NCBI RefSeq assembly: GCF_014203425.1
Contig: NZ_JACHJC010000001.1
Span: 4,366,001 to 4,430,000 of the forward strand
Reading direction: 5' to 3'
DNA: 64,000 nt
Origin: Micromonospora echinospora
Lineage (GTDB): Bacteria > Actinomycetota > Actinomycetes > Mycobacteriales > Micromonosporaceae
Part shown: one piece after another, positions 1 to 64,000 of the stretch
Layout of the letters: the number at the start of each line of letters is the position of its first letter
How positions within the stretch are numbered: position 1 is the stretch's first letter
The notes under the pieces: model-generated
Seen by the model: the letters and a program-made list of their open reading frames with translations, nothing else
The model's database searches: none
What the model was told of the DNA's origin: nothing
Position numbers and translations under genes: made by a program

Positions 1-10
1 CCCAAGCCAC

Positions 11-301
11 AATCAGCACCACTACGGGGACGTGGTGCCATCCAACCCACCCGGACCCCACCACCACCCCGAACTGGTGTCGATCACGCAAGCAACCGGC
101 ACTCGACCGACGCCAAGGTCAACACCAGTGCGGGGAAATGGTCACATCGAACCCGCCTGAACCAGACCACTCCCCCGAGCTGGTGTCGATCACGCAACCC
201 CACGCGCAACCGGCCAAGCCAAGGTCAACACCAGTACGGGGAAGTGGTGCCATCCGACCCACCCGGACCCCACCACCTCCCCGAGCTGGCGTCGATCTCG
301 G
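11..301. repeat. Three tandem copies of an ~80-nt palindromic repeat
   Basis: Units lie at about 11-90, 115-196 and 221-301, giving a period of about 106 nt. Each has a left arm like GGTCAACACCAGTACGGGG, a short centre, and a right arm like CCCCGAGCTGGTGTCGATCA, so each RNA copy could fold into a long imperfect hairpin. The array sits directly behind the stop codon of the FAD oxidase gene that ends at 329 on the minus strand. Diverged copies of the same design occur at 16397-16949. No convincing gene is present in 1-328. Confidence 0.8.
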
Positions 302-328
302 AGGACGACACACCACTGCGCCGGACCG

Positions 329-3124
329 CTACGGCGAGGTGGCCTCGGCCAGCAGCTCCAGCAGGTGCCGGTACGGCTGCCCGGTGGCCCGCGCCAGCCC
401 GATCTCGCAGGTGCGGTTCACCGAGGCGTACCCGCCGAAGGGCCGGGACGCGACGGCGGCGGCCTCGGCCCGGGTGGCCGACGCGGTCAGCTCCGGGTGC
501 AGCAGTCCCCGGTCCCCGGCGAAGCCGCAACACTGCCAGCCCTCCGGGACCACCACCTCGTCGGCGACCGCGCGAGCCACGGTGAGCAGCGCGTCGTCCA
601 GGCCGAGCCGGACCGACGAGCAGGTGGGGTGCAGCGCGAGCGAGCCGATCCGGCGGCGCACGGTCAGCCTGGGCAGCAGCGTGCCGGCGGTGTACGCGAC
701 CGCGTCGACGACCCGCACGTCCGCGGCGCCGTCGAGCAGCCGCTCGAAGCCCTCCGTGCAGGACGCGGCGTCGCTGACCACAGGCAACGTGCCGTCGCGG
801 CTGGCCGCGCGCAGCACCGGCGGGACCCGGTCGCGCACGGCCCGGTAGCCGTCTGTGAGTCCCTTGGACGACCAGGGGGTGCCACAGCAGAGGTCGCCGA
901 TGCCGTCCGGCACTAGTAGCCGTACGCCGGCCCGCTCGGCGAGCGTGAGCAGCGCGGCGGCCACGCCGGTGCCGCCCTGCGCCGGGGCGAACAGCGTGCC
1001 CAGGCAGGAGGGCACGAACACGGCGTCCGGGTCGTCGGCCGGGTGGGGGTGCCGCGCGGTGCCGCCGCGGGGCAGGTCCCGTTGCCACCGCGGCACGCGG
1101 TCGGCGCCGAGCACCGCGCGGGCGGCCCGGGTGGCGGCCTCGGGCAGCGCCGCAGGCAGCGCGCCGGCCAGGTCGAGCCCGCGGGCCATGCCCCGGGTGG
1201 TCGCGCCCCACCGACGGGCCGCCGCCCGCCAGCCGGTCGACGTGGCCCGGCCGTGCTCCTCGGCGCGCAGCCGCTTGACCAGGTCACCTGTGTTGATCAG
1301 GACCGGGCAGGCGGTGGCGCACATGCCGTCGACGGCGCAGGTCTGCACCGCGTCGTAGTCGTAGTCGTCGGTCAGTTCCCGGACCAGCGCGGTGTCGCCG
1401 GCGGCCTGCGCGGCGGCGATCTCCCGGCGCAGCACGATGCGCTGCCGGGGCGTGGTCGTGAGGTCGCGGCTGGGGCAGACCGGCTCGCAGTAGCCGCACT
1501 CGACGCAGCGGTCCACCTCCTCCTCCACCGTCGGCACGGTCTTGAGGTGCCGCATGTGGATCTCCGGGTCGTCGCTGAGCAGCACGCCCGGGTTGAGCAC
1601 GCCGTCGGGGTCGCAGAGCGTCTTCAGCTCCCGCATCACCTCGTACAGCTCGTCGCCGAACTGGCGGCGCACGTACGGGGCCATCACCCGGCCGGTGCCG
1701 TGCTCCGCCTTGAGCGTGCCGCCGTGGCCGAGCACCAGGTCGACCATCTCCTCGGTGAAGTCGGCGTACCGTGCCGGGGCCTCGCCGCCGTCGAACCGCT
1801 CGTTGAGCATGAAGTGCAGGTTGCCGTCCTTGGCGTGGCCGAAGATGACGCTGTCGGCGTACCGGTGCCGCTCGAACAGGTCGGCCAGCGAGGCGCAGGT
1901 GCCGGCGAGGGCCTCGACCGGCACGGCGATGTCCTCCAGCAGCGCCGTGGTGCCGGACGGGCGCGCGCCGGCCACCGCGGCGTACAGGCCCTTGCGGATG
2001 TGCCACAGCGCGGCCCGCGCGGCGGGCTCGCCGCTGAGCCGGGCCGGGGCGCTCAACGGCAGGCCGGCGAGCACCGGGCCGGCGTCGGCGACCCGCGCGG
2101 CCAGCGCCTGCGGGTCGGACTCCTGCCACTCCACGAGCAGCGCGGCGTGGCCCCGCACGGCCAGGCCACGCAGCGCGGCGTCCGCCTTCGGGTCACGCTG
2201 GGCCACCCGCAGGGCGACGGCGTCGAGCAGCTCGACCGCCGCCGGCCCGGCCGCCACCAGGGCGGGCATGGCGGCCGTCGCCGCGCCGAGGGAGTCGAAG
2301 ACCAGCAGGCCCGTCGCGGCGTGCCGGTGCACGGGTACGGTGCGGAACGTCGCCGACGCGACGAACGCGAGCGTGCCCTCGCTGCCCACCACGAGCCGGG
2401 TGAGCAGATCGGCCGGGTCGTCGTGGTCGAGGAACGCGTTCACGCCGTACCCCATGGTGTTCTTCATGGCGTACTGGGCGCGGATGCGGCGCACCGAGTC
2501 GCTGTTGCCGCGTACCCGGTCGCGCAGCCGCAGCAGCCCGGCGTGCAGTGCCGGTTCGGCGGCGCGCAGCCGGGCGTCGGCGTCCGGGGCGCCGGTGTCG
2601 AGCACGGTGCCGCTGGGCAGCACGAGCACCAGCGACTCCAGCGTCCGGTACGTGTTGAACTCGGTTCCGCAGGTCATGCCGCTGGAGTTGTTGGCGACCA
2701 CGCCGCCGACCGTGCACGCGGACTCGCTGGCCGGATCGGGGCCGAATTTGCGGCCGTACGGCGCGAGCCGGGCGTTGACCTGCCGGAGCACCACTCCCGG
2801 TTGCACCCGCACCCGCCGGCCGTCGTCGAGCACGCTCAGGTCGCGGAAGTGCCGCCGTACGTCGACGAGCAGCCGGTCGGTGACCGCCTGGCCGCTGAGG
2901 CTGGTGCCGCCGGAGCGGAACGTCAGCGGCGTGCCGGTGCGGCGGCTGTGCGCCAGCAGCGCGGCGACCTGGCCGGCGTCGGACGGGGTGATCACCGCGC
3001 CGGGGTGCAGCAGGTAGTGCGAGGCGTCGTGGGCCATCCGCAGCCGGTCCGCGGCCCGGGTCGCCACGCCGCCGGGCACCACCGCCTCAAGCCCGGCCCG
3101 CGCGGACGCGCTCAGCTCTCTCAT
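329..3124 (-). CDS. FAD-linked oxidase with 4Fe-4S and CCG domains (D-lactate/glycolate dehydrogenase-like)
   Basis: Predicted flavoprotein of about 931 residues that oxidises a 2-hydroxy acid such as D-lactate or glycolate and passes electrons to iron-sulfur clusters. The N-terminal half is a VAO/PCMH-type FAD domain (RSGGTSLSGQ nucleotide-binding loop). The middle has two ferredoxin-like cysteine motifs (CVECGYCEPVCP and CAVDGMCATACP). The C-terminal part has CCG-type repeats (CCGTPWSSKG and CCGFAGDRG) as in heterodisulfide reductase/GlpC-like subunits. The length fits the fused DLD/GlcD-plus-GlpC family. I chose the ATG at 3124 because GGAGG lies 11 nt upstream; GTG codons at 3130 and 3133 are alternatives. 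The exact substrate is not visible. Confidence 0.92.
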   Translation of the reverse strand: MRELSASARAGLEAVVPGGVATRAADRLRMAHDASHYLLHPGAVITPSDAGQVAALLAHSRRTGTPLTFRSGGTSLSGQAVTDRLLVDVRRHFRDLSVLDDGRRVRVQPGVVLRQVNARLAPYGRKFGPDPASESACTVGGVVANNSSGMTCGTEFNTYRTLESLVLVLPSGTVLDTGAPDADARLRAAEPALHAGLLRLRDRVRGNSDSVRRIRAQYAMKNTMGYGVNAFLDHDDPADLLTRLVVGSEGTLAFVASATFRTVPVHRHAATGLLVFDSLGAATAAMPALVAAGPAAVELLDAVALRVAQRDPKADAALRGLAVRGHAALLVEWQESDPQALAARVADAGPVLAGLPLSAPARLSGEPAARAALWHIRKGLYAAVAGARPSGTTALLEDIAVPVEALAGTCASLADLFERHRYADSVIFGHAKDGNLHFMLNERFDGGEAPARYADFTEEMVDLVLGHGGTLKAEHGTGRVMAPYVRRQFGDELYEVMRELKTLCDPDGVLNPGVLLSDDPEIHMRHLKTVPTVEEEVDRCVECGYCEPVCPSRDLTTTPRQRIVLRREIAAAQAAGDTALVRELTDDYDYDAVQTCAVDGMCATACPVLINTGDLVKRLRAEEHGRATSTGWRAAARRWGATTRGMARGLDLAGALPAALPEAATRAARAVLGADRVPRWQRDLPRGGTARHPHPADDPDAVFVPSCLGTLFAPAQGGTGVAAALLTLAERAGVRLLVPDGIGDLCCGTPWSSKGLTDGYRAVRDRVPPVLRAASRDGTLPVVSDAASCTEGFERLLDGAADVRVVDAVAYTAGTLLPRLTVRRRIGSLALHPTCSSVRLGLDDALLTVARAVADEVVVPEGWQCCGFAGDRGLLHPELTASATRAEAAAVASRPFGGYASVNRTCEIGLARATGQPYRHLLELLAEATSP

Positions 3125-3172
3125 GATCACCACAACCTCCCCCGCCCCACACTAGTCACGTCCCGGGCGGCC

Positions 3173-3943
3173 TCAGTCCGGGGCGATCCGGGCCAGCACC
3201 CGGCGCTGGAAGGCCCGCGCGGCCGGACCGGACGGCGGGATACCGCCCCGGCGGGCGTCGATCGAGGCCCGGATCAGCGCGGCGTCCGGGTCGTCGGCGG
3301 CGACCCGCAGCCCGGCCTCGACCTTGCCCAGCCAGACGCCGTCGCGGCTGCGCACCAGCGCGCGGCACGCGCCGAGCACCGCGTCCTCCGCGCCGGGGGC
3401 CGGTTCGTCGCCGGGTGGCGTGGGCAGCGCCAGCCACCAGCGCAGCGCGTCGGCCAGCAGCGCCCGCAGCTCCTGCGGGGACGGGTCGGCGAACATGTCG
3501 GCGGCGGGTGGGCCGAGCAGCGTCCGGCCGGACTGGCGCAGGATGCTGCGGTCCAGCGCGTACCAGAACCGGCCGTCGGCGGCGGGCCGGTCCGCCGGGT
3601 CGCAGGTGGCCCGGAACGGCATTGTGGCACCGGTGTTCAGCTCGACCTCGAAGCCCGGCTCCGGGGTGCCGGAGGCGGCCACGTCCCGGCGGTAGACCAC
3701 CAGCTCCAGGCCGCGCGCCGGGCAGGGCAGCGACTCGTGCCGCAGCCGGTCCACCAGCGCCCGCTTGGCCGCCTCCGGCAGCGGCCCGGCGACCAGCAGC
3801 GCCACGTCCACGTCGCTGCGCCCCGGCTGGTACGCGCCCAGCCCGACCGACCCGGCCGCGTACGCCCCCACGAGGTCGTCGCCGAGCACGTCCCGGGAGC
3901 GGTGGACCAGTTCGTCCAGGTAGTCGCGGATGTCGTCGCGCAT
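3173..3943 (-). CDS. Nucleotidyltransferase-fold protein, aminoglycoside adenylyltransferase-like
   Basis: About 256 residues. The N-terminus has the polymerase-beta-type signature GSVGLGAYQPGRSDVDVALL, with the GS turn and the metal-binding D-x-D pair, followed by a C-terminal helical region like that of AadA/ANT(3'')-type or DUF4111 proteins. Such enzymes transfer a nucleotide from ATP to a small molecule; many chromosomal members have no known substrate, so resistance should not be assumed. It follows the lipid-kinase gene by 29 nt on the same strand and is probably co-transcribed with it. The reading frame stays open far upstream into the kinase gene, but the ATG at 3943 starts exactly where family homology begins. 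Confidence 0.82.
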   Translation of the reverse strand: MRDDIRDYLDELVHRSRDVLGDDLVGAYAAGSVGLGAYQPGRSDVDVALLVAGPLPEAAKRALVDRLRHESLPCPARGLELVVYRRDVAASGTPEPGFEVELNTGATMPFRATCDPADRPAADGRFWYALDRSILRQSGRTLLGPPAADMFADPSPQELRALLADALRWWLALPTPPGDEPAPGAEDAVLGACRALVRSRDGVWLGKVEAGLRVAADDPDAALIRASIDARRGGIPPSGPAARAFQRRVLARIAPD

Positions 3944-3972
3944 GCCGGCATCCTGCCCCGGCGCGGGCGCGG

Positions 3973-4908
3973 TCAGTCCGGCGGGTCGGGACAGCACACG
4001 GTCAGCGCGCCCGGCACCACCTTGACCTTGAGCCGTTTCGCCTTGCCCCGGGCGCCGCCGTCCAGCTCGTACGTCTTCGGCGCGTCGAACCGCACCGTGA
4101 TCTTGCGGCCCCGGGTGATCCGCACGAACGGCGACTCCTCGGAGCGCCCGGCGGCCATCCGGCCCAGCGTGCGCGCCCAGTCCACGGCGCCGCTGGCGGT
4201 GGCCACGCCGACCTCCAGCGCCCCGTCGTCGGGGCGGGCGTCGTCGAAGGCCGGGATGCCGCCGGTGATGGTGCCGACGTTGCCGAACAGCACACAGCTC
4301 GCCTCGTCGTCGAACCAGTCCGCGCCGTCGACCCGGATCCGGGTCCGTACGCACTCGCCGCGCACGTGCCGCAGCCCGGTCCACACGTACGCGATCCGGC
4401 CGAACCGGCCCTTGAGCTGCCGGTCGGCGTCACGGATCAGGTCGCCGTCGAACCCGGCGCCGGCCATCACCGCGAAGTGCTCCCCGTTGATCCGGCCGAG
4501 GTCCAGCTCGCGGCGGCGGCCGTGCAGCGCGATCCGTACCGCCTTCTGCAGGTCGACGGGGATGCCGAGGTTGACCGCGAACAGGTTGGCGGTGCCGGCC
4601 GGCAGGATGCCCATCGGCACGCCGCTTCCGGCCAGCGCGTCGGCGCACCGCTGCACCATGCCGTCGCCGCCCCACACCAGCACCAGCTCGGCGCCGGAGT
4701 CCAGCGCCGCGCGGACCCGCTTGGGCGCCTTGCGGCTCTTCGGCACCTCGTACCAGAGAAGCCGCCCGACGCCGGCGCCGACGAGCCGCGAACGCAGCTC
4801 GTCGAGGCCGCCCCCGAAAGTCTTCTTCCGATGGGCGACGACAGCGACCACACCGGACGGAGGTACGGCGGGGGCGGTGTCCGGGCGTTCGGCAGTGCTC
4901 GTCTCCAT
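3973..4908 (-). CDS. Diacylglycerol kinase-family lipid kinase
   Basis: About 311 residues, the size of bacterial YegS/DgkB-type kinases, which phosphorylate a lipid such as diacylglycerol at the inner membrane. The nucleotide-binding motif reads VWGGDGMVQR and is followed by GILPAGTANLFAVNLGIP, the conserved glycine-rich stretch of the DAGK catalytic domain. A second half with the DGALEVGV segment matches the C-terminal beta domain. The usual GGDGT motif carries Met in place of Thr, which may affect phosphate binding. The ATG at 4908 was chosen because the frame before it is low-complexity and antisense to a secreted-protein gene. First gene of a probable pair with the nucleotidyltransferase downstream. 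Confidence 0.85.
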   Translation of the reverse strand: METSTAERPDTAPAVPPSGVVAVVAHRKKTFGGGLDELRSRLVGAGVGRLLWYEVPKSRKAPKRVRAALDSGAELVLVWGGDGMVQRCADALAGSGVPMGILPAGTANLFAVNLGIPVDLQKAVRIALHGRRRELDLGRINGEHFAVMAGAGFDGDLIRDADRQLKGRFGRIAYVWTGLRHVRGECVRTRIRVDGADWFDDEASCVLFGNVGTITGGIPAFDDARPDDGALEVGVATASGAVDWARTLGRMAAGRSEESPFVRITRGRKITVRFDAPKTYELDGGARGKAKRLKVKVVPGALTVCCPDPPD

Positions 4909-5076
4909 GGCCCCGCTGGTACCCGGAGGGCGCGCGTCCCACGCCTGCGCCGGGCGCGACGCGCCCGGAACGCGACGCGCGCGAACCGGCCGGCGTCGTA
5001 CTGTGCCCGGACGGCCACGTTCGGTACAGTGCGGGCGATGATCCGCGCCGCGGGGCGCGGATCCGGAGGGTGTGCG

Positions 5077-6048
5077 ATGACGCGACGGACCGGGTGGGTG
5101 GCGCACTACACGCTGCGCCTCGGTCTGCTGCTCGGCGGCGTGGCCGCCGCGTGGGGCGCGCACGAGGTCGTGGCCGGCTCGGCCGCCCATGCCGCCGACC
5201 GCCCGCCGCTCACGGCCGCCGTGGAGACGCTCACCCACACGCTCGGCACGGTTCTCGGCCTGCCGACGTCCGGGTCCGACAACGTCGAGCCCACGCCCGC
5301 CGCCGCGCCGACGACGCCGGAGGCGGTCCCGGCCGCCGCGACGCCGGTCACCGAGGGCCTGTGCCCGGCCACCGGCCCGGTACGCGATCACCTGCTCACG
5401 CCGGTCGCGGAGGTCCTGCGCCCGCTCACCGGCCCGGTCACGACGGACGTGCTCGAACCGGTCGCGGACGTGTTGTCCCCGGTGGTGGAACCGCTGAGCC
5501 CGATCCTCGGCCCGGTCTGGCGGGGCCTGGAACCGGTGGTCGCACCGCTGGACCCGGTGCTCGACCCGCTCAGCCCGGTGACCGATCTGCTCGACCCACC
5601 GGCGGCGCCGGTGCCCGGACCGGCCGACCCGGCTGACGCGACCGATCCCGCTGACCTGGCTGACCCGGCTGATCCCGCCGACCTGGCTGATCCGACCGGC
5701 CCCGCTGATCCCGCCGCACCGGCCCCGACGGCAGCGCCCGCCCGCAGAAGCGCCGGCGTTCCGGTCGCCGCCTACCCGCAGACGCGGGCCTTCGCCGTCG
5801 GACCGCAGGGGGCCGCCGTCCGTACCGGCACACCTGCCGTCCGCACGGCGGCCGACTTCGCGCCGACACCCGTCGCGCCGCAGCCGTTCGACGGCGCGAG
5901 CCACGCCGGCGGCGCGGTGCACAGCGAGGCGGCCGACGCGGACGCGTGCCGCTGGGGGCTGCCGACACTCGCCCACCAGTACGGGCGCCCGGCACACGAA
6001 CGCCTGCCGGCCTCCCGCACGTCGCGTCCCGGCACCAGACCCGCCTGA
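5077..6048 (+). CDS. Secreted low-complexity Pro/Asp/Ala-rich protein, function unknown
   Basis: Hypothetical protein of about 323 residues. A strong ribosome site (GGAGGG, 6 nt spacing) fixes the ATG at 5077. Residues 1-40 form an N-terminal signal or anchor (basic start, then LRLGLLLGGVAAAWG and a possible cleavage after SAAHA). The next segment repeats PV/EPV/SPV/GPV units about every ten residues (LEPVADVLSPVVEPLSPILG), then comes a short tandem DPADLADPADPADLADP run, then an Ala/Pro-rich tail. No enzyme motif is visible. The composition suggests an extended surface or secreted linker-like protein. It is transcribed divergently from the lipid kinase. Confidence 0.7.
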   Translation: MTRRTGWVAHYTLRLGLLLGGVAAAWGAHEVVAGSAAHAADRPPLTAAVETLTHTLGTVLGLPTSGSDNVEPTPAAAPTTPEAVPAAATPVTEGLCPATGPVRDHLLTPVAEVLRPLTGPVTTDVLEPVADVLSPVVEPLSPILGPVWRGLEPVVAPLDPVLDPLSPVTDLLDPPAAPVPGPADPADATDPADLADPADPADLADPTGPADPAAPAPTAAPARRSAGVPVAAYPQTRAFAVGPQGAAVRTGTPAVRTAADFAPTPVAPQPFDGASHAGGAVHSEAADADACRWGLPTLAHQYGRPAHERLPASRTSRPGTRPA

Positions 6049-6179
6049 CCGGGCTCCACAGGCACCACAGTCGATCCGGATCACGGGTGTGTCCCGCCCG
6101 ACTGCCGCGTTCGCGCGGCGGCGCCGTCGTCCGGCGCCCGCAACCGACCCGATCAAGCCTGTGAAACAGGAGTTCGTTC

Positions 6180-6851
6180 ATGAGCACTGCCCTGCCCGTC
6201 GCGCGCGCCCGGTGGTGCGACATCGGCCGCATCGCCGATCTCGTCGCCGAGGCCCTGACGCCCACCGCCCTGGCCGGCTGGCTCGTCCCCGACGCGCCGC
6301 GCCGCCTGCCGGTCCTCGCCGCCGTGGCGCGGATCTGGACCGAGCACGCGCTTCTCTTCGGTGACGCGTTCCTGCGCCCCGACGGCAACGCCGCCACCGT
6401 GTGGTTCCACCGCTACCGGCCGATCCCGGCGCCCCACCGGTACGCCGATCGTCTCGCCGCCGCCGCCGGCCCGCACGAGGAGCGGTTCCGCCGCCTCGGT
6501 GAGGCGCTGGCCGCCCGGCGTCCGGTCGAGCCGCACAACCACCTGGCGCTGCTGGCCGCTCCCCGGGGCGGAGCGGCGGAGGCGCTCGCCGGGGCACAGC
6601 GCCGGATGGACACATTGAGCCTGCCCACGTACGCGCACCCGTGCGCCGGGGAGCAGGAGGACCTGCTGCGGCGGCTCGGCTACACCGCAGGGGAGACCTT
6701 CGCGGCCCCGGACGGCACCGAACTGCGGGCGCTGTGGCGGTCAACGCCGTTGCGTGCGGGCGGCGGCGGCAACGACCGCTGGCCGGTACGCCACCGCGGC
6801 CCCGGCCGCGCGGACCGCGACGGCCGGGCCGCCCGCTGGGCGGCACGCTGA
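6180..6851 (+). CDS. GNAT-like N-acetyltransferase
   Basis: About 223 residues. The overall pattern resembles Streptomyces-type GNAT proteins of about 200 residues: an N-terminal RARWCDIGRIADLVAEAL start, a central LALLAAPRGGAAEALAGAQRR in the acetyl-CoA-binding region, and a C-terminal LGYTAGETFAAPDGTELRALWR. The canonical Q/RxxGxG/A loop is weak. The tail after residue 195 is Arg/Gly-rich and poorly conserved-looking. AGGAG lies 7 nt before the ATG. Substrate unknown. A perfect hairpin follows the gene. Confidence 0.65.
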   Translation: MSTALPVARARWCDIGRIADLVAEALTPTALAGWLVPDAPRRLPVLAAVARIWTEHALLFGDAFLRPDGNAATVWFHRYRPIPAPHRYADRLAAAAGPHEERFRRLGEALAARRPVEPHNHLALLAAPRGGAAEALAGAQRRMDTLSLPTYAHPCAGEQEDLLRRLGYTAGETFAAPDGTELRALWRSTPLRAGGGGNDRWPVRHRGPGRADRDGRAARWAAR

Positions 6852-6864
6852 CCGGTTGACCCGG

Positions 6865-6892
6865 GCCGGGGCGGCCGCTCAGCCGCCCCGGC
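6865..6892 (+). terminator. Hairpin terminator after the GNAT gene
   Basis: Perfect 11-bp inverted repeat GCCGGGGCGGC / GCCGCCCCGGC around a 6-nt loop, 13 nt after the stop codon. There is no U-run, as is usual in actinobacteria. Confidence 0.7.
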
Positions 6893-7067
6893 TCCGGCTC
6901 GCCGACTGCCGGCAGCCGGTCCACGCCCGCCGCCGGTCAGCGGTGGGAGTCGCGGGCCGCGGACGCCGGTTCCCGCCACACCGGCCGACGTCGTCGGCCG
7001 GTGCCGTCGCCGCGGCTCGGTTAGCCTGCGAGCCGGGCACGACTTCGCCGAGCAGCCGGAGGTAACG

Positions 7068-9386
7068 GTGCGAGGAACGGGAGAGACCCGGGGACCGGCC
7101 GGCGCCACCGCCGCGAGCCCGAAGCGCAAGCGGCGGCGTCTGGCGGTCGTCCTCGCGGTCTGCGTGCTGCTGGCCGGGTGCGGGCTGGTCGCTGGCGGCT
7201 ACTACTTCGACAGCGTGCCCACGCCCAGCGACCTGAAGCTGCCCGAGTCGACAACCGTCTACTACGCCGACGGGCGCACGCCGATGGCGAAGCTGGGCGC
7301 GCAGAACCGCACCATCGTGCCGTACGACCAGATGAACGACTCGGCCAAGCAGGCGATCGTGGCGGCCGAGGACCGGACGTTCTGGACCAACCGCGGCATC
7401 GACTTCAAGGGCGTGCTGCGCGCCGCCTGGGCCAACGTGAGCGGCGGCCAGCGGCAGGGCGCGTCAACGCTCACCCAGCAGTACGCGCGCATCGCCGCCG
7501 ACCTGCGCGGGGTCACCTACTCCCGCAAGCTGCGCGAGGCGGTGATCGCCTGGAAGCTCGACGACGCGTACTCCAAGGAGGAGATCCTCGGCTTCTACCT
7601 GAACACCGTGCCGTTCGGCCGGGGCGCGTACGGGATCGAGGCGGCCGCGCAGACGTACTTCGGCAAGACGGTGCGCCGGGACGCGCCGCCCGAGCGGCAG
7701 CTCACCCAGGCCGAGGCGATGGTGCTCTGCGCCATGGTGAAGCAGCCGGAGGCGGATCCGGCCGACCCCGAGGGCACGCCCGGCTACGACCCGCGCCGCA
7801 ACGCGCTTGCCAGACAGAACTCGATCGACCGCTGGAACTACATCCGCGACGGCATGGTCAAGCTCGGCTATCTGACGTCGCAGCAGGCGGCGGACCTCGC
7901 GTACCCGGACACGGTCCGCCCGATCGACAAGGACGCGGGCCGGTCCGACCTGGACCGGCCGACCGGCCTGGTGGTCAACCACGTGCTGGCCGAGCTGCGC
8001 GGGACCGAGCCGTTCCGCGGCAAGCCGGACGAGGTGATCCGCGACGGCGGCTACCGCATCGTCACCACCATCGACAGGCGCGTGCAGGACGCGGCCGAGG
8101 CGGCGGCGGACATCCGCCGGGACACCGCCCCGCGAGCGGTGCGCGGGCAACCGCGGAACTGGCAGGCGGCGCTGGTGGCGGTGGAGCCGGGCACCGGCCG
8201 GGTGCTCGGCTACTACGGCGGCGACAAGGGCTCGGGAGCTGACTACGCGGGCTGGTACTCCGACGAGGACGGCCAGGCCCGCGGCTTCGGCCAGCATCCG
8301 CCGGGGTCGTCGTTCAAGGTGTACGACCTGGCCGCCGCCGTACGCGACGGGATCTCGGTGAAGGAGCGGTTCGACTCGCCGGACACCAAGGAGTTCCCCG
8401 CCTCGGGGCGCACGAAGGGCAGCGCGGCCGGGCCGATCCGCAACGCCGAGCGTGCGCCCTGCCAGCCGGACTGCGCGCTCTGGGAGGCCACTGTCGCCTC
8501 GCTCAACGTCACCTATTTCGAGCTGACCGAGCGGCTCGGCACCGACAAGGTGATCGAGATGGCCCGGCAGGCGGGCGTGGAGTCGATGTGGGAGACGGTC
8601 CGGGGCAACCCCCGGCCGCAGCGCGTCGACCTGCGCAGCGACCCCGCCGACGAGGTGGCGGAGCGGTTCTCCACCGAGGTCGGCATCGGGCAGTACGGGA
8701 TCACCGTGCAGGACCATGCGAACGGGATGGCCACGTTCGCGGCCGGCGGCAAGCGGGCCGACGCGCACTTCGTCCGGTCGGTGAGCAAGGACGACGAGGA
8801 GGTGTGGACCGAGCAACTGCGCACCACGGACCTGGGGCTGGACCGGGAGGCGATCGACCAGCTGAACTGGACGCTGCGCCGGGTCCGGGCGGCCAAGCTG
8901 GACAACGGCTGGGACTCCGCCGGCAAGACCGGCACCTGGCAGGCCGGGCAGAGCACCACCCAGAACGTGCACACCTGGATGGTGGGCTGGACCGGCGCGC
9001 TGGCCTCGGCGGTGTGGCTGGGCACCACCAACGGCAAACCGCTGCGGACGAGCGGCGGCAGCTACGAGGTGTACGGCTCCACGGGCGCCGCGCCGATCTG
9101 GCGGCAGTTCATGACCAAGGCCACCGAGGCGATGAAGCTCGACCCGGACAAGTACCGCTTCGGTGAGCCGAAGTTTCCCGGCGACGCCCCGGAGCCGACC
9201 GGGTCGGTGCCGCCGCCGTCCACCGCCGCTCCCACGCCGTCCGGCTCCCCGAGCCCGAGCCCGACCCCGTCGAGCCCCAGCCCGAGCCCGGAGCCGACCG
9301 GTCGGCCGACGTCGCGGCCCACGCTGACGCCCTCGCTGCCGCCGCCGCCCACCGTCGCGCCGACGCGGACCCGCGGCCCGCGCTGA
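7068..9386 (+). CDS. Class A penicillin-binding protein (bifunctional glycosyltransferase/transpeptidase)
   Basis: About 772 residues. Polymerises and cross-links peptidoglycan outside the membrane. A basic cytoplasmic N-terminus (KRKRRRLAVVLAV) and one membrane anchor (about residues 25-45) precede the GT51 domain, with catalytic Glu near residue 101 in AAEDRTFW and the STLTQQYAR and YLNTVPFG motifs. The transpeptidase domain has S414-SF-K417 (SxxK), S478-L-N480 (SxN) and K620-T-G. The last about 70 residues are Pro/Ser/Thr-rich (PSPTPSSPSPSPEP), a wall-spanning type tail. The GTG start is supported by GGAGG 5 nt upstream. A hairpin lies downstream. Confidence 0.95.
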   Translation: MRGTGETRGPAGATAASPKRKRRRLAVVLAVCVLLAGCGLVAGGYYFDSVPTPSDLKLPESTTVYYADGRTPMAKLGAQNRTIVPYDQMNDSAKQAIVAAEDRTFWTNRGIDFKGVLRAAWANVSGGQRQGASTLTQQYARIAADLRGVTYSRKLREAVIAWKLDDAYSKEEILGFYLNTVPFGRGAYGIEAAAQTYFGKTVRRDAPPERQLTQAEAMVLCAMVKQPEADPADPEGTPGYDPRRNALARQNSIDRWNYIRDGMVKLGYLTSQQAADLAYPDTVRPIDKDAGRSDLDRPTGLVVNHVLAELRGTEPFRGKPDEVIRDGGYRIVTTIDRRVQDAAEAAADIRRDTAPRAVRGQPRNWQAALVAVEPGTGRVLGYYGGDKGSGADYAGWYSDEDGQARGFGQHPPGSSFKVYDLAAAVRDGISVKERFDSPDTKEFPASGRTKGSAAGPIRNAERAPCQPDCALWEATVASLNVTYFELTERLGTDKVIEMARQAGVESMWETVRGNPRPQRVDLRSDPADEVAERFSTEVGIGQYGITVQDHANGMATFAAGGKRADAHFVRSVSKDDEEVWTEQLRTTDLGLDREAIDQLNWTLRRVRAAKLDNGWDSAGKTGTWQAGQSTTQNVHTWMVGWTGALASAVWLGTTNGKPLRTSGGSYEVYGSTGAAPIWRQFMTKATEAMKLDPDKYRFGEPKFPGDAPEPTGSVPPPSTAAPTPSGSPSPSPTPSSPSPSPEPTGRPTSRPTLTPSLPPPPTVAPTRTRGPR

Positions 9387-9428
9387 CGCGGCCGGGCGCC
9401 CGGCCCTGGTCGGCGGTGGGTCCGCGCG

Positions 9429-9462
9429 GCGGTGGCCGGCTCGGGGCGGTGGCCGGCTCGGG
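9429..9462. repeat. 17-nt direct repeat, two copies
   Basis: GCGGTGGCCGGCTCGGG occurs twice back to back and begins a third, partial copy. It sits between the PBP stop codon and the following hairpin. No function is apparent. Confidence 0.6.
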
Positions 9463-9478
9463 GCGGTGGCGGCCTCGC

Positions 9479-9507
9479 GCCTATGTGCGCCATTCGCGCA
9501 CATAGGC
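9479..9507. terminator. Perfect hairpin downstream of the PBP gene
   Basis: Inverted repeat GCCTATGTGCGC / GCGCACATAGGC, 12 bp perfect with a 5-nt loop. It is unusually AT-containing for this genome. It is the likely PBP terminator, but a protein-binding palindrome is possible. Confidence 0.6.
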
Positions 9508-9837
9508 AACGCCCGCAATTTGCACGGGACTCCATCCACGGTCGGCGATGTTCGCCCTGATCAGGCCCTATTGAAGATCATGGTTGCCTGAAACGACGCG
9601 CACGGCGACGCGCCCGACTGTCAGTCGTTGCCCAGGTCACCCATTGCTCCCGGCTCGCGCGGCGTGTGATTGTGCACCAGCGAGCCGCCGACCCCCGGTG
9701 ACTCGCGACGGTCGATCTGTCGACCCGGAGCCACGCCGGCAGCTCCGGTGACCGGCCGTCACCCTGCCTCGCACCACCGCGCCGCCCGTCCCCACCGGGC
9801 TCCGTGCGGCGCGCCTGTAGAACAGGAGCAAACCCCC
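9508..9837. other. Intergenic stretch before the M4 protease
   Basis: About 330 nt without a supportable gene. It must carry the promoter of the protease gene, but I see no clear -35/-10 pair. The only firm signal is the AGGAG ribosome site at 9824-9828. Confidence 0.5.
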
Positions 9838-11901
9838 GTGAAACTCTCACCTCGCCTCGCCGCGCTCACCGGCGCGGCTGCGGCCGGCGTGATCGCCGCC
9901 GGCACCGCCGCAGCCGTGCAGGCCGCGCCACCCGGGCCCGCCGCCCCCAACCCGGCCCAGGCCCGCGCGGCCGCCGCCGACTCGACTCGCGCGCTGGTCG
10001 CGAACCGCCCCGCCTACCTGCAGGCCGGCGCCGACGACGCGTTCGTCCAGAAGCCGGTCATCTCCTCCGAGGGCACCCAGTACGTGCCGTACGAGCGCAC
10101 CTACAAGGGCCTGCCTGTGGTCGGCGGCGACTTCGTGCTGGCCACCGACTCAGCCGGCAACCTCAAGTACGCCTCGGTCGCGCAGCAGCGGCCGATCGGC
10201 GCCCTCGCCACCACGCCCGCGCTGACCCCGGCCGCCGCCGCGACCACGGCGCGCGCCCAGTTCAAGACGGTCAGCGCGGTCGAGGGCACCACGCTCGTGG
10301 TCTACACGCTCGGCGCCGCACCGGCGCTGGCCTGGGAGACCACGGTGCGCGGCACCAGCGCGGACGGCCCCAGCCGGCTCACCGTCGACGTCGACGCCCG
10401 TACCGGCGCGGTCCTGCGCAAGCAGGAGCACGTGGTACGCGGCACCGGCACCGGTGCCTGGAACGGGCCCAGCCCGCTCACGCTCAACACCACCCAGTCG
10501 GGCTCCACGTACACCATGAAGGACCCGACCGTCACCAACCTGAGCTGCCAGGACTCGGCGAACAACACCACGTTCAGCGGCTCCGACGACGTGTGGGGCA
10601 ACGGCACCGCCACCAACAAGGAGACCGGCTGCGTCGACGCGCTGTTCTCCGCGCAGACCGAGCACAAGATGCTCGCCCAGTGGCTGGGCCGCAATGGTGC
10701 CAACGGCAACGGTGGCTACTGGCCGATCCGGGTGGGCCTCAACGACCAGAACGCCTACTACGACGGCAGCCAGGTGCAGATCGGCAAGAACACCGCCGGC
10801 CAGTGGATCGGCTCGCTGGACGTGGTGGCGCACGAGATCGGCCACGGCATCGACGACAACACCCCCGGCGGCATCTCCGGCGGCGGCACCCAGGAGTTCG
10901 TGGCGGACACGTTCGGCGCGGCCACCGAGTGGTTCGCCAACGAGCCGTCCAGCTACGACGCGCCGGACTTCCTGGTCGGCGAGAAGATCAACCTGGTCGG
11001 CTCCGGCCCGATCCGCAACATGTACAACCCGTCGGCGCTCGGCGACCCGAACTGCTACTCCAGCAGCATCCCGTCGACCGAGGTGCACGCCGCGGCCGGG
11101 CCGGGCAACCACTGGTTCTACCTGCTGGCGAACGGCAGCAGCCCGACCAACGGGCAGCCGTCCAGTTCGACCTGCAACAGCAGCAGCGTGACCGGTCTGG
11201 GCATCCAGAAGGCCATCAAGATCATGTACAACGCCATGCTGCTGAAGACCTCGTCCTCGTCCTACCTGAAGTACCGCGTCTGGACGTTGCAGGCGGCGAA
11301 GAACCTCTACCCGAGCAGCTGCGCCGAGTTCAATGCGGTCAAGGCGGCCTGGGCGGCGGTCAGCGTACCGGCCCAGTCGGGTGAGCCGACCTGCGCCGGC
11401 GGCACCCCGACGCCCACGCCGACGGCCACCACCACCCCGCCGTCGGGCGGCTGCTCCGGCAACAAGCTCGCCAACCCCGGCTTCGAGTCGGGCAACGTGA
11501 GCTGGACCGCCTCGTCCGGCGTCATCACCACCGACAGCGGCCAGGCGGCACACGGCGGCTCGTACAAGGCGTGGCTGAACGGGTACGGCTCGTCGCACAC
11601 CGACACGTTGAGCCAGTCGGTGACGATCCCGGCCGGCTGCCGGGCGACACTGAGCTTCTGGCTGCACATCGACAGCGCGGAGACGACCACGAGCACCGCG
11701 TACGACAAGCTCACCGTCAAGGCCGGCAGCACCACGCTGGCCACCTACTCCAACCTGAACAAGGCCACCGGCTACGTGCAGCGGTCCTTCGACGTCTCGT
11801 CGCTGGCCGGCACCACGGCGACCATCTCGTTCAGCGGCGTGGAGGACAGCTCTCTGCAGACGTCCTTCGTCGTCGACGACACCGCGGTCACCCTGAGCTG
11901 A
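9838..11901 (+). CDS. Secreted M4-family (thermolysin-like) metalloprotease
   Basis: About 687 residues. A signal peptide (KLSPRLAALTGAAAAGVIAAG, probable cleavage after VQAA) is followed by an FTP/PepSY-type propeptide (to about residue 220), then the catalytic domain with the zinc motif H332-EIG-H336 and third ligand E353 (GGTQEFVADTFGA). The His near the end (STEVHAAAGPGNHWFYLL) fits the M4 active site. After a short Thr/Pro linker (TPTPTATTTPP) a C-terminal beta-sandwich module (ANPGFESGNVSW) resembles carbohydrate-binding domains. The GTG start has AGGAG 9 nt upstream. Extracellular protein degradation is the expected role. Confidence 0.93.
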   Translation: MKLSPRLAALTGAAAAGVIAAGTAAAVQAAPPGPAAPNPAQARAAAADSTRALVANRPAYLQAGADDAFVQKPVISSEGTQYVPYERTYKGLPVVGGDFVLATDSAGNLKYASVAQQRPIGALATTPALTPAAAATTARAQFKTVSAVEGTTLVVYTLGAAPALAWETTVRGTSADGPSRLTVDVDARTGAVLRKQEHVVRGTGTGAWNGPSPLTLNTTQSGSTYTMKDPTVTNLSCQDSANNTTFSGSDDVWGNGTATNKETGCVDALFSAQTEHKMLAQWLGRNGANGNGGYWPIRVGLNDQNAYYDGSQVQIGKNTAGQWIGSLDVVAHEIGHGIDDNTPGGISGGGTQEFVADTFGAATEWFANEPSSYDAPDFLVGEKINLVGSGPIRNMYNPSALGDPNCYSSSIPSTEVHAAAGPGNHWFYLLANGSSPTNGQPSSSTCNSSSVTGLGIQKAIKIMYNAMLLKTSSSSYLKYRVWTLQAAKNLYPSSCAEFNAVKAAWAAVSVPAQSGEPTCAGGTPTPTPTATTTPPSGGCSGNKLANPGFESGNVSWTASSGVITTDSGQAAHGGSYKAWLNGYGSSHTDTLSQSVTIPAGCRATLSFWLHIDSAETTTSTAYDKLTVKAGSTTLATYSNLNKATGYVQRSFDVSSLAGTTATISFSGVEDSSLQTSFVVDDTAVTLS

Positions 11902-11913
11902 CCGTGGCGTAGC

Positions 11914-11947
11914 GCGGCCGGTCGTCGTCCTCCCGGCGGCCGGCCGC
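11914..11947. terminator. Possible bidirectional terminator
   Basis: GCGGCCGG and CCGGCCGC flank an 18-nt spacer between the convergent protease and YbaB genes. The long loop makes this a modest candidate. Confidence 0.35.
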
Positions 11948-11956
11948 CTCGTCGTC

Positions 11957-12406
11957 TCAGGCCGGGCGCCCGGCCCGGGACGAGGTGCCGCGGTCGCGGT
12001 GGATCCGGGCGGCCGCCTCGTGCATCGCGCGGCCGAACAGCTCGGCCTGGTCGCCCATGCTGCCGAGCCGGGCGGCGAGCGCGTCGGCGTCGGCTCGCGC
12101 CGACGCGCTGACCTGGGCGTCCAGCTCGGACAGCGCGGCGTTGGCGGCGGCGACGAGGTGTCCGCTGAGGACGTCGAGGGGCTCGCCGGCCAGCTCCGGG
12201 TCGATCGTCACGGAATCCAGCCGGCCACCCTGGACGGCGACCGCGCGGACCCGCCCACCGGCCGCAGTGCCCTCGGCGCGCAGCAGGTCGGCCGGTTCGC
12301 CGTCGGCGTGCACCGAGGCCCGGGAGCGCATCGAGGTGAGCGCCTGCTGCGTGCGGGTCAGCAGCTCGTCGAGGCTCGCGGCCGCCGAGAACGGGTCGTT
12401 GGTCAT
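11957..12406 (-). CDS. YbaB/EbfC-family DNA-binding protein
   Basis: About 149 residues. The pattern is an N-terminal helix, a central GRVRAVAVQGGRLDSVTIDPEL strand pair and a C-terminal helix, as in YbaB/EbfC nucleoid-associated proteins that bind DNA as dimers. Actinobacteria carry several such paralogues; this one is not beside dnaX/recR, so it is an accessory copy. It converges on the M4 protease gene, which ends 55 nt away. Confidence 0.8.
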   Translation of the reverse strand: MTNDPFSAAASLDELLTRTQQALTSMRSRASVHADGEPADLLRAEGTAAGGRVRAVAVQGGRLDSVTIDPELAGEPLDVLSGHLVAAANAALSELDAQVSASARADADALAARLGSMGDQAELFGRAMHEAAARIHRDRGTSSRAGRPA

Positions 12407-12552
12407 ATCCGCGCTTTCTTCACGTCTTAGCCGATCATCGTGACCCTAACAACCGGCTCCGACGAATCGCGGTCACCGGCCGTCGCGGGCCGCGTCCCGG
12501 CGCCGGGAGCAGGCCGGACACCGGCGACACGGCGTGTCGCGGACGGCCGGAA

Positions 12553-12578
12553 GCCCGGCCGGGACGAACCGGCCGGGC
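12553..12578 (-). terminator. Hairpin terminator of the Rpf-like gene
   Basis: Perfect 10-bp inverted repeat GCCCGGCCGG / CCGGCCGGGC with a 6-nt loop, 12 nt past the stop codon on the minus strand. Confidence 0.7.
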
Positions 12579-12590
12579 GTCCGGATCAGG

Positions 12591-13410
<820 letters not shown>

Positions 13411-13571
13411 TAGGCGTTTCCGGCCCACGGTGTCCACGAATGCGAACGGAACCGACGCTATGGACGGTTTATGACGATCGCCCACTTCTTGTGACCCTGT
13501 TCACCCGGCCGGGCTACCACCTGTGGAGCTACGGTGGCAGGGCTGAGCAAGATCACGGGAGGGCGGGACGG

Positions 13572-15134
13572 ATGACCGATCGCGGACACGAGCTGACCTT
13601 CGGCAGCTTCATCACCCCCGCCGCCGGGCAGCCCGACCAGGTGGTGGCGCTGGCCACGCTCTGCGAACAGGTCGGGCTGGACCTTGTCACGTTCCAGGAC
13701 CACCCGTACCAGCCGGGCTTCCTGGACACCTGGACGCTGATGTCCTACGTGGCCGCCGCCACCGAGCGCATCCGCCTGGCCGGCAACGTGCTCAACCTGC
13801 CGCTGCGCCAGCCGGTGGTGCTGGCCCGCAGCGTGGCCAGCCTGGACCTGCTCACCGGCGGACGAGTCGAGCTGGGACTCGGCGCGGGCGCGTTCTGGGA
13901 CGCGATCGAGGCGACGGGCGGGCGGCGCCTGTCCCCCGGCGCGGCGGTCGAGGCCCTGGACGAGGCGATCCGGGTGATCCGCGAGGTGTGGGACACCGAC
14001 CGGCGCGGCATGATCCGGGTCGACGGCGAGCACTACCGGGTGGTCGGCGCCAAGCGCGGCCCGGCGCCCGCGCATCAGGTGGGCATCTGGGTCGGCGCGT
14101 ACAAGCCGCGCATGCTCCGTCTGGTCGGCCGCGCCGCCGACGGCTGGCTGCCCTCCCTGTCCTACCTGCCCAAGGGACCGGACGAGCTGCCCGCCCTGAA
14201 CGCGCTCGTCGACGAGGGCGCTCAGGCCGCCGGGCGCGACCCGGCCGAGATCCGCCGCATGCTCAACGTGAACGGCACGTTCGCCCGCTCGTCGGCCGGC
14301 TTCCTGGCCGGTCCGCCGGAGCAGTGGGTGGAGGAGTTGGCCGGGCTCACGCTGGAGCACGGCGTCACCACGTTCATCCTCGGCAGCGACGAACCGCGCG
14401 CGATCCAGATCTTCGCCCAGGAGGTCGCGCCCGCGGTGCGGGAGCTGGTCGCCGCCGAGCGCACCGCGCCGGGCAGCGGCGCCCGCGCGGTCGCCGACGA
14501 GACGGCCGCCACCGGCGGCCCGGCCACGCTGGCGGTCACCCCCACCCCAGACCCGGGGGTACGCCTGAGCGCGCGCCGCCCCTGGGACGAGTCGACCCGG
14601 CCGACCGCCCCGCCGCCACCGGCCGGACAGGTCTACCCGGCCCGGGGACAGGCCGCCGGGCAGCACCTGGTGGACGTGCACGACCATCTGCGCCAGGAGC
14701 TGGCCCAGGTGCGCGACCTGCTGGAACAGGTCAAGCGAGGCACTGTCTCGCCGGGCCGGGCGCGGGCCGCGCTGAACGAGATGACCATGCGGCAGAACAA
14801 CTGGACGCTCGGGGCGTACTGCGCGGCGTACTGCACCATGGTCACCCAGCACCACGGGCTGGAGGACGCCTCGATCTTCCCGCACCTGCGCCGCTCCGAG
14901 GCAGGGCTGGCGGCCGTGCTGGACCGCCTCGAGGAGGAGCACGTGGTGATCCACGGCGTGGTGGAGAGCGTCGACCGGGCGCTCGTGGAGCTGGTCCGGC
15001 GGCCCGGCGACTTCACCGAACTCCAGGAGGCGGTGGACCTGCTCACCGACACGCTGCTGTCGCACCTGTCGTACGAGGAGCACCAGATCGTCGAGCCACT
15101 GGCCCGGCACGGTTTCTTCCCCGGCCAGCTGTGA
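13572..15134 (+). CDS. Luciferase-like F420/FMN oxidoreductase fused to a hemerythrin domain
   Basis: About 520 residues. Residues 1-300 are an LLM-class (bacterial luciferase-like) TIM barrel (TFGSFITPAAGQPDQVVALA, FQDHPYQPGFLDTW, AGNVLNLPLRQPVVLARS, GGRVELGLGAGAF). Residues about 300-370 form a Pro/Ala-rich linker. The last about 150 residues are a hemerythrin/HHE four-helix domain with di-iron-type residues (HDHLRQEL, TQHHGLEDASIFPHL, EEEHVVIHGVV, SYEEHQIVEPL). Coupling a flavin oxidoreductase to an O2/NO-sensing or O2-storing iron domain suggests redox-controlled activity. GGGAGGG precedes the ATG at 13572; the 5'-extended frame has no homology. Confidence 0.88.
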   Translation: MTDRGHELTFGSFITPAAGQPDQVVALATLCEQVGLDLVTFQDHPYQPGFLDTWTLMSYVAAATERIRLAGNVLNLPLRQPVVLARSVASLDLLTGGRVELGLGAGAFWDAIEATGGRRLSPGAAVEALDEAIRVIREVWDTDRRGMIRVDGEHYRVVGAKRGPAPAHQVGIWVGAYKPRMLRLVGRAADGWLPSLSYLPKGPDELPALNALVDEGAQAAGRDPAEIRRMLNVNGTFARSSAGFLAGPPEQWVEELAGLTLEHGVTTFILGSDEPRAIQIFAQEVAPAVRELVAAERTAPGSGARAVADETAATGGPATLAVTPTPDPGVRLSARRPWDESTRPTAPPPPAGQVYPARGQAAGQHLVDVHDHLRQELAQVRDLLEQVKRGTVSPGRARAALNEMTMRQNNWTLGAYCAAYCTMVTQHHGLEDASIFPHLRRSEAGLAAVLDRLEEEHVVIHGVVESVDRALVELVRRPGDFTELQEAVDLLTDTLLSHLSYEEHQIVEPLARHGFFPGQL

Positions 15135-15139
15135 GGTAG

Positions 15140-15163
15140 CTGACTTCTGGTTTCCTAAGTCAG
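15140..15163. promoter_or_regulatory. Palindromic operator candidate before the HxlR gene
   Basis: Perfect inverted repeat CTGACTT-N10-AAGTCAG, 17 nt before the ATG of the HxlR regulator. Its position fits autoregulation, which is inferred from placement only. Confidence 0.45.
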
Positions 15164-15180
15164 GGGGTACCGTCAACGTC

Positions 15181-15657
15181 ATGACGGACCTCCTGGCGCA
15201 GCGTGACTCCTGGTCCACCGCCAACTGCTCGATCGCCCGGGCGCTGGAGGTGGTCGGCAACCGCACCACGCTGCTCCTGCTGCGGGAGGCGTCATTCGGC
15301 ACCCGCCGCTTCGACGACTTCGCCCGGCGGGTCGGCGTCAGCGAGCCCGTCGCCGCCACCCGGCTCAAGCAGCTCGTCGCCGACGGGCTGCTCGACCGGC
15401 GCCCCTACCGCGAGCCCGGGCAGCGCACCCGCGACGAGTACGTGCTCACGGCCAAGGGCAGCGACCTCATCCCGGTGCTCGTCGCGCTGCGGCAGTGGGG
15501 CGACACGTACGCCGCCGACGAGGCGGGCCCGGCGGTCCGGGTGGCCCACGACGAGTGCGGCGCTGCCGTGCACGCCCGGCTGCGCTGCGACGCCGGGCAC
15601 GACGTACCGCCCGGCGAGCTGGCCGTGCTGCCCGGTCCGGGCCTGCTGTCCGCCTGA
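15181..15657 (+). CDS. HxlR-family transcriptional regulator
   Basis: About 158 residues. It has the HxlR winged-helix pattern: NCSIARALEVVGNRTTLLLLREASFG, RFDDFARRVGVSEPVAATRLKQL (recognition helix) and the wing DRRPYREPGQRTRDEYVLTAKG. The typical early Cys is present (NCSIA), a possible redox or electrophile sensor. A C-terminal extension beyond the usual about 110 residues is seen in many actinobacterial members. It is 32 nt upstream of an SDR gene, its probable target. Confidence 0.88.
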   Translation: MTDLLAQRDSWSTANCSIARALEVVGNRTTLLLLREASFGTRRFDDFARRVGVSEPVAATRLKQLVADGLLDRRPYREPGQRTRDEYVLTAKGSDLIPVLVALRQWGDTYAADEAGPAVRVAHDECGAAVHARLRCDAGHDVPPGELAVLPGPGLLSA

Positions 15658-15689
15658 CCTCCCTTCCTCACCACCTCTCGGAGCGAGAC

Positions 15690-16400
15690 ATGAAGATCGC
15701 TGGAAGCACCGCCCTGGTCACCGGCGCCAACCGTGGCTTCGGCCGGCACCTGGCCGCCGAACTCGTCGCGCGCGGCGCCACCGTCTGGGCCGGCGCGCGC
15801 AACCCGGACACCGTGAACCTGCCCGGCGTCACCCCGGTACGCCTCGACATCACCGACCCCGCGTCGGTGGCCGCCGCCGCCGAGCGGGCCGGGGACGTGA
15901 CGCTGCTGGTCAACAACGCCGGCGTGAGCACCGGCGCCGACCTGCTCGACGGGGATCTCGCGCAGATCCGGCTGGAGCTGGAGACGCACTACCTCGGCAC
16001 ACTGTCGGTGGTACGCGCGTTCGCGCCCCGGATCGCGGCGAACGGCGGCGGGACGATCCTGAACGTCCTGTCCGCGCTGTCCTGGTTCACGTTCCCCGGC
16101 ATCGGCGCGTACGGCGCGGCCAAGGCCGCCGAATGGTCGATGACGAACGCGCTGCGCCTGGAGCTGGCCGGCCGGGGCGTCCGCGTCGCAGGGCTGCACG
16201 TGGGCTACATGGACACCGAGATGGCCTCCGCCGTGCCCGGCCCGAAGTCCGACCCGGCGGAGGTCGCCCGGCTCGCTGTCGACGGCGTCGAGGCCGACAG
16301 CTACGAGATCCTGGCCGACGACGTGGCCCGCCGGGTCCAGGCCGGCCTGTCCGGCGGAGTGGCCGCGCTCTACCCCGCGCTATGCCGACCCCCGGCGTGA
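15690..16400 (+). CDS. Short-chain dehydrogenase/reductase
   Basis: About 236 residues of the classical SDR fold: TGANRGFGR (NAD(P) loop), LLVNNAGVST, the catalytic Ser region NVLSALSW and the Y-x-x-x-K pair in GAYGAAK. It likely reduces a carbonyl or oxidises an alcohol; the substrate is unknown. It is probably co-transcribed with the HxlR regulator. The start ATG has GGAG just upstream. The stop codon lies inside the first palindromic repeat of the downstream cluster. Confidence 0.88.
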   Translation: MKIAGSTALVTGANRGFGRHLAAELVARGATVWAGARNPDTVNLPGVTPVRLDITDPASVAAAAERAGDVTLLVNNAGVSTGADLLDGDLAQIRLELETHYLGTLSVVRAFAPRIAANGGGTILNVLSALSWFTFPGIGAYGAAKAAEWSMTNALRLELAGRGVRVAGLHVGYMDTEMASAVPGPKSDPAEVARLAVDGVEADSYEILADDVARRVQAGLSGGVAALYPALCRPPA

Positions 16401-16478
16401 TCCACACCAGCTCGGCGAGGTGGCGGGGTCAGAGCCCGTCGGATGCGCCACTTCGACGCAATAGTGTCGATCAAGCAG
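16397..16478. repeat. Palindromic repeat, copy A
   Basis: About 80-nt imperfect palindrome: ATCCACACCAGCTCGGCGAG on the left and a partly degraded right arm ending AATAGTGTCGATCAAG. It overlaps the SDR stop codon. Confidence 0.7.
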
Positions 16479-16717
16479 CAGCCACGACAACCGCTCGGAC
16501 ACAGCCGATCAGCAGCCGCCGATATGAGCCCGACATCAGCCGGCGCCCGCCTCGCGGCGCTCCGCCACAACCACCCCGACCCACACCATCCATCCGGACC
16601 GCCCTTCCGACGCGGGCGGGCGCCGCAGGCCACCCCACCAGGGCACCCACTCACCCAGCGCCCGCCCTGGGCATCCCTCCACCTGGGATCGATCTTCCTC
16701 ATTCTGGGAAACCCAGC

Positions 16718-16798
16718 GTGATCGACACCAGCTCGCCGGGGTGGCGGGGTCAGAGCGCGTCCGACACCACCACCTCGGCGAGCTGGTGTGGATCAAGC
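16718..16798. repeat. Palindromic repeat, copy B
   Basis: Best-preserved copy: left arm GATCGACACCAGCTCGCCGG, right arm CCTCGGCGAGCTGGTGTGGATC. The 239 nt between copies A and B hold no gene I can support. Confidence 0.75.
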
Positions 16799-16869
16799 AG
16801 CGGCCAGCCGCTCGCACGAGCGCGCCGAAGGACTGACCCGACAACCGTCCGACCATCGACTTCCCGAAC

Positions 16870-16949
16870 GTGATCGACACCAGCTCGCCGAGGTGGCGGT
16901 AGCGGAGGCATGCCGACACCGCCACCTCGGCGTAATGGAGTCGATCAAG
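16870..16949. repeat. Palindromic repeat, copy C
   Basis: Left arm GATCGACACCAGCTCGCCGA, right arm CCACCTCGGCGTAATGGAGT then CGATCAAG. It lies between the convergent SDR and htpG genes, so the cluster could act as a bidirectional terminator. Confidence 0.75.
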
Positions 16950-17010
16950 CCAGCCGGCCAGGTCGGGCCGGGCTAGCCGGGCCAGGTCAAGCCAGCCGGG
17001 TCGCGTCGGG

Positions 17011-18903
<1,893 letters not shown>

Positions 18904-18991
18904 ACCGACTCCCTTCGCTCTGGCGGCTCCTACGGCGAAAGGATACGAGGGGTCACCGCTGCGGTACGCACCGGCCGCCCCGGAATTCGAC

Positions 18992-19002
18992 TGGTACAAC
19001 CA
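18992..19002 (+). promoter_or_regulatory. FadR-type GntR operator upstream of the GntR gene
   Basis: TGGTACAACCA matches the FadR-subfamily consensus TGGT-N3-ACCA exactly and extends to CTGGT-ACA-ACCAG. It lies 38 nt before the ATG of a FadR-type regulator, so autoregulation is likely. Confidence 0.65.
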
Positions 19003-19040
19003 GTTGACGGGTTGACGTGCGCGGGGCCACACTGCTGCGC

Positions 19041-19772
19041 ATGACCTTCGATCCCGCGCCCCGCGTGTCGGTCTCCGACCACGTCTTCGGCCGGCTGCGC
19101 GACGCGATCGTCTCCGGCCGGTACGCGCCGGACGAGACGCTGCCCGGCGAGCGGGAACTGGCCGGCGCGTTCGCCGTCAACCGGCACGCGGTCCGGGAGG
19201 CGCTGCGCCGCCTGCAACAGCTCGGCCTGGTCCGGGTCAGCCAGGGCGGCGCGACCCGGGTGCTCGACTGGCGGGTGCACGCCGGGCTGGACCTGGCGCT
19301 GTCCCTGGCCCGCTCCGGCGACGTACTCCCGGTGGAGACGCTGGTGCGCGACATGCTGGAGATGCGGGCCTGCGTCGGGATCGACGCGGCCCGGCTCTGC
19401 GCCGAGCGCGGCGACGCGGCCGTCGTCGCCGCGGTGGTCCGGGCCGCCGAGGAGTACGGCGACCTGGCCCCCGACCTGGACCTGATGAACGAGGCGAACA
19501 TCGCCATCTGGCGGCTGGTCGTGCGCGGCAGCGGGAACACCGCCTACCAGCTCGCCTTCAACAGCCTGGTGGCCGGCACGTTCGCGGTCGGCGACGTCCC
19601 CCCGGACGCCCGCGCGGCCGAACTGCTGAACGTCGCCGGGCACCGCCGTCTCGCCGCCTCGATCGCCTCCGGTCAGGGCGCGGCGGCGGCCCGGCACGCC
19701 CGGGAGCTGCTGACCGCGCCGGTCACCACCACCCCCACCCCCACCACCTCCGGAAGGGAAGCGCGCGCATGA
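19041..19772 (+). CDS. FadR/GntR-family transcriptional regulator
   Basis: About 243 residues. The N-terminal winged helix has the GntR signature (RLRDAIVSGRYAPDETLPGERELAGAF, VNRHAVREALRRLQQLGLVRV). The C-terminal all-helical FCD domain (about 85-220) would bind a small acid. A matching operator lies upstream. The gene overlaps the sterol-desaturase-like gene by 4 nt (ATGA), so regulator, desaturase and lysoplasmalogenase form one operon. The lipid-related neighbours hint at a lipid or fatty-acid ligand (inference). Confidence 0.88.
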   Translation: MTFDPAPRVSVSDHVFGRLRDAIVSGRYAPDETLPGERELAGAFAVNRHAVREALRRLQQLGLVRVSQGGATRVLDWRVHAGLDLALSLARSGDVLPVETLVRDMLEMRACVGIDAARLCAERGDAAVVAAVVRAAEEYGDLAPDLDLMNEANIAIWRLVVRGSGNTAYQLAFNSLVAGTFAVGDVPPDARAAELLNVAGHRRLAASIASGQGAAAARHARELLTAPVTTTPTPTTSGREARA

Positions 19773-20596
19773 TCCCCGCCGTGCTGTACGCCGTCCCGGC
19801 GTTCCTGCTCCTGATCGTCGTCGAGGCGGTCTCCTACCGCTTCCTGCCTGACGACGACGAACGCGGCTACGAGCTGCGCGACACCACCACCAGCCTGTCG
19901 ATGGGGCTGGGCAGCCAGATCATCGGCTTCCCGTGGAAGCTGCTCACTGTCGGCCTCTTCGCGGCGCTGTGGACCGTCGCGCCGGTACAGCTGTCCCCCG
20001 GCGACTGGTGGACCTGGGTGATCCTGTTCTTCGCCGACGACCTGGCCTACTACTGGTTCCACCGCTCGCACCACGAGGTACGCGTGCTCTGGGCGAGCCA
20101 CGTGGTGCACCACTCCAGCGTCCACTACAACCTGTCGACGGCGTTGCGGCAGAGCTGGACGCCGATGACCTCGCTGCCGTTCTGGCTGGCGCTGGCGCTG
20201 CTCGGCATCCCGCCGTGGATGATCTTCCTCCAGCAGTCGGTCAGCCTGCTCTACCAGTTCTTCCTGCACACCGAGCGGATCAAGGTGCTGCCCCGGCCGA
20301 TCGAGTGGATCTTCAACACGCCGTCGCACCACCGGGTGCACCACGGCTCGAACACCGAGTACCTGGACCGCAACTACGGCGGCATCCTGATCATCTGGGA
20401 CCGGCTGTTCGGCACGTTCGAGCCGGAGCGGGCCACCGCGCGCTACGGGCTGACCAAGAACATCGGCACCTACAACCCGCTGCGGGTGGCCACCCACGAG
20501 TTCGCCGCGATCTGGTCCGACGTACGCCGGGCAAGCTCCTGGCGACACCGCCTCGGCTACCTGTTCGGCCGTCCCGGCTGGCAGCCGGTCCGATGA
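19769..20596 (+). CDS. Sterol desaturase / fatty acid hydroxylase superfamily membrane enzyme
   Basis: About 275 residues with several hydrophobic segments (about 5-22, 50-75, 85-100, 140-170). The di-iron histidine clusters of the superfamily are complete: [16 protein letters not shown], and HHRVHHG followed by the conserved [16 protein letters not shown]. Family members hydroxylate or desaturate membrane lipids, carotenoids or alkylglycerols using O2. It is translationally coupled to the regulator upstream and to the lysoplasmalogenase-like gene downstream, which suggests ether-lipid chemistry. Confidence 0.9.
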
Positions 20597-21267
20597 GGCG
20601 CTCCTGGCTGCTGCCCCTGTTCGGGCTGGTCGCCGCCGTCGAACTGGTCGGGGTCGCGCTGGACTCGACAGTGCTCCAGTGGCTGGCCAAGCCGCTGCTG
20701 GCGCCGGTGCTGCTGGCGTACCTCTGGGCGCACCGGCGCCGGGTGGACGCGGTGGCGGTCGGCCTGGTCGCCGCCACGGCCGGCGACGTCGCCCTGCTCC
20801 TGCCGGGCGACACCGCGTTCCTGGCCGGAATGGGGTTCTTCCTGGTCACCCAGGTCGCGTTCATCACCGCATTCGTGCGGCACCGTCGTGCGCCGGCCCT
20901 GGCGTGGGCCGGCTACCTGCTCGCCTGGGCCGGCGCGAACGCGCTGCTGTGGGGCATGCTCGGGCCGCTGCGAGTGCCGGTGCTCGGCTACAGCCTGGCA
21001 CTGTGCCTGATGGCCGCCGCCGCCACCGGGGTGTCGGCGCGGGTCGCCGCGGGCGGCGCGTTCTTCCTCGTCTCCGACCTGCTCATCGGCGTGGGCGCGG
21101 CCGGGGTCGAGCTGCCCGGGCGGGGCCTGCTGGTGATGGTCACCTACTGCGCGGCGCTGCTGCTGATCACCACCGGCTGGGTGACCGCGACCCGCCCGGC
21201 GACCGGTCCGCAGCCGCCGCCCGCGGGTACCCTGCTCACGTGGCCAGGGAGAACGGGCGCAAGCTGA
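20593..21267 (+). CDS. Lysoplasmalogenase-like (YhhN/TMEM86) membrane protein
   Basis: About 224 residues with about 7-8 hydrophobic helices. Family hallmarks are [12 protein letters not shown], the Asp in [11 protein letters not shown] and SDLLIGVG near the C-terminus. YhhN/TMEM86 proteins hydrolyse the vinyl-ether bond of lysoplasmalogens. It starts in a 4-nt ATGA overlap with the desaturase gene, and its 3' end overlaps smpB by 28 nt. Together with the upstream alkylglycerol-hydroxylase-like enzyme it points to ether-lipid turnover. Confidence 0.85.
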
Positions 21268-21731
21268 TCGCCTCGAACAAGAAGGCACGGCACGACTACG
21301 AGATCCTCAAGACGTACGAGGCGGGCATCGTGCTCGCCGGCACCGAGGTGAAGTCGCTGCGCGAAGGGCGGGTGTCGCTGGTCGACGCGTTCGCCCAGGA
21401 GCGCGACGGCGAGATCATGCTGTACGGGCTGCACATCGCCGAGTACGGCTTCGGCACCTGGACCAACCACGCGCCCCGGCGCACCCGCAAGCTGCTGCTG
21501 CACCGGGTGGAGATCGCCCGCATCCTGGAGAAGCTGCGCGACGGCGGCGTCACGCTGGTGCCGCTGTCGATGTACTTCGCCGACGGCTGGGCCAAGGTGG
21601 AGCTGGGCCTGGCCCGGGGCCGCCGGTCGTACGACAAGCGTCAGGCGCTGGCCGAACGGGACGCCAAGCGGGAGATCGCGCGGGAGATGGGTCGCCGGCT
21701 CAAGGGCCGGACGACCGCGCGGCGGGGCTGA
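21240..21731 (+). CDS. smpB: SsrA-binding protein SmpB
   Basis: About 163 residues. It binds tmRNA and delivers it to stalled ribosomes. Conserved blocks: [67 protein letters not shown] and the basic tail [16 protein letters not shown] at 21240 gives the canonical start ([12 protein letters not shown]); it lies inside the end of the lysoplasmalogenase gene, an unusual 28-nt overlap that couples a housekeeping gene to an accessory operon. No tmRNA gene was recognised in the window. Confidence 0.97.
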
Positions 21732-21772
21732 GCGCGCCGTTTTCTGTCCCAGGCCGATGGCAGGCTGAGCGC

Positions 21773-22321
21773 ATGACCGACCTGACCTGGAACCCGCTGC
21801 TCCGCGAGCAGCTCACCTGGCACTGGACCTACCAGTTGCGGGACCGCCTCGCCGGACTCACCGACGCCGAATACCTCTGGGAGCCGGTCCCCGGCTGCTG
21901 GAGCGTGCGTCCGCGCGGCGACGGCGGCATCCCGGCGATCGACTTCGCGCTGCCGCAGCCGGACCCGCCGCCGTTCACCACCATCGCCTGGCGGCTGGCC
22001 CATGTCATCGTCGGCGTGCTCGCCATGCGCAACGCGTCGCACTTCGGCCGCGCGCCGACCGACTACGCCTCGTTCCCCTACTCCCCGACCGCCGCCGGCG
22101 CGTTGGCCCAGCTCGACGAGGAGTACGCCGCCTGGACGGCAGGGGTCGAGGCGCTCGGCGAGGACGGTCTGGCGCGCCCTTGCGGCCCGGCCGAAGGGCC
22201 GTTCGCCGACGTCCCGATGGCCACCCTCGTGCTGCACATCAACCGGGAGGTGATCCACCACCTGTCCGAGGTGTGCCTGCTGCGCGACCTGTACCGCCAC
22301 ACGCCGGCGGACGCGCGATAA
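21773..22321 (+). CDS. DinB-family (DUF664/mycothiol-transferase-like) protein
   Basis: About 182 residues of the DinB four-helix fold: REQLTWHWTYQLRDRLAGLTDAEYLWEPVPGCWSVR, then HVIVG and the C-terminal EVIHHLSEVCLLRDLY with the metal-binding His pair. In actinobacteria such proteins are often thiol (mycothiol) S-transferases acting on electrophiles. It stands alone between smpB and an ArsR-type regulator. The stop TAA lies 1 nt before a perfect operator-like palindrome. Confidence 0.82.
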   Translation: MTDLTWNPLLREQLTWHWTYQLRDRLAGLTDAEYLWEPVPGCWSVRPRGDGGIPAIDFALPQPDPPPFTTIAWRLAHVIVGVLAMRNASHFGRAPTDYASFPYSPTAAGALAQLDEEYAAWTAGVEALGEDGLARPCGPAEGPFADVPMATLVLHINREVIHHLSEVCLLRDLYRHTPADAR

Positions 22322-22322
22322 A

Positions 22323-22338
22323 TACAAGACTCCTTGTA
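22323..22338. promoter_or_regulatory. Operator candidate for the ArsR-type regulator
   Basis: Perfect inverted repeat TACAAG-ACTC-CTTGTA, 30 nt before the regulator ATG, within a locally AT-rich promoter region. A partial third half-site (CCTTGTC) follows. Confidence 0.6.
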
Positions 22339-22368
22339 CATCATTCCTTGTCGGTCTAGCCTGGCGGC

Positions 22369-22944
22369 ATGACGGACGGAACCGGCAACCGGCGAGTGAG
22401 CGACCCGCGAGCCATGCGGGCGCTGGCCCACCCCACCCGGCTGCGGCTGCTCGGCGAGCTGCGCCTGCGCGGCCCGCAGACGGTCGGCATGCTCAGCGAG
22501 CGGACCGGCGAGGCGGTGGGCTCGGTCAGCTACCACGTCGGCAAGCTGGCCGAGCACGGCTTCGTGACCGAGGCCCCCGAACTCGCCCGGGACCGGCGCG
22601 AGCGGTGGTGGCGGGCCGCGCACGCCACCACCGACTGGGATCCGCTCGAACTGCTCGACGACCCGGAGCGCCGGCTCGCCGGCAACCTGCTGCGCCAGGC
22701 CGCCATGCAGCGCTACGTGGACCGCTACCAGGCGTACCTGGATTCCGAGGCGAGCCTCGACCCGGCCTGGGTACGCGGCACCACCAGCAGCGACATCGTG
22801 CTGCGCCTGACACCGGAGGAACTGGTCGAGCTGCGCGACGAACTGTCCGCGCTGGGCCGGCGCTGGCAGGAGCGCGGCGCACCCGGCCGAGCCGGCGCCG
22901 AGATGGTCACGCTGATCTGGCAGGCGTACCGGGGGCCGCAGTGA
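22369..22944 (+). CDS. ArsR-like winged-helix regulator
   Basis: About 191 residues. The N-terminal HTH (RALAHPTRLRLLGELRLRGPQTVGMLSERTGEAVGSVSYHVGKLAEHGFV) is ArsR/HTH_20 type. No metal-binding Cys motif is present. The C-terminal half (ERWWRAAHATTDWDPLELL and RLTPEELVELRDELSAL) is typical of regulators paired with MFS exporters. It overlaps the MFS gene by 4 nt (GTGA), so it probably represses that transporter and itself through the upstream palindrome. Confidence 0.87.
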   Translation: MTDGTGNRRVSDPRAMRALAHPTRLRLLGELRLRGPQTVGMLSERTGEAVGSVSYHVGKLAEHGFVTEAPELARDRRERWWRAAHATTDWDPLELLDDPERRLAGNLLRQAAMQRYVDRYQAYLDSEASLDPAWVRGTTSSDIVLRLTPEELVELRDELSALGRRWQERGAPGRAGAEMVTLIWQAYRGPQ

Positions 22945-24221
22945 ACCGCGACCGCCGGCCCCTGGCCGGACTGCTTATCGGGCACGCCGTCTCGCTGACC
23001 GGCAACGTGCTCACGCTCATCGCGCTGCCGCTCTACGTGCTGGCCGAAACCGGCTCACCGGCCGCCACCGGGCTGGCCGGGGCGTTCGCCACCGCGCCGG
23101 TGGTGCTCGGCGGCGCGTTCGGCGGCGTGCTCGTCGACCGGATCGGCTACCGGCGCTCCAGCGTGCTCGCCGACGTGGTCTCCGGCGTGACCATCGCCGC
23201 CGTACCCCTGTTGCACGCCACCGTCGGCCTGCCGTTCCCGGCGCTGCTGGCCCTGGTCTTCGTCAGCGGACTGCTGGACACGCCGGGGCAGACCGCGCGC
23301 ACCGCGTTGCTGCCGGAGGCCGCGGCGGCGGCAGGTGTGCCGATCGAGCGGGCGGCCGGGTGGGAGGACGCGACCTCGCGCGGCGCCCGGATGATCGGCG
23401 CACCCGTGGCCGGCCTGCTGGTCGGCGTGTTCGGGGCGGTGCCGGTACTGGCGCTGGACGCGGTGACCTTCGCCGTGTCGGCCCTCGTGGTGACGCTGCT
23501 GGTGCCGCGTGGGCTGCGACCGTCCGACGACGGGAGCGAGCCGGAGACCGGCGGCTACTGGCGGCAGTTCGCCGCCGGGCTGCGCTTCCTGGTCCGCGAG
23601 CCGCTGCTGCGCGCCATGGTCCTGCTGGTGCTGGTGACGAACCTGTTCGACGCGGCGAAGAGCAACGTGCTGCTGCCGGTGGTCGCCGAACGGGAACTCG
23701 GCGGGCCGGCCGCGTTCGGCCTGCTGGTGGGCGTCATGGGTGGTGGGGCGCTGGTCGGCTCGCTGGTGTTCAGCGCGATCGGGCACCGGCTGCCCCGCCG
23801 GGCCACGTTCGTCACCGCGTACGTGCTGTGCGGCGCCCCACCACTGTGGGCGCTCGCCGCCGCGCCGCCGCTGCCGGTGGTGGCCGCCGTGGTGGCGATG
23901 GCCGGGCTGGCCGCCGGCGCGCTCAACCCGCTGATGGGCGCGGTCCAGTTGGAGCGGGTGCCGCCGGCCATGCGGGCCCGGGTGTACGGCGTGATCGGCG
24001 CGGGCGCGTGGGCGGCCATGCCGGCCGGCGCGGTCGGCGCGGGATTCGCCGCGGACCGGTTCGGCCCCACGTCCACGCTGGTCGTGATGGGCGCCTGCTA
24101 CCTGCTTGTGGTGCTCACGCCGCTGCTGGGCGGCCCGTGGCGGGACATGCGCCGCCCCGCTGTGGTGCGGCAGCGCGAGCCCGAGCCGACGTCGGAGCGC
24201 CAGCGGGAAACGCTCTCTTGA
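22941..24221 (+). CDS. MFS efflux transporter
   Basis: About 426 residues with about 12 predicted membrane helices. The loop 2-3 motif FGGVLVDRIGYRRS is the MFS motif A. Family resemblance is to drug/macrolide-type (MefA/EntS-like) exporters: GLLDTPGQTARTALLPE and the charged central loop about 190-215. The GTG start overlaps the regulator stop. The substrate is unknown; the ArsR-like partner suggests it is induced by the exported compound. Confidence 0.9.
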   Translation: MNRDRRPLAGLLIGHAVSLTGNVLTLIALPLYVLAETGSPAATGLAGAFATAPVVLGGAFGGVLVDRIGYRRSSVLADVVSGVTIAAVPLLHATVGLPFPALLALVFVSGLLDTPGQTARTALLPEAAAAAGVPIERAAGWEDATSRGARMIGAPVAGLLVGVFGAVPVLALDAVTFAVSALVVTLLVPRGLRPSDDGSEPETGGYWRQFAAGLRFLVREPLLRAMVLLVLVTNLFDAAKSNVLLPVVAERELGGPAAFGLLVGVMGGGALVGSLVFSAIGHRLPRRATFVTAYVLCGAPPLWALAAAPPLPVVAAVVAMAGLAAGALNPLMGAVQLERVPPAMRARVYGVIGAGAWAAMPAGAVGAGFAADRFGPTSTLVVMGACYLLVVLTPLLGGPWRDMRRPAVVRQREPEPTSERQRETLS

Positions 24222-24256
24222 CATCGACCGACTTCGTTCATACCTTCATCGAAGTC
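24218..24256 (+). promoter_or_regulatory. Sigma70-like promoter with overlapping inverted repeat
   Basis: TTGACA (24218-24223), 17-nt spacer, TACCTT (24241-24246). GACTTCG (24230-24236) and CGAAGTC (24250-24256) form a 7-bp inverted repeat around the -10, a good repressor site. The stretch is far more AT-rich than its surroundings. It would drive the GH16 gene. Confidence 0.55.
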
Positions 24257-24335
24257 TATTTGTATGGTTTGTTTACCGTTGGGTGGGGCCGGCCGCCGTG
24301 ACGGGAACAGCCACCACCCCCGCAGGAGGCGCCCC

Positions 24336-25571
24336 GTGCGCACCATCCGTACCCTCGCCGCCCTGGTGGTGACAGCGGTCGGCCTCACCGCCGCCCTCGC
24401 CGCCGTCCCCCACTCCCCCGCGATCGCCGCCCCCGGCGCGGTCACCTGGTCCGACGACTTCAACGGTCCCGCCGGCGCCGCGCCCGACGCGAGCAAGTGG
24501 CGCTACGACATCGGGGGCGGCGGCTGGGGCAACAACGAGTTGCAGTACTACACCAACAGCACCCGCAACGCCGCGCTCGACGGCAACGGCAACCTGGTCA
24601 TCACCGCCCGCAAGGAGAACCCGGCCGGCTACTCGTGCTGGTACGGAAGCTGCCAGTACACCTCGGCCCGGCTGCTCACCAACGGCACGTTCGCCCAGGC
24701 GTACGGGCGGTTCGAGGCGCGCATCAAGGTCCCGCGTGGACAGGGACTGTGGCCGGCGTTCTGGATGCTCGGCAACGACATCGGCACGAACCCGTGGCCC
24801 GGCAGCGGCGAGATCGACATCATGGAGAACGTCGGCTACGCGCCGTCGACCGTCTGGGGCACGCTGCACGGCCCCGGCTACTCCGGCGGCAGCGGCGTCG
24901 GCGCGTCCACCTCGCTACCGGGCGGGCAGGCGCTCGCCGATGCCTTCCACACCTTCGCTGTGGACTGGGCGCCGGACTCGATCACCTGGTACCTCGACGG
25001 CGTGGCCTACTCGCGCAAGACGCCCGCCGACATCGGCGGCAACCGCTGGGTCTTCGACCACCCGTTCTTCATGATCATGAACGTGGCTGTCGGCGGCAAC
25101 TGGCCCGGCTCGCCGGACGGCAGCACCACGTTCCCACAGACCATGACCATCGACTACGTCCGGGTGCAGGCCTGGGACAACGGCGGCGGGGGCACCGGCG
25201 GGCAGATCGTCGGGTACGGCAACAAGTGCGTCGACGTGGCCAGTGCCGACACCGCCAACGGCACGCCCGTGCAGCTCTGGGCCTGCAACGGCACCGCCGT
25301 CCAGCGCTGGAGCTGGAACGCCGACGGCTCGGTACGCGCGCTCGGCAAGTGCCTCGACGTGGCGGCCGGGTCCACGGCGAGCGGCGCCAAGGTGCAGCTC
25401 TACGACTGCAACGGCACAGGCGCGCAGAAGTGGGTGTTCAGCGCGGCCGGCGACATCGTGAACCCTCAGGCCAACAAGTGCCTGGACGCCACCGGTCCCA
25501 GCTCGGCCGACGGCACCCGGCTGCAGATCTGGGACTGCACCGGCGCCGCCAACCAGAAGTGGCGCCGCTGA
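24336..25571 (+). CDS. Secreted GH16 endo-beta-1,3-glucanase with ricin-type (CBM13) module
   Basis: About 411 residues. A signal peptide (cleavage near AIAA) precedes the GH16 catalytic domain (about 35-280; WSDDFNGPAG, GRFEARIKVPRGQGLWPAFWM, catalytic E159-ID-IM-E164 in SGEIDIMEN). A Gly-rich linker leads to a C-terminal ricin B-lectin trefoil (about 287-411) with three KCxD repeats and QxW motifs (VQRWSW, AQKWVF, NQKWRR). This architecture is typical of laminarinases that attack fungal walls or laminarin. AGGAGG lies 6 nt before the GTG start. A strong hairpin terminator follows. Confidence 0.95.
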   Translation: MRTIRTLAALVVTAVGLTAALAAVPHSPAIAAPGAVTWSDDFNGPAGAAPDASKWRYDIGGGGWGNNELQYYTNSTRNAALDGNGNLVITARKENPAGYSCWYGSCQYTSARLLTNGTFAQAYGRFEARIKVPRGQGLWPAFWMLGNDIGTNPWPGSGEIDIMENVGYAPSTVWGTLHGPGYSGGSGVGASTSLPGGQALADAFHTFAVDWAPDSITWYLDGVAYSRKTPADIGGNRWVFDHPFFMIMNVAVGGNWPGSPDGSTTFPQTMTIDYVRVQAWDNGGGGTGGQIVGYGNKCVDVASADTANGTPVQLWACNGTAVQRWSWNADGSVRALGKCLDVAAGSTASGAKVQLYDCNGTGAQKWVFSAAGDIVNPQANKCLDATGPSSADGTRLQIWDCTGAANQKWRR

Positions 25572-25583
25572 CCGGCGTCCCGG

Positions 25584-25617
25584 GCCGGGGCGGGCGGCAC
25601 GAACCGCCCGCCCCGGC
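25584..25617 (+). terminator. Strong hairpin terminator of the GH16 gene
   Basis: Perfect 14-bp inverted repeat GCCGGGGCGGGCGG / CCGCCCGCCCCGGC with a 6-nt loop, 12 nt after the stop. Confidence 0.8.
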
Positions 25618-25648
25618 GTCGCCCTCTCCCCCGCCGCCCCTCCCCCGC

Positions 25649-25715
25649 GATCTTGCACTTTCGGCCCGAGCGGTGACGCGAATGTCCCATCTGCCCGGGC
25701 ACAAACTGCAAGATC
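25649..25715. repeat. Palindromic element with GATCTTGCA arms
   Basis: GATCTTGCACTTT at 25649-25661 pairs with AAACTGCAAGATC at 25703-25715 (12 of 13). It is a different sequence family from the repeats at 11-301. It lies in the 250-nt gap between the GH16 and GNAT genes; no gene is seen there. Confidence 0.6.
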
Positions 25716-25823
25716 AGCAGGGCTGGCTGTCCTGGGGGGCACGAATGGCGTTGCGGTCTGGGATACCGTGAGGTCCGTTTCGCTGCCGCGAGACCAGGTC
25801 ATCGATCTTCTGGAAGCGCGATC

Positions 25824-26501
25824 ATGGATGAACTGACCGGCGCGCTGACGTCGATGAGCGGGTTCACGCCGGAACCCATCCCCACCGCACGGCTGAACCT
25901 GCTGCACCTGGCCGTCGAGCACGCCCAGGAGATGGCCGCCGTTCTCGCCGACCCGGCGCTGCACACGTTCATCGGCGGCGAGCCCGCTTGCCCGGCGGCG
26001 TTGCGGGCCCGCTACGAACGGCTGGTCGCCGGCTCGCCCGACCCGGCCGAGTCGTGGTGCAACTGGGTGATTCAGCTCCGGGACTGCTGCCGGCTGACCG
26101 GCTTCGTCCAGGCCACGGTCACCGAACCACACGGGACGGTGGCGGACACCGCCACGGCCGGCGCGCGGGCAGTCGGGCACCGGCACCTCGACGAGGCGAC
26201 ACCGGCCACCGCGGGACCGGTCGCGGAGATCGCCTGGGTGGTGGGAACACAGTGGCAGGGGCGCGGGATCGCCACGGAGGCCGCCCGTGGAATGGCCGGC
26301 TGGCTGGGGCGGCGCGGTGTGCGTACCCTCGTGGCCCACGTCCATCCCGACCACCGCGCGTCGGCCGCGGTGGCCACGGCCTGCGGCCTGGCCCCCACCG
26401 ACGTGTGGCAGGACGGCGAGGTCCGCTGGACCGGACCTGCCGCCCCGCCTCCCCCGCCTGCCGGAGTTGACCAAGGAGTTCGTGTCGGAGACGACGTCTG
26501 A
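25824..26501 (+). CDS. GNAT-family N-acetyltransferase (RimJ/RimL-like)
   Basis: About 225 residues. It opens with a typical TARLNLLHLAVEHAQEMAAVLADP segment and carries the acetyl-CoA loop VGTQWQGRGIATEAARGMAGWL (QxxGxG/A). The pattern resembles acetyltransferases acting on small molecules or protein N-termini. The last about 12 residues (GVDQGVRVGDDV) are translated from the left half of a palindromic element, so the natural C-terminus has probably been extended by that element. Confidence 0.85.
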   Translation: MDELTGALTSMSGFTPEPIPTARLNLLHLAVEHAQEMAAVLADPALHTFIGGEPACPAALRARYERLVAGSPDPAESWCNWVIQLRDCCRLTGFVQATVTEPHGTVADTATAGARAVGHRHLDEATPATAGPVAEIAWVVGTQWQGRGIATEAARGMAGWLGRRGVRTLVAHVHPDHRASAAVATACGLAPTDVWQDGEVRWTGPAAPPPPPAGVDQGVRVGDDV

Positions 26502-26524
26502 TCCGGACACAAACTCCTTGATCA
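26468..26524. repeat. Palindromic element at the end of the GNAT gene
   Basis: TGACCAAGGAGTTCGTGTC (26468-26486) and GACACAAACTCCTTGATCA (26506-26524) are complementary except for two G-U-compatible positions. It spans the GNAT stop codon and lies between convergent genes, so it can serve as a bidirectional terminator. Confidence 0.7.
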
Positions 26525-26558
26525 CCGGGGCGGGCGGGGCGGGCGGAGGACGCGGGGG

Positions 26559-29500
26559 TCAGAAGGGGGCGTCCACGGGTAGGCGGCGGACCTGGGTGAG
26601 GTAGGGGTCCAGCTCGCCCACCTCGAACCGGCACGTGCCGATGACGTGCCAGAACTGGCCGCCCGGGTCACCGTCCAGCTTGTAGCGGCCGTCCGGGCTG
26701 ACCGCCGCCCACCCGTCCGGCAGGCCGATCAGCGTGGTCCGCAGCTGGGCGTGCTCCGGGTCGGCCACGTCCCACAGCCGTACCGTGCCGTCGTCACCGG
26801 CGCTGGCGAGCAGGCTGCTGTCCGGGCTGAAGTGCACCGACCAGACGCGCCGGGTGTGCGCGGCCAGGGTGCCGTGCAGGCGGCCGGTGACCGGGTCCCA
26901 CAGCCGGATCACCAGGTCGTCCCCGGCAGTGGCGAGCAGGTTGCCGTCCGGGCTGAACGCGCACGACCAGAGGCGGCCGTCGTGTCCGGTGAGCACGACG
27001 CGCGGCTGGCCGGTGTGCACGTCCCAGACCACCGCCGTGCCGTCGTTGCCGGCGCTTGCGAGCAGCGTGCCCTCGCTGTTGAAGCCGACCGAGTAGACCC
27101 GGTCGGTGTGGTGCTCCAGCGTCATCCGGCAGGTGGCGGTGGCGGCGTCCCAGAGCCGTACCGTCTGGTCGTCGCAGCCGGTGGCGATGGTCTCGCCGTC
27201 CGGGCTGAACGCCACAGTGCGCACCCGGCCCCGGTGCGGGGTGAGCGTGGCGAAGTGCCGGCCGGTACGGCGGTACCACAGGCGTACCGTGTCGTCGTCG
27301 TTCGCCGTGGCCAGCGCGTCGCCGTCGGGGCTGAACGCGACCGCCCAGACGTGGTCGGTGTCCACGTTGAGTTCCCGCTCGTCGGCGCCGGTGTCGGTGT
27401 TCCACAGGTGCACGCCGCCGTCGCCGCTGGGTGAGGCGACGAGCGACTCCTCGGGGCAGAACACCACCGACAGCAGCCGGTCGGCGGGGCTGGCGAGCTG
27501 CCGCAGCAGGCGGCCGGTACGCGGTTCCCAGAGCCGGATCACGCCGTCGTTGCCGCAGGCGGCGAGCACTTCCCCGTCGTCGCGGAAGGACAGCGCGGTG
27601 ACCCGGCGGCCGTGCCCGCGCAGCGTGTGCTGGAGCTGCCCGGAGCGCACGTCCCACAGCCGGGTGGTGCCGTCGTTGCTGCTGGTGGCCACCTGGTTCT
27701 GGTCCGGCCGCCAGACCACCGGCCACACCGAGCCGCGGTGCCGGGTCAGCTCGTGCCGGACCTGCCCGTCGTCGGTGTCCCAGAGCTGGATCGCGCCGTC
27801 GCTGGCGGCGGTGGCGAGCAGGCTGCCGTCGCCGTTGAACCGGACGCTGTAGATGGCGCCCCGCTGCCGCCCGAGCACCCGGACCGGCCGGCCGGTCTCG
27901 GTCTCCCACAGCCGCAGCGCGCCGTGCGTGTCGCCGGTGGCCATCAGCGTGCCGTCGGGGTGGATGTCGAGGGCGTACACGTCGGCCTCGTGGCCGCGCG
28001 GCGAGCGCAGCAGCTCGCCGTCGCCGGCCCGGCGGATCCAGACCCGGCCGTGCTGCCCGACCGCGGCCAGCAGCCGCCCGTCCGGCGTGTGCGCCACCCG
28101 GTAGACGACTTCCGGCTCCCGCACCTCGAAGGCCAGGCGACCGGTGGGGATGTCCCAGCCGCGTACCGTGCCGGCGCTGTCGGCCACCACGACCCGCCGG
28201 CCGTCCGGGCTGAACGAGGTGCCCCAGATCGGCGCGGCGTGGCCGGGCCACTCGTGGCGCAGCCGGGCGGTGCGGGTGTCGTACAGCCGGACCACGCCGG
28301 CCGCGTCGCCGACCACCAGCCGGCCCCGGCGGCCGTCGGTGAGCAGCGGCCAGACCCAGCCGGCGAAGACGTCCTCGATGACGTGCCGCACGTCGCCGTG
28401 GTCGGCGTCCCACAGCCGTACGGTGAGGTCGGCCGCGCCGGTGACGAGCTGGTGGGAGGCGGCGTCGTAGCGGACCGCGTACACCCGGGACCGGTGTCCC
28501 TGGAGCGTGCGTACCGGCAGCCCGGTGGCGGTGTCGCAGAGCAGCACGCCGCCGTCGTCGCTGCCGACGGCGAGCACCGCGCCGTCCGGGCTGTACGCCA
28601 CCGGCACCGGCAGCCGGCCCACCTCGAAGCCGTAGCCGACGCCCACGGCGGGCGGGGCCAGGCCGGGCGCGACCGGACGGCCCGGCGCGACGACGGCACC
28701 GCGCAGCTCCGGGGCGCGCAGCAGCGCCGCGTCGGCGCTGACGTCGATGAGCGCGGTGCGGTGCCAGCTGCTGCCGGCGACGCGCGCGCCGCGCAGGTCG
28801 GTACGGAACAGCCGCGCCCCGGCCAGCTCCGCGTCGCGCAGATCCGCCCCGGCGAGGCGGGCCTGGTCCAGGCGGGCGCCGCGCAGGCGGGCGTGTTCCA
28901 GCCGCGCCTCGGTCAGGTTGGTGGCGATCAGCCGCGCGTCGGTCAGGTCGGCGCCGGTCAGGTCGGCCCCGGCGAGTTCGCGGTGCGACAGGTCCTCGCC
29001 GCGCAGCACCGCGCCGCGCAGGTCGGCCCGGTCGGGCAGGCGCAGCCGGGCGGACAGCCGCAGCGCGTTGGCGCGCAGCGTCTCCCCCGCCGACTCGTCG
29101 CCGAGCACCCGCGCGGTCCAGGCGGTGCAGCGGGCCGGGTCGGCGAGGTCGCCGAGGAACTCCACGGCGAGCGCGGACAGCGACCGCACCGCCAGCGCGG
29201 CCGGCTCCTCGCCGCGGTTGAGCTGCTCGGCCACGCCCTCGGCGACGAGCCACTCCATGACCGAGGTGTGGATGAACCCGAACAGCCCGTCGTCGGTGCG
29301 GACCAGCAGGCTGCCCGCGCCGACCGCGTGCGCCGCCTGCGGGCCGGACAGCCGCGAGTCGGCCCGGCCGGCGAGCTGGCCGGTGGACTCGGCCAGCTCG
29401 GCCAGCCGCAGGTACGCCTCGCCGCTCTCCCAGAGCTGGAACGCCAGCCGGCTCACCGCCTGCCACAGCTCGGGGCGGCGCAGGCTCACCGGCGCGCCGG

Positions 29501-32333
29501 GGATGCCCTGGGTGCGGCGCTCCTCGAAGTCCAGCCAGGACTCCAGGATCTCCCGGTACAGCGCGGCGGCGCTGAACGTGCCGCCCGCGCCGGCGACGGC
29601 GGCGAGCCGCCCCTCGTCGAGGTTGGCGATGAAGCCGAGCATGCGCGGGTTGCGGGAGAGCCCGAGCAGGTCCTTGACCCCGGCGAGCAGGTCCATCCGT
29701 TCGCGGGCGGCCCGCTCGTCGCCGCCGTACCGGTTGCGCAGGAACGCCTCGATCTGCCCGGGGGTGAAGTCCTCCACGGCGAGCACGCGCCGGTGCGGCA
29801 GCAGGCCGACCCGCTCGCCGAGCGCGGTCAGCACCTGGGAGTTGGTCTTGAAGTGCTGGGTCCGGCTGCTCACCACGATCTTCGCGTTGCCCTCGGCGGC
29901 CTGCAGCAGCGTCTCCAGGTGGTCGGCGGCCCGGTCGTAGGTGACCCGGGCGACCAGCTCGTCGAACCCGTCGAAGAGCAGCACGATGCGGCCCTGGCGC
30001 AGCATGTAGCGGAACGCCTTGAGGTCGATGACCTGCTCGCCGTGGTTGGCCAGGTGCGCGGCGACCAGGCCGTCGACGGAGTGCGCCTTGTCCAGCGCGC
30101 GCAGCTCGACCAGGATCGGGATCAGGTCGGGCGCGGCGGTGGGCAGCCGCCGGGCCACCTCCCGCAGCGCGAACGTCTTGCCGCGGCCGAAGTCGCCGAG
30201 CACCAGCACGAACCGGCCGTCCGGGGCGGAGACGGTCTCCAGCAGCTCGTCCACCACGTCGTCGCGCACGCGCTGGTCGGCGCCGACGAGGTGGCGGTAG
30301 CGCTGCGGCACGTACTGCCCGGGCGGGTAGAGCCGGTCGGCCTGCAGGCGGGCGGTCTGCGCGGCGACGTACTCGCGCAGGTCGAGCAGGCCCTGGAACT
30401 CGGTCAGGTGCAGCACGCGCACGCCCCGGCGTTGCGCCTCCTCGGCCAGTCCGCGCGGCACCCGGTCACCGTCGTAGACCAGCTCGGAGGCGATGTCCGG
30501 GTCGGTGGCGTGCACCCGGCGGGCGAAGACGTCCACGTCGGCGGCGGTGGGGGTGCCCACGTGCGCGCCGACCCGCTGCTGGCGGACCACGCCGTCGGAG
30601 CGGTAGCTGATGTACAGGTGCGGCGGGTCGGTGTCGACGCGGCGTACCACCACCCGGTCGTAGCGGGCCTCGCAGACCTCGGCGAGCCGGTCCAGCAGGC
30701 GCTGCACCGGGGCGACCGGCGCGGCGGCCACCGCCGCGCCCTGGGTGGCTCCCTCGACCGCGACCGGGCGGCGCGGGTCGGGCACCTGGGCCGGACCGGA
30801 CGCGCCGAAGGTGGCCTCGGCACCCGGCCAGTTCACCGCCGTCACCGTGCCGGAGTCGAGGCGGTCGTCGCGGCCGAGCACCCAGCGGGTCATGCCGTCG
30901 CCACCGAGCCGCAGCACCTGCGCCCGGCCGTCGCGGGGGGCCGCGGCCAGCGGCACCACCGGGTCCACCCGCGCCGACGGCGCGGCGTCGGAGAGCAGCA
31001 GGTTGAGCATCGGGCCGACCAGCCGGTTGACCGCGCCCCGGTCGCGCAGCGACACCGGGTCCGGCGGCACCTCGTCGGCGTACGGGCTGCGCGCCCCGGG
31101 GGCGTGCGCCATCGCGCCCAGCCGCAGCCAGCCGGACTGCTGGTAGTGGCGCAGCCGCTGGGCGAACCAGCTGGACTGCGCCTCGCCGAGGAAGCCGTAC
31201 CGGTCCTCCTCGCGGTGGGTGATGGCGATGGTGGAGTTCAGCCCGGCCACCACCACCCGCAGGTCCGGGACCGGGAACAGCGTCCAGGGCTGCTCGCTGT
31301 CGAAGATCCGGTCGTCGAGGCCCTGGTAGAGGTCGTCGAACAGGCGCGCGTAGTGCCGCCACTTCGGCCAGTACGGCGGCTGCGGGTCGACGTCGTCGGC
31401 CTCGCAGGTGGCGAAGTACGCGCGGCAGGCCGCCATGGTCACGTCACGCGGCCCGGGCACCACGATCAGGCGGTGCGGCTCCAGCCCGAGCAGCACCCGC
31501 AGGCCGGTGAGGAAGCTCAGCGCGTCGGAGAACTCGCGCGGGCTGCCCGACTCGGTCAGGTTGCCGGCGACGACGAGCAGGTCCGGCCGGGGCACGCCGT
31601 CGTTCATCAGCAGCGTGAGGTCACCCATCAGGTGTTCCTGCACCTCGCCGGGGGTGACCGGCGCGCCGGGGGTGATCACGCCCCGGCCGAAGCGCGGCCC
31701 GGCGACCTGGAGCACGGTGACGGTGTCCCGGGCGGTCGGCGGCGCCACGGCGGCCGGCGGGAACGGCGGCGGGTTGATCGGGGTACGCCGGGCGCGGCGG
31801 GGCGCGGGCGCTCCGGCGGCCGGCGCGGCGAGCACCCCGTGCGGGTCGGCCGGGTGGTGCGGGAACGCCGGCTGCCGCATCGGTTTGGCCCGGCCGTCGA
31901 GCGCCTCACGGATGCGGTCGAGCACCCGGTTGCGGGCCTGCGCCGGATCGTCCACACCGACCAGGTCCACATAGGTGATGGTGGCGAGCAGCCCGTCGAT
32001 CGGGCAGTCCTCGACGCGTACCGTGACGAGCTTGTTGCCGGTGCCGTCCGGGTCGGCGCGCAGCGCGGCCTGCCACTCCAGCTTGCCGTAGGTGGAGTGC
32101 AGGTAGCGTTCGGACAGCACCGCCACCACCACCTCGGCCTCACGGACGCCACGGTCCATGAAGTCGATGAAGTTGGTGCCGGCCACGAAGTCCCACGCCT
32201 GCAGCAGCGTGCGGTAACCGGCCGCCTCGAACTCCCACGCCAGCCACGTCGCCCAGCGCTCGTCGGCCGGGGAGTAACTGATGAAGAAGTCGATGGGGCG
32301 ATCGGACCGGGTGGGGTGCGCGCCTACAGCCAC
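26559..32333 (-). CDS. TIR - pseudo-metallophosphoesterase - NACHT - pentapeptide - WD40 STAND receptor
   Basis: About 1924 residues. TIR domain, residues about 14-145 (DFFISYSPADERWATWLAWE; SERYLHSTYGKLEWQAAL, with the Glu at about 86 matching the TIR NADase glutamate). Residues about 205-460 follow the calcineurin-phosphoesterase pattern but with lost metal ligands (VAGPRFG, AGNLTESG, PGPRDV). NACHT ATPase about 680-900 (Walker A GDFGRGKT, Walker B IVLLFDGFDEL). Pentapeptide repeats about 1103-1182 (ADLTGADLTDARL). About 15 WD40 blades then run to residue about 1880, with a WAAVSPDGRYKLDGDPGGQF cap. Such proteins sense a ligand through the propeller and oligomerise; TIR then may deplete NAD+. 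The start is uncertain: GTG 32333 sits 6 nt after CATAAT (leaderless); GTG 32417 is the longest option. Confidence 0.9.
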   Translation of the reverse strand: MAVGAHPTRSDRPIDFFISYSPADERWATWLAWEFEAAGYRTLLQAWDFVAGTNFIDFMDRGVREAEVVVAVLSERYLHSTYGKLEWQAALRADPDGTGNKLVTVRVEDCPIDGLLATITYVDLVGVDDPAQARNRVLDRIREALDGRAKPMRQPAFPHHPADPHGVLAAPAAGAPAPRRARRTPINPPPFPPAAVAPPTARDTVTVLQVAGPRFGRGVITPGAPVTPGEVQEHLMGDLTLLMNDGVPRPDLLVVAGNLTESGSPREFSDALSFLTGLRVLLGLEPHRLIVVPGPRDVTMAACRAYFATCEADDVDPQPPYWPKWRHYARLFDDLYQGLDDRIFDSEQPWTLFPVPDLRVVVAGLNSTIAITHREEDRYGFLGEAQSSWFAQRLRHYQQSGWLRLGAMAHAPGARSPYADEVPPDPVSLRDRGAVNRLVGPMLNLLLSDAAPSARVDPVVPLAAAPRDGRAQVLRLGGDGMTRWVLGRDDRLDSGTVTAVNWPGAEATFGASGPAQVPDPRRPVAVEGATQGAAVAAAPVAPVQRLLDRLAEVCEARYDRVVVRRVDTDPPHLYISYRSDGVVRQQRVGAHVGTPTAADVDVFARRVHATDPDIASELVYDGDRVPRGLAEEAQRRGVRVLHLTEFQGLLDLREYVAAQTARLQADRLYPPGQYVPQRYRHLVGADQRVRDDVVDELLETVSAPDGRFVLVLGDFGRGKTFALREVARRLPTAAPDLIPILVELRALDKAHSVDGLVAAHLANHGEQVIDLKAFRYMLRQGRIVLLFDGFDELVARVTYDRAADHLETLLQAAEGNAKIVVSSRTQHFKTNSQVLTALGERVGLLPHRRVLAVEDFTPGQIEAFLRNRYGGDERAARERMDLLAGVKDLLGLSRNPRMLGFIANLDEGRLAAVAGAGGTFSAAALYREILESWLDFEERRTQGIPGAPVSLRRPELWQAVSRLAFQLWESGEAYLRLAELAESTGQLAGRADSRLSGPQAAHAVGAGSLLVRTDDGLFGFIHTSVMEWLVAEGVAEQLNRGEEPAALAVRSLSALAVEFLGDLADPARCTAWTARVLGDESAGETLRANALRLSARLRLPDRADLRGAVLRGEDLSHRELAGADLTGADLTDARLIATNLTEARLEHARLRGARLDQARLAGADLRDAELAGARLFRTDLRGARVAGSSWHRTALIDVSADAALLRAPELRGAVVAPGRPVAPGLAPPAVGVGYGFEVGRLPVPVAYSPDGAVLAVGSDDGGVLLCDTATGLPVRTLQGHRSRVYAVRYDAASHQLVTGAADLTVRLWDADHGDVRHVIEDVFAGWVWPLLTDGRRGRLVVGDAAGVVRLYDTRTARLRHEWPGHAAPIWGTSFSPDGRRVVVADSAGTVRGWDIPTGRLAFEVREPEVVYRVAHTPDGRLLAAVGQHGRVWIRRAGDGELLRSPRGHEADVYALDIHPDGTLMATGDTHGALRLWETETGRPVRVLGRQRGAIYSVRFNGDGSLLATAASDGAIQLWDTDDGQVRHELTRHRGSVWPVVWRPDQNQVATSSNDGTTRLWDVRSGQLQHTLRGHGRRVTALSFRDDGEVLAACGNDGVIRLWEPRTGRLLRQLASPADRLLSVVFCPEESLVASPSGDGGVHLWNTDTGADERELNVDTDHVWAVAFSPDGDALATANDDDTVRLWYRRTGRHFATLTPHRGRVRTVAFSPDGETIATGCDDQTVRLWDAATATCRMTLEHHTDRVYSVGFNSEGTLLASAGNDGTAVVWDVHTGQPRVVLTGHDGRLWSCAFSPDGNLLATAGDDLVIRLWDPVTGRLHGTLAAHTRRVWSVHFSPDSSLLASAGDDGTVRLWDVADPEHAQLRTTLIGLPDGWAAVSPDGRYKLDGDPGGQFWHVIGTCRFEVGELDPYLTQVRRLPVDAPF

Positions 32334-32339
32334 ATGGTC

Positions 32340-32345
32340 ATTATG
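32340..32345 (-). promoter_or_regulatory. -10 element for a leaderless TIR-NACHT transcript
   Basis: On the minus strand CATAAT is followed by 6 nt and then the GTG at 32333, the spacing expected when transcription starts on the start codon. No ribosome site is visible for any candidate start. The divergent permease promoter must share this region. Confidence 0.45.
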
Positions 32346-32441
32346 GCCACCGACGGTCAACAGATCGACACCCTCGGCAGCCCGGATCGCGACCACGTCG
32401 GGCTCCTGCGCCCGCACCGCCGTGTGCGAGGATCGTCACTC

Positions 32442-33674
32442 GTGGAGACCCCCGGCGATCCGCCGAACGCCGTGCCCGACCGATCCCGCTGGGGCCGTCT
32501 GCACGTGCTGGACTGGATCGCGATCGGGCTGGCCGTGGTCGGGCTGGTGTGCGTGCTCACCGGGTTGCTGCCCCGCGCCGACGCCGAGGCGACCATGCGG
32601 CGGATCGTCCCCATCCTGATCTTCCTCGGCACGGTGGTGGTGCTGGCCGAGCTGACCGCTGTGGCCGGGGTGTTCGACGCGCTCGCGACCCGGGTCGCGG
32701 TGACCGCGCGGGGCAGCTTCCGGGCCCTGTTCTGGCTCTGCGTCGGCTTCGCCTCGGTGACCACGATCGCGCTCAACCTGGACACCACGGCGGTCCTGCT
32801 CACGCCGGTGATGATCGCGCTGGCCCGGGCGCTGAACGTGCCGCCGACGCCGCTGGCGATGACCACCGTGTGGCTGGCGAACACGGCGAGCCTGCTGCTG
32901 CCGGTGTCCAACCTGACGAACATCCTGGCCAGTGACCGGGTCGATCTGGACCCGGTGCCGTGGGCGGCCCGGATGTGGTGGCCGCAGCTCGTCGCCGTCG
33001 CGGTGACCGCGCTGCTGCTGTGGTGGTGGTACTGGCGTCCGGCGCGCGCCGGGGCCGACCCGTTCGACCCGCCGCCGCCGTACGTGCCGCCGGACCGGGT
33101 GCTCTACCGCACGGCGCTCGCCGCCTGCCTGCTGTTCGTCGCCGGGATCCTCGCCGGGGTGGAGATCGGCGTCGCCTCCGGGGTGGCCGCCGCGATCCTC
33201 GTCGCGGGCTTCGCGGTCCGGGCCCGGCACCGGCTGCGGCTCGCGCTGGTGCCGTGGCGGCTGCTGGTCTTCGTGACCGGACTGTTCCTGGTGGTGCAGA
33301 CCATCGGCCGGTACGGCCTGGACACCGTGATGGGCACGCTCATCGGCACCGACCCGGGCGCGGAGGGCGCGCTGCGGGCGGGCGCGGTCGGCGCGCTGTT
33401 CAGCAACGTGGTGAACAACCTGCCCGCGTACCTGGCCGGCGAGGCGGTGATCGCGGCCGACCGGCACACCCAGTTGCTGGCGCTGCTGATCGGCACGAAC
33501 GTGGGTCCGCTGGCCACGCCGTGGGCGTCGCTGGCGACACTGATCTGGTACGAGCGCTGCCGGGCCGCCGGGGTGGGCGTGCCGCTGGGCCGGTTCGTGG
33601 CGACCAGCGCCGCGCTCGCCGTGCTGGCCACCGCCGCCACCGTCACGGCGCTTCTTGTCGGTCCCGGCGCCTAG
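32442..33674 (+). CDS. SLC13/ArsB-NhaD-like anion permease
   Basis: About 410 residues with about 11 hydrophobic helices (for example IVPILIFLGTVVVLAELTAV). The ion-transporter-superfamily hairpins are visible: NLDTTAVLLTPVMIALA and WLANTASLLLPVSNLTNILA in the first half, FSNVVNNLPAYLAG and GTNVGPLATPWASLATLIWY in the second. These match the ArsB/citrate/NhaD group; the true substrate (arsenite, dicarboxylate, Na+/H+) cannot be told. The GTG start has GAGGA 9 nt upstream. It is transcribed divergently from the TIR-NACHT gene. Confidence 0.87.
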   Translation: METPGDPPNAVPDRSRWGRLHVLDWIAIGLAVVGLVCVLTGLLPRADAEATMRRIVPILIFLGTVVVLAELTAVAGVFDALATRVAVTARGSFRALFWLCVGFASVTTIALNLDTTAVLLTPVMIALARALNVPPTPLAMTTVWLANTASLLLPVSNLTNILASDRVDLDPVPWAARMWWPQLVAVAVTALLLWWWYWRPARAGADPFDPPPPYVPPDRVLYRTALAACLLFVAGILAGVEIGVASGVAAAILVAGFAVRARHRLRLALVPWRLLVFVTGLFLVVQTIGRYGLDTVMGTLIGTDPGAEGALRAGAVGALFSNVVNNLPAYLAGEAVIAADRHTQLLALLIGTNVGPLATPWASLATLIWYERCRAAGVGVPLGRFVATSAALAVLATAATVTALLVGPGA

Positions 33675-33684
33675 CATCGCGCCC

Positions 33685-34008
33685 ATGAGCAACCCGCCCG
33701 AGATCGTCCGCCGCTACTTCGCGCTCGCCGGCCAGGCCGACAAGGAGCCCTACCTGGCGCTGTTCGCCGACGACGCGGTGGTTGAGGACGAGGGCCGCAC
33801 CCACCGCGGGGTCGCGGAGATCCGCGCCTGGCGCAGCGGCACGCCGCTGGTGTCGTACGAGATCACCGACGTCGAGCAGACGCCGGCCGGCACGGTGGTG
33901 ACGGCGACGATCAGCGGCGACTTCCCCGGCAGCCCGTTCGCAGGGCTGCGGTTCCGGTTCGAGGAGTACGACGACACCCACATCCGCCGGCTGCGCATCG
34001 CCCCCTGA
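33685..34008 (+). CDS. SnoaL-like / nuclear transport factor 2-fold protein
   Basis: About 107 residues of the NTF2-like cone fold: EIVRRYFALAGQADKEPYLALFADDAVVEDEGRTHRGVAEIRAW. Members are small isomerases, hydrolases or ligand-binding proteins. It begins 10 nt after the permease stop and is probably co-transcribed. No active-site assignment is possible beyond the D-D pair typical of the fold. Confidence 0.8.
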   Translation: MSNPPEIVRRYFALAGQADKEPYLALFADDAVVEDEGRTHRGVAEIRAWRSGTPLVSYEITDVEQTPAGTVVTATISGDFPGSPFAGLRFRFEEYDDTHIRRLRIAP

Positions 34009-34063
34009 CCCGGGGCGGGAAAACCGCTACGACCCGGCCGTGGGCAGTGACTACCGTGCCCGC

Positions 34064-34963
34064 ATGACCGTCGCGCCCACCCTGCACTTCTGCACCGACC
34101 CGGACGAGTTCCTCGCCGCCGCCGAGGCGTACCTGGCCGCCGACCCGGTGATCAACACCGTCGTCGCCAGCGTCACGCGCCGGATGGCGGCCCGCCGCGC
34201 CGAGGGCGTCGCGCTGCCCGAGGACGACTGGTGGCTGGTGGTGCGCGACGGCTCCGGGGCGGTGGTGGGCGCCGCGATGCGTACCGCGCCGTTCCCGCCG
34301 CGACCGCCGTTCCTGCTGCCGATGCCGCCGGAGGCCGCCGTGGCGCTGGCCCGTGCGTGGCACCGGCGCGGCGAGCGGGTCCGCGCGGTCAACGGAGCGC
34401 TGCCCGCCGCACGTGCCTGCGCCGACGAGGCCGCACGCCTCGACGGCGGCCGGGTCGAGGTCGCCCAGCACACCCGGCTGCATGTGCTGGACCAGTTGGC
34501 GCCACCGGCCCCGGTGCCCGGCGCGCTGCGGGCCGCCGGGCCGGACGAGGTCGACCTGGTCGCCGCGTGGTTCGGCGCGTTCACGGCCGACGCCGACGAG
34601 CAGGCGGGCCGCCCACCCGGCACCAGCGCACACGAGACGCCCGACCGCGCCGAGTTGCTGCGCCGCATCCGGGACGGGCGGGTCTGGTTCTGGACCGACG
34701 GGTCGGGCGTCCCGGTGCACCTGACCGCCGCCAACCCGCCGTCGTACGGCGTGGCCCGTGTCGGACCGGTCTACACGCCTCCCGAGCAGCGCGGACGCGG
34801 CTGGGCCGGCAACGCGGTAGCCGAGGTGTGCCGGCTGCTCACCGCCGAGGGGGCGCGGGTGTGCCTGTTCACCGACCAGGCCAACCCGGTGTCGAACCGG
34901 CTCTACGCCGGGCTGGGTTTCCGGCCGGTGGTCGACATGGCCAACCTGGTTCTGGTCGACTGA
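34064..34963 (+). CDS. GNAT-family N-acetyltransferase, two-domain type
   Basis: About 299 residues. The N-terminal half is a degenerate GNAT-like domain (PTLHFCTDPDEFLAAAEAYL, WWLVVRDGSGAVVGAAMRTAPF). The C-terminal half has the full acetyl-CoA motif VGPVYTPPEQRGRGWAGNAVAEVCRLLTAEG and ends YAGLGFRPVVDMANLVL. This double-GNAT layout is common in actinobacteria and some fungi; the substrate is unknown. It converges on the sigma factor gene, which ends 12 nt away. Confidence 0.87.
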   Translation: MTVAPTLHFCTDPDEFLAAAEAYLAADPVINTVVASVTRRMAARRAEGVALPEDDWWLVVRDGSGAVVGAAMRTAPFPPRPPFLLPMPPEAAVALARAWHRRGERVRAVNGALPAARACADEAARLDGGRVEVAQHTRLHVLDQLAPPAPVPGALRAAGPDEVDLVAAWFGAFTADADEQAGRPPGTSAHETPDRAELLRRIRDGRVWFWTDGSGVPVHLTAANPPSYGVARVGPVYTPPEQRGRGWAGNAVAEVCRLLTAEGARVCLFTDQANPVSNRLYAGLGFRPVVDMANLVLVD

Positions 34964-34975
34964 AGCGGCTCCGGG

Positions 34976-35842
34976 TCAGCCGGCGAGACCGAGCGCGGCC
35001 AGCCGGCGCGGGTCGGCGATCACGTGCACGGCGGCGATCCGTCCGCCGGTGACGGTGAACGCCATCACCGACAGCGGGCGGTCCCCGGCGCTCACCAGCA
35101 CCCCGGCGGCGCCGTTGACCAGCACCGGCCGGGCGTGCGGGAACAGCCGGCCGAACGTGGTGGCCTGCGCTGCCACCACCGTCGCGCCGGTGAGCACGAC
35201 GGTGTGCCGGGCACGGGCGCTGCCGGCGTCGGAACGCAGCACCACGTCCGGGTGCAGCACCGCCACCAGGGCGTCGAGGTCGCCGTCGCGGGCGGCGGCG
35301 AGGAAGGCGTCGACCACCGCCCGCTGCCGGGTCAGGTCCGGGTCGGGCGCGGGCGCCTGTCCGCGTACCCGGCGGCGGGCCCGGCTGGCGAGCTGCCGGG
35401 CCGCCGCCGGTGAGCGGTCGACGAGCGGGCCGATCTCGTCGAACGGCACCCCGAACATGTCGTGCAGCACGAACGCGAGCCGCTCGGCCGGGGTCAGCGT
35501 GTCCAGCACCACGAGCAGCGCCAGCCCCACCGAGTCGGCGAGGACCGCGGCGTGCGCCGGGTCGTCGGCGCCGGTGTCCACCACCGGGTCGGGCAGGCGG
35601 ACGTCCAGCGGATCCTCCCGGCGGGCGGCGCGGGACCGGAGCGTGTTCAGGCTGACCCGGGCGACCACAGTGGTCAGCCAGGCGTCCAGGTTGTCCACGG
35701 TGGCCGGGTCGGTGCGGGCCAGCCGCAGCCAGGTCTCCTGCACGGCGTCCTCGGCGTCGGTGAGCGAGCCGAGCAGCCGGTAGGCCACCGCGCGCAGCCG
35801 CAGCCGCTCCCGCTCGAACCGCTCCGCCAGCCCGTGGTCCAT
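34976..35842 (-). CDS. ECF41/SigJ-type RNA polymerase sigma factor with SnoaL-like C-terminal domain
   Basis: About 288 residues. Sigma region 2 (RLRAVAYRLLGSLTDAEDAVQETWLRL) and region 4 (TPAERLAFVLHDMFGVPFDEIGPLVDRSPAAARQLASRARRRV) are followed by an NTF2/SnoaL-like C-terminal domain (about 180-285) that in ECF41 sigma factors controls activity in place of a separate anti-sigma factor. ATG 35842 has GGAGG 8 nt upstream. It is divergent from an NAD(P)-binding oxidoreductase gene, and ECF41 factors usually activate such a neighbour. Confidence 0.92.
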   Translation of the reverse strand: MDHGLAERFERERLRLRAVAYRLLGSLTDAEDAVQETWLRLARTDPATVDNLDAWLTTVVARVSLNTLRSRAARREDPLDVRLPDPVVDTGADDPAHAAVLADSVGLALLVVLDTLTPAERLAFVLHDMFGVPFDEIGPLVDRSPAAARQLASRARRRVRGQAPAPDPDLTRQRAVVDAFLAAARDGDLDALVAVLHPDVVLRSDAGSARARHTVVLTGATVVAAQATTFGRLFPHARPVLVNGAAGVLVSAGDRPLSVMAFTVTGGRIAAVHVIADPRRLAALGLAG

Positions 35843-35891
35843 CACCTGAGCCTCCCCTCCCGCACGTCGTCTCGACCCGCCACGGCCCGCT

Positions 35892-35921
35892 GATGTGACC
35901 GGAGGTGACCGCTGTCACATC
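35892..35921. promoter_or_regulatory. Palindrome in the divergent sigJ / oxidoreductase promoter
   Basis: GATGTGAC-N14-GTCACATC is a perfect 8-bp inverted repeat, with a further TGTCACG just after it. ECF41 target promoters are described as having a TGTCACA-type -35, so TGTCACA at 35913-35919 may be the -35 of the oxidoreductase promoter. Confidence 0.55.
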
Positions 35922-35981
35922 TGTCACGTCGGCGGGCCGCCGCGGGTCGACGTGGCAGCACAGGCGACGGAGGGGAAGACG

Positions 35982-36752
35982 ATGAACCCACACATCCTGG
36001 TCACCGGCGGCACCGGCACGATCGGCCGGCACGTCGTACCGCTGCTGCGCGCCGCCGGGCACCCCGTGCGGGTGCTCAGCCGGCGCGGCGGGCGGTCCGG
36101 CGACGGCGTCACCCACGTGACCGCCGACCTGCTCAGCGGCGCCGACCTCGGCCCCGCCCTGCGCGGGGTGCGCACGGTGCTGCACCTGGCCGGCGGCGCG
36201 AAGGGCGACGACCGGGCCGCCGCCCACCTGGTCCGGGCCGCACGCCGGGCAGGGGTGACGCATCTGGTGCACATCTCCGTGACCGGCGCCGACCGGGTGC
36301 CGCTTGCCTGGATGCGGTCCAAGCTCGACGCCGAACGCGCGGTGGCGGACTCCGGCGTCCCGTGGACCGTGCTGCGCGCCGCGCAGGCGCACGACCTGGT
36401 GCTGACCATGCTGACGGCGATGACCCGGCTGCCGGTGGCGCCGGTGCCGGGCGGCCTGCGGTTGCAGCCGGTCGACGCCGCCGAGGTGGCGGCCCGGCTG
36501 GCCGAGCTGACGTCGGGCGCGCCCGCCGGGCTGGTGCCGGATCTGGCCGGGCCGCACACGTACGGGATCGGTGAGCTGCTGACCGGCTACCTGGCGGCCA
36601 CCGGGAAGCGCCGCGCGCGACTGCCGGTCCGCATCCCCGGGCGGGCCGGCCGGGCGTACCGCCAGGGCGCGAACCTGGCCCGGCCGGGCGCCGCGAGGGG
36701 CGTGCGGACCTGGGCGGACTTCCTGGCCGCCCAGACGCCGTCAAGGCCCTGA
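35982..36752 (+). CDS. NAD(P)H-binding atypical SDR (NmrA-like), probable ECF41 target
   Basis: About 256 residues. The N-terminal Rossmann motif ILVTGGTGTIGRHVVPLLRAAGHPVRVLSRR is atypical-SDR type. The YxxxK pair is replaced by a region like LAWMRSKLDAERAVADSGVPWTVLRA, as in NmrA/complex-I-associated reductases. Genes of this kind (or carboxymuconolactone decarboxylases) are the usual partners of ECF41 sigma factors, and this one is divergent from such a factor. GGAGGGG lies 6 nt before the ATG. Confidence 0.87.
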   Translation: MNPHILVTGGTGTIGRHVVPLLRAAGHPVRVLSRRGGRSGDGVTHVTADLLSGADLGPALRGVRTVLHLAGGAKGDDRAAAHLVRAARRAGVTHLVHISVTGADRVPLAWMRSKLDAERAVADSGVPWTVLRAAQAHDLVLTMLTAMTRLPVAPVPGGLRLQPVDAAEVAARLAELTSGAPAGLVPDLAGPHTYGIGELLTGYLAATGKRRARLPVRIPGRAGRAYRQGANLARPGAARGVRTWADFLAAQTPSRP

Positions 36753-36768
36753 CCCGCCGCGACGCCCG

Positions 36769-37179
36769 TCAGGCGTCGGCGGAGCGCGACGCCGGATGGA
36801 ACTGCTCGAACATCACCTCGTAGCCGTCCGGGTCGAGCCCGTAGAAGATCCGCGCCCAGCCCACGTCCTCGGGTTCGAGCGTGACCGGCAGCCCCTCGTC
36901 GCGCCACAGCGCGTACGTGGCGTCCAGGTCCGCGGTGGGCACTGTGAGCACGACACCGAGCCCCGGCGGCCCGGCCTTGACGTCGCGTTCCCGCTGCGCG
37001 TTGTGGTGGCCGTGGCGGTGCAGGTCGGACAGAATCAGCCAGGTGTGACCGAAGGTCAGGTAGCGCAGGTTCGTCTGCTCGGCGTTCGGGATCTCCTTGA
37101 AGCCGAGTCGCCGGTAGAGCCGGTGCGAGCGGTCCAGGTCGCGGACCCGGAGCCCGAGCTTGAGCTGTTTGGCGGCCAT
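36769..37179 (-). CDS. VOC-family (glyoxalase/bleomycin-resistance fold) protein
   Basis: About 136 residues with two beta-alpha-beta-beta-beta modules: LGLRVRDLDRSHRLYRRLGF, then FGHTWLILSDLHRHGHH, and in the second half GLGVVLTVPTADLDATYALWR and DPDGYEVMFEQFHP with the terminal Glu metal ligand. Could isomerise, cleave or merely bind a small molecule. It stands alone between convergent and tandem neighbours. Confidence 0.85.
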   Translation of the reverse strand: MAAKQLKLGLRVRDLDRSHRLYRRLGFKEIPNAEQTNLRYLTFGHTWLILSDLHRHGHHNAQRERDVKAGPPGLGVVLTVPTADLDATYALWRDEGLPVTLEPEDVGWARIFYGLDPDGYEVMFEQFHPASRSADA

Positions 37180-37204
37180 CCGGCCGAGGCTAGCGGATCG
37201 CGCC

Positions 37205-38107
37205 TCACCAGCCGACCGAGCCGAGGCTGACCGGGGTGAGGCGGCGCACCTGCGGCTCGATCCACTGTGCCGCGGTGACCAGCTTGACCAGCCGGTCGAT
37301 GGTCTCCGGCGGCCCCGCCACGAAACTGCGCTGGTCCGCCGGGCAGCCGTACCTGTCGTCGAACGTGCCGCCGTCGAGCGCGCGTACCGCCATGCCGGCT
37401 TCGACGGCGAGCAGCATCCCGGCGGGCAGGTCGACCGCCTCGGGCCGGTAGCCGACGATGCCGTCGATGTCGCCGCGGGCCAGCATCACCCAGGACAGCA
37501 GCGGCGCCCACAGTTGCAGCACCCGGCGGGCGGTCGTGTCGAGCACCACCTTCAGTGCCCGGGCGGTGCTGTCGTCCCGGCGTACCTCGTGCCCCTGGGT
37601 CCAGGCCAGCACCGGAGCGGGCGGCACCGGGCGGTGCGCGGCGCGCAGCGGCCGCCCGGCCGCGCCGGAGGTGTGCACGAACGCGCCCCGGCCCCGCACC
37701 GCCGACCAGGTACGGCCGGCGACCGGGTCGTGGACCACGCCGAGCACCGGCGAGCCGTTGTCGCACAGGGCGATCCCGACCACGTACGCGGGCAGCCCGA
37801 TCGCCACGTTGTTGGTGCCGTCGAGCGGGTCGACAAGCCACGCGAAGGCGGTGTCCGGAGCGTACTCGCCGCCCTCCTCGGCGATCACGCCGTGCTCCGG
37901 CCAGCGGGCCCGGATCCGGTCGACGATCAGCCGCTCGGCGGCCAGGTCGAGGTCGGTGACCAGGTCGCCGGTGTCGTTCTTGACCCGGGCGTGCACGTCC
38001 CCCCGGGTGCCCCGGCGCAGCAGCCGACCCGCCGCCTGGGCGGCCTCCACCGCGAACCGGTGCGCCTCGCGCAGGTCGGGCCCGCCTCTGCTCGGCTCCA
38101 CGTCCAT
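37205..38107 (-). CDS. Inositol monophosphatase-family phosphatase
   Basis: About 300 residues with the Mg/Li-sensitive phosphatase motifs: VTDLDLAAERLIVDRI, EEGGEY, WLVDPLDGTNN (DPxDGT) and the late Asp in RPEAVDLPAG where WDxAAG is usual; Trp is absent. Family substrates include inositol phosphates, histidinol phosphate and 3'-phosphoadenosine nucleotides. It begins 15 nt after the cupin-like gene and is the third gene of a probable operon with the two-TM protein. Confidence 0.87.
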   Translation of the reverse strand: MDVEPSRGGPDLREAHRFAVEAAQAAGRLLRRGTRGDVHARVKNDTGDLVTDLDLAAERLIVDRIRARWPEHGVIAEEGGEYAPDTAFAWLVDPLDGTNNVAIGLPAYVVGIALCDNGSPVLGVVHDPVAGRTWSAVRGRGAFVHTSGAAGRPLRAAHRPVPPAPVLAWTQGHEVRRDDSTARALKVVLDTTARRVLQLWAPLLSWVMLARGDIDGIVGYRPEAVDLPAGMLLAVEAGMAVRALDGGTFDDRYGCPADQRSFVAGPPETIDRLVKLVTAAQWIEPQVRRLTPVSLGSVGW

Positions 38108-38122
38108 GGCTCCTCCAGCCAG

Positions 38123-38776
38123 TCAGCCCCGTGCCACAAGTCGCGCGATCGCCCGCGCCATCCGCGCGGTCTCCGCCGCGTCGCATCGGTCCCGGCGTAC
38201 CCGGTGGCTGCGCCCGTCCACCGCGCCGAGGCTCAGGTCGCACGCGCCGGGAGTGGTCCGGCCGAGCGCCACTGTCACCGCCGGCTCACCGGCGTCGACC
38301 TCCGAGGTGTGGAAGCCGCCGGCGCGCAGCGCGTACGAGTCGCCGGCCGAGTGCGTCTCCACGGTGGCGGTCATCGCGGTGACCAGCCGATCGGTGGCGG
38401 CCATCTCGTCCACCTCGCCGAGGCTGCGCACCTCGTAGACCCGCCAGGACGGGTCGGCGGGCTCGTCGTCGACCTCGATCAGCTCGTTGCGGACGGTGCC
38501 GTGCAGCACGTGGCTGAGCAGGTCCCAGCTGTGCGAGTGCATGGTGGAGGTGGTCGGGCGCACCTGCGGCGGGTCGGCGGGCCAGGCGTGCACGCAGACG
38601 CCGTCGGGGCCGTCGCGTTCCACCGGCAGGCAGGTGAAGCCGAGCGGGTGCCGGACTGCGCGCAGCGGGCGCCGCCCCTCGGCGACGTCGTCGAGCACGT
38701 CCAGCACCCAGCCGCGTAGGAGCTCCGGCCGGGTGCCCCGGTCGATCTCCCGTTCGAGGTCTGTGTAACTGGTCAT
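38123..38776 (-). CDS. Cupin-like protein, function unknown
   Basis: About 217 residues. The region RPTTSTMHSHSWDLLSHVLHGTVRNELIEV has a cupin-type HxH motif followed by a spacing that fits a metal-binding beta-barrel, and FHTSEVDAGEPAVTVAL fits the second cupin motif. Distant likeness to cysteine-dioxygenase-type cupins is possible but not shown. The start ATG overlaps the upstream membrane-protein stop by 4 nt, so the two are translationally coupled. The IMPase-like gene follows after 15 nt. Confidence 0.7.
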   Translation of the reverse strand: MTSYTDLEREIDRGTRPELLRGWVLDVLDDVAEGRRPLRAVRHPLGFTCLPVERDGPDGVCVHAWPADPPQVRPTTSTMHSHSWDLLSHVLHGTVRNELIEVDDEPADPSWRVYEVRSLGEVDEMAATDRLVTAMTATVETHSAGDSYALRAGGFHTSEVDAGEPAVTVALGRTTPGACDLSLGAVDGRSHRVRRDRCDAAETARMARAIARLVARG

Positions 38777-39774
38777 GAGTACGGATTCCTCGCCTGGACG
38801 GCTTTGCCGATGATGTCGGCCACCTCGCGGTCGCCGAAGGAGCGGGGCAGCGTCAGGCCGAGCGCGGCGAACAGCCGCCGTACCTGCTCGACCGACGGCT
38901 CGTCGTCGAGCTTGACCTGGGCCGCGGCCTCGATCGGCACGCGCCGGCTCTGCCGGCGGCTGTAGTCCAGCTCGATGTTGAAGCGGTTGTAGTAGACCTC
39001 GCCGCGGTCGATGCGCAGCGCGGGCGTCTGCGGGTTCTCCTGGGTGATGACGACGCAGGAGGAGGAGAGGTCGTAGCGGAACGTGGTCATCTGCGCGGAG
39101 AGCCGGACGTCGACGGTGAGCAGGCCGGAGCGTTGCAGGTGCCAGCAGGCGGCCAGCACCGTCGCGTAGGACTCCTTGCGGGTGCGGTCGACGGTCCACG
39201 GCTCGCCCGGCGCGTCCGGGTCGAGGCTGCGCCGGAACCGCGCGTACCGCTCGCAGACCTCCTCGTCGGTCGGGTCGATGATCTCGATCGCGACGGTGAG
39301 CGTGGCGTTGCGCCGCCGGGCGTGTTCCAGGCAGTCCGGCAGCGTGACCGCGCGCAGGAAGGTGCCGGTGCCGCCCTTGAAGCTCCACTGGTCGGTGTGC
39401 CGCCGCGCGTCGGCGAGCGCCTGCCCGACCTCGCTGCCGTGCAGGACCCGCACCATGGACACGCTGTCGATGGCCTCGCGGGCCCGGTTCAGCGCGCCTT
39501 CGGGGCCGGTGATCTCCTGCATCTGCGGCACCAGGTCGGTCAGCCGGTCGCGGGTGTCCGAGATGACCTGGCGGACCTCCCGCTCGGTGGTGCGCCGGCG
39601 CAGCCGGTCGCGCAGCATCGCCTGTGCGAGCAGACCCAGGACCAGCAGGATCGCGCTGTTGACGACCTCCTGGTCGACCGCGTTGGTCAGGCCGAGCACG
39701 GACACCGTGAGCGCCAGCACCAGGCCGATGAACGCGTCGAGATTGGTCACGACCCAGGCGAGCAGGCGCGTCAT
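38773..39774 (-). CDS. Two-TM membrane protein with cytoplasmic PLD-like domain, unknown function
   Basis: About 333 residues. Two N-terminal membrane helices (about 4-28 and 38-55) precede a cytoplasmic helix (TTEREVRQVISDTRDRLTDLVPQMQ) and a globular domain with SVSMVRVLHGSEVGQALADARR, FKGGTGTFLRAVTLPDCLEHAR and LTVAIEIIDPTDEEV. The GTGTFLRxVTLP segment recalls non-catalytic PLD-like domains of bacterial signalling proteins, but no HKD pair is present. I do not recognise a named family. First gene of a three-gene operon with the cupin-like and IMPase-like proteins. Confidence 0.7.
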   Translation of the reverse strand: MTRLLAWVVTNLDAFIGLVLALTVSVLGLTNAVDQEVVNSAILLVLGLLAQAMLRDRLRRRTTEREVRQVISDTRDRLTDLVPQMQEITGPEGALNRAREAIDSVSMVRVLHGSEVGQALADARRHTDQWSFKGGTGTFLRAVTLPDCLEHARRRNATLTVAIEIIDPTDEEVCERYARFRRSLDPDAPGEPWTVDRTRKESYATVLAACWHLQRSGLLTVDVRLSAQMTTFRYDLSSSCVVITQENPQTPALRIDRGEVYYNRFNIELDYSRRQSRRVPIEAAAQVKLDDEPSVEQVRRLFAALGLTLPRSFGDREVADIIGKAVQARNPYS

Positions 39775-39829
39775 GACATCCCCCGGTCGACGACGGAACC
39801 TCCATGATAGCCCGCTGTCAATGTCGCCA

Positions 39830-40606
39830 TCACACCCTGTTTCCGGCCGGTGGCGGCCCGCCCTGCCGGCGGGCGGCGCAGATCAGGGAGCCGCCGAGCC
39901 CGGGCGCGGCGCGGGCCAGCCGGCGCGAGGCCACCCACCGCCCGCCGGGCAGCCGCCAGCCGACCTCGTTGGAGCGCAGGGCCACCGGCGTGAACCCGGC
40001 GCGGCGCAGCGTCCGGCGCAGCAGCGAGGCGGTGAACGGGCGGATGTGCAGCCACAGATAGGGGTGCAGCGGGTCCACCTGGCGCGGCGCCCGGCCGGCG
40101 AGGAACGCCAGCCGGTCCTGCACCGGCGCCAGATTCGGGGTGGTGAGCACCAGCAGCCCGTCCGGCGCCAGCACCCGGTGACACTCCCGCAGCAGCGCCA
40201 GGGGGTCGTACACGTGCTCGATCAGTTCCCCGGCGAGCAGCCCGGCGAAGTGGCCGGCGCGGAACGGCAGCCCGCGGGTGGCGTCCAGGCAGACCGGCAG
40301 CGCCCGGCCGCCGGTCACCGCGCGGGCCGTGCCCAGCGCCGCCTCGGCCATGTCGGCGAGCACGAGCGGGCCGGGCAGCGCGTCCGGGTCGAGCATGCCG
40401 CGCGGCCCGCAGCCCAGTTCCAGCACCGGCCCGCCGCCGGTCACCCCTTCGGCCATCAGCCGGGCCGCGACGGCACGGCGCACCCGGTGGTACGGGTCGT
40501 CGACGTACCCGTCGACCTCCGCGCCGTCGTGGTACCGGCGGTGGTTGGCGTGCCGGCCGTGCGCCAGCGCGCGGTGCGACGACGTCCCGGTCGGCGGCTC
40601 GGCCAT
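39830..40606 (-). CDS. Class I SAM-dependent methyltransferase
   Basis: About 258 residues. SAM motif I reads GPVLELGCGPRGM, motif II VLADMAEAALGTAR, and the post-motif region LPFRAGHFAGLLAGELIEHVYDPLALLRECHRVLAPDGLLVLTTPN is typical of methyltransferase 11/23-type enzymes acting on small molecules. A C-terminal segment (HPYLWLHIRPFTASLLRRTLRRAGF) completes the fold. GGAGG precedes the ATG at 40606. Its substrate is unknown. Confidence 0.87.
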   Translation of the reverse strand: MAEPPTGTSSHRALAHGRHANHRRYHDGAEVDGYVDDPYHRVRRAVAARLMAEGVTGGGPVLELGCGPRGMLDPDALPGPLVLADMAEAALGTARAVTGGRALPVCLDATRGLPFRAGHFAGLLAGELIEHVYDPLALLRECHRVLAPDGLLVLTTPNLAPVQDRLAFLAGRAPRQVDPLHPYLWLHIRPFTASLLRRTLRRAGFTPVALRSNEVGWRLPGGRWVASRRLARAAPGLGGSLICAARRQGGPPPAGNRV

Positions 40607-40714
40607 CACCCCTCCACAGCGGACACCGGCCCCGTCGGCGGTGTCCGCACCAAGCCTCGCACCGGTCGCGCCCGGCGGCGCGCACATCCGCACCGCCGGG
40701 CGTGGGGGCGGGCG

Positions 40715-41674
40715 TCAGAGCGCGCGGGCCCAGTCCAGCCGGGTGCTGTCGTCGTACTCGTCGCCGGGGATCCACCACTGCTCGCCGAAGCCGCTGGTGG
40801 ACACGATGATGTTGCCGCCGTCGGGGTACTCGTTCTCCGGCGGGACCGACAGCGCGGCGCAGTACCGGCCGTCCGGGGAGAACACCGGCGACAGGTAGAA
40901 CCGGGGTTCGCCGGTGAGTCTCTTCAGGCCGGTGCCCCCGATCCGCACCGACGCCAGCGAGTGGTTGCTGGACTCCAGGTCGGGATACCAGCGGTCGGTG
41001 CGGAACACCACGCGCCCGGAGTCGGGCATGAAGACCGGCGAGCCGAAGAGCTCGCCCGGTGCCCCGGGCGTGTAGAGCCGCCGCGCCGTGCCGGTCGTCA
41101 GTTCGAGCACGCGCAGTTGCGGGCCCTCCGAACGGCTGTGCCACCGCAGGACGATCATGGAGCCGTCCCGGGACCAGTCCGGGTCGGCCATGGAGTGCCC
41201 CTGGACCAGGACGCGGGTGCCGCCGGTCGCGACGTCGACGGCGATCAGCCGGTCGTGGTTCTCCCCGGTGACCAGGGCGATCTCGGTGCCGTCCGGCGAC
41301 CAGGTCGGCGCGCCGTAGCGGACGCCGAACGGGTCGGCGAGCAGCGTGCGCTTCTGGCCGGTGATCCGGTCGTACACCGCCACGAACGGCTCCAGCGAGC
41401 CGTCGCCCGAGCGGGCCGTGTTGACCCAGGCCACGTACCGGCCGTCCGGTGAGGTCTTGGCGTGGTCCCCGTTCGGCAGCAGCTCCCGTGGAGTGGTGCG
41501 GCCCGGTTCGATCTGGAGCACACCCCAGCCGACGCTGACCAGCCACGGCCCGTTGACCGCCTCGGCGGCGGGCGCGGCGGCCCCGGCGGTGGACGTGGCG
41601 GCCAGCCCGGTCGCGGCCGCGACCCCGGTCAGCGCGGCGGTACGCAGCAGGGCACGACGATTCATTGCTGTCAT
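40715..41674 (-). CDS. Exported TolB-like/PD40 beta-propeller protein
   Basis: About 319 residues. The N-terminus has a twin-arginine-type signal (MNRRALLRTAALTGVAAATG, cleavage near AGAAAP). The rest is a WD40-like PD40 propeller with repeated TSPDGRYVAWVN, PTWSPDGTEIALVTG, PDWSRDGSMIVLRWH, PVFMPDSGRVVFRTD and PVFSPDGRYCAALSV blades. No catalytic domain follows, so it is likely a binding or scaffold protein outside the membrane. Start at 41674 or the second Met at 41665. Confidence 0.85.
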   Translation of the reverse strand: MTAMNRRALLRTAALTGVAAATGLAATSTAGAAAPAAEAVNGPWLVSVGWGVLQIEPGRTTPRELLPNGDHAKTSPDGRYVAWVNTARSGDGSLEPFVAVYDRITGQKRTLLADPFGVRYGAPTWSPDGTEIALVTGENHDRLIAVDVATGGTRVLVQGHSMADPDWSRDGSMIVLRWHSRSEGPQLRVLELTTGTARRLYTPGAPGELFGSPVFMPDSGRVVFRTDRWYPDLESSNHSLASVRIGGTGLKRLTGEPRFYLSPVFSPDGRYCAALSVPPENEYPDGGNIIVSTSGFGEQWWIPGDEYDDSTRLDWARAL

Positions 41675-41813
41675 TCGACAACCCCCGTGAGAGACGTGAC
41701 CCTCACCCTCGCGAGTGGATCGATCGACCGGAATCGGACGAGCGGCTCCTTCACGTTCGGCTGCTCGTCCATCACCGGCGGTGAGAGCGGCGAGGACCGG
41801 TACGCTCGCTCCG

Positions 41814-42407
41814 ATGACCTCCGACGCCCTGCGCCGCGCCCTCACCGAGCCGGGTGACCCGCCGCTGCTCCCGCTGCCCGGCGTCGCGGTCGAGCTGCTG
41901 GCCGCCGTCGCCGCTTCGCCGCGCCTGGGCGCGCACCTGCGGCTGGTGCACGACGTCGCCTGGCACCTGACCGCCGCGTTCGCCGACCGGTTCGCCGCGG
42001 TGCCGTTCGACAGGCAGGCGGTGCTGTTCGGCGCCGCGGTGCACGACTTCGGCAAGGTCGAGCATCCCGCCGAGCTGACCGGCCCGGGCTCCGCGCACGA
42101 GGAGGCGGGCTACCAGTTGCTGCTGCGCTTCGGCGTACCCGAGGAGCGGGCCCGCTTCGCCGTCACCCACGCCGCCTGGCACTCCCCCGGCGTGCAGTTG
42201 GAGGACCTGCTGGTCAGCCTCGCCGACAAGGTGTGGAAGGGCCGCCGGGTCACCGATCTGGAGCAGCTCGTGGTCGACCGGCTAACCGCCATCACCGGCC
42301 AGGAGCGCTGGCAGACGTTCCTGGAGCTGGACGACGTGCTCGCCGAGCTGGCCGCGGGCGCGGACCGCCGGCTGGCGTTCCAGGCCGAACACCCGGTGCA
42401 CGACTGA
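41814..42407 (+). CDS. HD-domain phosphohydrolase
   Basis: About 197 residues. HD-superfamily metal ligands are visible: H in LVHDVAWHLTAAF, the HD pair in FGAAVHDFGKVEHP, then VTHAAWHSP and the late Asp in LVSLADKVWKGRR. The pattern is that of small nucleotide or phosphate-ester hydrolases. Start ATG 41814; the frame upstream is open but not conserved-looking. It is divergent from the TolB-like gene. Confidence 0.85.
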   Translation: MTSDALRRALTEPGDPPLLPLPGVAVELLAAVAASPRLGAHLRLVHDVAWHLTAAFADRFAAVPFDRQAVLFGAAVHDFGKVEHPAELTGPGSAHEEAGYQLLLRFGVPEERARFAVTHAAWHSPGVQLEDLLVSLADKVWKGRRVTDLEQLVVDRLTAITGQERWQTFLELDDVLAELAAGADRRLAFQAEHPVHD

Positions 42408-42516
42408 CGCCGGTCCGACGGCGGCGATGAGTCCGGCGCCGGTGCGCGGTCTTCACTGGGTCGGTGTTCTCCGATCTCCGGGAGGAAGCCTGAGCAGCAG
42501 CGAAGCGCGGGGCCGG

Positions 42517-43131
42517 GTGCGGGCGTTCGTCACCGTGTCCCTGGACGGCTACGTCACCGGTCCGGACGACCACGCGGGCCAGGGGTTCGGTGTCGGCGGC
42601 GAGCGGCTGCACCACTGGGTGATGGGCGGGCCGTGGACGTACGACACGCCGCGCGAGGCCGGCGCGGGCATGGCCGACGAGGACCGCGCGTACTTCGACG
42701 AGTTGCTGGCGGGCACCGGCGCCGCGCTGTGCGGCCGGGGCATGTACGACGCCGCCGGCGCCTGGGGCGGCCGCAACCCGTTCGAGGCGCCCCTGGTCGT
42801 GCTCACCCACCGCACCGCCGACCAGCCCCACCCGGACGCCGGTTTCCTCATGGTCGACGGGTTCGACGCGGCGCTGGCGGCGGCCCGGCGTACGGCCGGT
42901 GACGGCGCGGTGGTCATCGGCGGGGGCGCCGACGTCATCCGGCAGGCGCTCGCGGCCGGCGTGGTCGACGAGCTGGGCCTGTCCACCGCGCCGGTGATCC
43001 TCGGTCGCGGGAAGCGGCTGTTCGAGGGCTTCGACCGGGACGTCGACCTGGAGATCCGCGCCGTGCACCACTCGCGCTACGCGGTGCACGTCCGGTACGC
43101 CGTCGGCCGCCGCTCGAGAGGCACCGCCTGA
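42517..43131 (+). CDS. Dihydrofolate-reductase-like (RibD C-terminal domain) protein
   Basis: About 204 residues: VRAFVTVSLDGYVTGPDD at the start, LAGTGAALCGRGMYDAAGAWGG, PLVVLTHRT, and VIGGGADVIRQALAAGVVDELGLSTAPVILGRGKRLF, the DHFR/RibD-C signature of NADPH-dependent pyrimidine-type reductases. The GTG at 42517 matches the family start. A CTG at 42490 next to GGAGGAA, or the ATG at 42427, would lengthen the protein. Substrate unknown. Confidence 0.85.
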   Translation: MRAFVTVSLDGYVTGPDDHAGQGFGVGGERLHHWVMGGPWTYDTPREAGAGMADEDRAYFDELLAGTGAALCGRGMYDAAGAWGGRNPFEAPLVVLTHRTADQPHPDAGFLMVDGFDAALAAARRTAGDGAVVIGGGADVIRQALAAGVVDELGLSTAPVILGRGKRLFEGFDRDVDLEIRAVHHSRYAVHVRYAVGRRSRGTA

Positions 43132-43143
43132 CGTCAGCGGCGT

Positions 43144-43656
43144 TCAGCCGGTGACGGCCTCCCACGCCTGCTCGGTGGCGTCCCGCGTCCGCTCGGCGGA
43201 CCGGCCGTCGCGGGCGGTGACGGTCACGACGAGCGTGTCCGCCCGCCGCCAGCAGGTGGTCGACCCGTCGGCGCCACTGTGGCAGGTGGTCTCGGCGCCG
43301 GGCGCGGCCGTGCCGCCGCCGAGGCGCGACTGCAACGCCCGCCCCACAGAGGTGATGCCGACCGGATTGCCGTAGTAGGCCTCGAGGGTCAGCGGCGGCG
43401 GGATCGCCTCGCCGTACCCGTTGATCACCACGGCGAGCCCGGGTGGGCCGTCAACCAGCGGCGGGAGTTTGTCGCGCCCGGTGTCCTGACGGGGCAGGCC
43501 GGCCAGCTCGGCCGGAGCGGTGAGCCGGTCGAGCTCCAGCGGGCCGGACCGGGCCGGATCCGGCTCGTCCCGCCCACAGCCGGCCGAACCGATCGAGACG
43601 GCGACGGCCAGGGCACTGGCAGCCAGTCGGGCAGCGCGACGGGGATGTCCGGTCAC
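43144..43656 (-). CDS. Lipoprotein of unknown function
   Basis: About 170 residues. The N-terminal signal ends in a lipobox (SIGSAGC), so Cys is lipidated and the protein is outside the membrane. The body has GPLELDRLTAPAELAGL, a NGYGEAIPPPLTLEAYYGNP segment and two Cys flanking TTCHSGADGSTTC that may form a disulfide. GGGAGGA precedes the GTG start. It begins 11 nt after the ABC permease stop, so it may be the last gene of that operon, although a role in the peptide pathway is not evident. Confidence 0.7.
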   Translation of the reverse strand: MTGHPRRAARLAASALAVAVSIGSAGCGRDEPDPARSGPLELDRLTAPAELAGLPRQDTGRDKLPPLVDGPPGLAVVINGYGEAIPPPLTLEAYYGNPVGITSVGRALQSRLGGGTAAPGAETTCHSGADGSTTCWRRADTLVVTVTARDGRSAERTRDATEQAWEAVTG

Positions 43657-43667
43657 GAGATCCTCCC

Positions 43668-44471
43668 TCACCGTGGGGCGACTGTGTAGCGTCGGTATCT
43701 CCAGGTCGCAAGCGGCGCGAACATGAGCAGGATGCCGATAGTCCATCCTATCGACATCCAAACCGGATGCTCGGCGGCGAATCCGTTCGGCGGTGCCGTG
43801 CCGGCCCCACCGGCCGCCTCTCGGACGGCCTGCGTCACCGCGCTCACCGGGTTCCAAGTCGCTATCCCCCGAAGCCCGGAGGGCAGTTGGTCGATCGGCA
43901 CGAATGCGCTCGACAGGAACGTGGCCGGAAAGAGCCAGATGAGGCTCGCGCTCTGCGCCACCTCGGCGTTGCGCACCGCCAGGCCGAGCGTGGCGGTGAC
44001 CCAGGTCAGCGCGTACCCGAAGCCCAGAACCAGCGCGCCACCGGTGAGCAGTCCGGCCGCGTCGCCGGCCGGCCGCCATCCCACTGCGAGTCCCGCGCCT
44101 GCGCAGACCAGGACCACGAGCACCATGCTGAGCAGATCCCCGGCCGTGCGCCCGACCAGGACCGCGGCACCCGCCATCGGCAGCGACCGGAAACGATCCA
44201 CGATACCGCGTCGCACGTCGTCCGCGAGGCCGATGGCGGTGATCGCGGAGACCCACACCGCGCTCTGCACGATGACGCCCGGCATCAGGTACGCGCGGTA
44301 GTCCGACCCGGGCACCGTGATGGCATCCCCGAAGACGTACGCGAAGAGCACGACGAACAGCACCGGCTGGATCGTGGTGAAGACCAACAGGTCAGGCACC
44401 CGGCGGATGCGGATGGCGTTGCGCCAGGTCAGGATCGCGCTGTCGGTGAGCGCCCCGCGCAGGGTCGTCAT
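43668..44471 (-). CDS. ABC-2 type transporter permease (DrrB-like)
   Basis: About 267 residues with six predicted membrane helices. DrrB/ABC-2 features: an N-terminal TWRNAIRIRRVPDLLVFTTIQPVLFVVLF segment, a central cytoplasmic GIVDRFRSLPMAGAAVLVGRTAGDL loop and ATFLSSAFVPIDQLPSGLRGIATWNPVSAVTQAVR near the end. It overlaps the ATPase gene by 4 nt. As part of an operon with the biosynthetic GNAT and ALDH genes it is the probable exporter of, or self-protection system for, the peptide. Confidence 0.92.
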   Translation of the reverse strand: MTTLRGALTDSAILTWRNAIRIRRVPDLLVFTTIQPVLFVVLFAYVFGDAITVPGSDYRAYLMPGVIVQSAVWVSAITAIGLADDVRRGIVDRFRSLPMAGAAVLVGRTAGDLLSMVLVVLVCAGAGLAVGWRPAGDAAGLLTGGALVLGFGYALTWVTATLGLAVRNAEVAQSASLIWLFPATFLSSAFVPIDQLPSGLRGIATWNPVSAVTQAVREAAGGAGTAPPNGFAAEHPVWMSIGWTIGILLMFAPLATWRYRRYTVAPR

Positions 44472-45418
44472 CGGTGTCCGCCTTCCTCCGCCGCAGTCAG
44501 GGCCAGGAAGACGTCGTCTAGACTGGGCCGCTCCGTGCCCAGTTCCAGCGGCTCCACACCGTGCGCACGGAGGTCACCCGCCAGCCCGATCATCGCGACG
44601 GTGGCGTCGGCCACCGGCACGGAGAGCCGGCACCCGTCCGGGCTCCGGTCCGGCTCCCGCAGGCCGTGTGCCGCCAGTAGACGCGCCGCGCGGTCAGCGT
44701 CCCGCCGGTCCACTGTCACCGCCAAACGATCGCCGCCGAGGCATTTCTTGAGATCCTCGGGCGTGCCCTCGGTCACCAGGCGGCCGCCGGCGAGGATCGC
44801 GATGCGATCGGCGAGCCGGTCCGCTTCGTCCAGGTACTGCGTGGTGAGCAGCACGGTCACCCCGTCCTCGGCGAGCCCTCTGACGATGTCCCACAGGGCC
44901 CGGCGGCCGGCCGGGTCCACTCCCGTCGTCGGCTCGTCCAGGATCAGCACGTCGGGACGCCCGATCAGCGCACAGGCCAGATCGAGGCGTCGACGCATCC
45001 CGCCGGAATAACCTCGGGCCGGGCGGTCCGCGGCGCTGTCGAGCCCCAGCCGCCGGATCAACGATTCGGCTCGGCTGCGCGTGGTGCGGCGGTCGAGCTG
45101 GTAGAGACGGCCCACCATGGTCAGGTTCTCCAGACCGGTGAGGTACTCGTCGACTGCGGCGAACTGACCGGAGAGGCCGATCCGGCGCCGGACCTGGGCG
45201 GGCGCGGCCACCACGTCGACGCCGCAGATCCGGGCGCTTCCGGCGTCCGGTGGCTGCAACGTCGACAGGATGCGGACCAGCGTCGTCTTGCCGGCCCCGT
45301 TCGGGCCGAGGACCGCCACGATGCTGCCGCGCGGGACCGCCAGGCTGAGGCCGTCCAGAGCAGGCGTGCTGCCGTACGACTTGTGCAGATCGCGCACGTC
45401 GATGGCCGGCTCAGTCAT
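44468..45418 (-). CDS. ABC transporter ATPase (DrrA-like)
   Basis: About 316 residues. Walker A GPNGAGKTTL, Q-loop SGQFAAVDEYLTG, signature YSGGMRRRLDLACALIGRPDVLILDEPTTGVDP (ABC motif plus Walker B) and H-loop region TTQYLDEAD, then the C-terminal DrrA-type extension. It pairs with the DrrB-like permease. Its start overlaps the GNAT stop by 8 nt and its end overlaps the permease start by 4 nt. Confidence 0.95.
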   Translation of the reverse strand: MTEPAIDVRDLHKSYGSTPALDGLSLAVPRGSIVAVLGPNGAGKTTLVRILSTLQPPDAGSARICGVDVVAAPAQVRRRIGLSGQFAAVDEYLTGLENLTMVGRLYQLDRRTTRSRAESLIRRLGLDSAADRPARGYSGGMRRRLDLACALIGRPDVLILDEPTTGVDPAGRRALWDIVRGLAEDGVTVLLTTQYLDEADRLADRIAILAGGRLVTEGTPEDLKKCLGGDRLAVTVDRRDADRAARLLAAHGLREPDRSPDGCRLSVPVADATVAMIGLAGDLRAHGVEPLELGTERPSLDDVFLALTAAEEGGHR

Positions 45419-46058
45419 CGGCCGGCTCCCCGACGAGACGGCGGGCCACGTCGACGGGCGCGGCGGCGAGGTAGCGGGACAACACCCGTCGCGCGGCCCG
45501 GCGGTCCTCGGCCGGCACCGCTTCCGCCGACGGGTGCCGGCCGGGCGAAGCGGCGTACTCGGTGGCGAGCAGCGACGAGACGACGGCGTGGTGGAAGCGC
45601 CCGTCGAGGTAGAAGTAGTCGCGGAGCACCCCTTCCACCGTCAGCCCCAACGCCGCCACCGTCTCGATCATCATGCGGTCGAAGGTGGCGGTGACCAGCT
45701 CCACGCGGTGGGCGTTCAGGGTACGGAAGAGGTAGCCGAACAACAGGGCGAACGCCTCCCGGCCGGCGTCGGCACCCCAGCGTTCCGGATCGCCCACCAC
45801 GTGCTCGATCGTGTAGCCGCCGGTGACGCCGGCACGTCGCCACGACAGCGCGCCGATCGGGTCGCCGTGCGCATGCTCTACGACGAGAGTGGTCTGCCGG
45901 GTCCCCCCGATCACCTCCCGGGCCTGTGACGGCGTCAGGAACCGCGGCCCTCGCGACGAGTGCACCACGGTCTCCGCGGCCAGCCAGCGCGCCACCAGTG
46001 CCACGTCGTCGTCATCCAGGGCGCGTAACCGGACCGACGTCCCACCGAGCATGCTCAT
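45411..46058 (-). CDS. GNAT acyltransferase of the peptide cluster, copy 1
   Basis: About 215 residues. RimJ/RimL-type GNAT (VRLRALDDDDVALVARWLA; RVELVTATFDRMMIETVAALGLTVEGVLRDYFYLDGRFHHAVVSSLL). It shares the ending VLRDYxYxDGxxHxAV with the second GNAT at 57211 and both continue into a similar C-terminal region, so the two are paralogues. In goadvionin biosynthesis a GNAT joins the acyl chain to the avionin peptide N-terminus; this protein, or its paralogue, is the candidate here (inference). Translationally coupled to the ALDH gene by an ATGA overlap. Confidence 0.85.
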   Translation of the reverse strand: MSMLGGTSVRLRALDDDDVALVARWLAAETVVHSSRGPRFLTPSQAREVIGGTRQTTLVVEHAHGDPIGALSWRRAGVTGGYTIEHVVGDPERWGADAGREAFALLFGYLFRTLNAHRVELVTATFDRMMIETVAALGLTVEGVLRDYFYLDGRFHHAVVSSLLATEYAASPGRHPSAEAVPAEDRRAARRVLSRYLAAAPVDVARRLVGEPADD

Positions 46059-47512
46059 CGGGGCGCCCCGGACACCGTCATCGCGTGCTTGATCCTGCTG
46101 TACTCGTCCAGGGCGTAGATGGACAGCTCCTTGCCGTGACCGGAGACGCCGAAACCTCCGTGTGGCATCTCCGAGGCGAACCGCAGGTGCGTGTTGATCC
46201 ACACGCAACCGAACTCGAGCCGCCGGACGAGCTCCATCGCCGTACCGTGATCGCGGGTCCAGACGCTTGCCGCGAGACCCTGTTCCACCCCGTTGGCCAG
46301 GTCCAGCGCCGTCTCCAGGTCGTCGAAGGGCTGGACGGTGACGACCGGGCCGAAGGTCTCCTCCTGCACCAGGCGGTCATGCTGTCGCACGCCGGACACC
46401 ACTGTCGGTTCGAAGAAGTAGCCGGTCTCGCCGATCCGCCGGCCACCGGTGTGGATCCGGGCGCCCGGTGTCAGAGCGGACAGCAGGGAGGTCAGCCGGT
46501 CGAGCTGAGCGGCGTTGTGCAACGGGCCGAGGTCGCAGTCGTCGCCGGGCGGGCCCACCCGCAGCGACTCCGCGCGTTTCACCAGCGCCGCCACGAACTC
46601 GTCGTGCCGCTCGGCGGCCACGATCACCCGGGCCGCCGCCACGCAGTCCTGGCCGGCGTTGCCGAAACCGGACGTGGCGACCGCGTTCACGGCCTCGGTC
46701 AGGTCCGCGTCGGCCAGCACCACCACCGGCGCGTTGCCCCCGAGTTCGAGGTGTATCCGTTTCAGTCTGTCGCCAGCGGCCGCCGCGACTTCACGACCGG
46801 CGCGGGTGCTTCCGGTGAGCGACACCATGGCGACGTCCGGGTGGACCGCCAGCAGTCGCCCCGTTTCGGCGTCTCCGCAGACCACGTTGACCACACCAGG
46901 TGGCAGATGCGCGCCGGCGAGCTCGGCCAACCGCAGGGCCGTGACCGGGGTGGACGGGGCCGGCTTCAGCACCACGCAGTTCCCGGCGGCCAGAGCCGGG
47001 GCGAGCTTCCACACGGCGGTCAGCAGTGGGAAGTTCCAGGGCAGGATCTGCGCAGACACCCCCACCGGTTCCCTGCGCACGAGCGAGGTAAGGCCGGCTT
47101 CGTACTCCCCGGCGGCCGGCGCCAGTGCGAGGCGAGCCGCCCCGGCGAAGAAACGAAGATGGTCCACGGCCGGCGCGATCTCGTCGGCGGCGACCAGGCG
47201 GGCCGACTTCCCGGTCATGGCAGCCTCCGCCTCCGCGAGAGCGGTGGTCTGCCCCGCCACGGCGTCAGCCAGCGCCAGCAGCGCCGCCGCTCGGCGTGCG
47301 GGCGGTTGCCACCGCCAGTGCCCGAACGCCGACGTGGCGGCGCGCACCGCCTCGTCCACGTCCGCAGCGTCGGAGCGGGGTGCAAGGTACGCGGCCCGGC
47401 CGGTCGACGGGTCGTTCACCGTGTCCCACCGTCCCGACCGGGGCGGCACGGCCGCGCCGGCGATGTGGTTGTCGTATCGCGGTGGGTGATGGTGCTCCGG
47501 TGTGCCGGACAT
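46055..47512 (-). CDS. Aldehyde dehydrogenase, aminobutyraldehyde-dehydrogenase-like
   Basis: About 485 residues. Complete ALDH active site: N160 in PWNF, E256 in LELGG, C290 in NAGQDC. The NAGQDC motif and overall pattern resemble gamma-aminobutyraldehyde/aminoaldehyde dehydrogenases, which oxidise omega-amino aldehydes to amino acids. In this cluster it may supply an amino-acid-like starter for the acyl cap (inference). ATG 47512 was preferred because a G-rich ribosome site precedes it; an in-frame ATG at 47539 is the alternative. First gene of the minus-strand operon ALDH-GNAT-ABC. Confidence 0.9.
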   Translation of the reverse strand: MSGTPEHHHPPRYDNHIAGAAVPPRSGRWDTVNDPSTGRAAYLAPRSDAADVDEAVRAATSAFGHWRWQPPARRAAALLALADAVAGQTTALAEAEAAMTGKSARLVAADEIAPAVDHLRFFAGAARLALAPAAGEYEAGLTSLVRREPVGVSAQILPWNFPLLTAVWKLAPALAAGNCVVLKPAPSTPVTALRLAELAGAHLPPGVVNVVCGDAETGRLLAVHPDVAMVSLTGSTRAGREVAAAAGDRLKRIHLELGGNAPVVVLADADLTEAVNAVATSGFGNAGQDCVAAARVIVAAERHDEFVAALVKRAESLRVGPPGDDCDLGPLHNAAQLDRLTSLLSALTPGARIHTGGRRIGETGYFFEPTVVSGVRQHDRLVQEETFGPVVTVQPFDDLETALDLANGVEQGLAASVWTRDHGTAMELVRRLEFGCVWINTHLRFASEMPHGGFGVSGHGKELSIYALDEYSRIKHAMTVSGAPR

Positions 47513-47605
47513 GCGCCCCCCTGGTCTGCCGCGGTTCATGTGGGGGCGAAGCTACCGCTCGCCGCGACGCGTTCCGTAGTGGCTGGCCGGTAGCGGCCAG
47601 CGGCG

Positions 47606-47635
47606 TTGACCAGCCGGCGCGGACGTTCCTACGTT
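47606..47635 (+). promoter_or_regulatory. Promoter candidate for the lanD-lanKC operon
   Basis: TTGACC, 18-nt spacer, TACGTT, 45 nt before the GTG of the decarboxylase gene, in the divergent gap with the ALDH operon. Confidence 0.4.
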
Positions 47636-47680
47636 CGGCGCACAGTCCGTATGACGAGCCGGGAATGGGGCTGATTCACC

Positions 47681-48355
47681 GTGCCGCAGAACGAGCGCGA
47701 ACCGACCGCCGACAGCGCGAAGGCCGTTCCGGAGTTCGGCGGCCGGCGTCTGCTGCTGGTCAGCAGCGGCGCGGTGGCGGTGATGCACCTGCCGTTCTGG
47801 CTCAACTGGATCAGCACCAACTATCCGGATCTGCAGATCCAGGCGGTCGTCACACCGAGCGCCCAGCGCTTCGTCAGTCAGGACGCGCTCACCCTGCTGA
47901 CCGGACGCCGGGCCCACCTCGACCGGTGGCCGGCGCAGACCGACACTGGCGCACTGCACGCGCAGTGGGTGGAGTGGGCCGACTGCGCCCTGGTCTACCC
48001 CGCGACGCTGAACTACCTCGGTCGACTCGCCTCAGGGCTGGGCGACAGCCCGAGTCTGCTCGCCCTCCAGTGCGCTGCCACGATCCCCATCGTGGTGGCG
48101 CCGTCCCTGCCCCCCGGTGCCACCGACAATCCGATCGTGCAGGAGAACCTGCGACGGCTGGCCACCCGGCCGAACCTCGTGGTCGCACCCACGCAGCCGG
48201 CCCGGAGCGCGACCACCGGCCGGCGCGACGCCGCGGGCGCGGTGCCGGTCTGGTCAGCGATCGTCCTCCTTGAGCGCTGCCGCCGGGCGCTGGCCGGAAC
48301 CGGCGACGAGCAGGTGACACCACACCGCACGACCCAGCCTATCCGCAGCGCCTGA
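47681..48355 (+). CDS. LanD/HFCD flavoprotein, peptidyl-cysteine decarboxylase
   Basis: About 224 residues of the homo-oligomeric flavin-containing Cys decarboxylase family (EpiD, MrsD, MicD). LLLVSSGAVAVMHLP is the FMN-binding start; H93 in LHAQWVEWADCALVYPATLN matches the catalytic His region, PATLN is the PASANT-type loop, and SLPPGATDNPIVQENLRRL corresponds to the PxMN clamp. It should oxidatively decarboxylate the C-terminal Cys of the precursor to an enethiol for AviCys/avionin formation. It is 11 nt upstream of lanKC. GTG start with a weak ribosome site. Confidence 0.85.
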   Translation: MPQNEREPTADSAKAVPEFGGRRLLLVSSGAVAVMHLPFWLNWISTNYPDLQIQAVVTPSAQRFVSQDALTLLTGRRAHLDRWPAQTDTGALHAQWVEWADCALVYPATLNYLGRLASGLGDSPSLLALQCAATIPIVVAPSLPPGATDNPIVQENLRRLATRPNLVVAPTQPARSATTGRRDAAGAVPVWSAIVLLERCRRALAGTGDEQVTPHRTTQPIRSA

Positions 48356-48366
48356 GGGGGACGCCG

Positions 48367-50973
48367 ATGTTCGAGCTCAAACAGGTCTACTGCTTCGCCG
48401 ACCAGGTCTTCTTCGACGACGTGAGCAACTGGCGGGACGGACCGGGGTTCGATACGGCGGCAGGATTCCGGGTCGACGTACGTCAGCCGCCAAACGGGTG
48501 GACGCGTGTCGAGCGCGGCATCTGGACGGTGCTACGTCCCGATCGGACGGAGGGTCCGGAGCAGGGGTGGAAGATCCACGCCGCTGCCACGCCGCAGAAC
48601 GCGGACGAGGTAATCTCCCGGGTGTGGGACTACTGCACGGCGCGTGACATCCGGTTCAAGTACCTGCGGAACCCGAACGTGCTGGTCGCGCTGAATGCCA
48701 AGTACGCGCCACGCTCGGCCAGCGGCAAGGCCGTGACGATCTACCCCGTCGACGAGGCGGCGCTACGCCTGATCCTCGAGGAGCTCGATCCGCTGCTCGC
48801 CGGGCTCTCCGGCCCGTACATCCTCAGCGACCTTCGCTACGGCGCCGGCCCGCTGTACGTCCGCTACGGCGGCTTCCGCCGCATGGAGTGCCTCGACGAC
48901 GCCGGTCAGCTCGTGCCCGCGATCCGGGACCCCGACGGGACGCTCGTGCCGGACGTCCGGCGGCCCGTCTTCGCGCCACCCTCGTGGGCGACCCTGCCGG
49001 AGTTCCTGCGGCCACACCTCGCAGCGCGTACCGCGGGCAGCGGCGGTGAGCTGCCGTACCGGGTGGAGCGGACCCTGCACTTCTCCAACGCCGGGGGCGT
49101 CTACCAGGCCGTCCGCACCACCGACGGCAAGCGGGTGGTGCTCAAGGAGGCGCGGCCGTACGCCGGTTTCGACGAGCACCGGCAGGACTCGGTGGCCCGC
49201 ATGCGGCGGGAACGATGGGCGTTGGAGAAGCTTGCCGGTGTTCCCGGCGTGCCGGAGGTGTACGGCTCTGTCGAGGCCGGCGGCCACCACTTCCTGGTCC
49301 AGGAGTTCCTGGATGCTCAGTCGTTGCACGTCTGGCTGGGCTGCAACCACCCGTGGGTGGTACTGGCCGACCCGACCCCTGACGACTTCGCCGCCTTCAC
49401 CAAGCGGGCGCTGGCCATCGCCGAACGGATCGAACGGCTCCTGGCCGCCGTCCACGAGCGGGGGGTCGTCTTCGGGGACCTGCACCTGGGCAACGTGATG
49501 GTGCACGCGGACGACTCGGTCTCCCTCATCGACTTCGAGCTCGCCTTCGATGCCGCGCAGGCCGACTGGCGGCCGGGGCTCGGGGCTACCGGCTTCACCA
49601 GCCGGGACCGCAGCGGCGCCGACCTGGACCGGTACGCGCTGGCCGCCGTCCGCCTCGGCATGTTCATGACCTTGAATCGTGTTGTCGCTCTCGACCCCGA
49701 CAAGGTGGTCCAGTACGCCCGCGAGGCAGAGCGGCACTTTCCGCTCCCGGCCGGCTGGGCGGACGAGATCATCGCGGAGCTGCGCCCACCCGGCGCGAAG
49801 GTCCACAAGCCGTGTGGCGACGAGCCGCTCGCGGTCGACCTAGACGCGTCCCTCCCGGACTGGTCCGCTGCCACCCGGTCGATGGCACGGGCCATCATGG
49901 CCTCGGCCACCCCGGACCGGGAGGACCGGCTGTTTCCCGGCGACACCCGGCAGTTCTCGGTCGGCGGGCTGAACCTCGCCTACGGCGCGGCGGGAGTGCT
50001 GTGGGCCCTGTCGGCGACCGGGCAGGGGCGGTGGCCCGGTCACGAGGAGTGGTTGCTGTCGGCGGTACGACGGCAGACGGGCATGCGACCGGGCTTCTAC
50101 GACGGGGCAGCCGGTGTGGCGTACGCCCTGCACCACCTGGGGCACGAGGAGGCCGCGTACGACCTGGTGGCACGCTGGGGTGGCGGGCCGGGCGCCGTGC
50201 TGCCGATGGACCTCTTCTCGGGGTACGCCGGCGTCGGGCTCAACCTCCTGCATCTCGGCCGAGCGGCCGGGGAGTCGAGCTGGCGGACCGACGCACTCGC
50301 CATCGGCGACCGCCTGGCCGACGCGGTCCGGTCCGGTAACCCGAATCTTCCCCGGGGCGAGCGGCGCCCGCCCCGCACTCCGGTGGAGGCGGGCCTGATG
50401 CGCGGCTGGTCGGGCGTGGCCCTGTTCCTGCTGCGTCTGTACGAGGAGACCGGTGACCGCGGCTTGCTGGACGCGGCGGTGACCGCGGTGCACCGAGACC
50501 TCGACAGGTGCACGACAACCGCCGACGGATCCCTCCAGGTCGAGGAGGTCGGGGTCCGGACGCTGGGGTACCTCGAGGTGGGCAGCGCCGGCATCGCCCT
50601 GGTCGCGGACGAGCTGCTGGAACACCGCGACGACGACCGGGTGCGGGCGAGTCTGCCCGCCCTGCTGAGTGCCTGTGCCCGGGGCTTCGTCATCCAGGTC
50701 GACCTGTTCCGGGGACGGATAGGGCTCGGCGCGACGCTCGCCCGGATCGCCGGCAGGCACGGCATCACCGACGTGGAGTCCGCTGTGGACCGGCATCTGC
50801 GCCGGCTCTCCTGGCACGCCATCGCCTACCGCGGTGAGCTCGCTTTCCCCGGGGACCTCGACTTCCGGCTGTCGATGGACCTCGCGACCGGCACCGCGGG
50901 TGTGCTCCTGGGTATCGCCGCGGCGACCGGGCGCACCCCGGACTTCCTGCCGTTCCTCTCACCCCGCCCTTGA
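48367..50973 (+). CDS. lanKC: Class III lanthipeptide synthetase LanKC
   Basis: About 868 residues in the class III order: N-terminal phospho-Ser/Thr lyase domain (1 to about 215), Ser/Thr kinase (about 230-480; K260 in VVLKEA, GDLHLGN at 370-376, DFE at 389-391), and a LanC-like cyclase (about 515-865) with GxxG repeats (GAAGV, GYAGV, GWSGV, GSAGI, GRIGL, GTAGV). The zinc-binding Cys and His of class I/II/IV cyclases are absent, as expected for class III. It phosphorylates and dehydrates Ser in the precursor and forms labionin or lanthionine-type rings. GAGGGGG lies 7 nt before the ATG. Confidence 0.95.
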   Translation: MFELKQVYCFADQVFFDDVSNWRDGPGFDTAAGFRVDVRQPPNGWTRVERGIWTVLRPDRTEGPEQGWKIHAAATPQNADEVISRVWDYCTARDIRFKYLRNPNVLVALNAKYAPRSASGKAVTIYPVDEAALRLILEELDPLLAGLSGPYILSDLRYGAGPLYVRYGGFRRMECLDDAGQLVPAIRDPDGTLVPDVRRPVFAPPSWATLPEFLRPHLAARTAGSGGELPYRVERTLHFSNAGGVYQAVRTTDGKRVVLKEARPYAGFDEHRQDSVARMRRERWALEKLAGVPGVPEVYGSVEAGGHHFLVQEFLDAQSLHVWLGCNHPWVVLADPTPDDFAAFTKRALAIAERIERLLAAVHERGVVFGDLHLGNVMVHADDSVSLIDFELAFDAAQADWRPGLGATGFTSRDRSGADLDRYALAAVRLGMFMTLNRVVALDPDKVVQYAREAERHFPLPAGWADEIIAELRPPGAKVHKPCGDEPLAVDLDASLPDWSAATRSMARAIMASATPDREDRLFPGDTRQFSVGGLNLAYGAAGVLWALSATGQGRWPGHEEWLLSAVRRQTGMRPGFYDGAAGVAYALHHLGHEEAAYDLVARWGGGPGAVLPMDLFSGYAGVGLNLLHLGRAAGESSWRTDALAIGDRLADAVRSGNPNLPRGERRPPRTPVEAGLMRGWSGVALFLLRLYEETGDRGLLDAAVTAVHRDLDRCTTTADGSLQVEEVGVRTLGYLEVGSAGIALVADELLEHRDDDRVRASLPALLSACARGFVIQVDLFRGRIGLGATLARIAGRHGITDVESAVDRHLRRLSWHAIAYRGELAFPGDLDFRLSMDLATGTAGVLLGIAAATGRTPDFLPFLSPRP

Positions 50974-51003
50974 TCGCCCCCCGGGGCACCGCGCCGGTAT
51001 GCC

Positions 51004-51022
51004 GCCGTCCGCACCGGACGGC
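51004..51022 (+). terminator. Small hairpin after lanKC
   Basis: Perfect GCCGTCCG / CGGACGGC, 3-nt loop, 30 nt after the stop. Confidence 0.5.
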
Positions 51023-51047
51023 CGTCTCACGAGGACAAATCCGGCGC

Positions 51048-51086
51048 CGTCCGGGGCACGGCCCTACAATGGTCGTGCCCCGGACG
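51048..51086. terminator. Perfect inverted repeat around a TACAAT box
   Basis: CGTCCGGGGCACG / CGTGCCCCGGACG, 13 bp, flank a 13-nt loop that contains TACAAT, a good -10 box. It may be the lanKC terminator, or an operator over the promoter of the downstream membrane-protein gene. Confidence 0.55.
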
Positions 51087-51135
51087 CCCACCCCCGGCTG
51101 AACCGAGAGGGACCACCCGTGACCAGGAGGCCACG

Positions 51136-51807
51136 ATGATCGCCGGTCTCTTCGGCCTCGCCCTGCTGGACAGTCTCAATCCGTCGGCGCTCGCTGTCAC
51201 GGTCTATCTGCTGCTCTCGACGAGACCGCCCGGGGCCCGCGTGCTCGTCTACGTGGGTGCCATCTACGCCTCGTACCTCGCCCTCGGCGTGCTGCTGTTC
51301 CTCGGCGCGGATTCGTTCCTCGACCGGGCGGGTGGATACCTCGCCAGTGACGCGGGCTACGTGCTGCAGGGTGTGGTCGGCGTGGCGCTGCTGCTCTATA
51401 GCTGGCTGGCCGGCCGTCGCCGAGGCGGCGAGCGGCTGACGCCCCGCCGGCCCCGATCCCACTCCTACGCCGCGATCGCGTTGCTCGGTGTGATCGTGAC
51501 CGTCGCGGAGTTCGGCACCGCGCTGCCCTACCTCGGCGCGATCGGCATCCTGGTCGGCGCGGACACGTCCATCCCGCAGGCGATCGTGCTGCTGGCCGCC
51601 TACAACGCGGTGATGGTGTTGCCGCCGCTGCTGGTGCTCGCGGCCTACCAGGCACTGGGTAACCGGATCCGGCAACGGCTCGAGTCCGCTGGCACATGGC
51701 TGATGCGGCAGGCCGCTGAACTCTGGCTGTCGGTACTCAGTGCGGCAGGGGCACTGCTGGTCCTTAGCTGCGTGCATCACTTCGAGCTGTGGAAGAAGAT
51801 CGGCTGA
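51136..51807 (+). CDS. GAP/LysE-like multi-pass membrane protein
   Basis: About 223 residues with six predicted helices. LFGLALLDSLNPSALAVTVYLL at the start and VTVAEFGTALPYLGAIGIL in the middle are typical of the GAP/Sap family related to LysE exporters and to CcdA-type proteins. AGGAGG sits just before the ATG. GAP proteins in mycobacteria are linked to glycopeptidolipid export, so a role in export of the acylated peptide is plausible but inferred. It ends 1 nt from the convergent carrier-protein gene. Confidence 0.78.
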   Translation: MIAGLFGLALLDSLNPSALAVTVYLLLSTRPPGARVLVYVGAIYASYLALGVLLFLGADSFLDRAGGYLASDAGYVLQGVVGVALLLYSWLAGRRRGGERLTPRRPRSHSYAAIALLGVIVTVAEFGTALPYLGAIGILVGADTSIPQAIVLLAAYNAVMVLPPLLVLAAYQALGNRIRQRLESAGTWLMRQAAELWLSVLSAAGALLVLSCVHHFELWKKIG

Positions 51808-51808
51808 G

Positions 51809-52108
51809 TCAGTCGGCGCGGATCTCGTCGAGCGCCCGGTGCGGTGACCCGGTGCGGTCCGGATCCGCCAGCCGTGCCGCGACGAACCGCTCAATCGTGT
51901 TCACCGAGCGAAAGTCGGCCAGGTCGAGAGCGTCCTCGGCCAGCGGGACGGACCATCGGTCACCCAGCCAGGCCACCACGACATAGACGCCCAGGCTGTC
52001 CAGGATTCCGGTTGCCACCAGGTCTTCGTCGAAGGAGAGTTCGTTGGCCGGCACGCCGGGCAAGAACTCGGCCAGCAGGAAGTCGCGGATCTCGTCGTGG
52101 CGGCTCAC
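51809..52108 (-). CDS. Acyl/peptidyl carrier protein
   Basis: About 99 residues with the phosphopantetheine site S38 in TGILDSLGV. Helix pattern of ACP/PCP (EIRDFLLAEFLPG; FRSVNTIERFVAARL). The GTG start overlaps the adenylation gene stop by 4 nt, so the two proteins are made as a pair: the adenylating enzyme most likely loads this carrier. Separate from the second ACP at 56945. Confidence 0.88.
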   Translation of the reverse strand: MSRHDEIRDFLLAEFLPGVPANELSFDEDLVATGILDSLGVYVVVAWLGDRWSVPLAEDALDLADFRSVNTIERFVAARLADPDRTGSPHRALDEIRAD

Positions 52109-53592
52109 GGCGTCGCTCCAAGATGGACGCGGGCGGTGGCGATCCGGTCCGGCTTGCCGCTGCCGGTGCGTGGCAGGGGTGTGGTGACCAGGTGGAACCT
52201 GCTCGGGACTGAGGTGCGGGCGAGCTGGCCGGCGCAGTGCCGCCGCAGAGCCATCTCACCGGCCGGGGCACCGCCGGCGGTGCGTACCACGGCGTGCAGG
52301 CGCTTGCCCGCCACCGGGTCGTCGAGGGCGACGACCACCGCCTCGGCTACCCCCGGACACTCCAGCAGGACCCGCTCCACCGCCTGCAGGTTCACCTGGA
52401 CGCCCCGCACCTTGACGTGGAAGTCGATCCGGCCCTGCAGATGCAGCGCGCCGTCGGTGCAGCGCCGGACCACGTCGCCGGTGCGGAAGAACGGCTCGTG
52501 GGGAACGCCGGCCACCGGGACCGCGAACCGCTCGGAGGTACGCGCGGCGTCCAGGTAGCCGCTCGTCTGGAAGGGGGTACGCACCCACAGCTCACCGGAG
52601 CCAGGGCCGTCGACGGGCCTTCCGTGGTCGTCGGCCAGCAGCCATTCGACGCCGGGCACCGGTTCGCCCAGTGGCACCGGATCCGGCGCCGGCCGGCCGG
52701 GAGGTATCTGGTAGACGAAGGCATCGTTGATCTCGGTACAGCCGTACACGCTGCTGATCGCGGCCCGCGGTAGGAGACGAGGCAGTTCGGCGAGGAGCCG
52801 GGCAGGTGCCGCATCGCCGCTGTAGAGCACGTGCCGCACCGACGGCAGCGGCAACCGAGGCCGGGCGGCCACGAGGAGCTGGTAGAACATCGGCACGGCC
52901 TGGACTATCTCGGGCCGTTCCCGGGCGAGCAGATCGAGCAGCCGCCTTCCGTCGGTGGCGTCGTTCCGGGCGACGGGCACGACACAGCCGCCCCGGTGCA
53001 GGGTCGTCCATACATCGAGCAGGCTGAGGTCGAAGTTGAGCGGCGCGTAGCTGAGCACCCGGGTGCCGGGCCCGATCCCGAAACGTCCACCCGCCCATCC
53101 GGCGAACCGGTGGATCGCACGGCCGGAGACCGGCACCACTTTCGGCACGCCCGTGGACCCCGAGGTCGTCAGCAGGAAGGGGGTATCCGCCGGGACGGCC
53201 GCGGACGGGTCGGTGACCGGTTCGGCCGAGGGCACCACCGTCACCTCGTCACCGTCGGCGACGACCTGGTGCCGGCAGCCCGCCTGCCGCAGTAGCGCCG
53301 ACAGTGTCTCGGCGGGCAGTTCCCCGGAGGGCAGCAGTACCGGCGCACCGATCCGGTGGCAGGCGAGGATGAGGGCGACGGTGTCGGGCGCGACCGGGGC
53401 CACCACCGCGACAGGGTGGCCAGCCCGGATTCCGAGCATCGTCAGCCGGCGTCGGTGGCGGTCGACGAGACGGGTCAGGTCGGCGTAGGTCACGTCCTCG
53501 CCGAGCCAGCGCATTGCCGTCGAGGCGGGCGCGCGCTCGGCGTGCCCGGTGACCCGCTCGGCCAGGGTTCGGATGCCCGGTCCCGGAGTCAT
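52105..53592 (-). CDS. Stand-alone adenylation (AMP-binding) enzyme
   Basis: About 495 residues. Motifs of the acyl-adenylate superfamily: LTTSGSTGVPKVVPVSG (A3), YGCTEINDA (A5), GELWVRTPF, FRTGDVVRR (A7), GRIDFHVKVRGVQVNLQAVE (A8) and RTGSGKPDR with the A10 Lys. The overall pattern is closer to NRPS-like amino-acid-activating enzymes than to long-chain acyl-CoA synthetases. It probably activates an amino acid or short acid and loads the carrier encoded next to it, making the starter for the N-terminal cap. The ATG overlaps the LuxR gene stop, so its expression depends on a transcript now interrupted by an IS element. Confidence 0.88.
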   Translation of the reverse strand: MTPGPGIRTLAERVTGHAERAPASTAMRWLGEDVTYADLTRLVDRHRRRLTMLGIRAGHPVAVVAPVAPDTVALILACHRIGAPVLLPSGELPAETLSALLRQAGCRHQVVADGDEVTVVPSAEPVTDPSAAVPADTPFLLTTSGSTGVPKVVPVSGRAIHRFAGWAGGRFGIGPGTRVLSYAPLNFDLSLLDVWTTLHRGGCVVPVARNDATDGRRLLDLLARERPEIVQAVPMFYQLLVAARPRLPLPSVRHVLYSGDAAPARLLAELPRLLPRAAISSVYGCTEINDAFVYQIPPGRPAPDPVPLGEPVPGVEWLLADDHGRPVDGPGSGELWVRTPFQTSGYLDAARTSERFAVPVAGVPHEPFFRTGDVVRRCTDGALHLQGRIDFHVKVRGVQVNLQAVERVLLECPGVAEAVVVALDDPVAGKRLHAVVRTAGGAPAGEMALRRHCAGQLARTSVPSRFHLVTTPLPRTGSGKPDRIATARVHLGATP

Positions 53593-54182
53593 CGGCTGCC
53601 GTCCTTGACCGCGCGCCGGTTCCGGTGATGTCGTAACGCGAGATGCATGCCGAGCTGGAATCGGCTCCGCGCTCCAGTGGTGGCCATCAGAGCCTGGATC
53701 TCCCGGCGGACGGTCCGTTCCCCGATGCGCAGCGCCGCGGCGATGGCGGCGTCGGTCAGTCCGCGAGAGAGTCCCGCCAGTATGGCCTCGCGGCGATCCC
53801 GGGGACCGCTGTCGCCGTCCGGGAGTGGATGGCTCGCCGCCCACATCCGCTCGAACGTACGGGTGAGTTCGTCCAGGGTGTCCGAGCCCCGCACGAGCAC
53901 CGCTGAGCGCTCCGGACGCACCGTGTTGAGCGACACGATCGCCATCCTGCGGTCCACCATCACGATCGGAAGCGCTGCCGAGTCGACGGGCTGGATGCGG
54001 GCCTCGGTCGCCGGCAGCGCCTGCACCACCGGCGCCGCCGGGTCGGGCAGATGGATCAGCCGTTGGACGGTCTCCCCCTGGCCGCCCCGACACCTATCGA
54101 CCAGATCGGGCGCGATCAGGCGCGTCACGCGGTAGGGCAGAGCGGCGGAGAACTCCGTCATGCAGCCACGGACCGCCTCTAA

Positions 54183-55114
54183 GTGCGTGTTTGAGAAGGT
54201 CTGTTGTGGACGGCGTGGCGGCATGACATCCAGCGATGGGGCGGGCAGGGTGGCGCGGTGTCTGCGCGTCGCGGTTACCCCTCGGACCTGACTGATGCCC
54301 AGTGGTCGCTGATCGAGCCGCTGTTGCCGGAGCCGAACACGGACGGCCGGCGGGAGAAGCATCCGCGGCGGGAGATCGTCAACGCGATCCTGTACGTGGT
54401 GCGGTCGGGGTGCCCGTGGCGCTATCTGCCGGCTGACCTGCCGCCGTGGCAGACGGTGTACTGGTACTTCACCCGGTGGGAAGAAGCCGGCGTGACGGAG
54501 AAACTCCTGACCACGCTGCGGATCAAGGCACGGGTGCAACAGGGCCGCCAGCCGGAGCCGTCGGCGGGGATCATCGATTCGCAGAGCGTGAAGGGCGCTG
54601 ACACCGTCGGCCGGGACAGTCGGGGCTACGACGCGGGCAAGAAGATCAACGGCCGGAAACGGTTCATCATCACCGACACCCTAGGACTGCTGGTCACCGT
54701 CACCGTGCTCGCCGCGAGCTGGCAGGACCGCGACGGAGCCAAGACGGCCCTGCTCAGCGCTTACATGGTCACCCCGATCCGGCACGTCTTCGCCGATCAG
54801 GGATTCGCTGGGCGACTCGTCGACTGGACCCGCGACACGCTGCGCACCACGCTGGAGATCGTCCGCAAACCCGCCGACCAACGCGGCTTCGCTGTCCACC
54901 CACGCCGCTGGGTCGTGGAACGCACCCTGGCCTGGCTCACCGCCTGCCGCCGGCTCGCCCGCGACTACGAGCGCCAACCTGCCGTCTCCGCAGCCCTCAT
55001 CCGCTGGGCCGCGATCGCCGGCATGACCCGCCGCATCACCCACGGCCAACCAGCACGCCGGCAAGCCCGCCGGACCTTCACCTGGACCTAACCAACCCCA
55101 TCTCAAACACGCAC
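54183..55114. mobile_element. IS5-family insertion sequence, 932 bp, intact
   Basis: Terminal inverted repeats begin GTGCGTGTTTGAGA on both ends (14 perfect bases). TAA is duplicated at 54180-54182 and 55115-55117, fitting the short T-N-A-type targets of IS5-group elements. It carries one full transposase gene on the plus strand, opposite to the host gene. Perfect ends and an uncorrupted transposase suggest recent insertion. Confidence 0.93.
54258..55091 (+). CDS. IS5-family transposase (DDE)
   Basis: About 277 residues. N-terminal DUF4096-type domain (YPSDLTDAQWSLIEPLLPEP, RREIVNAILYVVRSGCPWRYLP). DDE residues: D in IIDSQSVKG, D in HVFADQGFAG and E in WVVERTLAWL, followed by the RNxR-like CRRLARDYE region. 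The GTG at 54258 gives the family-typical start; a TTG at 54204 would add 18 residues. The reading frame is intact, with no frameshift. Confidence 0.93.
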   Translation: MSARRGYPSDLTDAQWSLIEPLLPEPNTDGRREKHPRREIVNAILYVVRSGCPWRYLPADLPPWQTVYWYFTRWEEAGVTEKLLTTLRIKARVQQGRQPEPSAGIIDSQSVKGADTVGRDSRGYDAGKKINGRKRFIITDTLGLLVTVTVLAASWQDRDGAKTALLSAYMVTPIRHVFADQGFAGRLVDWTRDTLRTTLEIVRKPADQRGFAVHPRRWVVERTLAWLTACRRLARDYERQPAVSAALIRWAAIAGMTRRITHGQPARRQARRTFTWT

Positions 55115-55228
55115 TAAGACAGAGCGGAGATAGAGCTGGCGGTCGACTCGGACGATGGTGGCTTCCGCAGATCCTGGCGCTGCATCGCTACCTCCAATTG
55201 AGGAGACAAGACGGCGCAGTTCATGCAT

Positions 55229-55696
55229 AGCGAGCCCCCGCAGCGCTTAGGTGCACTTCAATTATTGCCGAGAGATTACCTGGCATGAATCTTCGTAGCA
55301 ACCCCTCGCAGGAAACTCACAGGCGCTCAATGCGGTCGAATGACAATTGCGAGTTCTCATTCCCCGTCAACACCCCGCCACGTGAACAATTCGGTCAATC
55401 CATCCTTGATCGCCCCGATCGGAGTGCCGCCATCTGCATGATGGCCGGATGCTGCCATCGGCTTGACGCTCACATTGAACCGACCATAACCTCTGACTCA
55501 GCCTCAACAAAGCTTTTCCGGTGCCACGAAACTCGCTGCGCCAAGCGCCCGAGACAAGCCCATAGGCACCGAGTTGACGCATCTGATCCGCTGGCCGATG
55601 CAGTCCGACGACTACGCGCGTCGCAATTGGCCAGCGCTGTTTTCGGAACACCATCCGGTGATTCCGTGAGCACGCACAGGGAAGGGGGTGGAGAAA
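55229..55696 (+). promoter_or_regulatory. Leader and promoter region of the precursor operon
   Basis: About 470 nt, clearly less GC-rich than the rest of the window and without a convincing gene. A promoter candidate is TTGACG (55463-55468), 18 nt, TAACCT (55487-55492). CGCTGGCC (55589-55596) and GGCCAGCG (55629-55636) form an 8-bp inverted repeat closer to the gene, a possible operator. The region must also carry the minus-strand promoter of the LuxR operon. Confidence 0.45.
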
Positions 55697-55789
55697 ATGG
55701 ACCTGTCCAACGTTCTGGACCTTCAGGGCACCGAGGTGGTCGTCGAGCACGTCGACCTGCCGGCCAGCTTCGACAGCTCGACCTGCTGA
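55697..55789 (+). CDS. Lanthipeptide (avionin/labionin-type) precursor peptide
   Basis: 30 residues, too short for usual gene finders. It starts MDLSNVLDLQ, which holds the class III leader motif (LxLQ), continues with an acidic/valine-rich stretch and ends LPASFDSSTC. S24, S27 and C30 give the S-x2-S-x2-C spacing needed for a labionin-type ring, and Cys is the last residue, as required for LanD decarboxylation to AviCys/avionin. AAGGGGG lies 8 nt upstream of the ATG. A LanKC and a LanD-type enzyme lie in the same cluster, and a strong hairpin follows the stop, as in many RiPP operons. Confidence 0.82.
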   Translation: MDLSNVLDLQGTEVVVEHVDLPASFDSSTC

Positions 55790-55803
55790 TCGCGGCGCAC
55801 CAC

Positions 55804-55842
55804 ACCGCGCGACGTGGACCTCTCCGGTCCACGTCGCGCGGT
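55804..55842 (+). terminator. Perfect 17-bp hairpin between precursor and biosynthetic genes
   Basis: ACCGCGCGACGTGGACC / GGTCCACGTCGCGCGGT around a 5-nt loop, 14 nt after the precursor stop and 51 nt before the KAS III start. It probably acts as a partial terminator or RNA stabiliser so that precursor mRNA exceeds enzyme mRNA. Confidence 0.8.
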
Positions 55843-55893
55843 ACCCCATCGTTCGTACCCACCAGCCCGGCCCCTCCGGGAAGGAAGCCACCC

Positions 55894-56928
55894 ATGACAG
55901 CGCAACAAGCACCGGCGGCCTACCGGGCGCTGACCGCGGGAGCGCCGGCCGTCCCCGTCGGCATCGTCGGCTCAGGGCTGTACGTACCCGAGCGGGTGGT
56001 CGGCAACTCCGAGATCGCCGACGGCCTGGACACCACCGAGGCGTGGATCGAAAGCCGGACGGGCATTCTGACCCGTCACTTCGCCGCCGCCACCGAGTCC
56101 ACCTCCGACATGTGCCTGCGCGCCGTCCACAACGCCCTGGAGGGGGCACGGATCGACCCGGGCGAGGTGGACGCGGTCATCGTTTCCACCATCACCGCCG
56201 ACCAGCCTCTGCCCTCCACGGCGGCGGCGGTCGCCGAAGCGCTCGGCGCTCACGCCGCCTGGCCGATCGACCTCACCCAGGCCGCCTGCGCGGGCGGGGT
56301 GCACGGCCTGGTGCTCGCCGCCCACCTCCTGCAGAACCCCGAAATCGGAACAGTGGTGGTGGCCGGCGCCGAGACGCTGTCCCGGATCACCGATCCGGCC
56401 GACCGCACCACCAGGGTCTTTTTCGGCGACGCCGCCGGCGCTGTGGTGCTACGCCGGACCAAGCCGGGTAGCGGCCTGCTCGCCTGGGACGCCGGCTACA
56501 AGCTCTCCTACCGCGTCGGCATCACCGCCGGCGGCAGCCGACGGCCTCTGACCCCGCAACGGGTGGCCGACGGCGAGCACTTCCTGCGGATGGACGGCCG
56601 GGCGGTCTGGCGGGAAGCCACCCAGGCTCTGCCCGCCAGCATCCGCAACGTCGCCCGGCGCGCGGGAGTCGCCCTCGACGATCTTGATCATGTGGTGCTG
56701 CACCAGGCCAACCTCAACATCATCCACGAAGTGATGGACCAGCTCGGCGTGCCCCGCGGCCGGGCCACGACCACTGTCGGCGACCTCGGCAACACCGGCT
56801 CCGCAACCGTCTTCACGGTGCTCCACCAGTTACTCACCTCCGGTCGGCTGCGCCCCGGCGACCTGGCCGTCGTATCGGCCATCGGCGCCGGGTTCGTCTG
56901 GGGATCGGTCTGCCTGCGCCACCATTGA
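55894..56928 (+). CDS. Beta-ketoacyl-ACP synthase III (KAS III/FabH-like)
   Basis: About 344 residues of the thiolase fold with the KAS III triad C132 (TQAACAGGVHG), H270 (VLHQANLNII) and N300 (GNTGSATVF). It would condense an acyl-CoA or acyl-carrier starter with malonyl-ACP. First biosynthetic gene after the precursor hairpin, in the plus-strand operon KAS III-ACP-GNAT-oxygenase-PLP-SDR-AT-AT. AAGGAAG precedes the ATG at 55894; the frame is open far upstream only by chance. No second KS (FabF) is present, so a single elongation, or help from primary metabolism, is implied. Confidence 0.93.
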   Translation: MTAQQAPAAYRALTAGAPAVPVGIVGSGLYVPERVVGNSEIADGLDTTEAWIESRTGILTRHFAAATESTSDMCLRAVHNALEGARIDPGEVDAVIVSTITADQPLPSTAAAVAEALGAHAAWPIDLTQAACAGGVHGLVLAAHLLQNPEIGTVVVAGAETLSRITDPADRTTRVFFGDAAGAVVLRRTKPGSGLLAWDAGYKLSYRVGITAGGSRRPLTPQRVADGEHFLRMDGRAVWREATQALPASIRNVARRAGVALDDLDHVVLHQANLNIIHEVMDQLGVPRGRATTTVGDLGNTGSATVFTVLHQLLTSGRLRPGDLAVVSAIGAGFVWGSVCLRHH

Positions 56929-56944
56929 TCCGAAAGGTCTACAC

Positions 56945-57208
56945 ATGCGCGACGAACTCCGGGAGCTCTTCGTCTCCACCTACGATCTCGACCTGCCACC
57001 GGGCGATGTCGACCCCACCGAACCGCTGTTCGGCACCCGCTCACGGTTCGGCCTCGACTCGATGGACACCCTACGCTTCATCGCGCTGCTCAACGAGCGC
57101 TACGGCCTGGACATCGCCGCCACCAACACGGACACCTTCCGGACCATCGAGCGCATCGAGGCCGTTCTCGGACCCCGGCAGGCGACAACGGTACGGGAGG
57201 AGCGCTGA
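56945..57208 (+). CDS. Acyl carrier protein
   Basis: About 87 residues with S39 in FGLDSMD as the phosphopantetheine attachment site. It follows the KAS III gene by 16 nt and is the natural carrier for malonyl and beta-ketoacyl groups in this operon. Distinct from the PCP-like carrier at 51809. Confidence 0.92.
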   Translation: MRDELRELFVSTYDLDLPPGDVDPTEPLFGTRSRFGLDSMDTLRFIALLNERYGLDIAATNTDTFRTIERIEAVLGPRQATTVREER

Positions 57209-57210
57209 TC

Positions 57211-57876
57211 GTGGAGGGCATGCTCGTCCGGCTCAGACCGGTCAGCGAGGACGACTACGGCCGGCTACCGACGTGGACCCGGCACTCGGCCGCCGGAGTA
57301 CTGGTAGGCGGAGGACAGAGCGACGGGCTTGATGCCGCGGGATGGCGCTCGGCCATCGAGTCCGGCCACACCGAGTACGCCGCCATCGAGACCCGCATCG
57401 ACGGCGAGACGATAGGGATGGTCTCCTGGCGGCCCCTGGCGCACGACCGCAGCTTCGCCGTCGGCGCGGTCGTGGGCGATGACCAGTGGTGGGACAGCGG
57501 AGCCGGCCTGGAGGGGGCGCTTCTGCTGGTCGACCACCTTTTCCAGCGGGAGCGGGCACACCGGCTGGAGCTGCTGGCGGCCTGTTACAACCGGCGCTCG
57601 GTGGCCTTTCTCGCCAAGGGGGATCTCGTCGTGGACGGCGTCCTGCGCGACTACCTTTACGTCGACGGCGGCTACCACGACGCCGTGATCTGCTCCATGA
57701 ACCGCGAGGAGTACCTCGCTCCCCTCGACGGCTACCTGCCGTCGCTGCGGTTGATCTGCGACGCCGACGCCGACGCCGCGGCCGGCACGCTGCGCCGGTA
57801 CCTCGCCGGTTCCGGCGGTGACCACCTGCGTGGTGTGCTCTCCGACTGGCGGATGCCGGAGGCCGCGCATGCCTGA
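57211..57876 (+). CDS. GNAT acyltransferase of the peptide cluster, copy 2
   Basis: About 221 residues. VRLRPVSEDDYGRLPTW, then HRLELLAACYNRRSVAFLAKGDLVVDGVLRDYLYVDGGYHDAVICSM is a RimJ/RimL GNAT with the same C-terminal signature as the copy at 45411. Located between the ACP and the oxygenase genes, it is the best candidate for moving the acyl group from the ACP to the modified peptide, by analogy with the goadvionin GNAT (inference). GTG start with GGGAGGAG 8 nt upstream; an in-frame ATG lies at 57220. Confidence 0.87.
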   Translation: MEGMLVRLRPVSEDDYGRLPTWTRHSAAGVLVGGGQSDGLDAAGWRSAIESGHTEYAAIETRIDGETIGMVSWRPLAHDRSFAVGAVVGDDQWWDSGAGLEGALLLVDHLFQRERAHRLELLAACYNRRSVAFLAKGDLVVDGVLRDYLYVDGGYHDAVICSMNREEYLAPLDGYLPSLRLICDADADAAAGTLRRYLAGSGGDHLRGVLSDWRMPEAAHA

Positions 57877-58855
57877 GGAAGCGACCACTGCTGCCGCGGA
57901 CCTGGTCGCCGATCTGGCGGCCACCGCGGAGAGGCTCGCCGGCCTCGGAGCGGTCCCGGACCGGCTGCTCCAGACGCACGCCGGCCAGATCCCGCGCGAC
58001 CTCCTGGCCCGCCTGAGCAGGCAGGTGGGCCGGCCGCCGCGGCACAGTGGCGCACTGCTGGTCCGTGGTCTGCTCGCTCCGCTGGCCGCGAAGTGCGGGC
58101 CGACGCCCGCCCACTGGTCCGCCGCGCCCACCGGCCCGATGGACCTCGCCCTGGTGCTGGTCGCCGCCGCGCTCGGCCAGGTGTTCGGCTGGGCGGGGCA
58201 GCAGGACGGGCGTCTGGTCCACAACATCGTGCCCAGCCAGGGCTACGAGAACCTGCAGGTCGGTGCCAGCAGCAGCGTGCCGTTGGAATGGCACACCGAG
58301 GACGCCTTCCACCCCGGCCGGGCCAGCCTGCTGATGCTCGCCTGCGTCCGCAATCCCGCCGGCGTCGGTACCCGGATCGCGTCGGTACGTGAGCTGGGAC
58401 TGCCGCACGAGGACCTGATCCGGCTCGGCCGACCGGTCGTGCGCATCTCCCCCGACGCGTCGTACCCGGCGACGGGGAGCGGGCCGGGTACGACGCGGCC
58501 CGGCGTACCGACGGTGTGGTGGGCGCCGGACGGCCCCTGCCTGCGTTACGACCCCGCCTACAGCACCCGCAGCCACGACGATCCCGCCTTCGAAGAGTCC
58601 TACCGGTCCCTGGCGGAGCGGCTGGAACAGGAGGCTCGTTCGGTGCCGATGGGCGCAGGCGATCTCGCACTGATCGACAACGATGTGGCGGTGCACGGGC
58701 GTGTGCCGTTCACACCGCGGTACGACGGCACGGACCGTTGGCTCAAGCGCATCATGGTGCGATTGCCCAGCCAGCGCCCGGAGGCCGAACGTCGCGAGGA
58801 CGGCTACGGCCAGGTCGAGATCGTCCTGCCGACGACAGCCGGAGCCGTCCGGTGA
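57869..58855 (+). CDS. Clavaminate-synthase/VioC-like Fe(II)/2-oxoglutarate oxygenase
   Basis: About 328 residues. The facial triad is H142-x-E144 in LEWHTEDAFHPG plus distal H276 in DVAVHGRVPF, with an Arg in RWLKRIMV for 2-oxoglutarate. The WHTEDAFHP motif with Glu in place of Asp is characteristic of the VioC/AsnO/clavaminate synthase group, which hydroxylates free or carrier-bound amino acids at the beta carbon. It may hydroxylate the activated amino-acid starter or a residue of the peptide (inference). It overlaps the GNAT gene by 8 nt and the PLP-enzyme gene by 4 nt. Confidence 0.9.
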   Translation: MPEEATTAAADLVADLAATAERLAGLGAVPDRLLQTHAGQIPRDLLARLSRQVGRPPRHSGALLVRGLLAPLAAKCGPTPAHWSAAPTGPMDLALVLVAAALGQVFGWAGQQDGRLVHNIVPSQGYENLQVGASSSVPLEWHTEDAFHPGRASLLMLACVRNPAGVGTRIASVRELGLPHEDLIRLGRPVVRISPDASYPATGSGPGTTRPGVPTVWWAPDGPCLRYDPAYSTRSHDDPAFEESYRSLAERLEQEARSVPMGAGDLALIDNDVAVHGRVPFTPRYDGTDRWLKRIMVRLPSQRPEAERREDGYGQVEIVLPTTAGAVR

Positions 58856-60078
58856 GCCCGACGACGCGGATCGGCCTGCCCGAGCACCCGGTGCCGGAGT
58901 TGAACGACCTCCTGCGCGCGCCGGTCAACGAGCAGTTTCCCGGGCTGCGCGGCGCCGGCCACCGCTTCGACGCCCCCGGCGGCACATTGGTCCACGCCGC
59001 CGTGGTGCGGGCGATGAGCAGGTATCTCGGCAGCCGGCACGTGGCCAACGACCACGGCCCCTTTCCGGCCAGCGCCTACTCCGACGTGATAGTCGAATGG
59101 GCCGCCGACCGTGTCCGGGCCCTCCTCGGGGCCGCCGGTGGACACGTCCTGTTCGGCCCGAACATGACCACGCTCACCACTATGTTCAGCCGTGGGGTCG
59201 CCGGCGATCTGCGGCCGGGAGACGAGATCGTCTGCACCGAGCTCGATCACGAGGCCAACCACTGGCCGTGGCGTGCGGTGGCGGAGCGGACGGGCGCCCG
59301 GGTCCGCCTCGCGCGGTTGCACCCGGACGGCACCCTGCCGGCGGAGGCGATCATCCGCGAACTGACCCCACGGACCCGGTGGGTGGCGATCAGCGGCGCC
59401 TCGAACGCACTCGCCACCGTGCCGGATGTGGCCGCGGTCTCCGCAGCCGCGCACCGGGTAGGCGCGCGTGTCTACGTCGACGGGGTGCAGCGGGTGGCGC
59501 ACAGCCGGGTGGCTGTCGACGAGTGGGGAGTCGACGCCTTCGTCACGTCCGCCTACAAGTGGTACGGCCCGCACTGCGCGGCGCTGTGGCTCTCCGACCA
59601 CCTGGACCCACTGCTGCCGGAGCAGGTGCCGTCCGCCGGGGACGCCCTGCCCGGCAGGCTGGACCTCGGCACCACCCAGTTCGAGGCGGTGCTCGGCACC
59701 GGCATCGCGGCCGAGGTGCTGTTGGGCTGGGACCGGACCGCCATCGCCGAGCGCGAGCACGCCCTCGCGGAGCGGATTCGCACGTGGCTGCGGGCGGACA
59801 GCCGATTCAGGGTGCTCGGGCCGGCCGGGGGAACCCTGATGCCGATCATCACTTTCCAGGTGGCCGGAATGGCTGCGACGGCAGTGGCGACCAGCCTCGC
59901 GGCGCGGGACGTCGCGGTCTGGGACGGCACGTTCTACTGCGGGCCGGCGTTCCAGGCGTTGTCGCCCGCGACGTCCGGCGCCGTCCGGGCGGGCGTCGCC
60001 GCCTACACGACCGACAACGACGTCACGGCGTTCCTCGACGCGCTGGTCGAGGTGACGCGGAAGAAGCGGGCCGGCTGA
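58852..60078 (+). CDS. Class V aminotransferase / cysteine-desulfurase-like PLP enzyme
   Basis: About 408 residues, fold-type I. PLP Lys K236 in TSAYKWYGPH, D210 in YVDGVQRVAH (stacks on the cofactor), and HEANHWPWR in the N-terminal half, as in SufS/CsdA and isopenicillin-N-epimerase-like enzymes. No mobile Cys loop typical of real desulfurases is evident, so amine transfer, epimerisation or elimination are all open. GTGA overlap with the oxygenase gene. A 35-nt gap with AGGAGG leads to the SDR gene. Confidence 0.87.
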   Translation: MSPTTRIGLPEHPVPELNDLLRAPVNEQFPGLRGAGHRFDAPGGTLVHAAVVRAMSRYLGSRHVANDHGPFPASAYSDVIVEWAADRVRALLGAAGGHVLFGPNMTTLTTMFSRGVAGDLRPGDEIVCTELDHEANHWPWRAVAERTGARVRLARLHPDGTLPAEAIIRELTPRTRWVAISGASNALATVPDVAAVSAAAHRVGARVYVDGVQRVAHSRVAVDEWGVDAFVTSAYKWYGPHCAALWLSDHLDPLLPEQVPSAGDALPGRLDLGTTQFEAVLGTGIAAEVLLGWDRTAIAEREHALAERIRTWLRADSRFRVLGPAGGTLMPIITFQVAGMAATAVATSLAARDVAVWDGTFYCGPAFQALSPATSGAVRAGVAAYTTDNDVTAFLDALVEVTRKKRAG

Positions 60079-60113
60079 CGCCGGCCGGCATCCGGTAGGC
60101 AGGAGGAGAACGG

Positions 60114-60866
60114 GTGGACCTCACAGCTCGCGTCGCAATGGTCACCGGCGGGTCGAGTGGGATCGGGCGAGCGGTCTGCCTGCGCCTGGCGCAGGCGGGC
60201 GCCCGGGTGGTGATCGGCTATCGCGGCAACCGCGACGGCGCCGACACCACCGCGCAGGCGATCCGGGACAAGGGATGGCCGGAGCCCGCGACGGTCCGTG
60301 TCGACGTCACCGATGCCGAGGACACCCAGCGAGTCTTCGGGCACGTGGTCCGGGCGAACGGCAAGCTGGACATCCTGGTCAACAACGCGGGGGTGGGCCA
60401 GCCCTCCGCAGTCGTGCCGATGAACCCGGTCGGCGAATGGGCGGCCAGCGTCGAGACCAACCTGCTGGGAACGCTGCACTGCATCAAGGCGAGTTCCCTG
60501 CACATGCTCGTGGCCCGCTCAGGCTCGATCGTGAACATCTCCTCGATCGCCGGCCGCGTCGGCATACCCGGTCTGAGCTCCTACTGTGCGAGCAAGGCCG
60601 GCATCGAGGGGATGACCCGGGCATTGAGCCGGGAGTTCGCCCCGTACGACGTCCGGGTCAATGCGGTGGCGCCCGGGTACACCGCCGACACGGGGATGGT
60701 CGACCGGATCGACGACAAGCGACTGAGGGAGTTCCTCGACCGGATCGCGATGAAGCGGCTCGCGGACGCACACGAGGTGGCCAATGCAGTGGCCTTCCTG
60801 GCAAGTGACGAGGCGAGTTACATCACCGGGCACACGCTGGTGGTCGACGGAGGGCTGACCGCATGA
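60114..60866 (+). CDS. 3-oxoacyl-ACP reductase-like SDR (FabG-like)
   Basis: About 250 residues: VTGGSSGIGRAV, DILVNNAGVG, NISSIAGRVGIPGLSSYCASKAG (Ser, Tyr, Lys) and APGYTADTGM. The ending VAFLASDEASYITGHTLVVDGG is the FabG type. It would reduce the beta-keto group made by the KAS III to a beta-hydroxyl. No dehydratase or enoyl reductase is present in the cluster, so a beta-hydroxyacyl cap is the simplest outcome. AGGAGGAG precedes the GTG start. Confidence 0.92.
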   Translation: MDLTARVAMVTGGSSGIGRAVCLRLAQAGARVVIGYRGNRDGADTTAQAIRDKGWPEPATVRVDVTDAEDTQRVFGHVVRANGKLDILVNNAGVGQPSAVVPMNPVGEWAASVETNLLGTLHCIKASSLHMLVARSGSIVNISSIAGRVGIPGLSSYCASKAGIEGMTRALSREFAPYDVRVNAVAPGYTADTGMVDRIDDKRLREFLDRIAMKRLADAHEVANAVAFLASDEASYITGHTLVVDGGLTA

Positions 60867-61804
60867 ACCGGGAGACGCCCGACGCGGTGCTGTTCAACCC
60901 CCAGGTGGTCGTCGAGCCCGGCGACCACCGGGACTTCTACGACGAGTTCCCCGAGGTGCGCCGCCGGATGGCGGAGGCGTCGGACGTGCTCGGCGTCGAC
61001 CTCGCGGCGCGCTTCTACGCGGAGGACCCGGCGGCCATCAACGACGGGACTGTCGTGCGCCCGGCCTCGGTCGCGATCGCGGTGGCGATCTGCGATGTGA
61101 TCGGCCTGCGTGAACGACCGCCCCGGTACATGGCGGGCCTGAGTCTCGGTTCGATCGTGGCCGCGCACCTCGGCGGATTCATGTCGTTCCGGGACACCAT
61201 CCGGATGGTGTCCACCATGCCCGCGGTTGAGGACCGGGTGGTGGCGGGGCGGCCGTTGGGCGTGGCGTTCTACTACAACGTCGACCTCGACCGGTTCCAG
61301 GCCGAGATGCGGGAGGTATCCACCGCCGAGTCGCCGCTGCTGACCTGCGCGATCACCGCCGACAACCAGATGATTGCCACCGGCGCGGTGGCCGGGCTGC
61401 AGGAGCTCAATCTGCGGGCCGCCTCGATCGGCGGCGTCGGCCTGGTGATCCCCTACGGACCGCCCGCGCACAGCCCGCTGCCGGTGCTGTACGACATCAA
61501 GGAAACCTTCGCCCGCGAATGGAGCTATCTGGATCCGACGTCGGATCCGCAGGTGCCGCAGCTATGCAATCACACCGGGGCGGTCATCGACCGACGCGAG
61601 GACCTGATGGCCGCCTTCGTCGAGCAGTACACGAGAACGGTCCGCTGGGACCTGGTGGTGCGACGGCTCGCGGACCTCGGCGTCAAGCAGGTGACGGTCG
61701 TCGGGCCCGGGCACTTCGTGTACCGGTCGATGCAGTTCGTCGACGTGTCGTACCAGGTGCAGACGGTGCTGACCTGCGCCGAACTCCGGAGCGCGGCCGA
61801 ATGA
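60863..61804 (+). CDS. FabD-like acyltransferase, copy 1
   Basis: About 313 residues. AT fold with nucleophile S94 in AGLSLGS and catalytic His203 in PPAHSPL, the FabD dyad. Likely loads malonyl (or another acyl) onto the ACP of the operon. The N-terminus FNPQVVVEPGDHRDFYDEFPEVRRRMAEAS is shorter than in housekeeping FabD, where a GQGSQ-type motif opens the protein; here that motif is missing. ATGA overlap with the SDR and with copy 2. Confidence 0.87.
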   Translation: MNRETPDAVLFNPQVVVEPGDHRDFYDEFPEVRRRMAEASDVLGVDLAARFYAEDPAAINDGTVVRPASVAIAVAICDVIGLRERPPRYMAGLSLGSIVAAHLGGFMSFRDTIRMVSTMPAVEDRVVAGRPLGVAFYYNVDLDRFQAEMREVSTAESPLLTCAITADNQMIATGAVAGLQELNLRAASIGGVGLVIPYGPPAHSPLPVLYDIKETFAREWSYLDPTSDPQVPQLCNHTGAVIDRREDLMAAFVEQYTRTVRWDLVVRRLADLGVKQVTVVGPGHFVYRSMQFVDVSYQVQTVLTCAELRSAAE

Positions 61805-62718
61805 CCGAGGCGGTGCTGCTTCCCGGGCTCGCCCCCTCGAATCACCGCGCGGTGGGTGAGTTCATGGTGACCGATCCCTATGCCCGCCGCCGGGTGGCTC
61901 AGGCCGACGCGGTGCTGGGCCGGTCGCTCGTGGACGGTTTCCGGACGGCCGGGCCGGCCGGCAACGCTGACAGTCAGCTCGCGTTCATGGTCAACTGCAT
62001 CGCGCTGGCCGATCGCGCCGAACAGGCCGGCATGTCCGCCCGGCTGGCCATCGGTCCGAGCTTCGGCCAGTTCGCTCTCGCCGCGCACCTGGGCGTGCTG
62101 CCGTTCGAGATCGCCGTCGAGCTCGTCATCGCCTTCTCCGACTGCGAGCTGGAGTACTTCCGAACCCGGCACACCGGCCTGGTGACCCGGTTCTTCTACC
62201 GGCTCGACACGACAGGTCTGGCAGTGGTGCGCCGTGAGTTGACCGTGCGCGGCGCCTGGAACGAACTCTCCTGCGATCTCGACGCCGGCTTCGCCGCGCT
62301 GACCCTAGCCAGAGACGCGGTGCCTGCTCTGGACGCCGCGGTGCGAGCGATCGGCGGAATCCCCCTCTACAGCCTCTCGCCGCCCGTGCACAGCTCGGCC
62401 TTCGGTGAGCTCCGGGATCGGTGCGCCGAGGTCTGCCACGGTGTCGACTTCGCCGCGCCTCGCATGCCGGTTGTCTCCGACCACGACGGCACACTCGTCA
62501 CGACCGGGCCAGGCGTACGTGAGCTCCTGCTGGCCGGGATCGTCCGCCCGGTGCGGTGGCCCGCCGCGATGGCCGCCCTGACCGGGGCCGGGGTGCGCAT
62601 CGTCTGGGTTCCCGGACCGAGCAACCTGTTCGACCGGCTGGCGCGCACCGCCTTCGAGGTGCGCGCGGTCAACCCGGAGAACGCAGCGACAACGCGTGAG
62701 GCGATTGACTTTCGATAG
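61801..62718 (+). CDS. FabD-like acyltransferase, copy 2 (divergent)
   Basis: About 305 residues. Nucleophile S87 in AIGPSFGQ and H197 in SPPVHSSAFG keep the Ser/His dyad, but the nucleophile elbow GPSFG and much of the rest differ from copy 1. It opens with VLLPGLAPSNHRAVGEFM. A different acyl preference or a hydrolytic/editing role is possible. Two consecutive AT genes with 4-nt overlaps suggest a two-subunit function. Last gene of the biosynthetic operon. Confidence 0.82.
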   Translation: MTEAVLLPGLAPSNHRAVGEFMVTDPYARRRVAQADAVLGRSLVDGFRTAGPAGNADSQLAFMVNCIALADRAEQAGMSARLAIGPSFGQFALAAHLGVLPFEIAVELVIAFSDCELEYFRTRHTGLVTRFFYRLDTTGLAVVRRELTVRGAWNELSCDLDAGFAALTLARDAVPALDAAVRAIGGIPLYSLSPPVHSSAFGELRDRCAEVCHGVDFAAPRMPVVSDHDGTLVTTGPGVRELLLAGIVRPVRWPAAMAALTGAGVRIVWVPGPSNLFDRLARTAFEVRAVNPENAATTREAIDFR

Positions 62719-62733
62719 GTTCCGCGCGATAGT
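62705..62733 (+). promoter_or_regulatory. Leaderless promoter with CGATA repeats
   Basis: TTGACT, 17-nt spacer, GATAGT, then 6 nt to the ATG at 62740: leaderless spacing. CGATA occurs three times (62713, 62727, 62734), a possible binding site of the XRE-type protein encoded downstream. The -35 lies inside the end of the preceding gene. Confidence 0.5.
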
Positions 62734-62739
62734 CGATAC

Positions 62740-63219
62740 ATGCTTACGGCACACCGCGCGGTGACACCACTGCGCGCCTTCCTGGTCCTGCTGTTCGCGA
62801 TCCTGGTGCTGTTCCAGACCATGTCGCTGCCCGGGCAGTTCGCGCACATGGCGCGCGAGAACCCGGACATGGCGTACCTGCGGTGGCCCGCCACCGCCGT
62901 GACGATCTTCTGGGTGCTGTGCGTGCAGGTGGTGATCGTCTGCACCTGGCACCTGCTCACCCTCGTCAAACGCGACCGCATCTTCACCGAGGCGTCCCTG
63001 GGCTGGGTCGACGGGATCGTCTGGGCGGTCGCCGCCGCCTGGGTGGTGCTGGTCGGCGTGTTCGGCTACGTCGGCTTCAACGCCGACGACCCGGGCCTGC
63101 CGCTGCTGCTGTTCCTGCTGGTCACCGGCGTCAGCGTGCTGGGGCTGCTGATGGTCGTGCTGCGCGCGCTGCTGCGGCAGGCCACCACGCTGCGCACCGA
63201 CATGGAAGCGGTGATCTGA
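62740..63219 (+). CDS. DUF2975-domain membrane protein
   Basis: About 159 residues, four hydrophobic helices (about 9-28, 47-68, 87-108, 115-140). The motif TLVKRDRIFTEASLGWVDGIVWAV is typical of DUF2975. Such proteins are regularly encoded with a small Cro/C1-type HTH protein, as here, and probably act together as a membrane-linked regulator pair. No ribosome site is visible, in line with a leaderless message. A small membrane-protein gene completes the operon. Confidence 0.87.
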   Translation: MLTAHRAVTPLRAFLVLLFAILVLFQTMSLPGQFAHMARENPDMAYLRWPATAVTIFWVLCVQVVIVCTWHLLTLVKRDRIFTEASLGWVDGIVWAVAAAWVVLVGVFGYVGFNADDPGLPLLLFLLVTGVSVLGLLMVVLRALLRQATTLRTDMEAVI

Positions 63220-63437
63220 TGCCGATCGTCGTGCGCATCGACGTGGAGCTGGCCAAGCGCAAGATGAGCGTCGGCGAGTTCGCCGAACGTGTCGGGCTCA
63301 CCCCGGCGAACGTCGCCGTGCTCAAGAACGGCCGCGCCAAGGCCGTCCGGTTCAGCACCCTGGAGGCCATGTGCCGGGTGCTCGACTGCCAGCCCGGCGA
63401 CCTGCTCGAATGGGTCGCCGACGAGGAGGACCGATGA
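63219..63437 (+). CDS. Small Cro/C1-type (XRE) HTH protein
   Basis: About 72 residues, essentially one HTH domain: VELAKRKMSVGEFAERVGL, TPANVAVLKNGRAKAVRFSTLEAM, CRVLDCQPGDLLEW. This YozG-like protein is the standard partner of DUF2975. Start ATG shares one base with the DUF2975 stop (TGATG), so translation is coupled. Confidence 0.92.
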   Translation: MPIVVRIDVELAKRKMSVGEFAERVGLTPANVAVLKNGRAKAVRFSTLEAMCRVLDCQPGDLLEWVADEEDR

Positions 63438-63598
63438 GACACCTGGCCGCCGCCGCCGCCCTGCTCGCCGTCGTGCTCGGCGTCACCGGCTTCGTGTACG
63501 GCGAGGCCGACGACTCCCCCGGCCTCCAGTTCCTGTCCGCGCTGCTCGTCATCGGCGCGGTCGCCATCGGCGTGCGCGTCGCCCGGCGTACCCGATAG
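63434..63598 (+). CDS. Small membrane protein, unknown
   Basis: About 54 residues with two hydrophobic segments (AAAAALLAVVLGVTGFVYG and LSALLVIGAVAIGVRVA). It overlaps the XRE gene by 4 nt (ATGA), which supports its reality. Function not recognised; it belongs to the DUF2975 operon. Confidence 0.75.
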   Translation: MRHLAAAAALLAVVLGVTGFVYGEADDSPGLQFLSALLVIGAVAIGVRVARRTR

Positions 63599-63630
63599 GG
63601 CCGGCGCCCCCTCGACGCCGGCCCTGTCGC

Positions 63631-64000
63631 TCAGCCCTTCACGCAGACGACCTGCTTGAGGTGGGCGACCACCTCGACCAGGTCCTCCTGCTGGGCCATC
63701 ACCTCGGTGATGTCCTTGTACGCGCCGGGGATCTCGTCGACCACCCCGGCGTCCTTACGGCACTCCACCCCGGCGGTCTGCGCGGCCAGGTCCGCGGTGC
63801 TGTACATCCGCTTCGCCTGCCCCCGCGACATCCGCCGCCCGGCGCCGTGCGACGCCGAGCAGTACGCGTCCAGGTTCCCCTTGCCGCACACGATGTACGA
63901 GCCGGTGCCCATCGAGCCGGGGATGATGCCCAGGTCCCCCTTCCCGGCCCGGATCGCGCCCTTGCGGGTCACCAGCACGTCCACCCCGTCGTAGCTCTCC
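63631..64000 (-). CDS. rtcB: RtcB RNA ligase, 3' part (continues beyond the window)
   Basis: About 122 C-terminal residues are visible; the 5' end lies outside the window. VDVLVTRKGAIRAGKGDLGIIPGSMGTGSYIV and YCSASHGAGRRMSRGQAKR contain the RtcB Mn/GTP-binding region, including the His that is guanylylated (SHGAGR). RtcB joins 2',3'-cyclic phosphate and 5'-OH RNA ends for RNA repair. It converges with the DUF2975 operon. Confidence 0.95.
   Translation of the reverse strand, partial: ESYDGVDVLVTRKGAIRAGKGDLGIIPGSMGTGSYIVCGKGNLDAYCSASHGAGRRMSRGQAKRMYSTADLAAQTAGVECRKDAGVVDEIPGAYKDITEVMAQQEDLVEVVAHLKQVVCVKG

Follow-up and report, generated by a model that had tools for sequence, protein, structure and literature searches.

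What does this locus attach to the N-terminus of its peptide, and how would that group be built? The window, a 64,000-nucleotide stretch of Micromonospora echinospora DNA, had been proposed in a preliminary description to hold a lipolanthine-type cluster built on a stand-alone acyl system. All genes named there were found within 43668-62718, and Pfam/NCBIfam models confirmed the enzymes. Lipidated RiPPs are few; the relevant part of a 2022 review lists selidamides, lipolanthines, goadvionins and prenylated cyanobactins (PMC9505594).

The peptide half of the cluster was the clearer one. The precursor (55697..55789, forward strand; MDLSNVLDLQGTEVVVEHVDLPASFDSSTC) is 30 residues long, with a 22-residue leader and the core ASFDSSTC, and both the class III leader motif and the C-terminal SFDSSTC were as first described, placing an S-x2-S-x2-C core at the C-terminus. 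Aligned with precursors from three other genomes, it reached scores of 73, 106 and 86, the highest of 1017 six-frame segments, and the runner-up segments of the window scored 36, 36 and 38. This wide gap indicates that the precursor is not a chance open reading frame. LanKC (48367..50973, forward) matched NF038151 at 999.1 bits (cut-off 575). The LanD-type peptidyl-cysteine decarboxylase (47681..48355, forward; PF02441, 56.6 bits) had CypD as its best model (101.9 bits, below the cut-off of 215; CoaBC, 76.3), and in a tree it grouped with the LanDs of G020, G884 and G803 (95/93), all three from avionin-type clusters, with five CoaBC-type rows separate (100/100). It thus did not fall with the non-peptide HFCD enzymes (Dfp/CoaC) whose company had been named as evidence against the proposal. 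The cluster is real and, by its genes, lipolanthine-type, and its peptide product very probably is too. LanKC would dehydrate Ser2 and Ser5 of the core, LanD would decarboxylate Cys8, and cyclisation would yield the avionin; the genes support this half of the pathway well. The core spacing is identical to that of nocaviogua, given as Ala-Avi-Val-Ser-Avi-Asp-Gly-Avi in the sections of its report that we cite (PMC10435860). As far as the cited sections describe them, microvionin, nocavionin, nocaviogua and goadvionin share with the window the class III synthetase and LanD, a short core (S-x2-S-x2-C seen for nocaviogua) and an acylated N-terminus.

A GNAT takes part in goadvionin biosynthesis, and two GNAT genes, with predicted activity of the kind needed for lipolanthine N-acylation, are present in the window. 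GNAT1 (45411..46058, reverse strand; PF13302, 35.7 bits, cut-off 25.4) was 40% identical over two thirds to a GNAT adjoining LanKC in G420. GNAT2 (57211..57876, forward; PF13302, 39.3 bits), the proposed N-acyltransferase, aligned at 33-36% with the GNATs of the related loci described below. Neither was placed with support in the GNAT tree. Around GNAT2 lie a KAS III (55894..56928, forward; NF006829, 307.9 bits, cut-off 249; FabH relatives in the PDB), an ACP, ACP2 (56945..57208, forward; PF00550, 32.2 bits, cut-off 20.8), a FabG-like SDR, presumably a beta-ketoacyl reductase (60114..60866, forward; PF13561, 214.6 bits; NF009466, 239.1, cut-off 222), and two acyltransferases, AT1 (60863..61804, forward) and AT2 (61801..62718, forward). 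A stand-alone adenylation enzyme, the A-ligase (52105..53592, reverse; PF00501, 201 bits), and carrier protein 1 with its phosphopantetheine site (51811..52108, reverse; PF00550, 21.3 bits, cut-off 20.8) complete the acyl set. KAS III and GNAT1 are given here with starts at ATG 55894 and at 46058; the searched versions (55885 and 46061) were 3 and 1 residues longer. A search of the window for type I PKS domains (KS, AT, DH, KR) gave no matches, and the 37 AT-domain matches (PF00698) in the genome are all at least 0.6 Mb away from the cluster. The stand-alone character first proposed for the acyl system was thereby upheld. Described lipolanthines usually, though not by definition, obtain their acyl group from a type I PKS or FAS; no such source was found in the window.

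The two acyltransferases had been called FabD-like, and in this respect the earlier account failed a residue test. Both keep the GxSxG Ser and the catalytic His. The Arg with which FabD binds the malonyl carboxylate is Met in all 11 AT1 proteins compared, including that of the window, and no Arg stands there in any of 12 AT2 proteins; the genome's own FabD retains it. AT1 reached only 78.6 bits with the FabD model TIGR00128 (cut-off 260.9), and AT2 resembles VinK both in its small domain (VinK_C, PF21124, 46.9 bits, cut-off 27) and overall (PDB 5czc, 1.2e-70). A malonyl-type role was not supported for either; lacking the malonate-binding Arg, and with AT2 VinK-like, they are more likely acyl shuttles than malonyl loaders. 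A VinK-like AT2 by itself does not mark RiPP loci, as 12 of 16 other fetched AT2 loci showed no such acyl cassette.

The KAS III-ACP-GNAT-SDR-AT1-AT2 cassette was found at 10 further loci and, damaged, in G772. It occurs without LanKC at 9 of the 12 loci, which by the preliminary description would count against a lipolanthine role, and which favours a separate small metabolite made by the KAS III-SDR-AT set beside lanthipeptide genes by accident. We consider this very improbable: all 11 full cassettes have a RiPP maturase nearby, as does the damaged one, and this holds for each of the nine LanKC-free sets; a recognisable precursor was present at 11 of 12 loci, and the cassette GNAT was likewise found at 11, G772 being the exception. 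The absence of LanKC stood as an observation, and the maturase near each LanKC-free set suggests that the cassette is portable among RiPPs and not an unrelated locus. That the cassette acylates the peptide is probable. The maturases are LanKC/LanD in the window, G884 and G803, radical SAM/SPASM enzymes at eight loci (G659, G681, G677, G767, G870, G694, G898 and the incomplete G772) and of TIGR03975 type at one. The radical SAM clusters share the cassette with the window (SDR 47-67%, AT1 39-64% identical), and four of the eight also hold the TauD and PLP proteins discussed below (52-59%). They differ from it in precursors ending VSxIDFxC, in a JmjC protein (seven of eight) and in the absence of LanKC and LanD from the locus; TIGR04463 was the best model of their maturase, below its cut-off in the three tested. 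In the KAS III tree, two unrelated plasmid KAS IIIs fell among the cassette KAS IIIs.

G884 and G803 appear from their genes to be sister lipolanthine-type clusters. They share LanKC, LanD, KAS III, ACP, GNAT, SDR, AT1 and an SfLAP-family protein with the window, at 26-42% identity (52% for the ALDH of G803), and their avionin-type precursors match that of the window at 19 and 17 of 30 residues. The gene after AT1 encodes an AT-like protein that we took as AT2; tblastn with the window AT2 gave no match to it, and in G884 it scored 29.7 bits as MdcH-type. Unlike the window, both lack TauD and PLP genes, carry an arginine:glycine-type amidinotransferase, closest to AGAT in G884 (1jdx, 5e-82) and in G803 75% identical to the G884 protein, and pair the diverged cassette with a synthase, whose order in G884 reads A-PCP-KS-AT-DH-KR.

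The remaining enzymes of the cluster, all named in the preliminary description, bear on the starter. They are a 2-oxoglutarate oxygenase (TauD) of arginine hydroxylase type (57869..58855, forward; GntD 225.1 and VioC 208 bits, both below cut-off), a class V PLP enzyme, the proposed retro-aldol lyase (58852..60078, forward; PF00266, 180 bits) and an amino/guanidinoaldehyde-type aldehyde dehydrogenase, ALDH (46055..47539, reverse; PF00171, 501 bits; NF010000, aminobutyraldehyde type, 596.3, below the cut-off of 615). The best PDB match of the oxygenase was the L-arginine beta-hydroxylase 4m23 (1.7e-48). For the PLP enzyme, FGM3 (9x4u) ranked 13th in a single-sequence PDB search and 2nd of 43 with a five-member profile; the family has the Schiff-base Lys, a residue other than Cys at the desulfurase position, and YKxYGPH, which FGM3 shares. 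FGM3 is described in two reports as cleaving 4-hydroxyarginine by a retro-aldol reaction (PMC10367076; PMC10967133). ALDH has relatives of 54-60% identity in the cassette clusters G767 and G694. In G659 and G772, which belong to the five loci with TauD and PLP, no ALDH showed in the 45 kb fetched.

Six of the 11 other cassette loci carry a synthase that contains A, KS, AT and DH domains, and the A-domain code is DFHP[VI]THDAK in all six. Two of them have the amidinotransferase (G884, G803), four have TauD and PLP, and no locus has both. This exchange beside one A-domain code points to a guanidino acid as starter. A guanidino group is reported, in the cited sections, on the acylated N-terminus of microvionin, nocavionin and nocaviogua (PMC10435860; PMC10373908). 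Against the guanidino starter, the A-ligase of the window has a different code (DLLALSVDAK), two TauD and PLP loci show no ALDH, the 13-carbon chain of nocaviogua is incompatible with a guanidinoacetate start, and the closest solved relatives of the oxygenase are by name beta (C3) hydroxylases, although FGM3 requires the C4 hydroxyl. We put the chances of a guanidino acid, probably arginine-derived, at about even on these sequence comparisons. The A-ligase may alternatively load an ordinary or beta amino acid, tailored by TauD and PLP, to give a statine-like gamma-amino-beta-hydroxy or similar cap. Its solved relatives, led by NRPS A domains, include the beta-aminoacyl-ACP synthetases 7dq5 and 5jjp, AT2 is VinK-like, and VinK acts on beta-amino acid starters; the exchange of starter genes at the other loci favours the guanidino acid, and we regard the amino acid cap as distinctly unlikely.

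With a guanidino starter, the oxygenase would hydroxylate L-Arg, the PLP lyase would split hydroxy-Arg by retro-aldol cleavage, and oxidation of the aldehyde by ALDH would yield a short guanidino acid: guanidinoacetate after hydroxylation of Arg at C4, or 3-guanidinopropanoate after hydroxylation at C3. The fusaoctaxin guanidinoacetate route (Fgm1, Fgm3, Fgm2) likewise runs from Arg hydroxylation to PLP-dependent C-C cleavage, with a P450 and an amidohydrolase, in the cited part of its description, where the window has the 2-oxoglutarate oxygenase and ALDH (PMC10967133). The A-ligase would then place the acid on carrier 1, and AT2, with or in place of AT1, would shuttle it. KAS III would condense it once with malonyl-ACP supplied by the housekeeping FabD, the SDR would reduce the ketone to the beta-hydroxy form and GNAT2 would acylate the N-terminal Ala with the resulting guanidino-beta-hydroxyacyl group. 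The vicenistatin starter pathway, VinN-VinL-VinK, likewise combines an A-ligase with a stand-alone carrier and an AT of the VinK type; there they feed a modular PKS, whereas in the window they would feed KAS III and a peptide. The proposal of the preliminary description that KAS III runs a single cycle on a starter derived from an amino acid stood as the simplest reading, with the guanidino acid added as favoured starter, and we find one short cycle reasonably likely.

Described lipolanthine caps are long and derived from polyketides or fatty acids, and the window, with its KAS III, ACP, SDR, two non-malonyl ATs, A-ligase and carrier, TauD, PLP and ALDH in place of type I PKS domains, appears to stand apart from them; this distinction is drawn from descriptions of known lipolanthines. 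A long chain from the cell's FAS or a distant PKS, to which the KAS III set adds the last extension and reduction, would agree with the long chains reported in the cited sections (PMC10435860), with large PKS loci elsewhere in the genome, and with the six synthase-bearing loci, where KAS III may work on a chain from another source. We think it unlikely, if a serious candidate: the cluster itself has no PKS domain match, in three radical SAM loci (G681, G870, G898) the cassette is accompanied by a ligase and a second carrier but by no KS, AT, DH or KR match, and G677 gave no match to any of these. Taken whole, the reading as a lipolanthine-type cluster whose stand-alone acyl set works without a PKS and makes a guanidino-beta-hydroxyacyl cap is, in our judgement, slightly favoured. 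The predicted [M+H]+ of the short-capped product is 878.35 or 892.36, a direct search target; the same mass rule gave 918.450 for nocaviogua A (reported, 918.4514).

We suggest tentatively, at somewhat less than even confidence, that the KAS III-ACP-GNAT-SDR set with its two VinK-like shuttles is a portable cassette for N-terminal capping in at least three RiPP classes unrelated to one another, with a short guanidino-beta-hydroxyacyl group built in trans as the cap. Its starter routes would be interchangeable (amidinotransferase; Arg hydroxylase, PLP lyase and ALDH; perhaps ThDP decarboxylase and ALDH), with or without PKS elongation, and the window would be the PKS-free lipolanthine form. If true, a small discrete capping set for short cyclic peptides, common to different RiPP classes and easily moved between pathways, would help account for the spread of acyl caps. 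The radical SAM clusters with precursors ending VSxIDFxC may form a separate acylated RiPP group.

The proposed exporter is the DrrAB-type ABC pair, identified as first described: a DrrB-type ABC-2 permease (43668..44471, reverse; PF01061, 85.8 bits; TIGR00025, 83.3, cut-off of 146.9 not reached) and a DrrA-type ATPase (44468..45418, reverse; PF00005, 106.2 bits; DrrA1-3_C, 25.4, slightly below the cut-off of 27.4). We count the SfLAP-family membrane protein (51136..51807, forward; PF11139, 110.8 bits) as a cluster member because a relative (33-35% identity) adjoins LanKC in G884 and G803; that it serves in export or immunity would be guesswork. A LuxR-like regulator gene (53589..54182, reverse; HTH_23, 24.8 bits, cut-off 24.6; GerE, 20.8, below cut-off) has relatives of 32-37% identity at four loci (G659, G767, G694 and G772), close to the A-domain gene. 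It is probably cut by an element of IS5 type, which is not a working part of the cluster (54183..55114, forward; transposase PF13340/PF01609), with 14-bp inverted ends and TAA flanking both sides, and the cluster may for this reason be silent.

Judged by its genes, the DNA at positions 43668–62718 holds a lipolanthine-type cluster of a PKS-free form, with a putative capping cassette of stand-alone genes (KAS III, ACP, GNAT, SDR and two acyltransferases, AT1 and AT2) that is common to other RiPP classes. All genes named in the preliminary description were recovered there with Pfam and NCBIfam models, in a genome of 7.13 Mb on one contig, and NCBIfam assigned the cluster LanKC to class III. The 30-aa precursor peptide (55697–55789) has counterparts of the same length in three other genomes, G020 (MDLINVLELQEIEAAPEYDQLPQSLESSGC, 16/30 identical residues), G884 (MDLANVMDLQGTEIVADGIELPASASSETC, 19/30) and G803 (MDIADVMDLQGEEVVADGVELPASTASDGC, 17/30), each in a cluster with LanKC and LanD. 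All four precursors retained S-x2-S-x2-C, the same spacing as in nocaviogua, given as Ala-Avi-Val-Ser-Avi-Asp/Asn-Gly-Avi in the available text of PMC10435860. The genome also encodes a second LanKC (G000:C1:4217190-4219688) with 44% identity to that of the cluster.

In a tree of 31 flavoprotein-family sequences, the window LanD grouped with the LanDs of the avionin-type clusters of G020, G884 and G803 (support 95/93), and five CoaBC-type proteins, including the genome's own, formed a separate set (100/100); the three long branches of this tree (own_L001, own_L004, f1_L036) all lay outside both groups. On this placement we rejected LanD as a CoaBC-like protein; grouping with non-peptide enzymes such as Dfp/CoaC was named earlier as a refuting outcome. 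Scanning genome contigs with LanD returned 10 loci, all of CoaC/CoaBC type. Among 18 genomes with LanD relatives, LanKC was present in the fetched stretch only in G020 and absent from the other 17, and LanKC relatives with 51–53% identity in G681, G564 and G580 had no LanD match within the 35 kb fetched for each. A LanKC cluster in G420 (L103 with L140 and L208), with no LanD match in 60 kb, encodes two precursors ending in STISNNC and STVSNNC, together with a GNAT, a VinK-like AT, a ligase and a ThDP decarboxylase sharing 49% identity with its G020 counterpart.

Queries with A, KS, AT, DH and KR domains of the G884 synthase matched only the stand-alone adenylation enzyme (A-ligase) in the window, and none of the 37 PF00698 AT-domain matches in the genome lay within 0.6 Mb of the cluster. 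Either the stand-alone set or another source in the cell would therefore provide the cap, whose structure is a prediction. Calculated [M+H]+ values are 735.277 for the avionin peptide without a cap, 878.346 with 4-guanidino-3-hydroxybutanoyl, 892.362 with 5-guanidino-3-hydroxypentanoyl and 836.324 with 4-amino-3-hydroxybutanoyl. A very large type I PKS region occupies G000:C1:5125447-5296649 of the same genome.

We searched for the cassette with AT2 in 394 genomes of the class and with an AT1 profile in two sets of 250 genomes, the first from one family and the second from the family of the window. Because the profile was built from four cassette loci (the window, G659, G681 and G677, the last obtained from the AT2 search and not from the profile), it is biased towards its own kind. 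Matches at 1e-40 or better occurred in 9/250 and 2/250 genomes, all inspected, and in 0/35 and 0/200 genomes of two more families, where the searches ran without a positive control; by this measure the cassette is rare. Five AT1 matches between 1e-36 and 1e-31 (G063, G112, G211, G730 and G747) were left out of the count, and the two of these inspected, G063 (a 5-kb contig) and G730, had no cassette. VinK-like AT2 by itself was common outside cassettes: of 16 fetched AT2 loci in other genomes, three (G659, G681 and G677) carried the cassette, that of G420 had LanKC without it, and 12 had neither, mostly with AT2 adjoining A-ligases.

The full cassette was clustered at 10 further loci, and G772 held one damaged copy. 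Counting the window and the damaged copy, a RiPP maturase lay nearby at 12/12 loci and a recognised precursor at 11/12; given the maturases, we rejected the reading of the KAS III set as an unrelated locus. The trees of KAS III and GNAT did not show a common origin of the window copies with those of other cassettes, as two unrelated plasmid KAS IIIs fell among the cassette KAS IIIs (outgroups, three KAS IIIs from inspected plasmid records) and neither window GNAT had a resolved placement. A KAS III DNA search of plasmids matched 13 records, of which the two inspected were both unrelated settings; the KAS III of a Streptomyces plasmid (L045, NZ_CP108363.1), in an unrelated setting, had 69% DNA identity to the window's. 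Among the titles and abstract openings surveyed, none described a KAS III/VinK cassette for clusters of lipolanthines or of radical SAM RiPPs; the primary lipolanthine papers fell outside this scope, and we do not claim absence in print.

Cassettes were found beside more than one RiPP class. G884 and G803 have LanKC and LanD, and in both the place of AT2 in the cassette is taken by a diverged AT-like protein, which the window AT2 did not match in tblastn. Radical SAM/SPASM loci comprise G659, G681, G677, G767, G870, G694, G898 and the damaged G772, with precursors such as MQSFDEFEEIVVESQETPEVSDIDFGC and MQEFEEIITESAADEEVSFIDFNC, and seven of them encode a JmjC protein. The best model for the maturases of G659, G681 and G677 was TIGR04463, at scores of 192, 205 and 236, below its cut-off of 525; the other maturases of this group were 75–83% identical to these. 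Radical SAM/SPASM and JmjC clusters with tiny precursors, a C-terminal VSxIDFxC and the same cassette were seen at L087, L101, L102, L182, L184, L185 and L187, and such clusters may represent a separate acylated RiPP group. At G772 (L189), ACP, SDR, oxygenase (TauD), class V PLP enzyme, partial AT1 and precursor were present, and KAS III, GNAT and AT2 were not found in 45 kb. Read by eye, the precursor is followed by a radical SAM gene start running into the cut AT1, which suggests a rearranged or misassembled locus. G020 carries its cassette (L193/L194) at 3.55 Mb, separate from its lipolanthine-type cluster. A RiPP radical SAM methyltransferase of TIGR03975, scoring 619.8 bits against a cut-off of 281.85, lies there on the opposite strand, ~9 kb from KAS III, with a 58-aa ORF ahead of it as a candidate precursor. 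This cassette is accompanied by a ThDP decarboxylase, a partial aldehyde dehydrogenase (ALDH) match and a ligase, possibly a third starter route.

A synthase bearing A, KS, AT and DH domains was found at six loci (G659, G767, G694, G772, G884 and G803); KR was also seen in four, the G767 and G694 stretches ending before its position, and in G884 the complete domain order is A-PCP-KS-AT-DH-KR. All six share the A-domain code DFHP[VI]THDAK, and the window A-ligase, with the code DLLALSVDAK, has D235, D330, A331 and K517 in common with them (positions mapped by motif, on what we take to be GrsA numbering). An amidinotransferase adjoins the A-domain gene in G884, where its nearest match is human arginine:glycine amidinotransferase (5e-82), and in G803 (75% identical to that of G884). 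In its place G659, G767, G694 and G772 have the oxygenase and the class V PLP enzyme, and no locus had both. The nearest solved structures to the window oxygenase are L-arginine hydroxylases. The PLP family keeps the Schiff-base Lys and lacks Cys at the desulfurase position, and FGM3, the retro-aldol lyase of the fusaoctaxin pathway, ranked 2nd of 43 PDB chains with a five-member PLP profile. We rejected a cysteine desulfurase on these two grounds, but the single-sequence search speaks against this rejection: with the window PLP enzyme alone FGM3 ranked 13th, below desulfurases. According to the accessible parts of PMC10967133 and PMC10367076, FGM3 cleaves 4-hydroxyarginine, giving Ala. ALDH of aminobutyraldehyde type occurs in the window, G767 and G694, and alongside the amidinotransferase in G803; none was found in the fetched stretches of G659 and G772.

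The economical reading of these gene sets is that both routes would supply a short guanidino acid, which in the window would be formed by oxygenase, PLP enzyme and ALDH in turn and then pass to the separate A-ligase and its carrier. The nocaviogua chain has 13 carbons with guanidine on C13, so its starter should have an odd carbon number; 3-guanidinopropanoate fits and guanidinoacetate does not, which counts against a guanidinoacetate reading. The PKS beside the cassette at the six other loci also counts against the proposed reading, since at these loci a PKS product may be what KAS III extends.

Aligned with the genome's own FabD, all AT1 and AT2 proteins retained Ser and His. In FabD, the carboxylate of the malonyl group is bound by an Arg that marks malonyl specificity in such acyltransferases; this residue is Met in 11/11 AT1, and 12/12 AT2, including the AT2-like protein of G420, have no Arg at this position. 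The two FabD-like ATs described previously are both present with their catalytic pair, and on the missing Arg we rejected them as malonyl loaders. The window AT2 scored above the VinK_C Pfam cut-off, and its closest structures are PDB entries that we take to be VinK, 5czc among them (1.2e-70). Both proteins are, on these grounds, putative acyl shuttles.

An IS5-type element with 14-bp inverted ends and TAA on both sides (54183–55114) probably cuts a LuxR-like gene between the A-ligase and precursor genes, as the open frame is at most 198 aa compared to 237 aa for the relative in G659. In this strain, the cluster may thus be misregulated or not expressed. In four cassette clusters, a relative of this regulator is encoded close to the A-domain gene.
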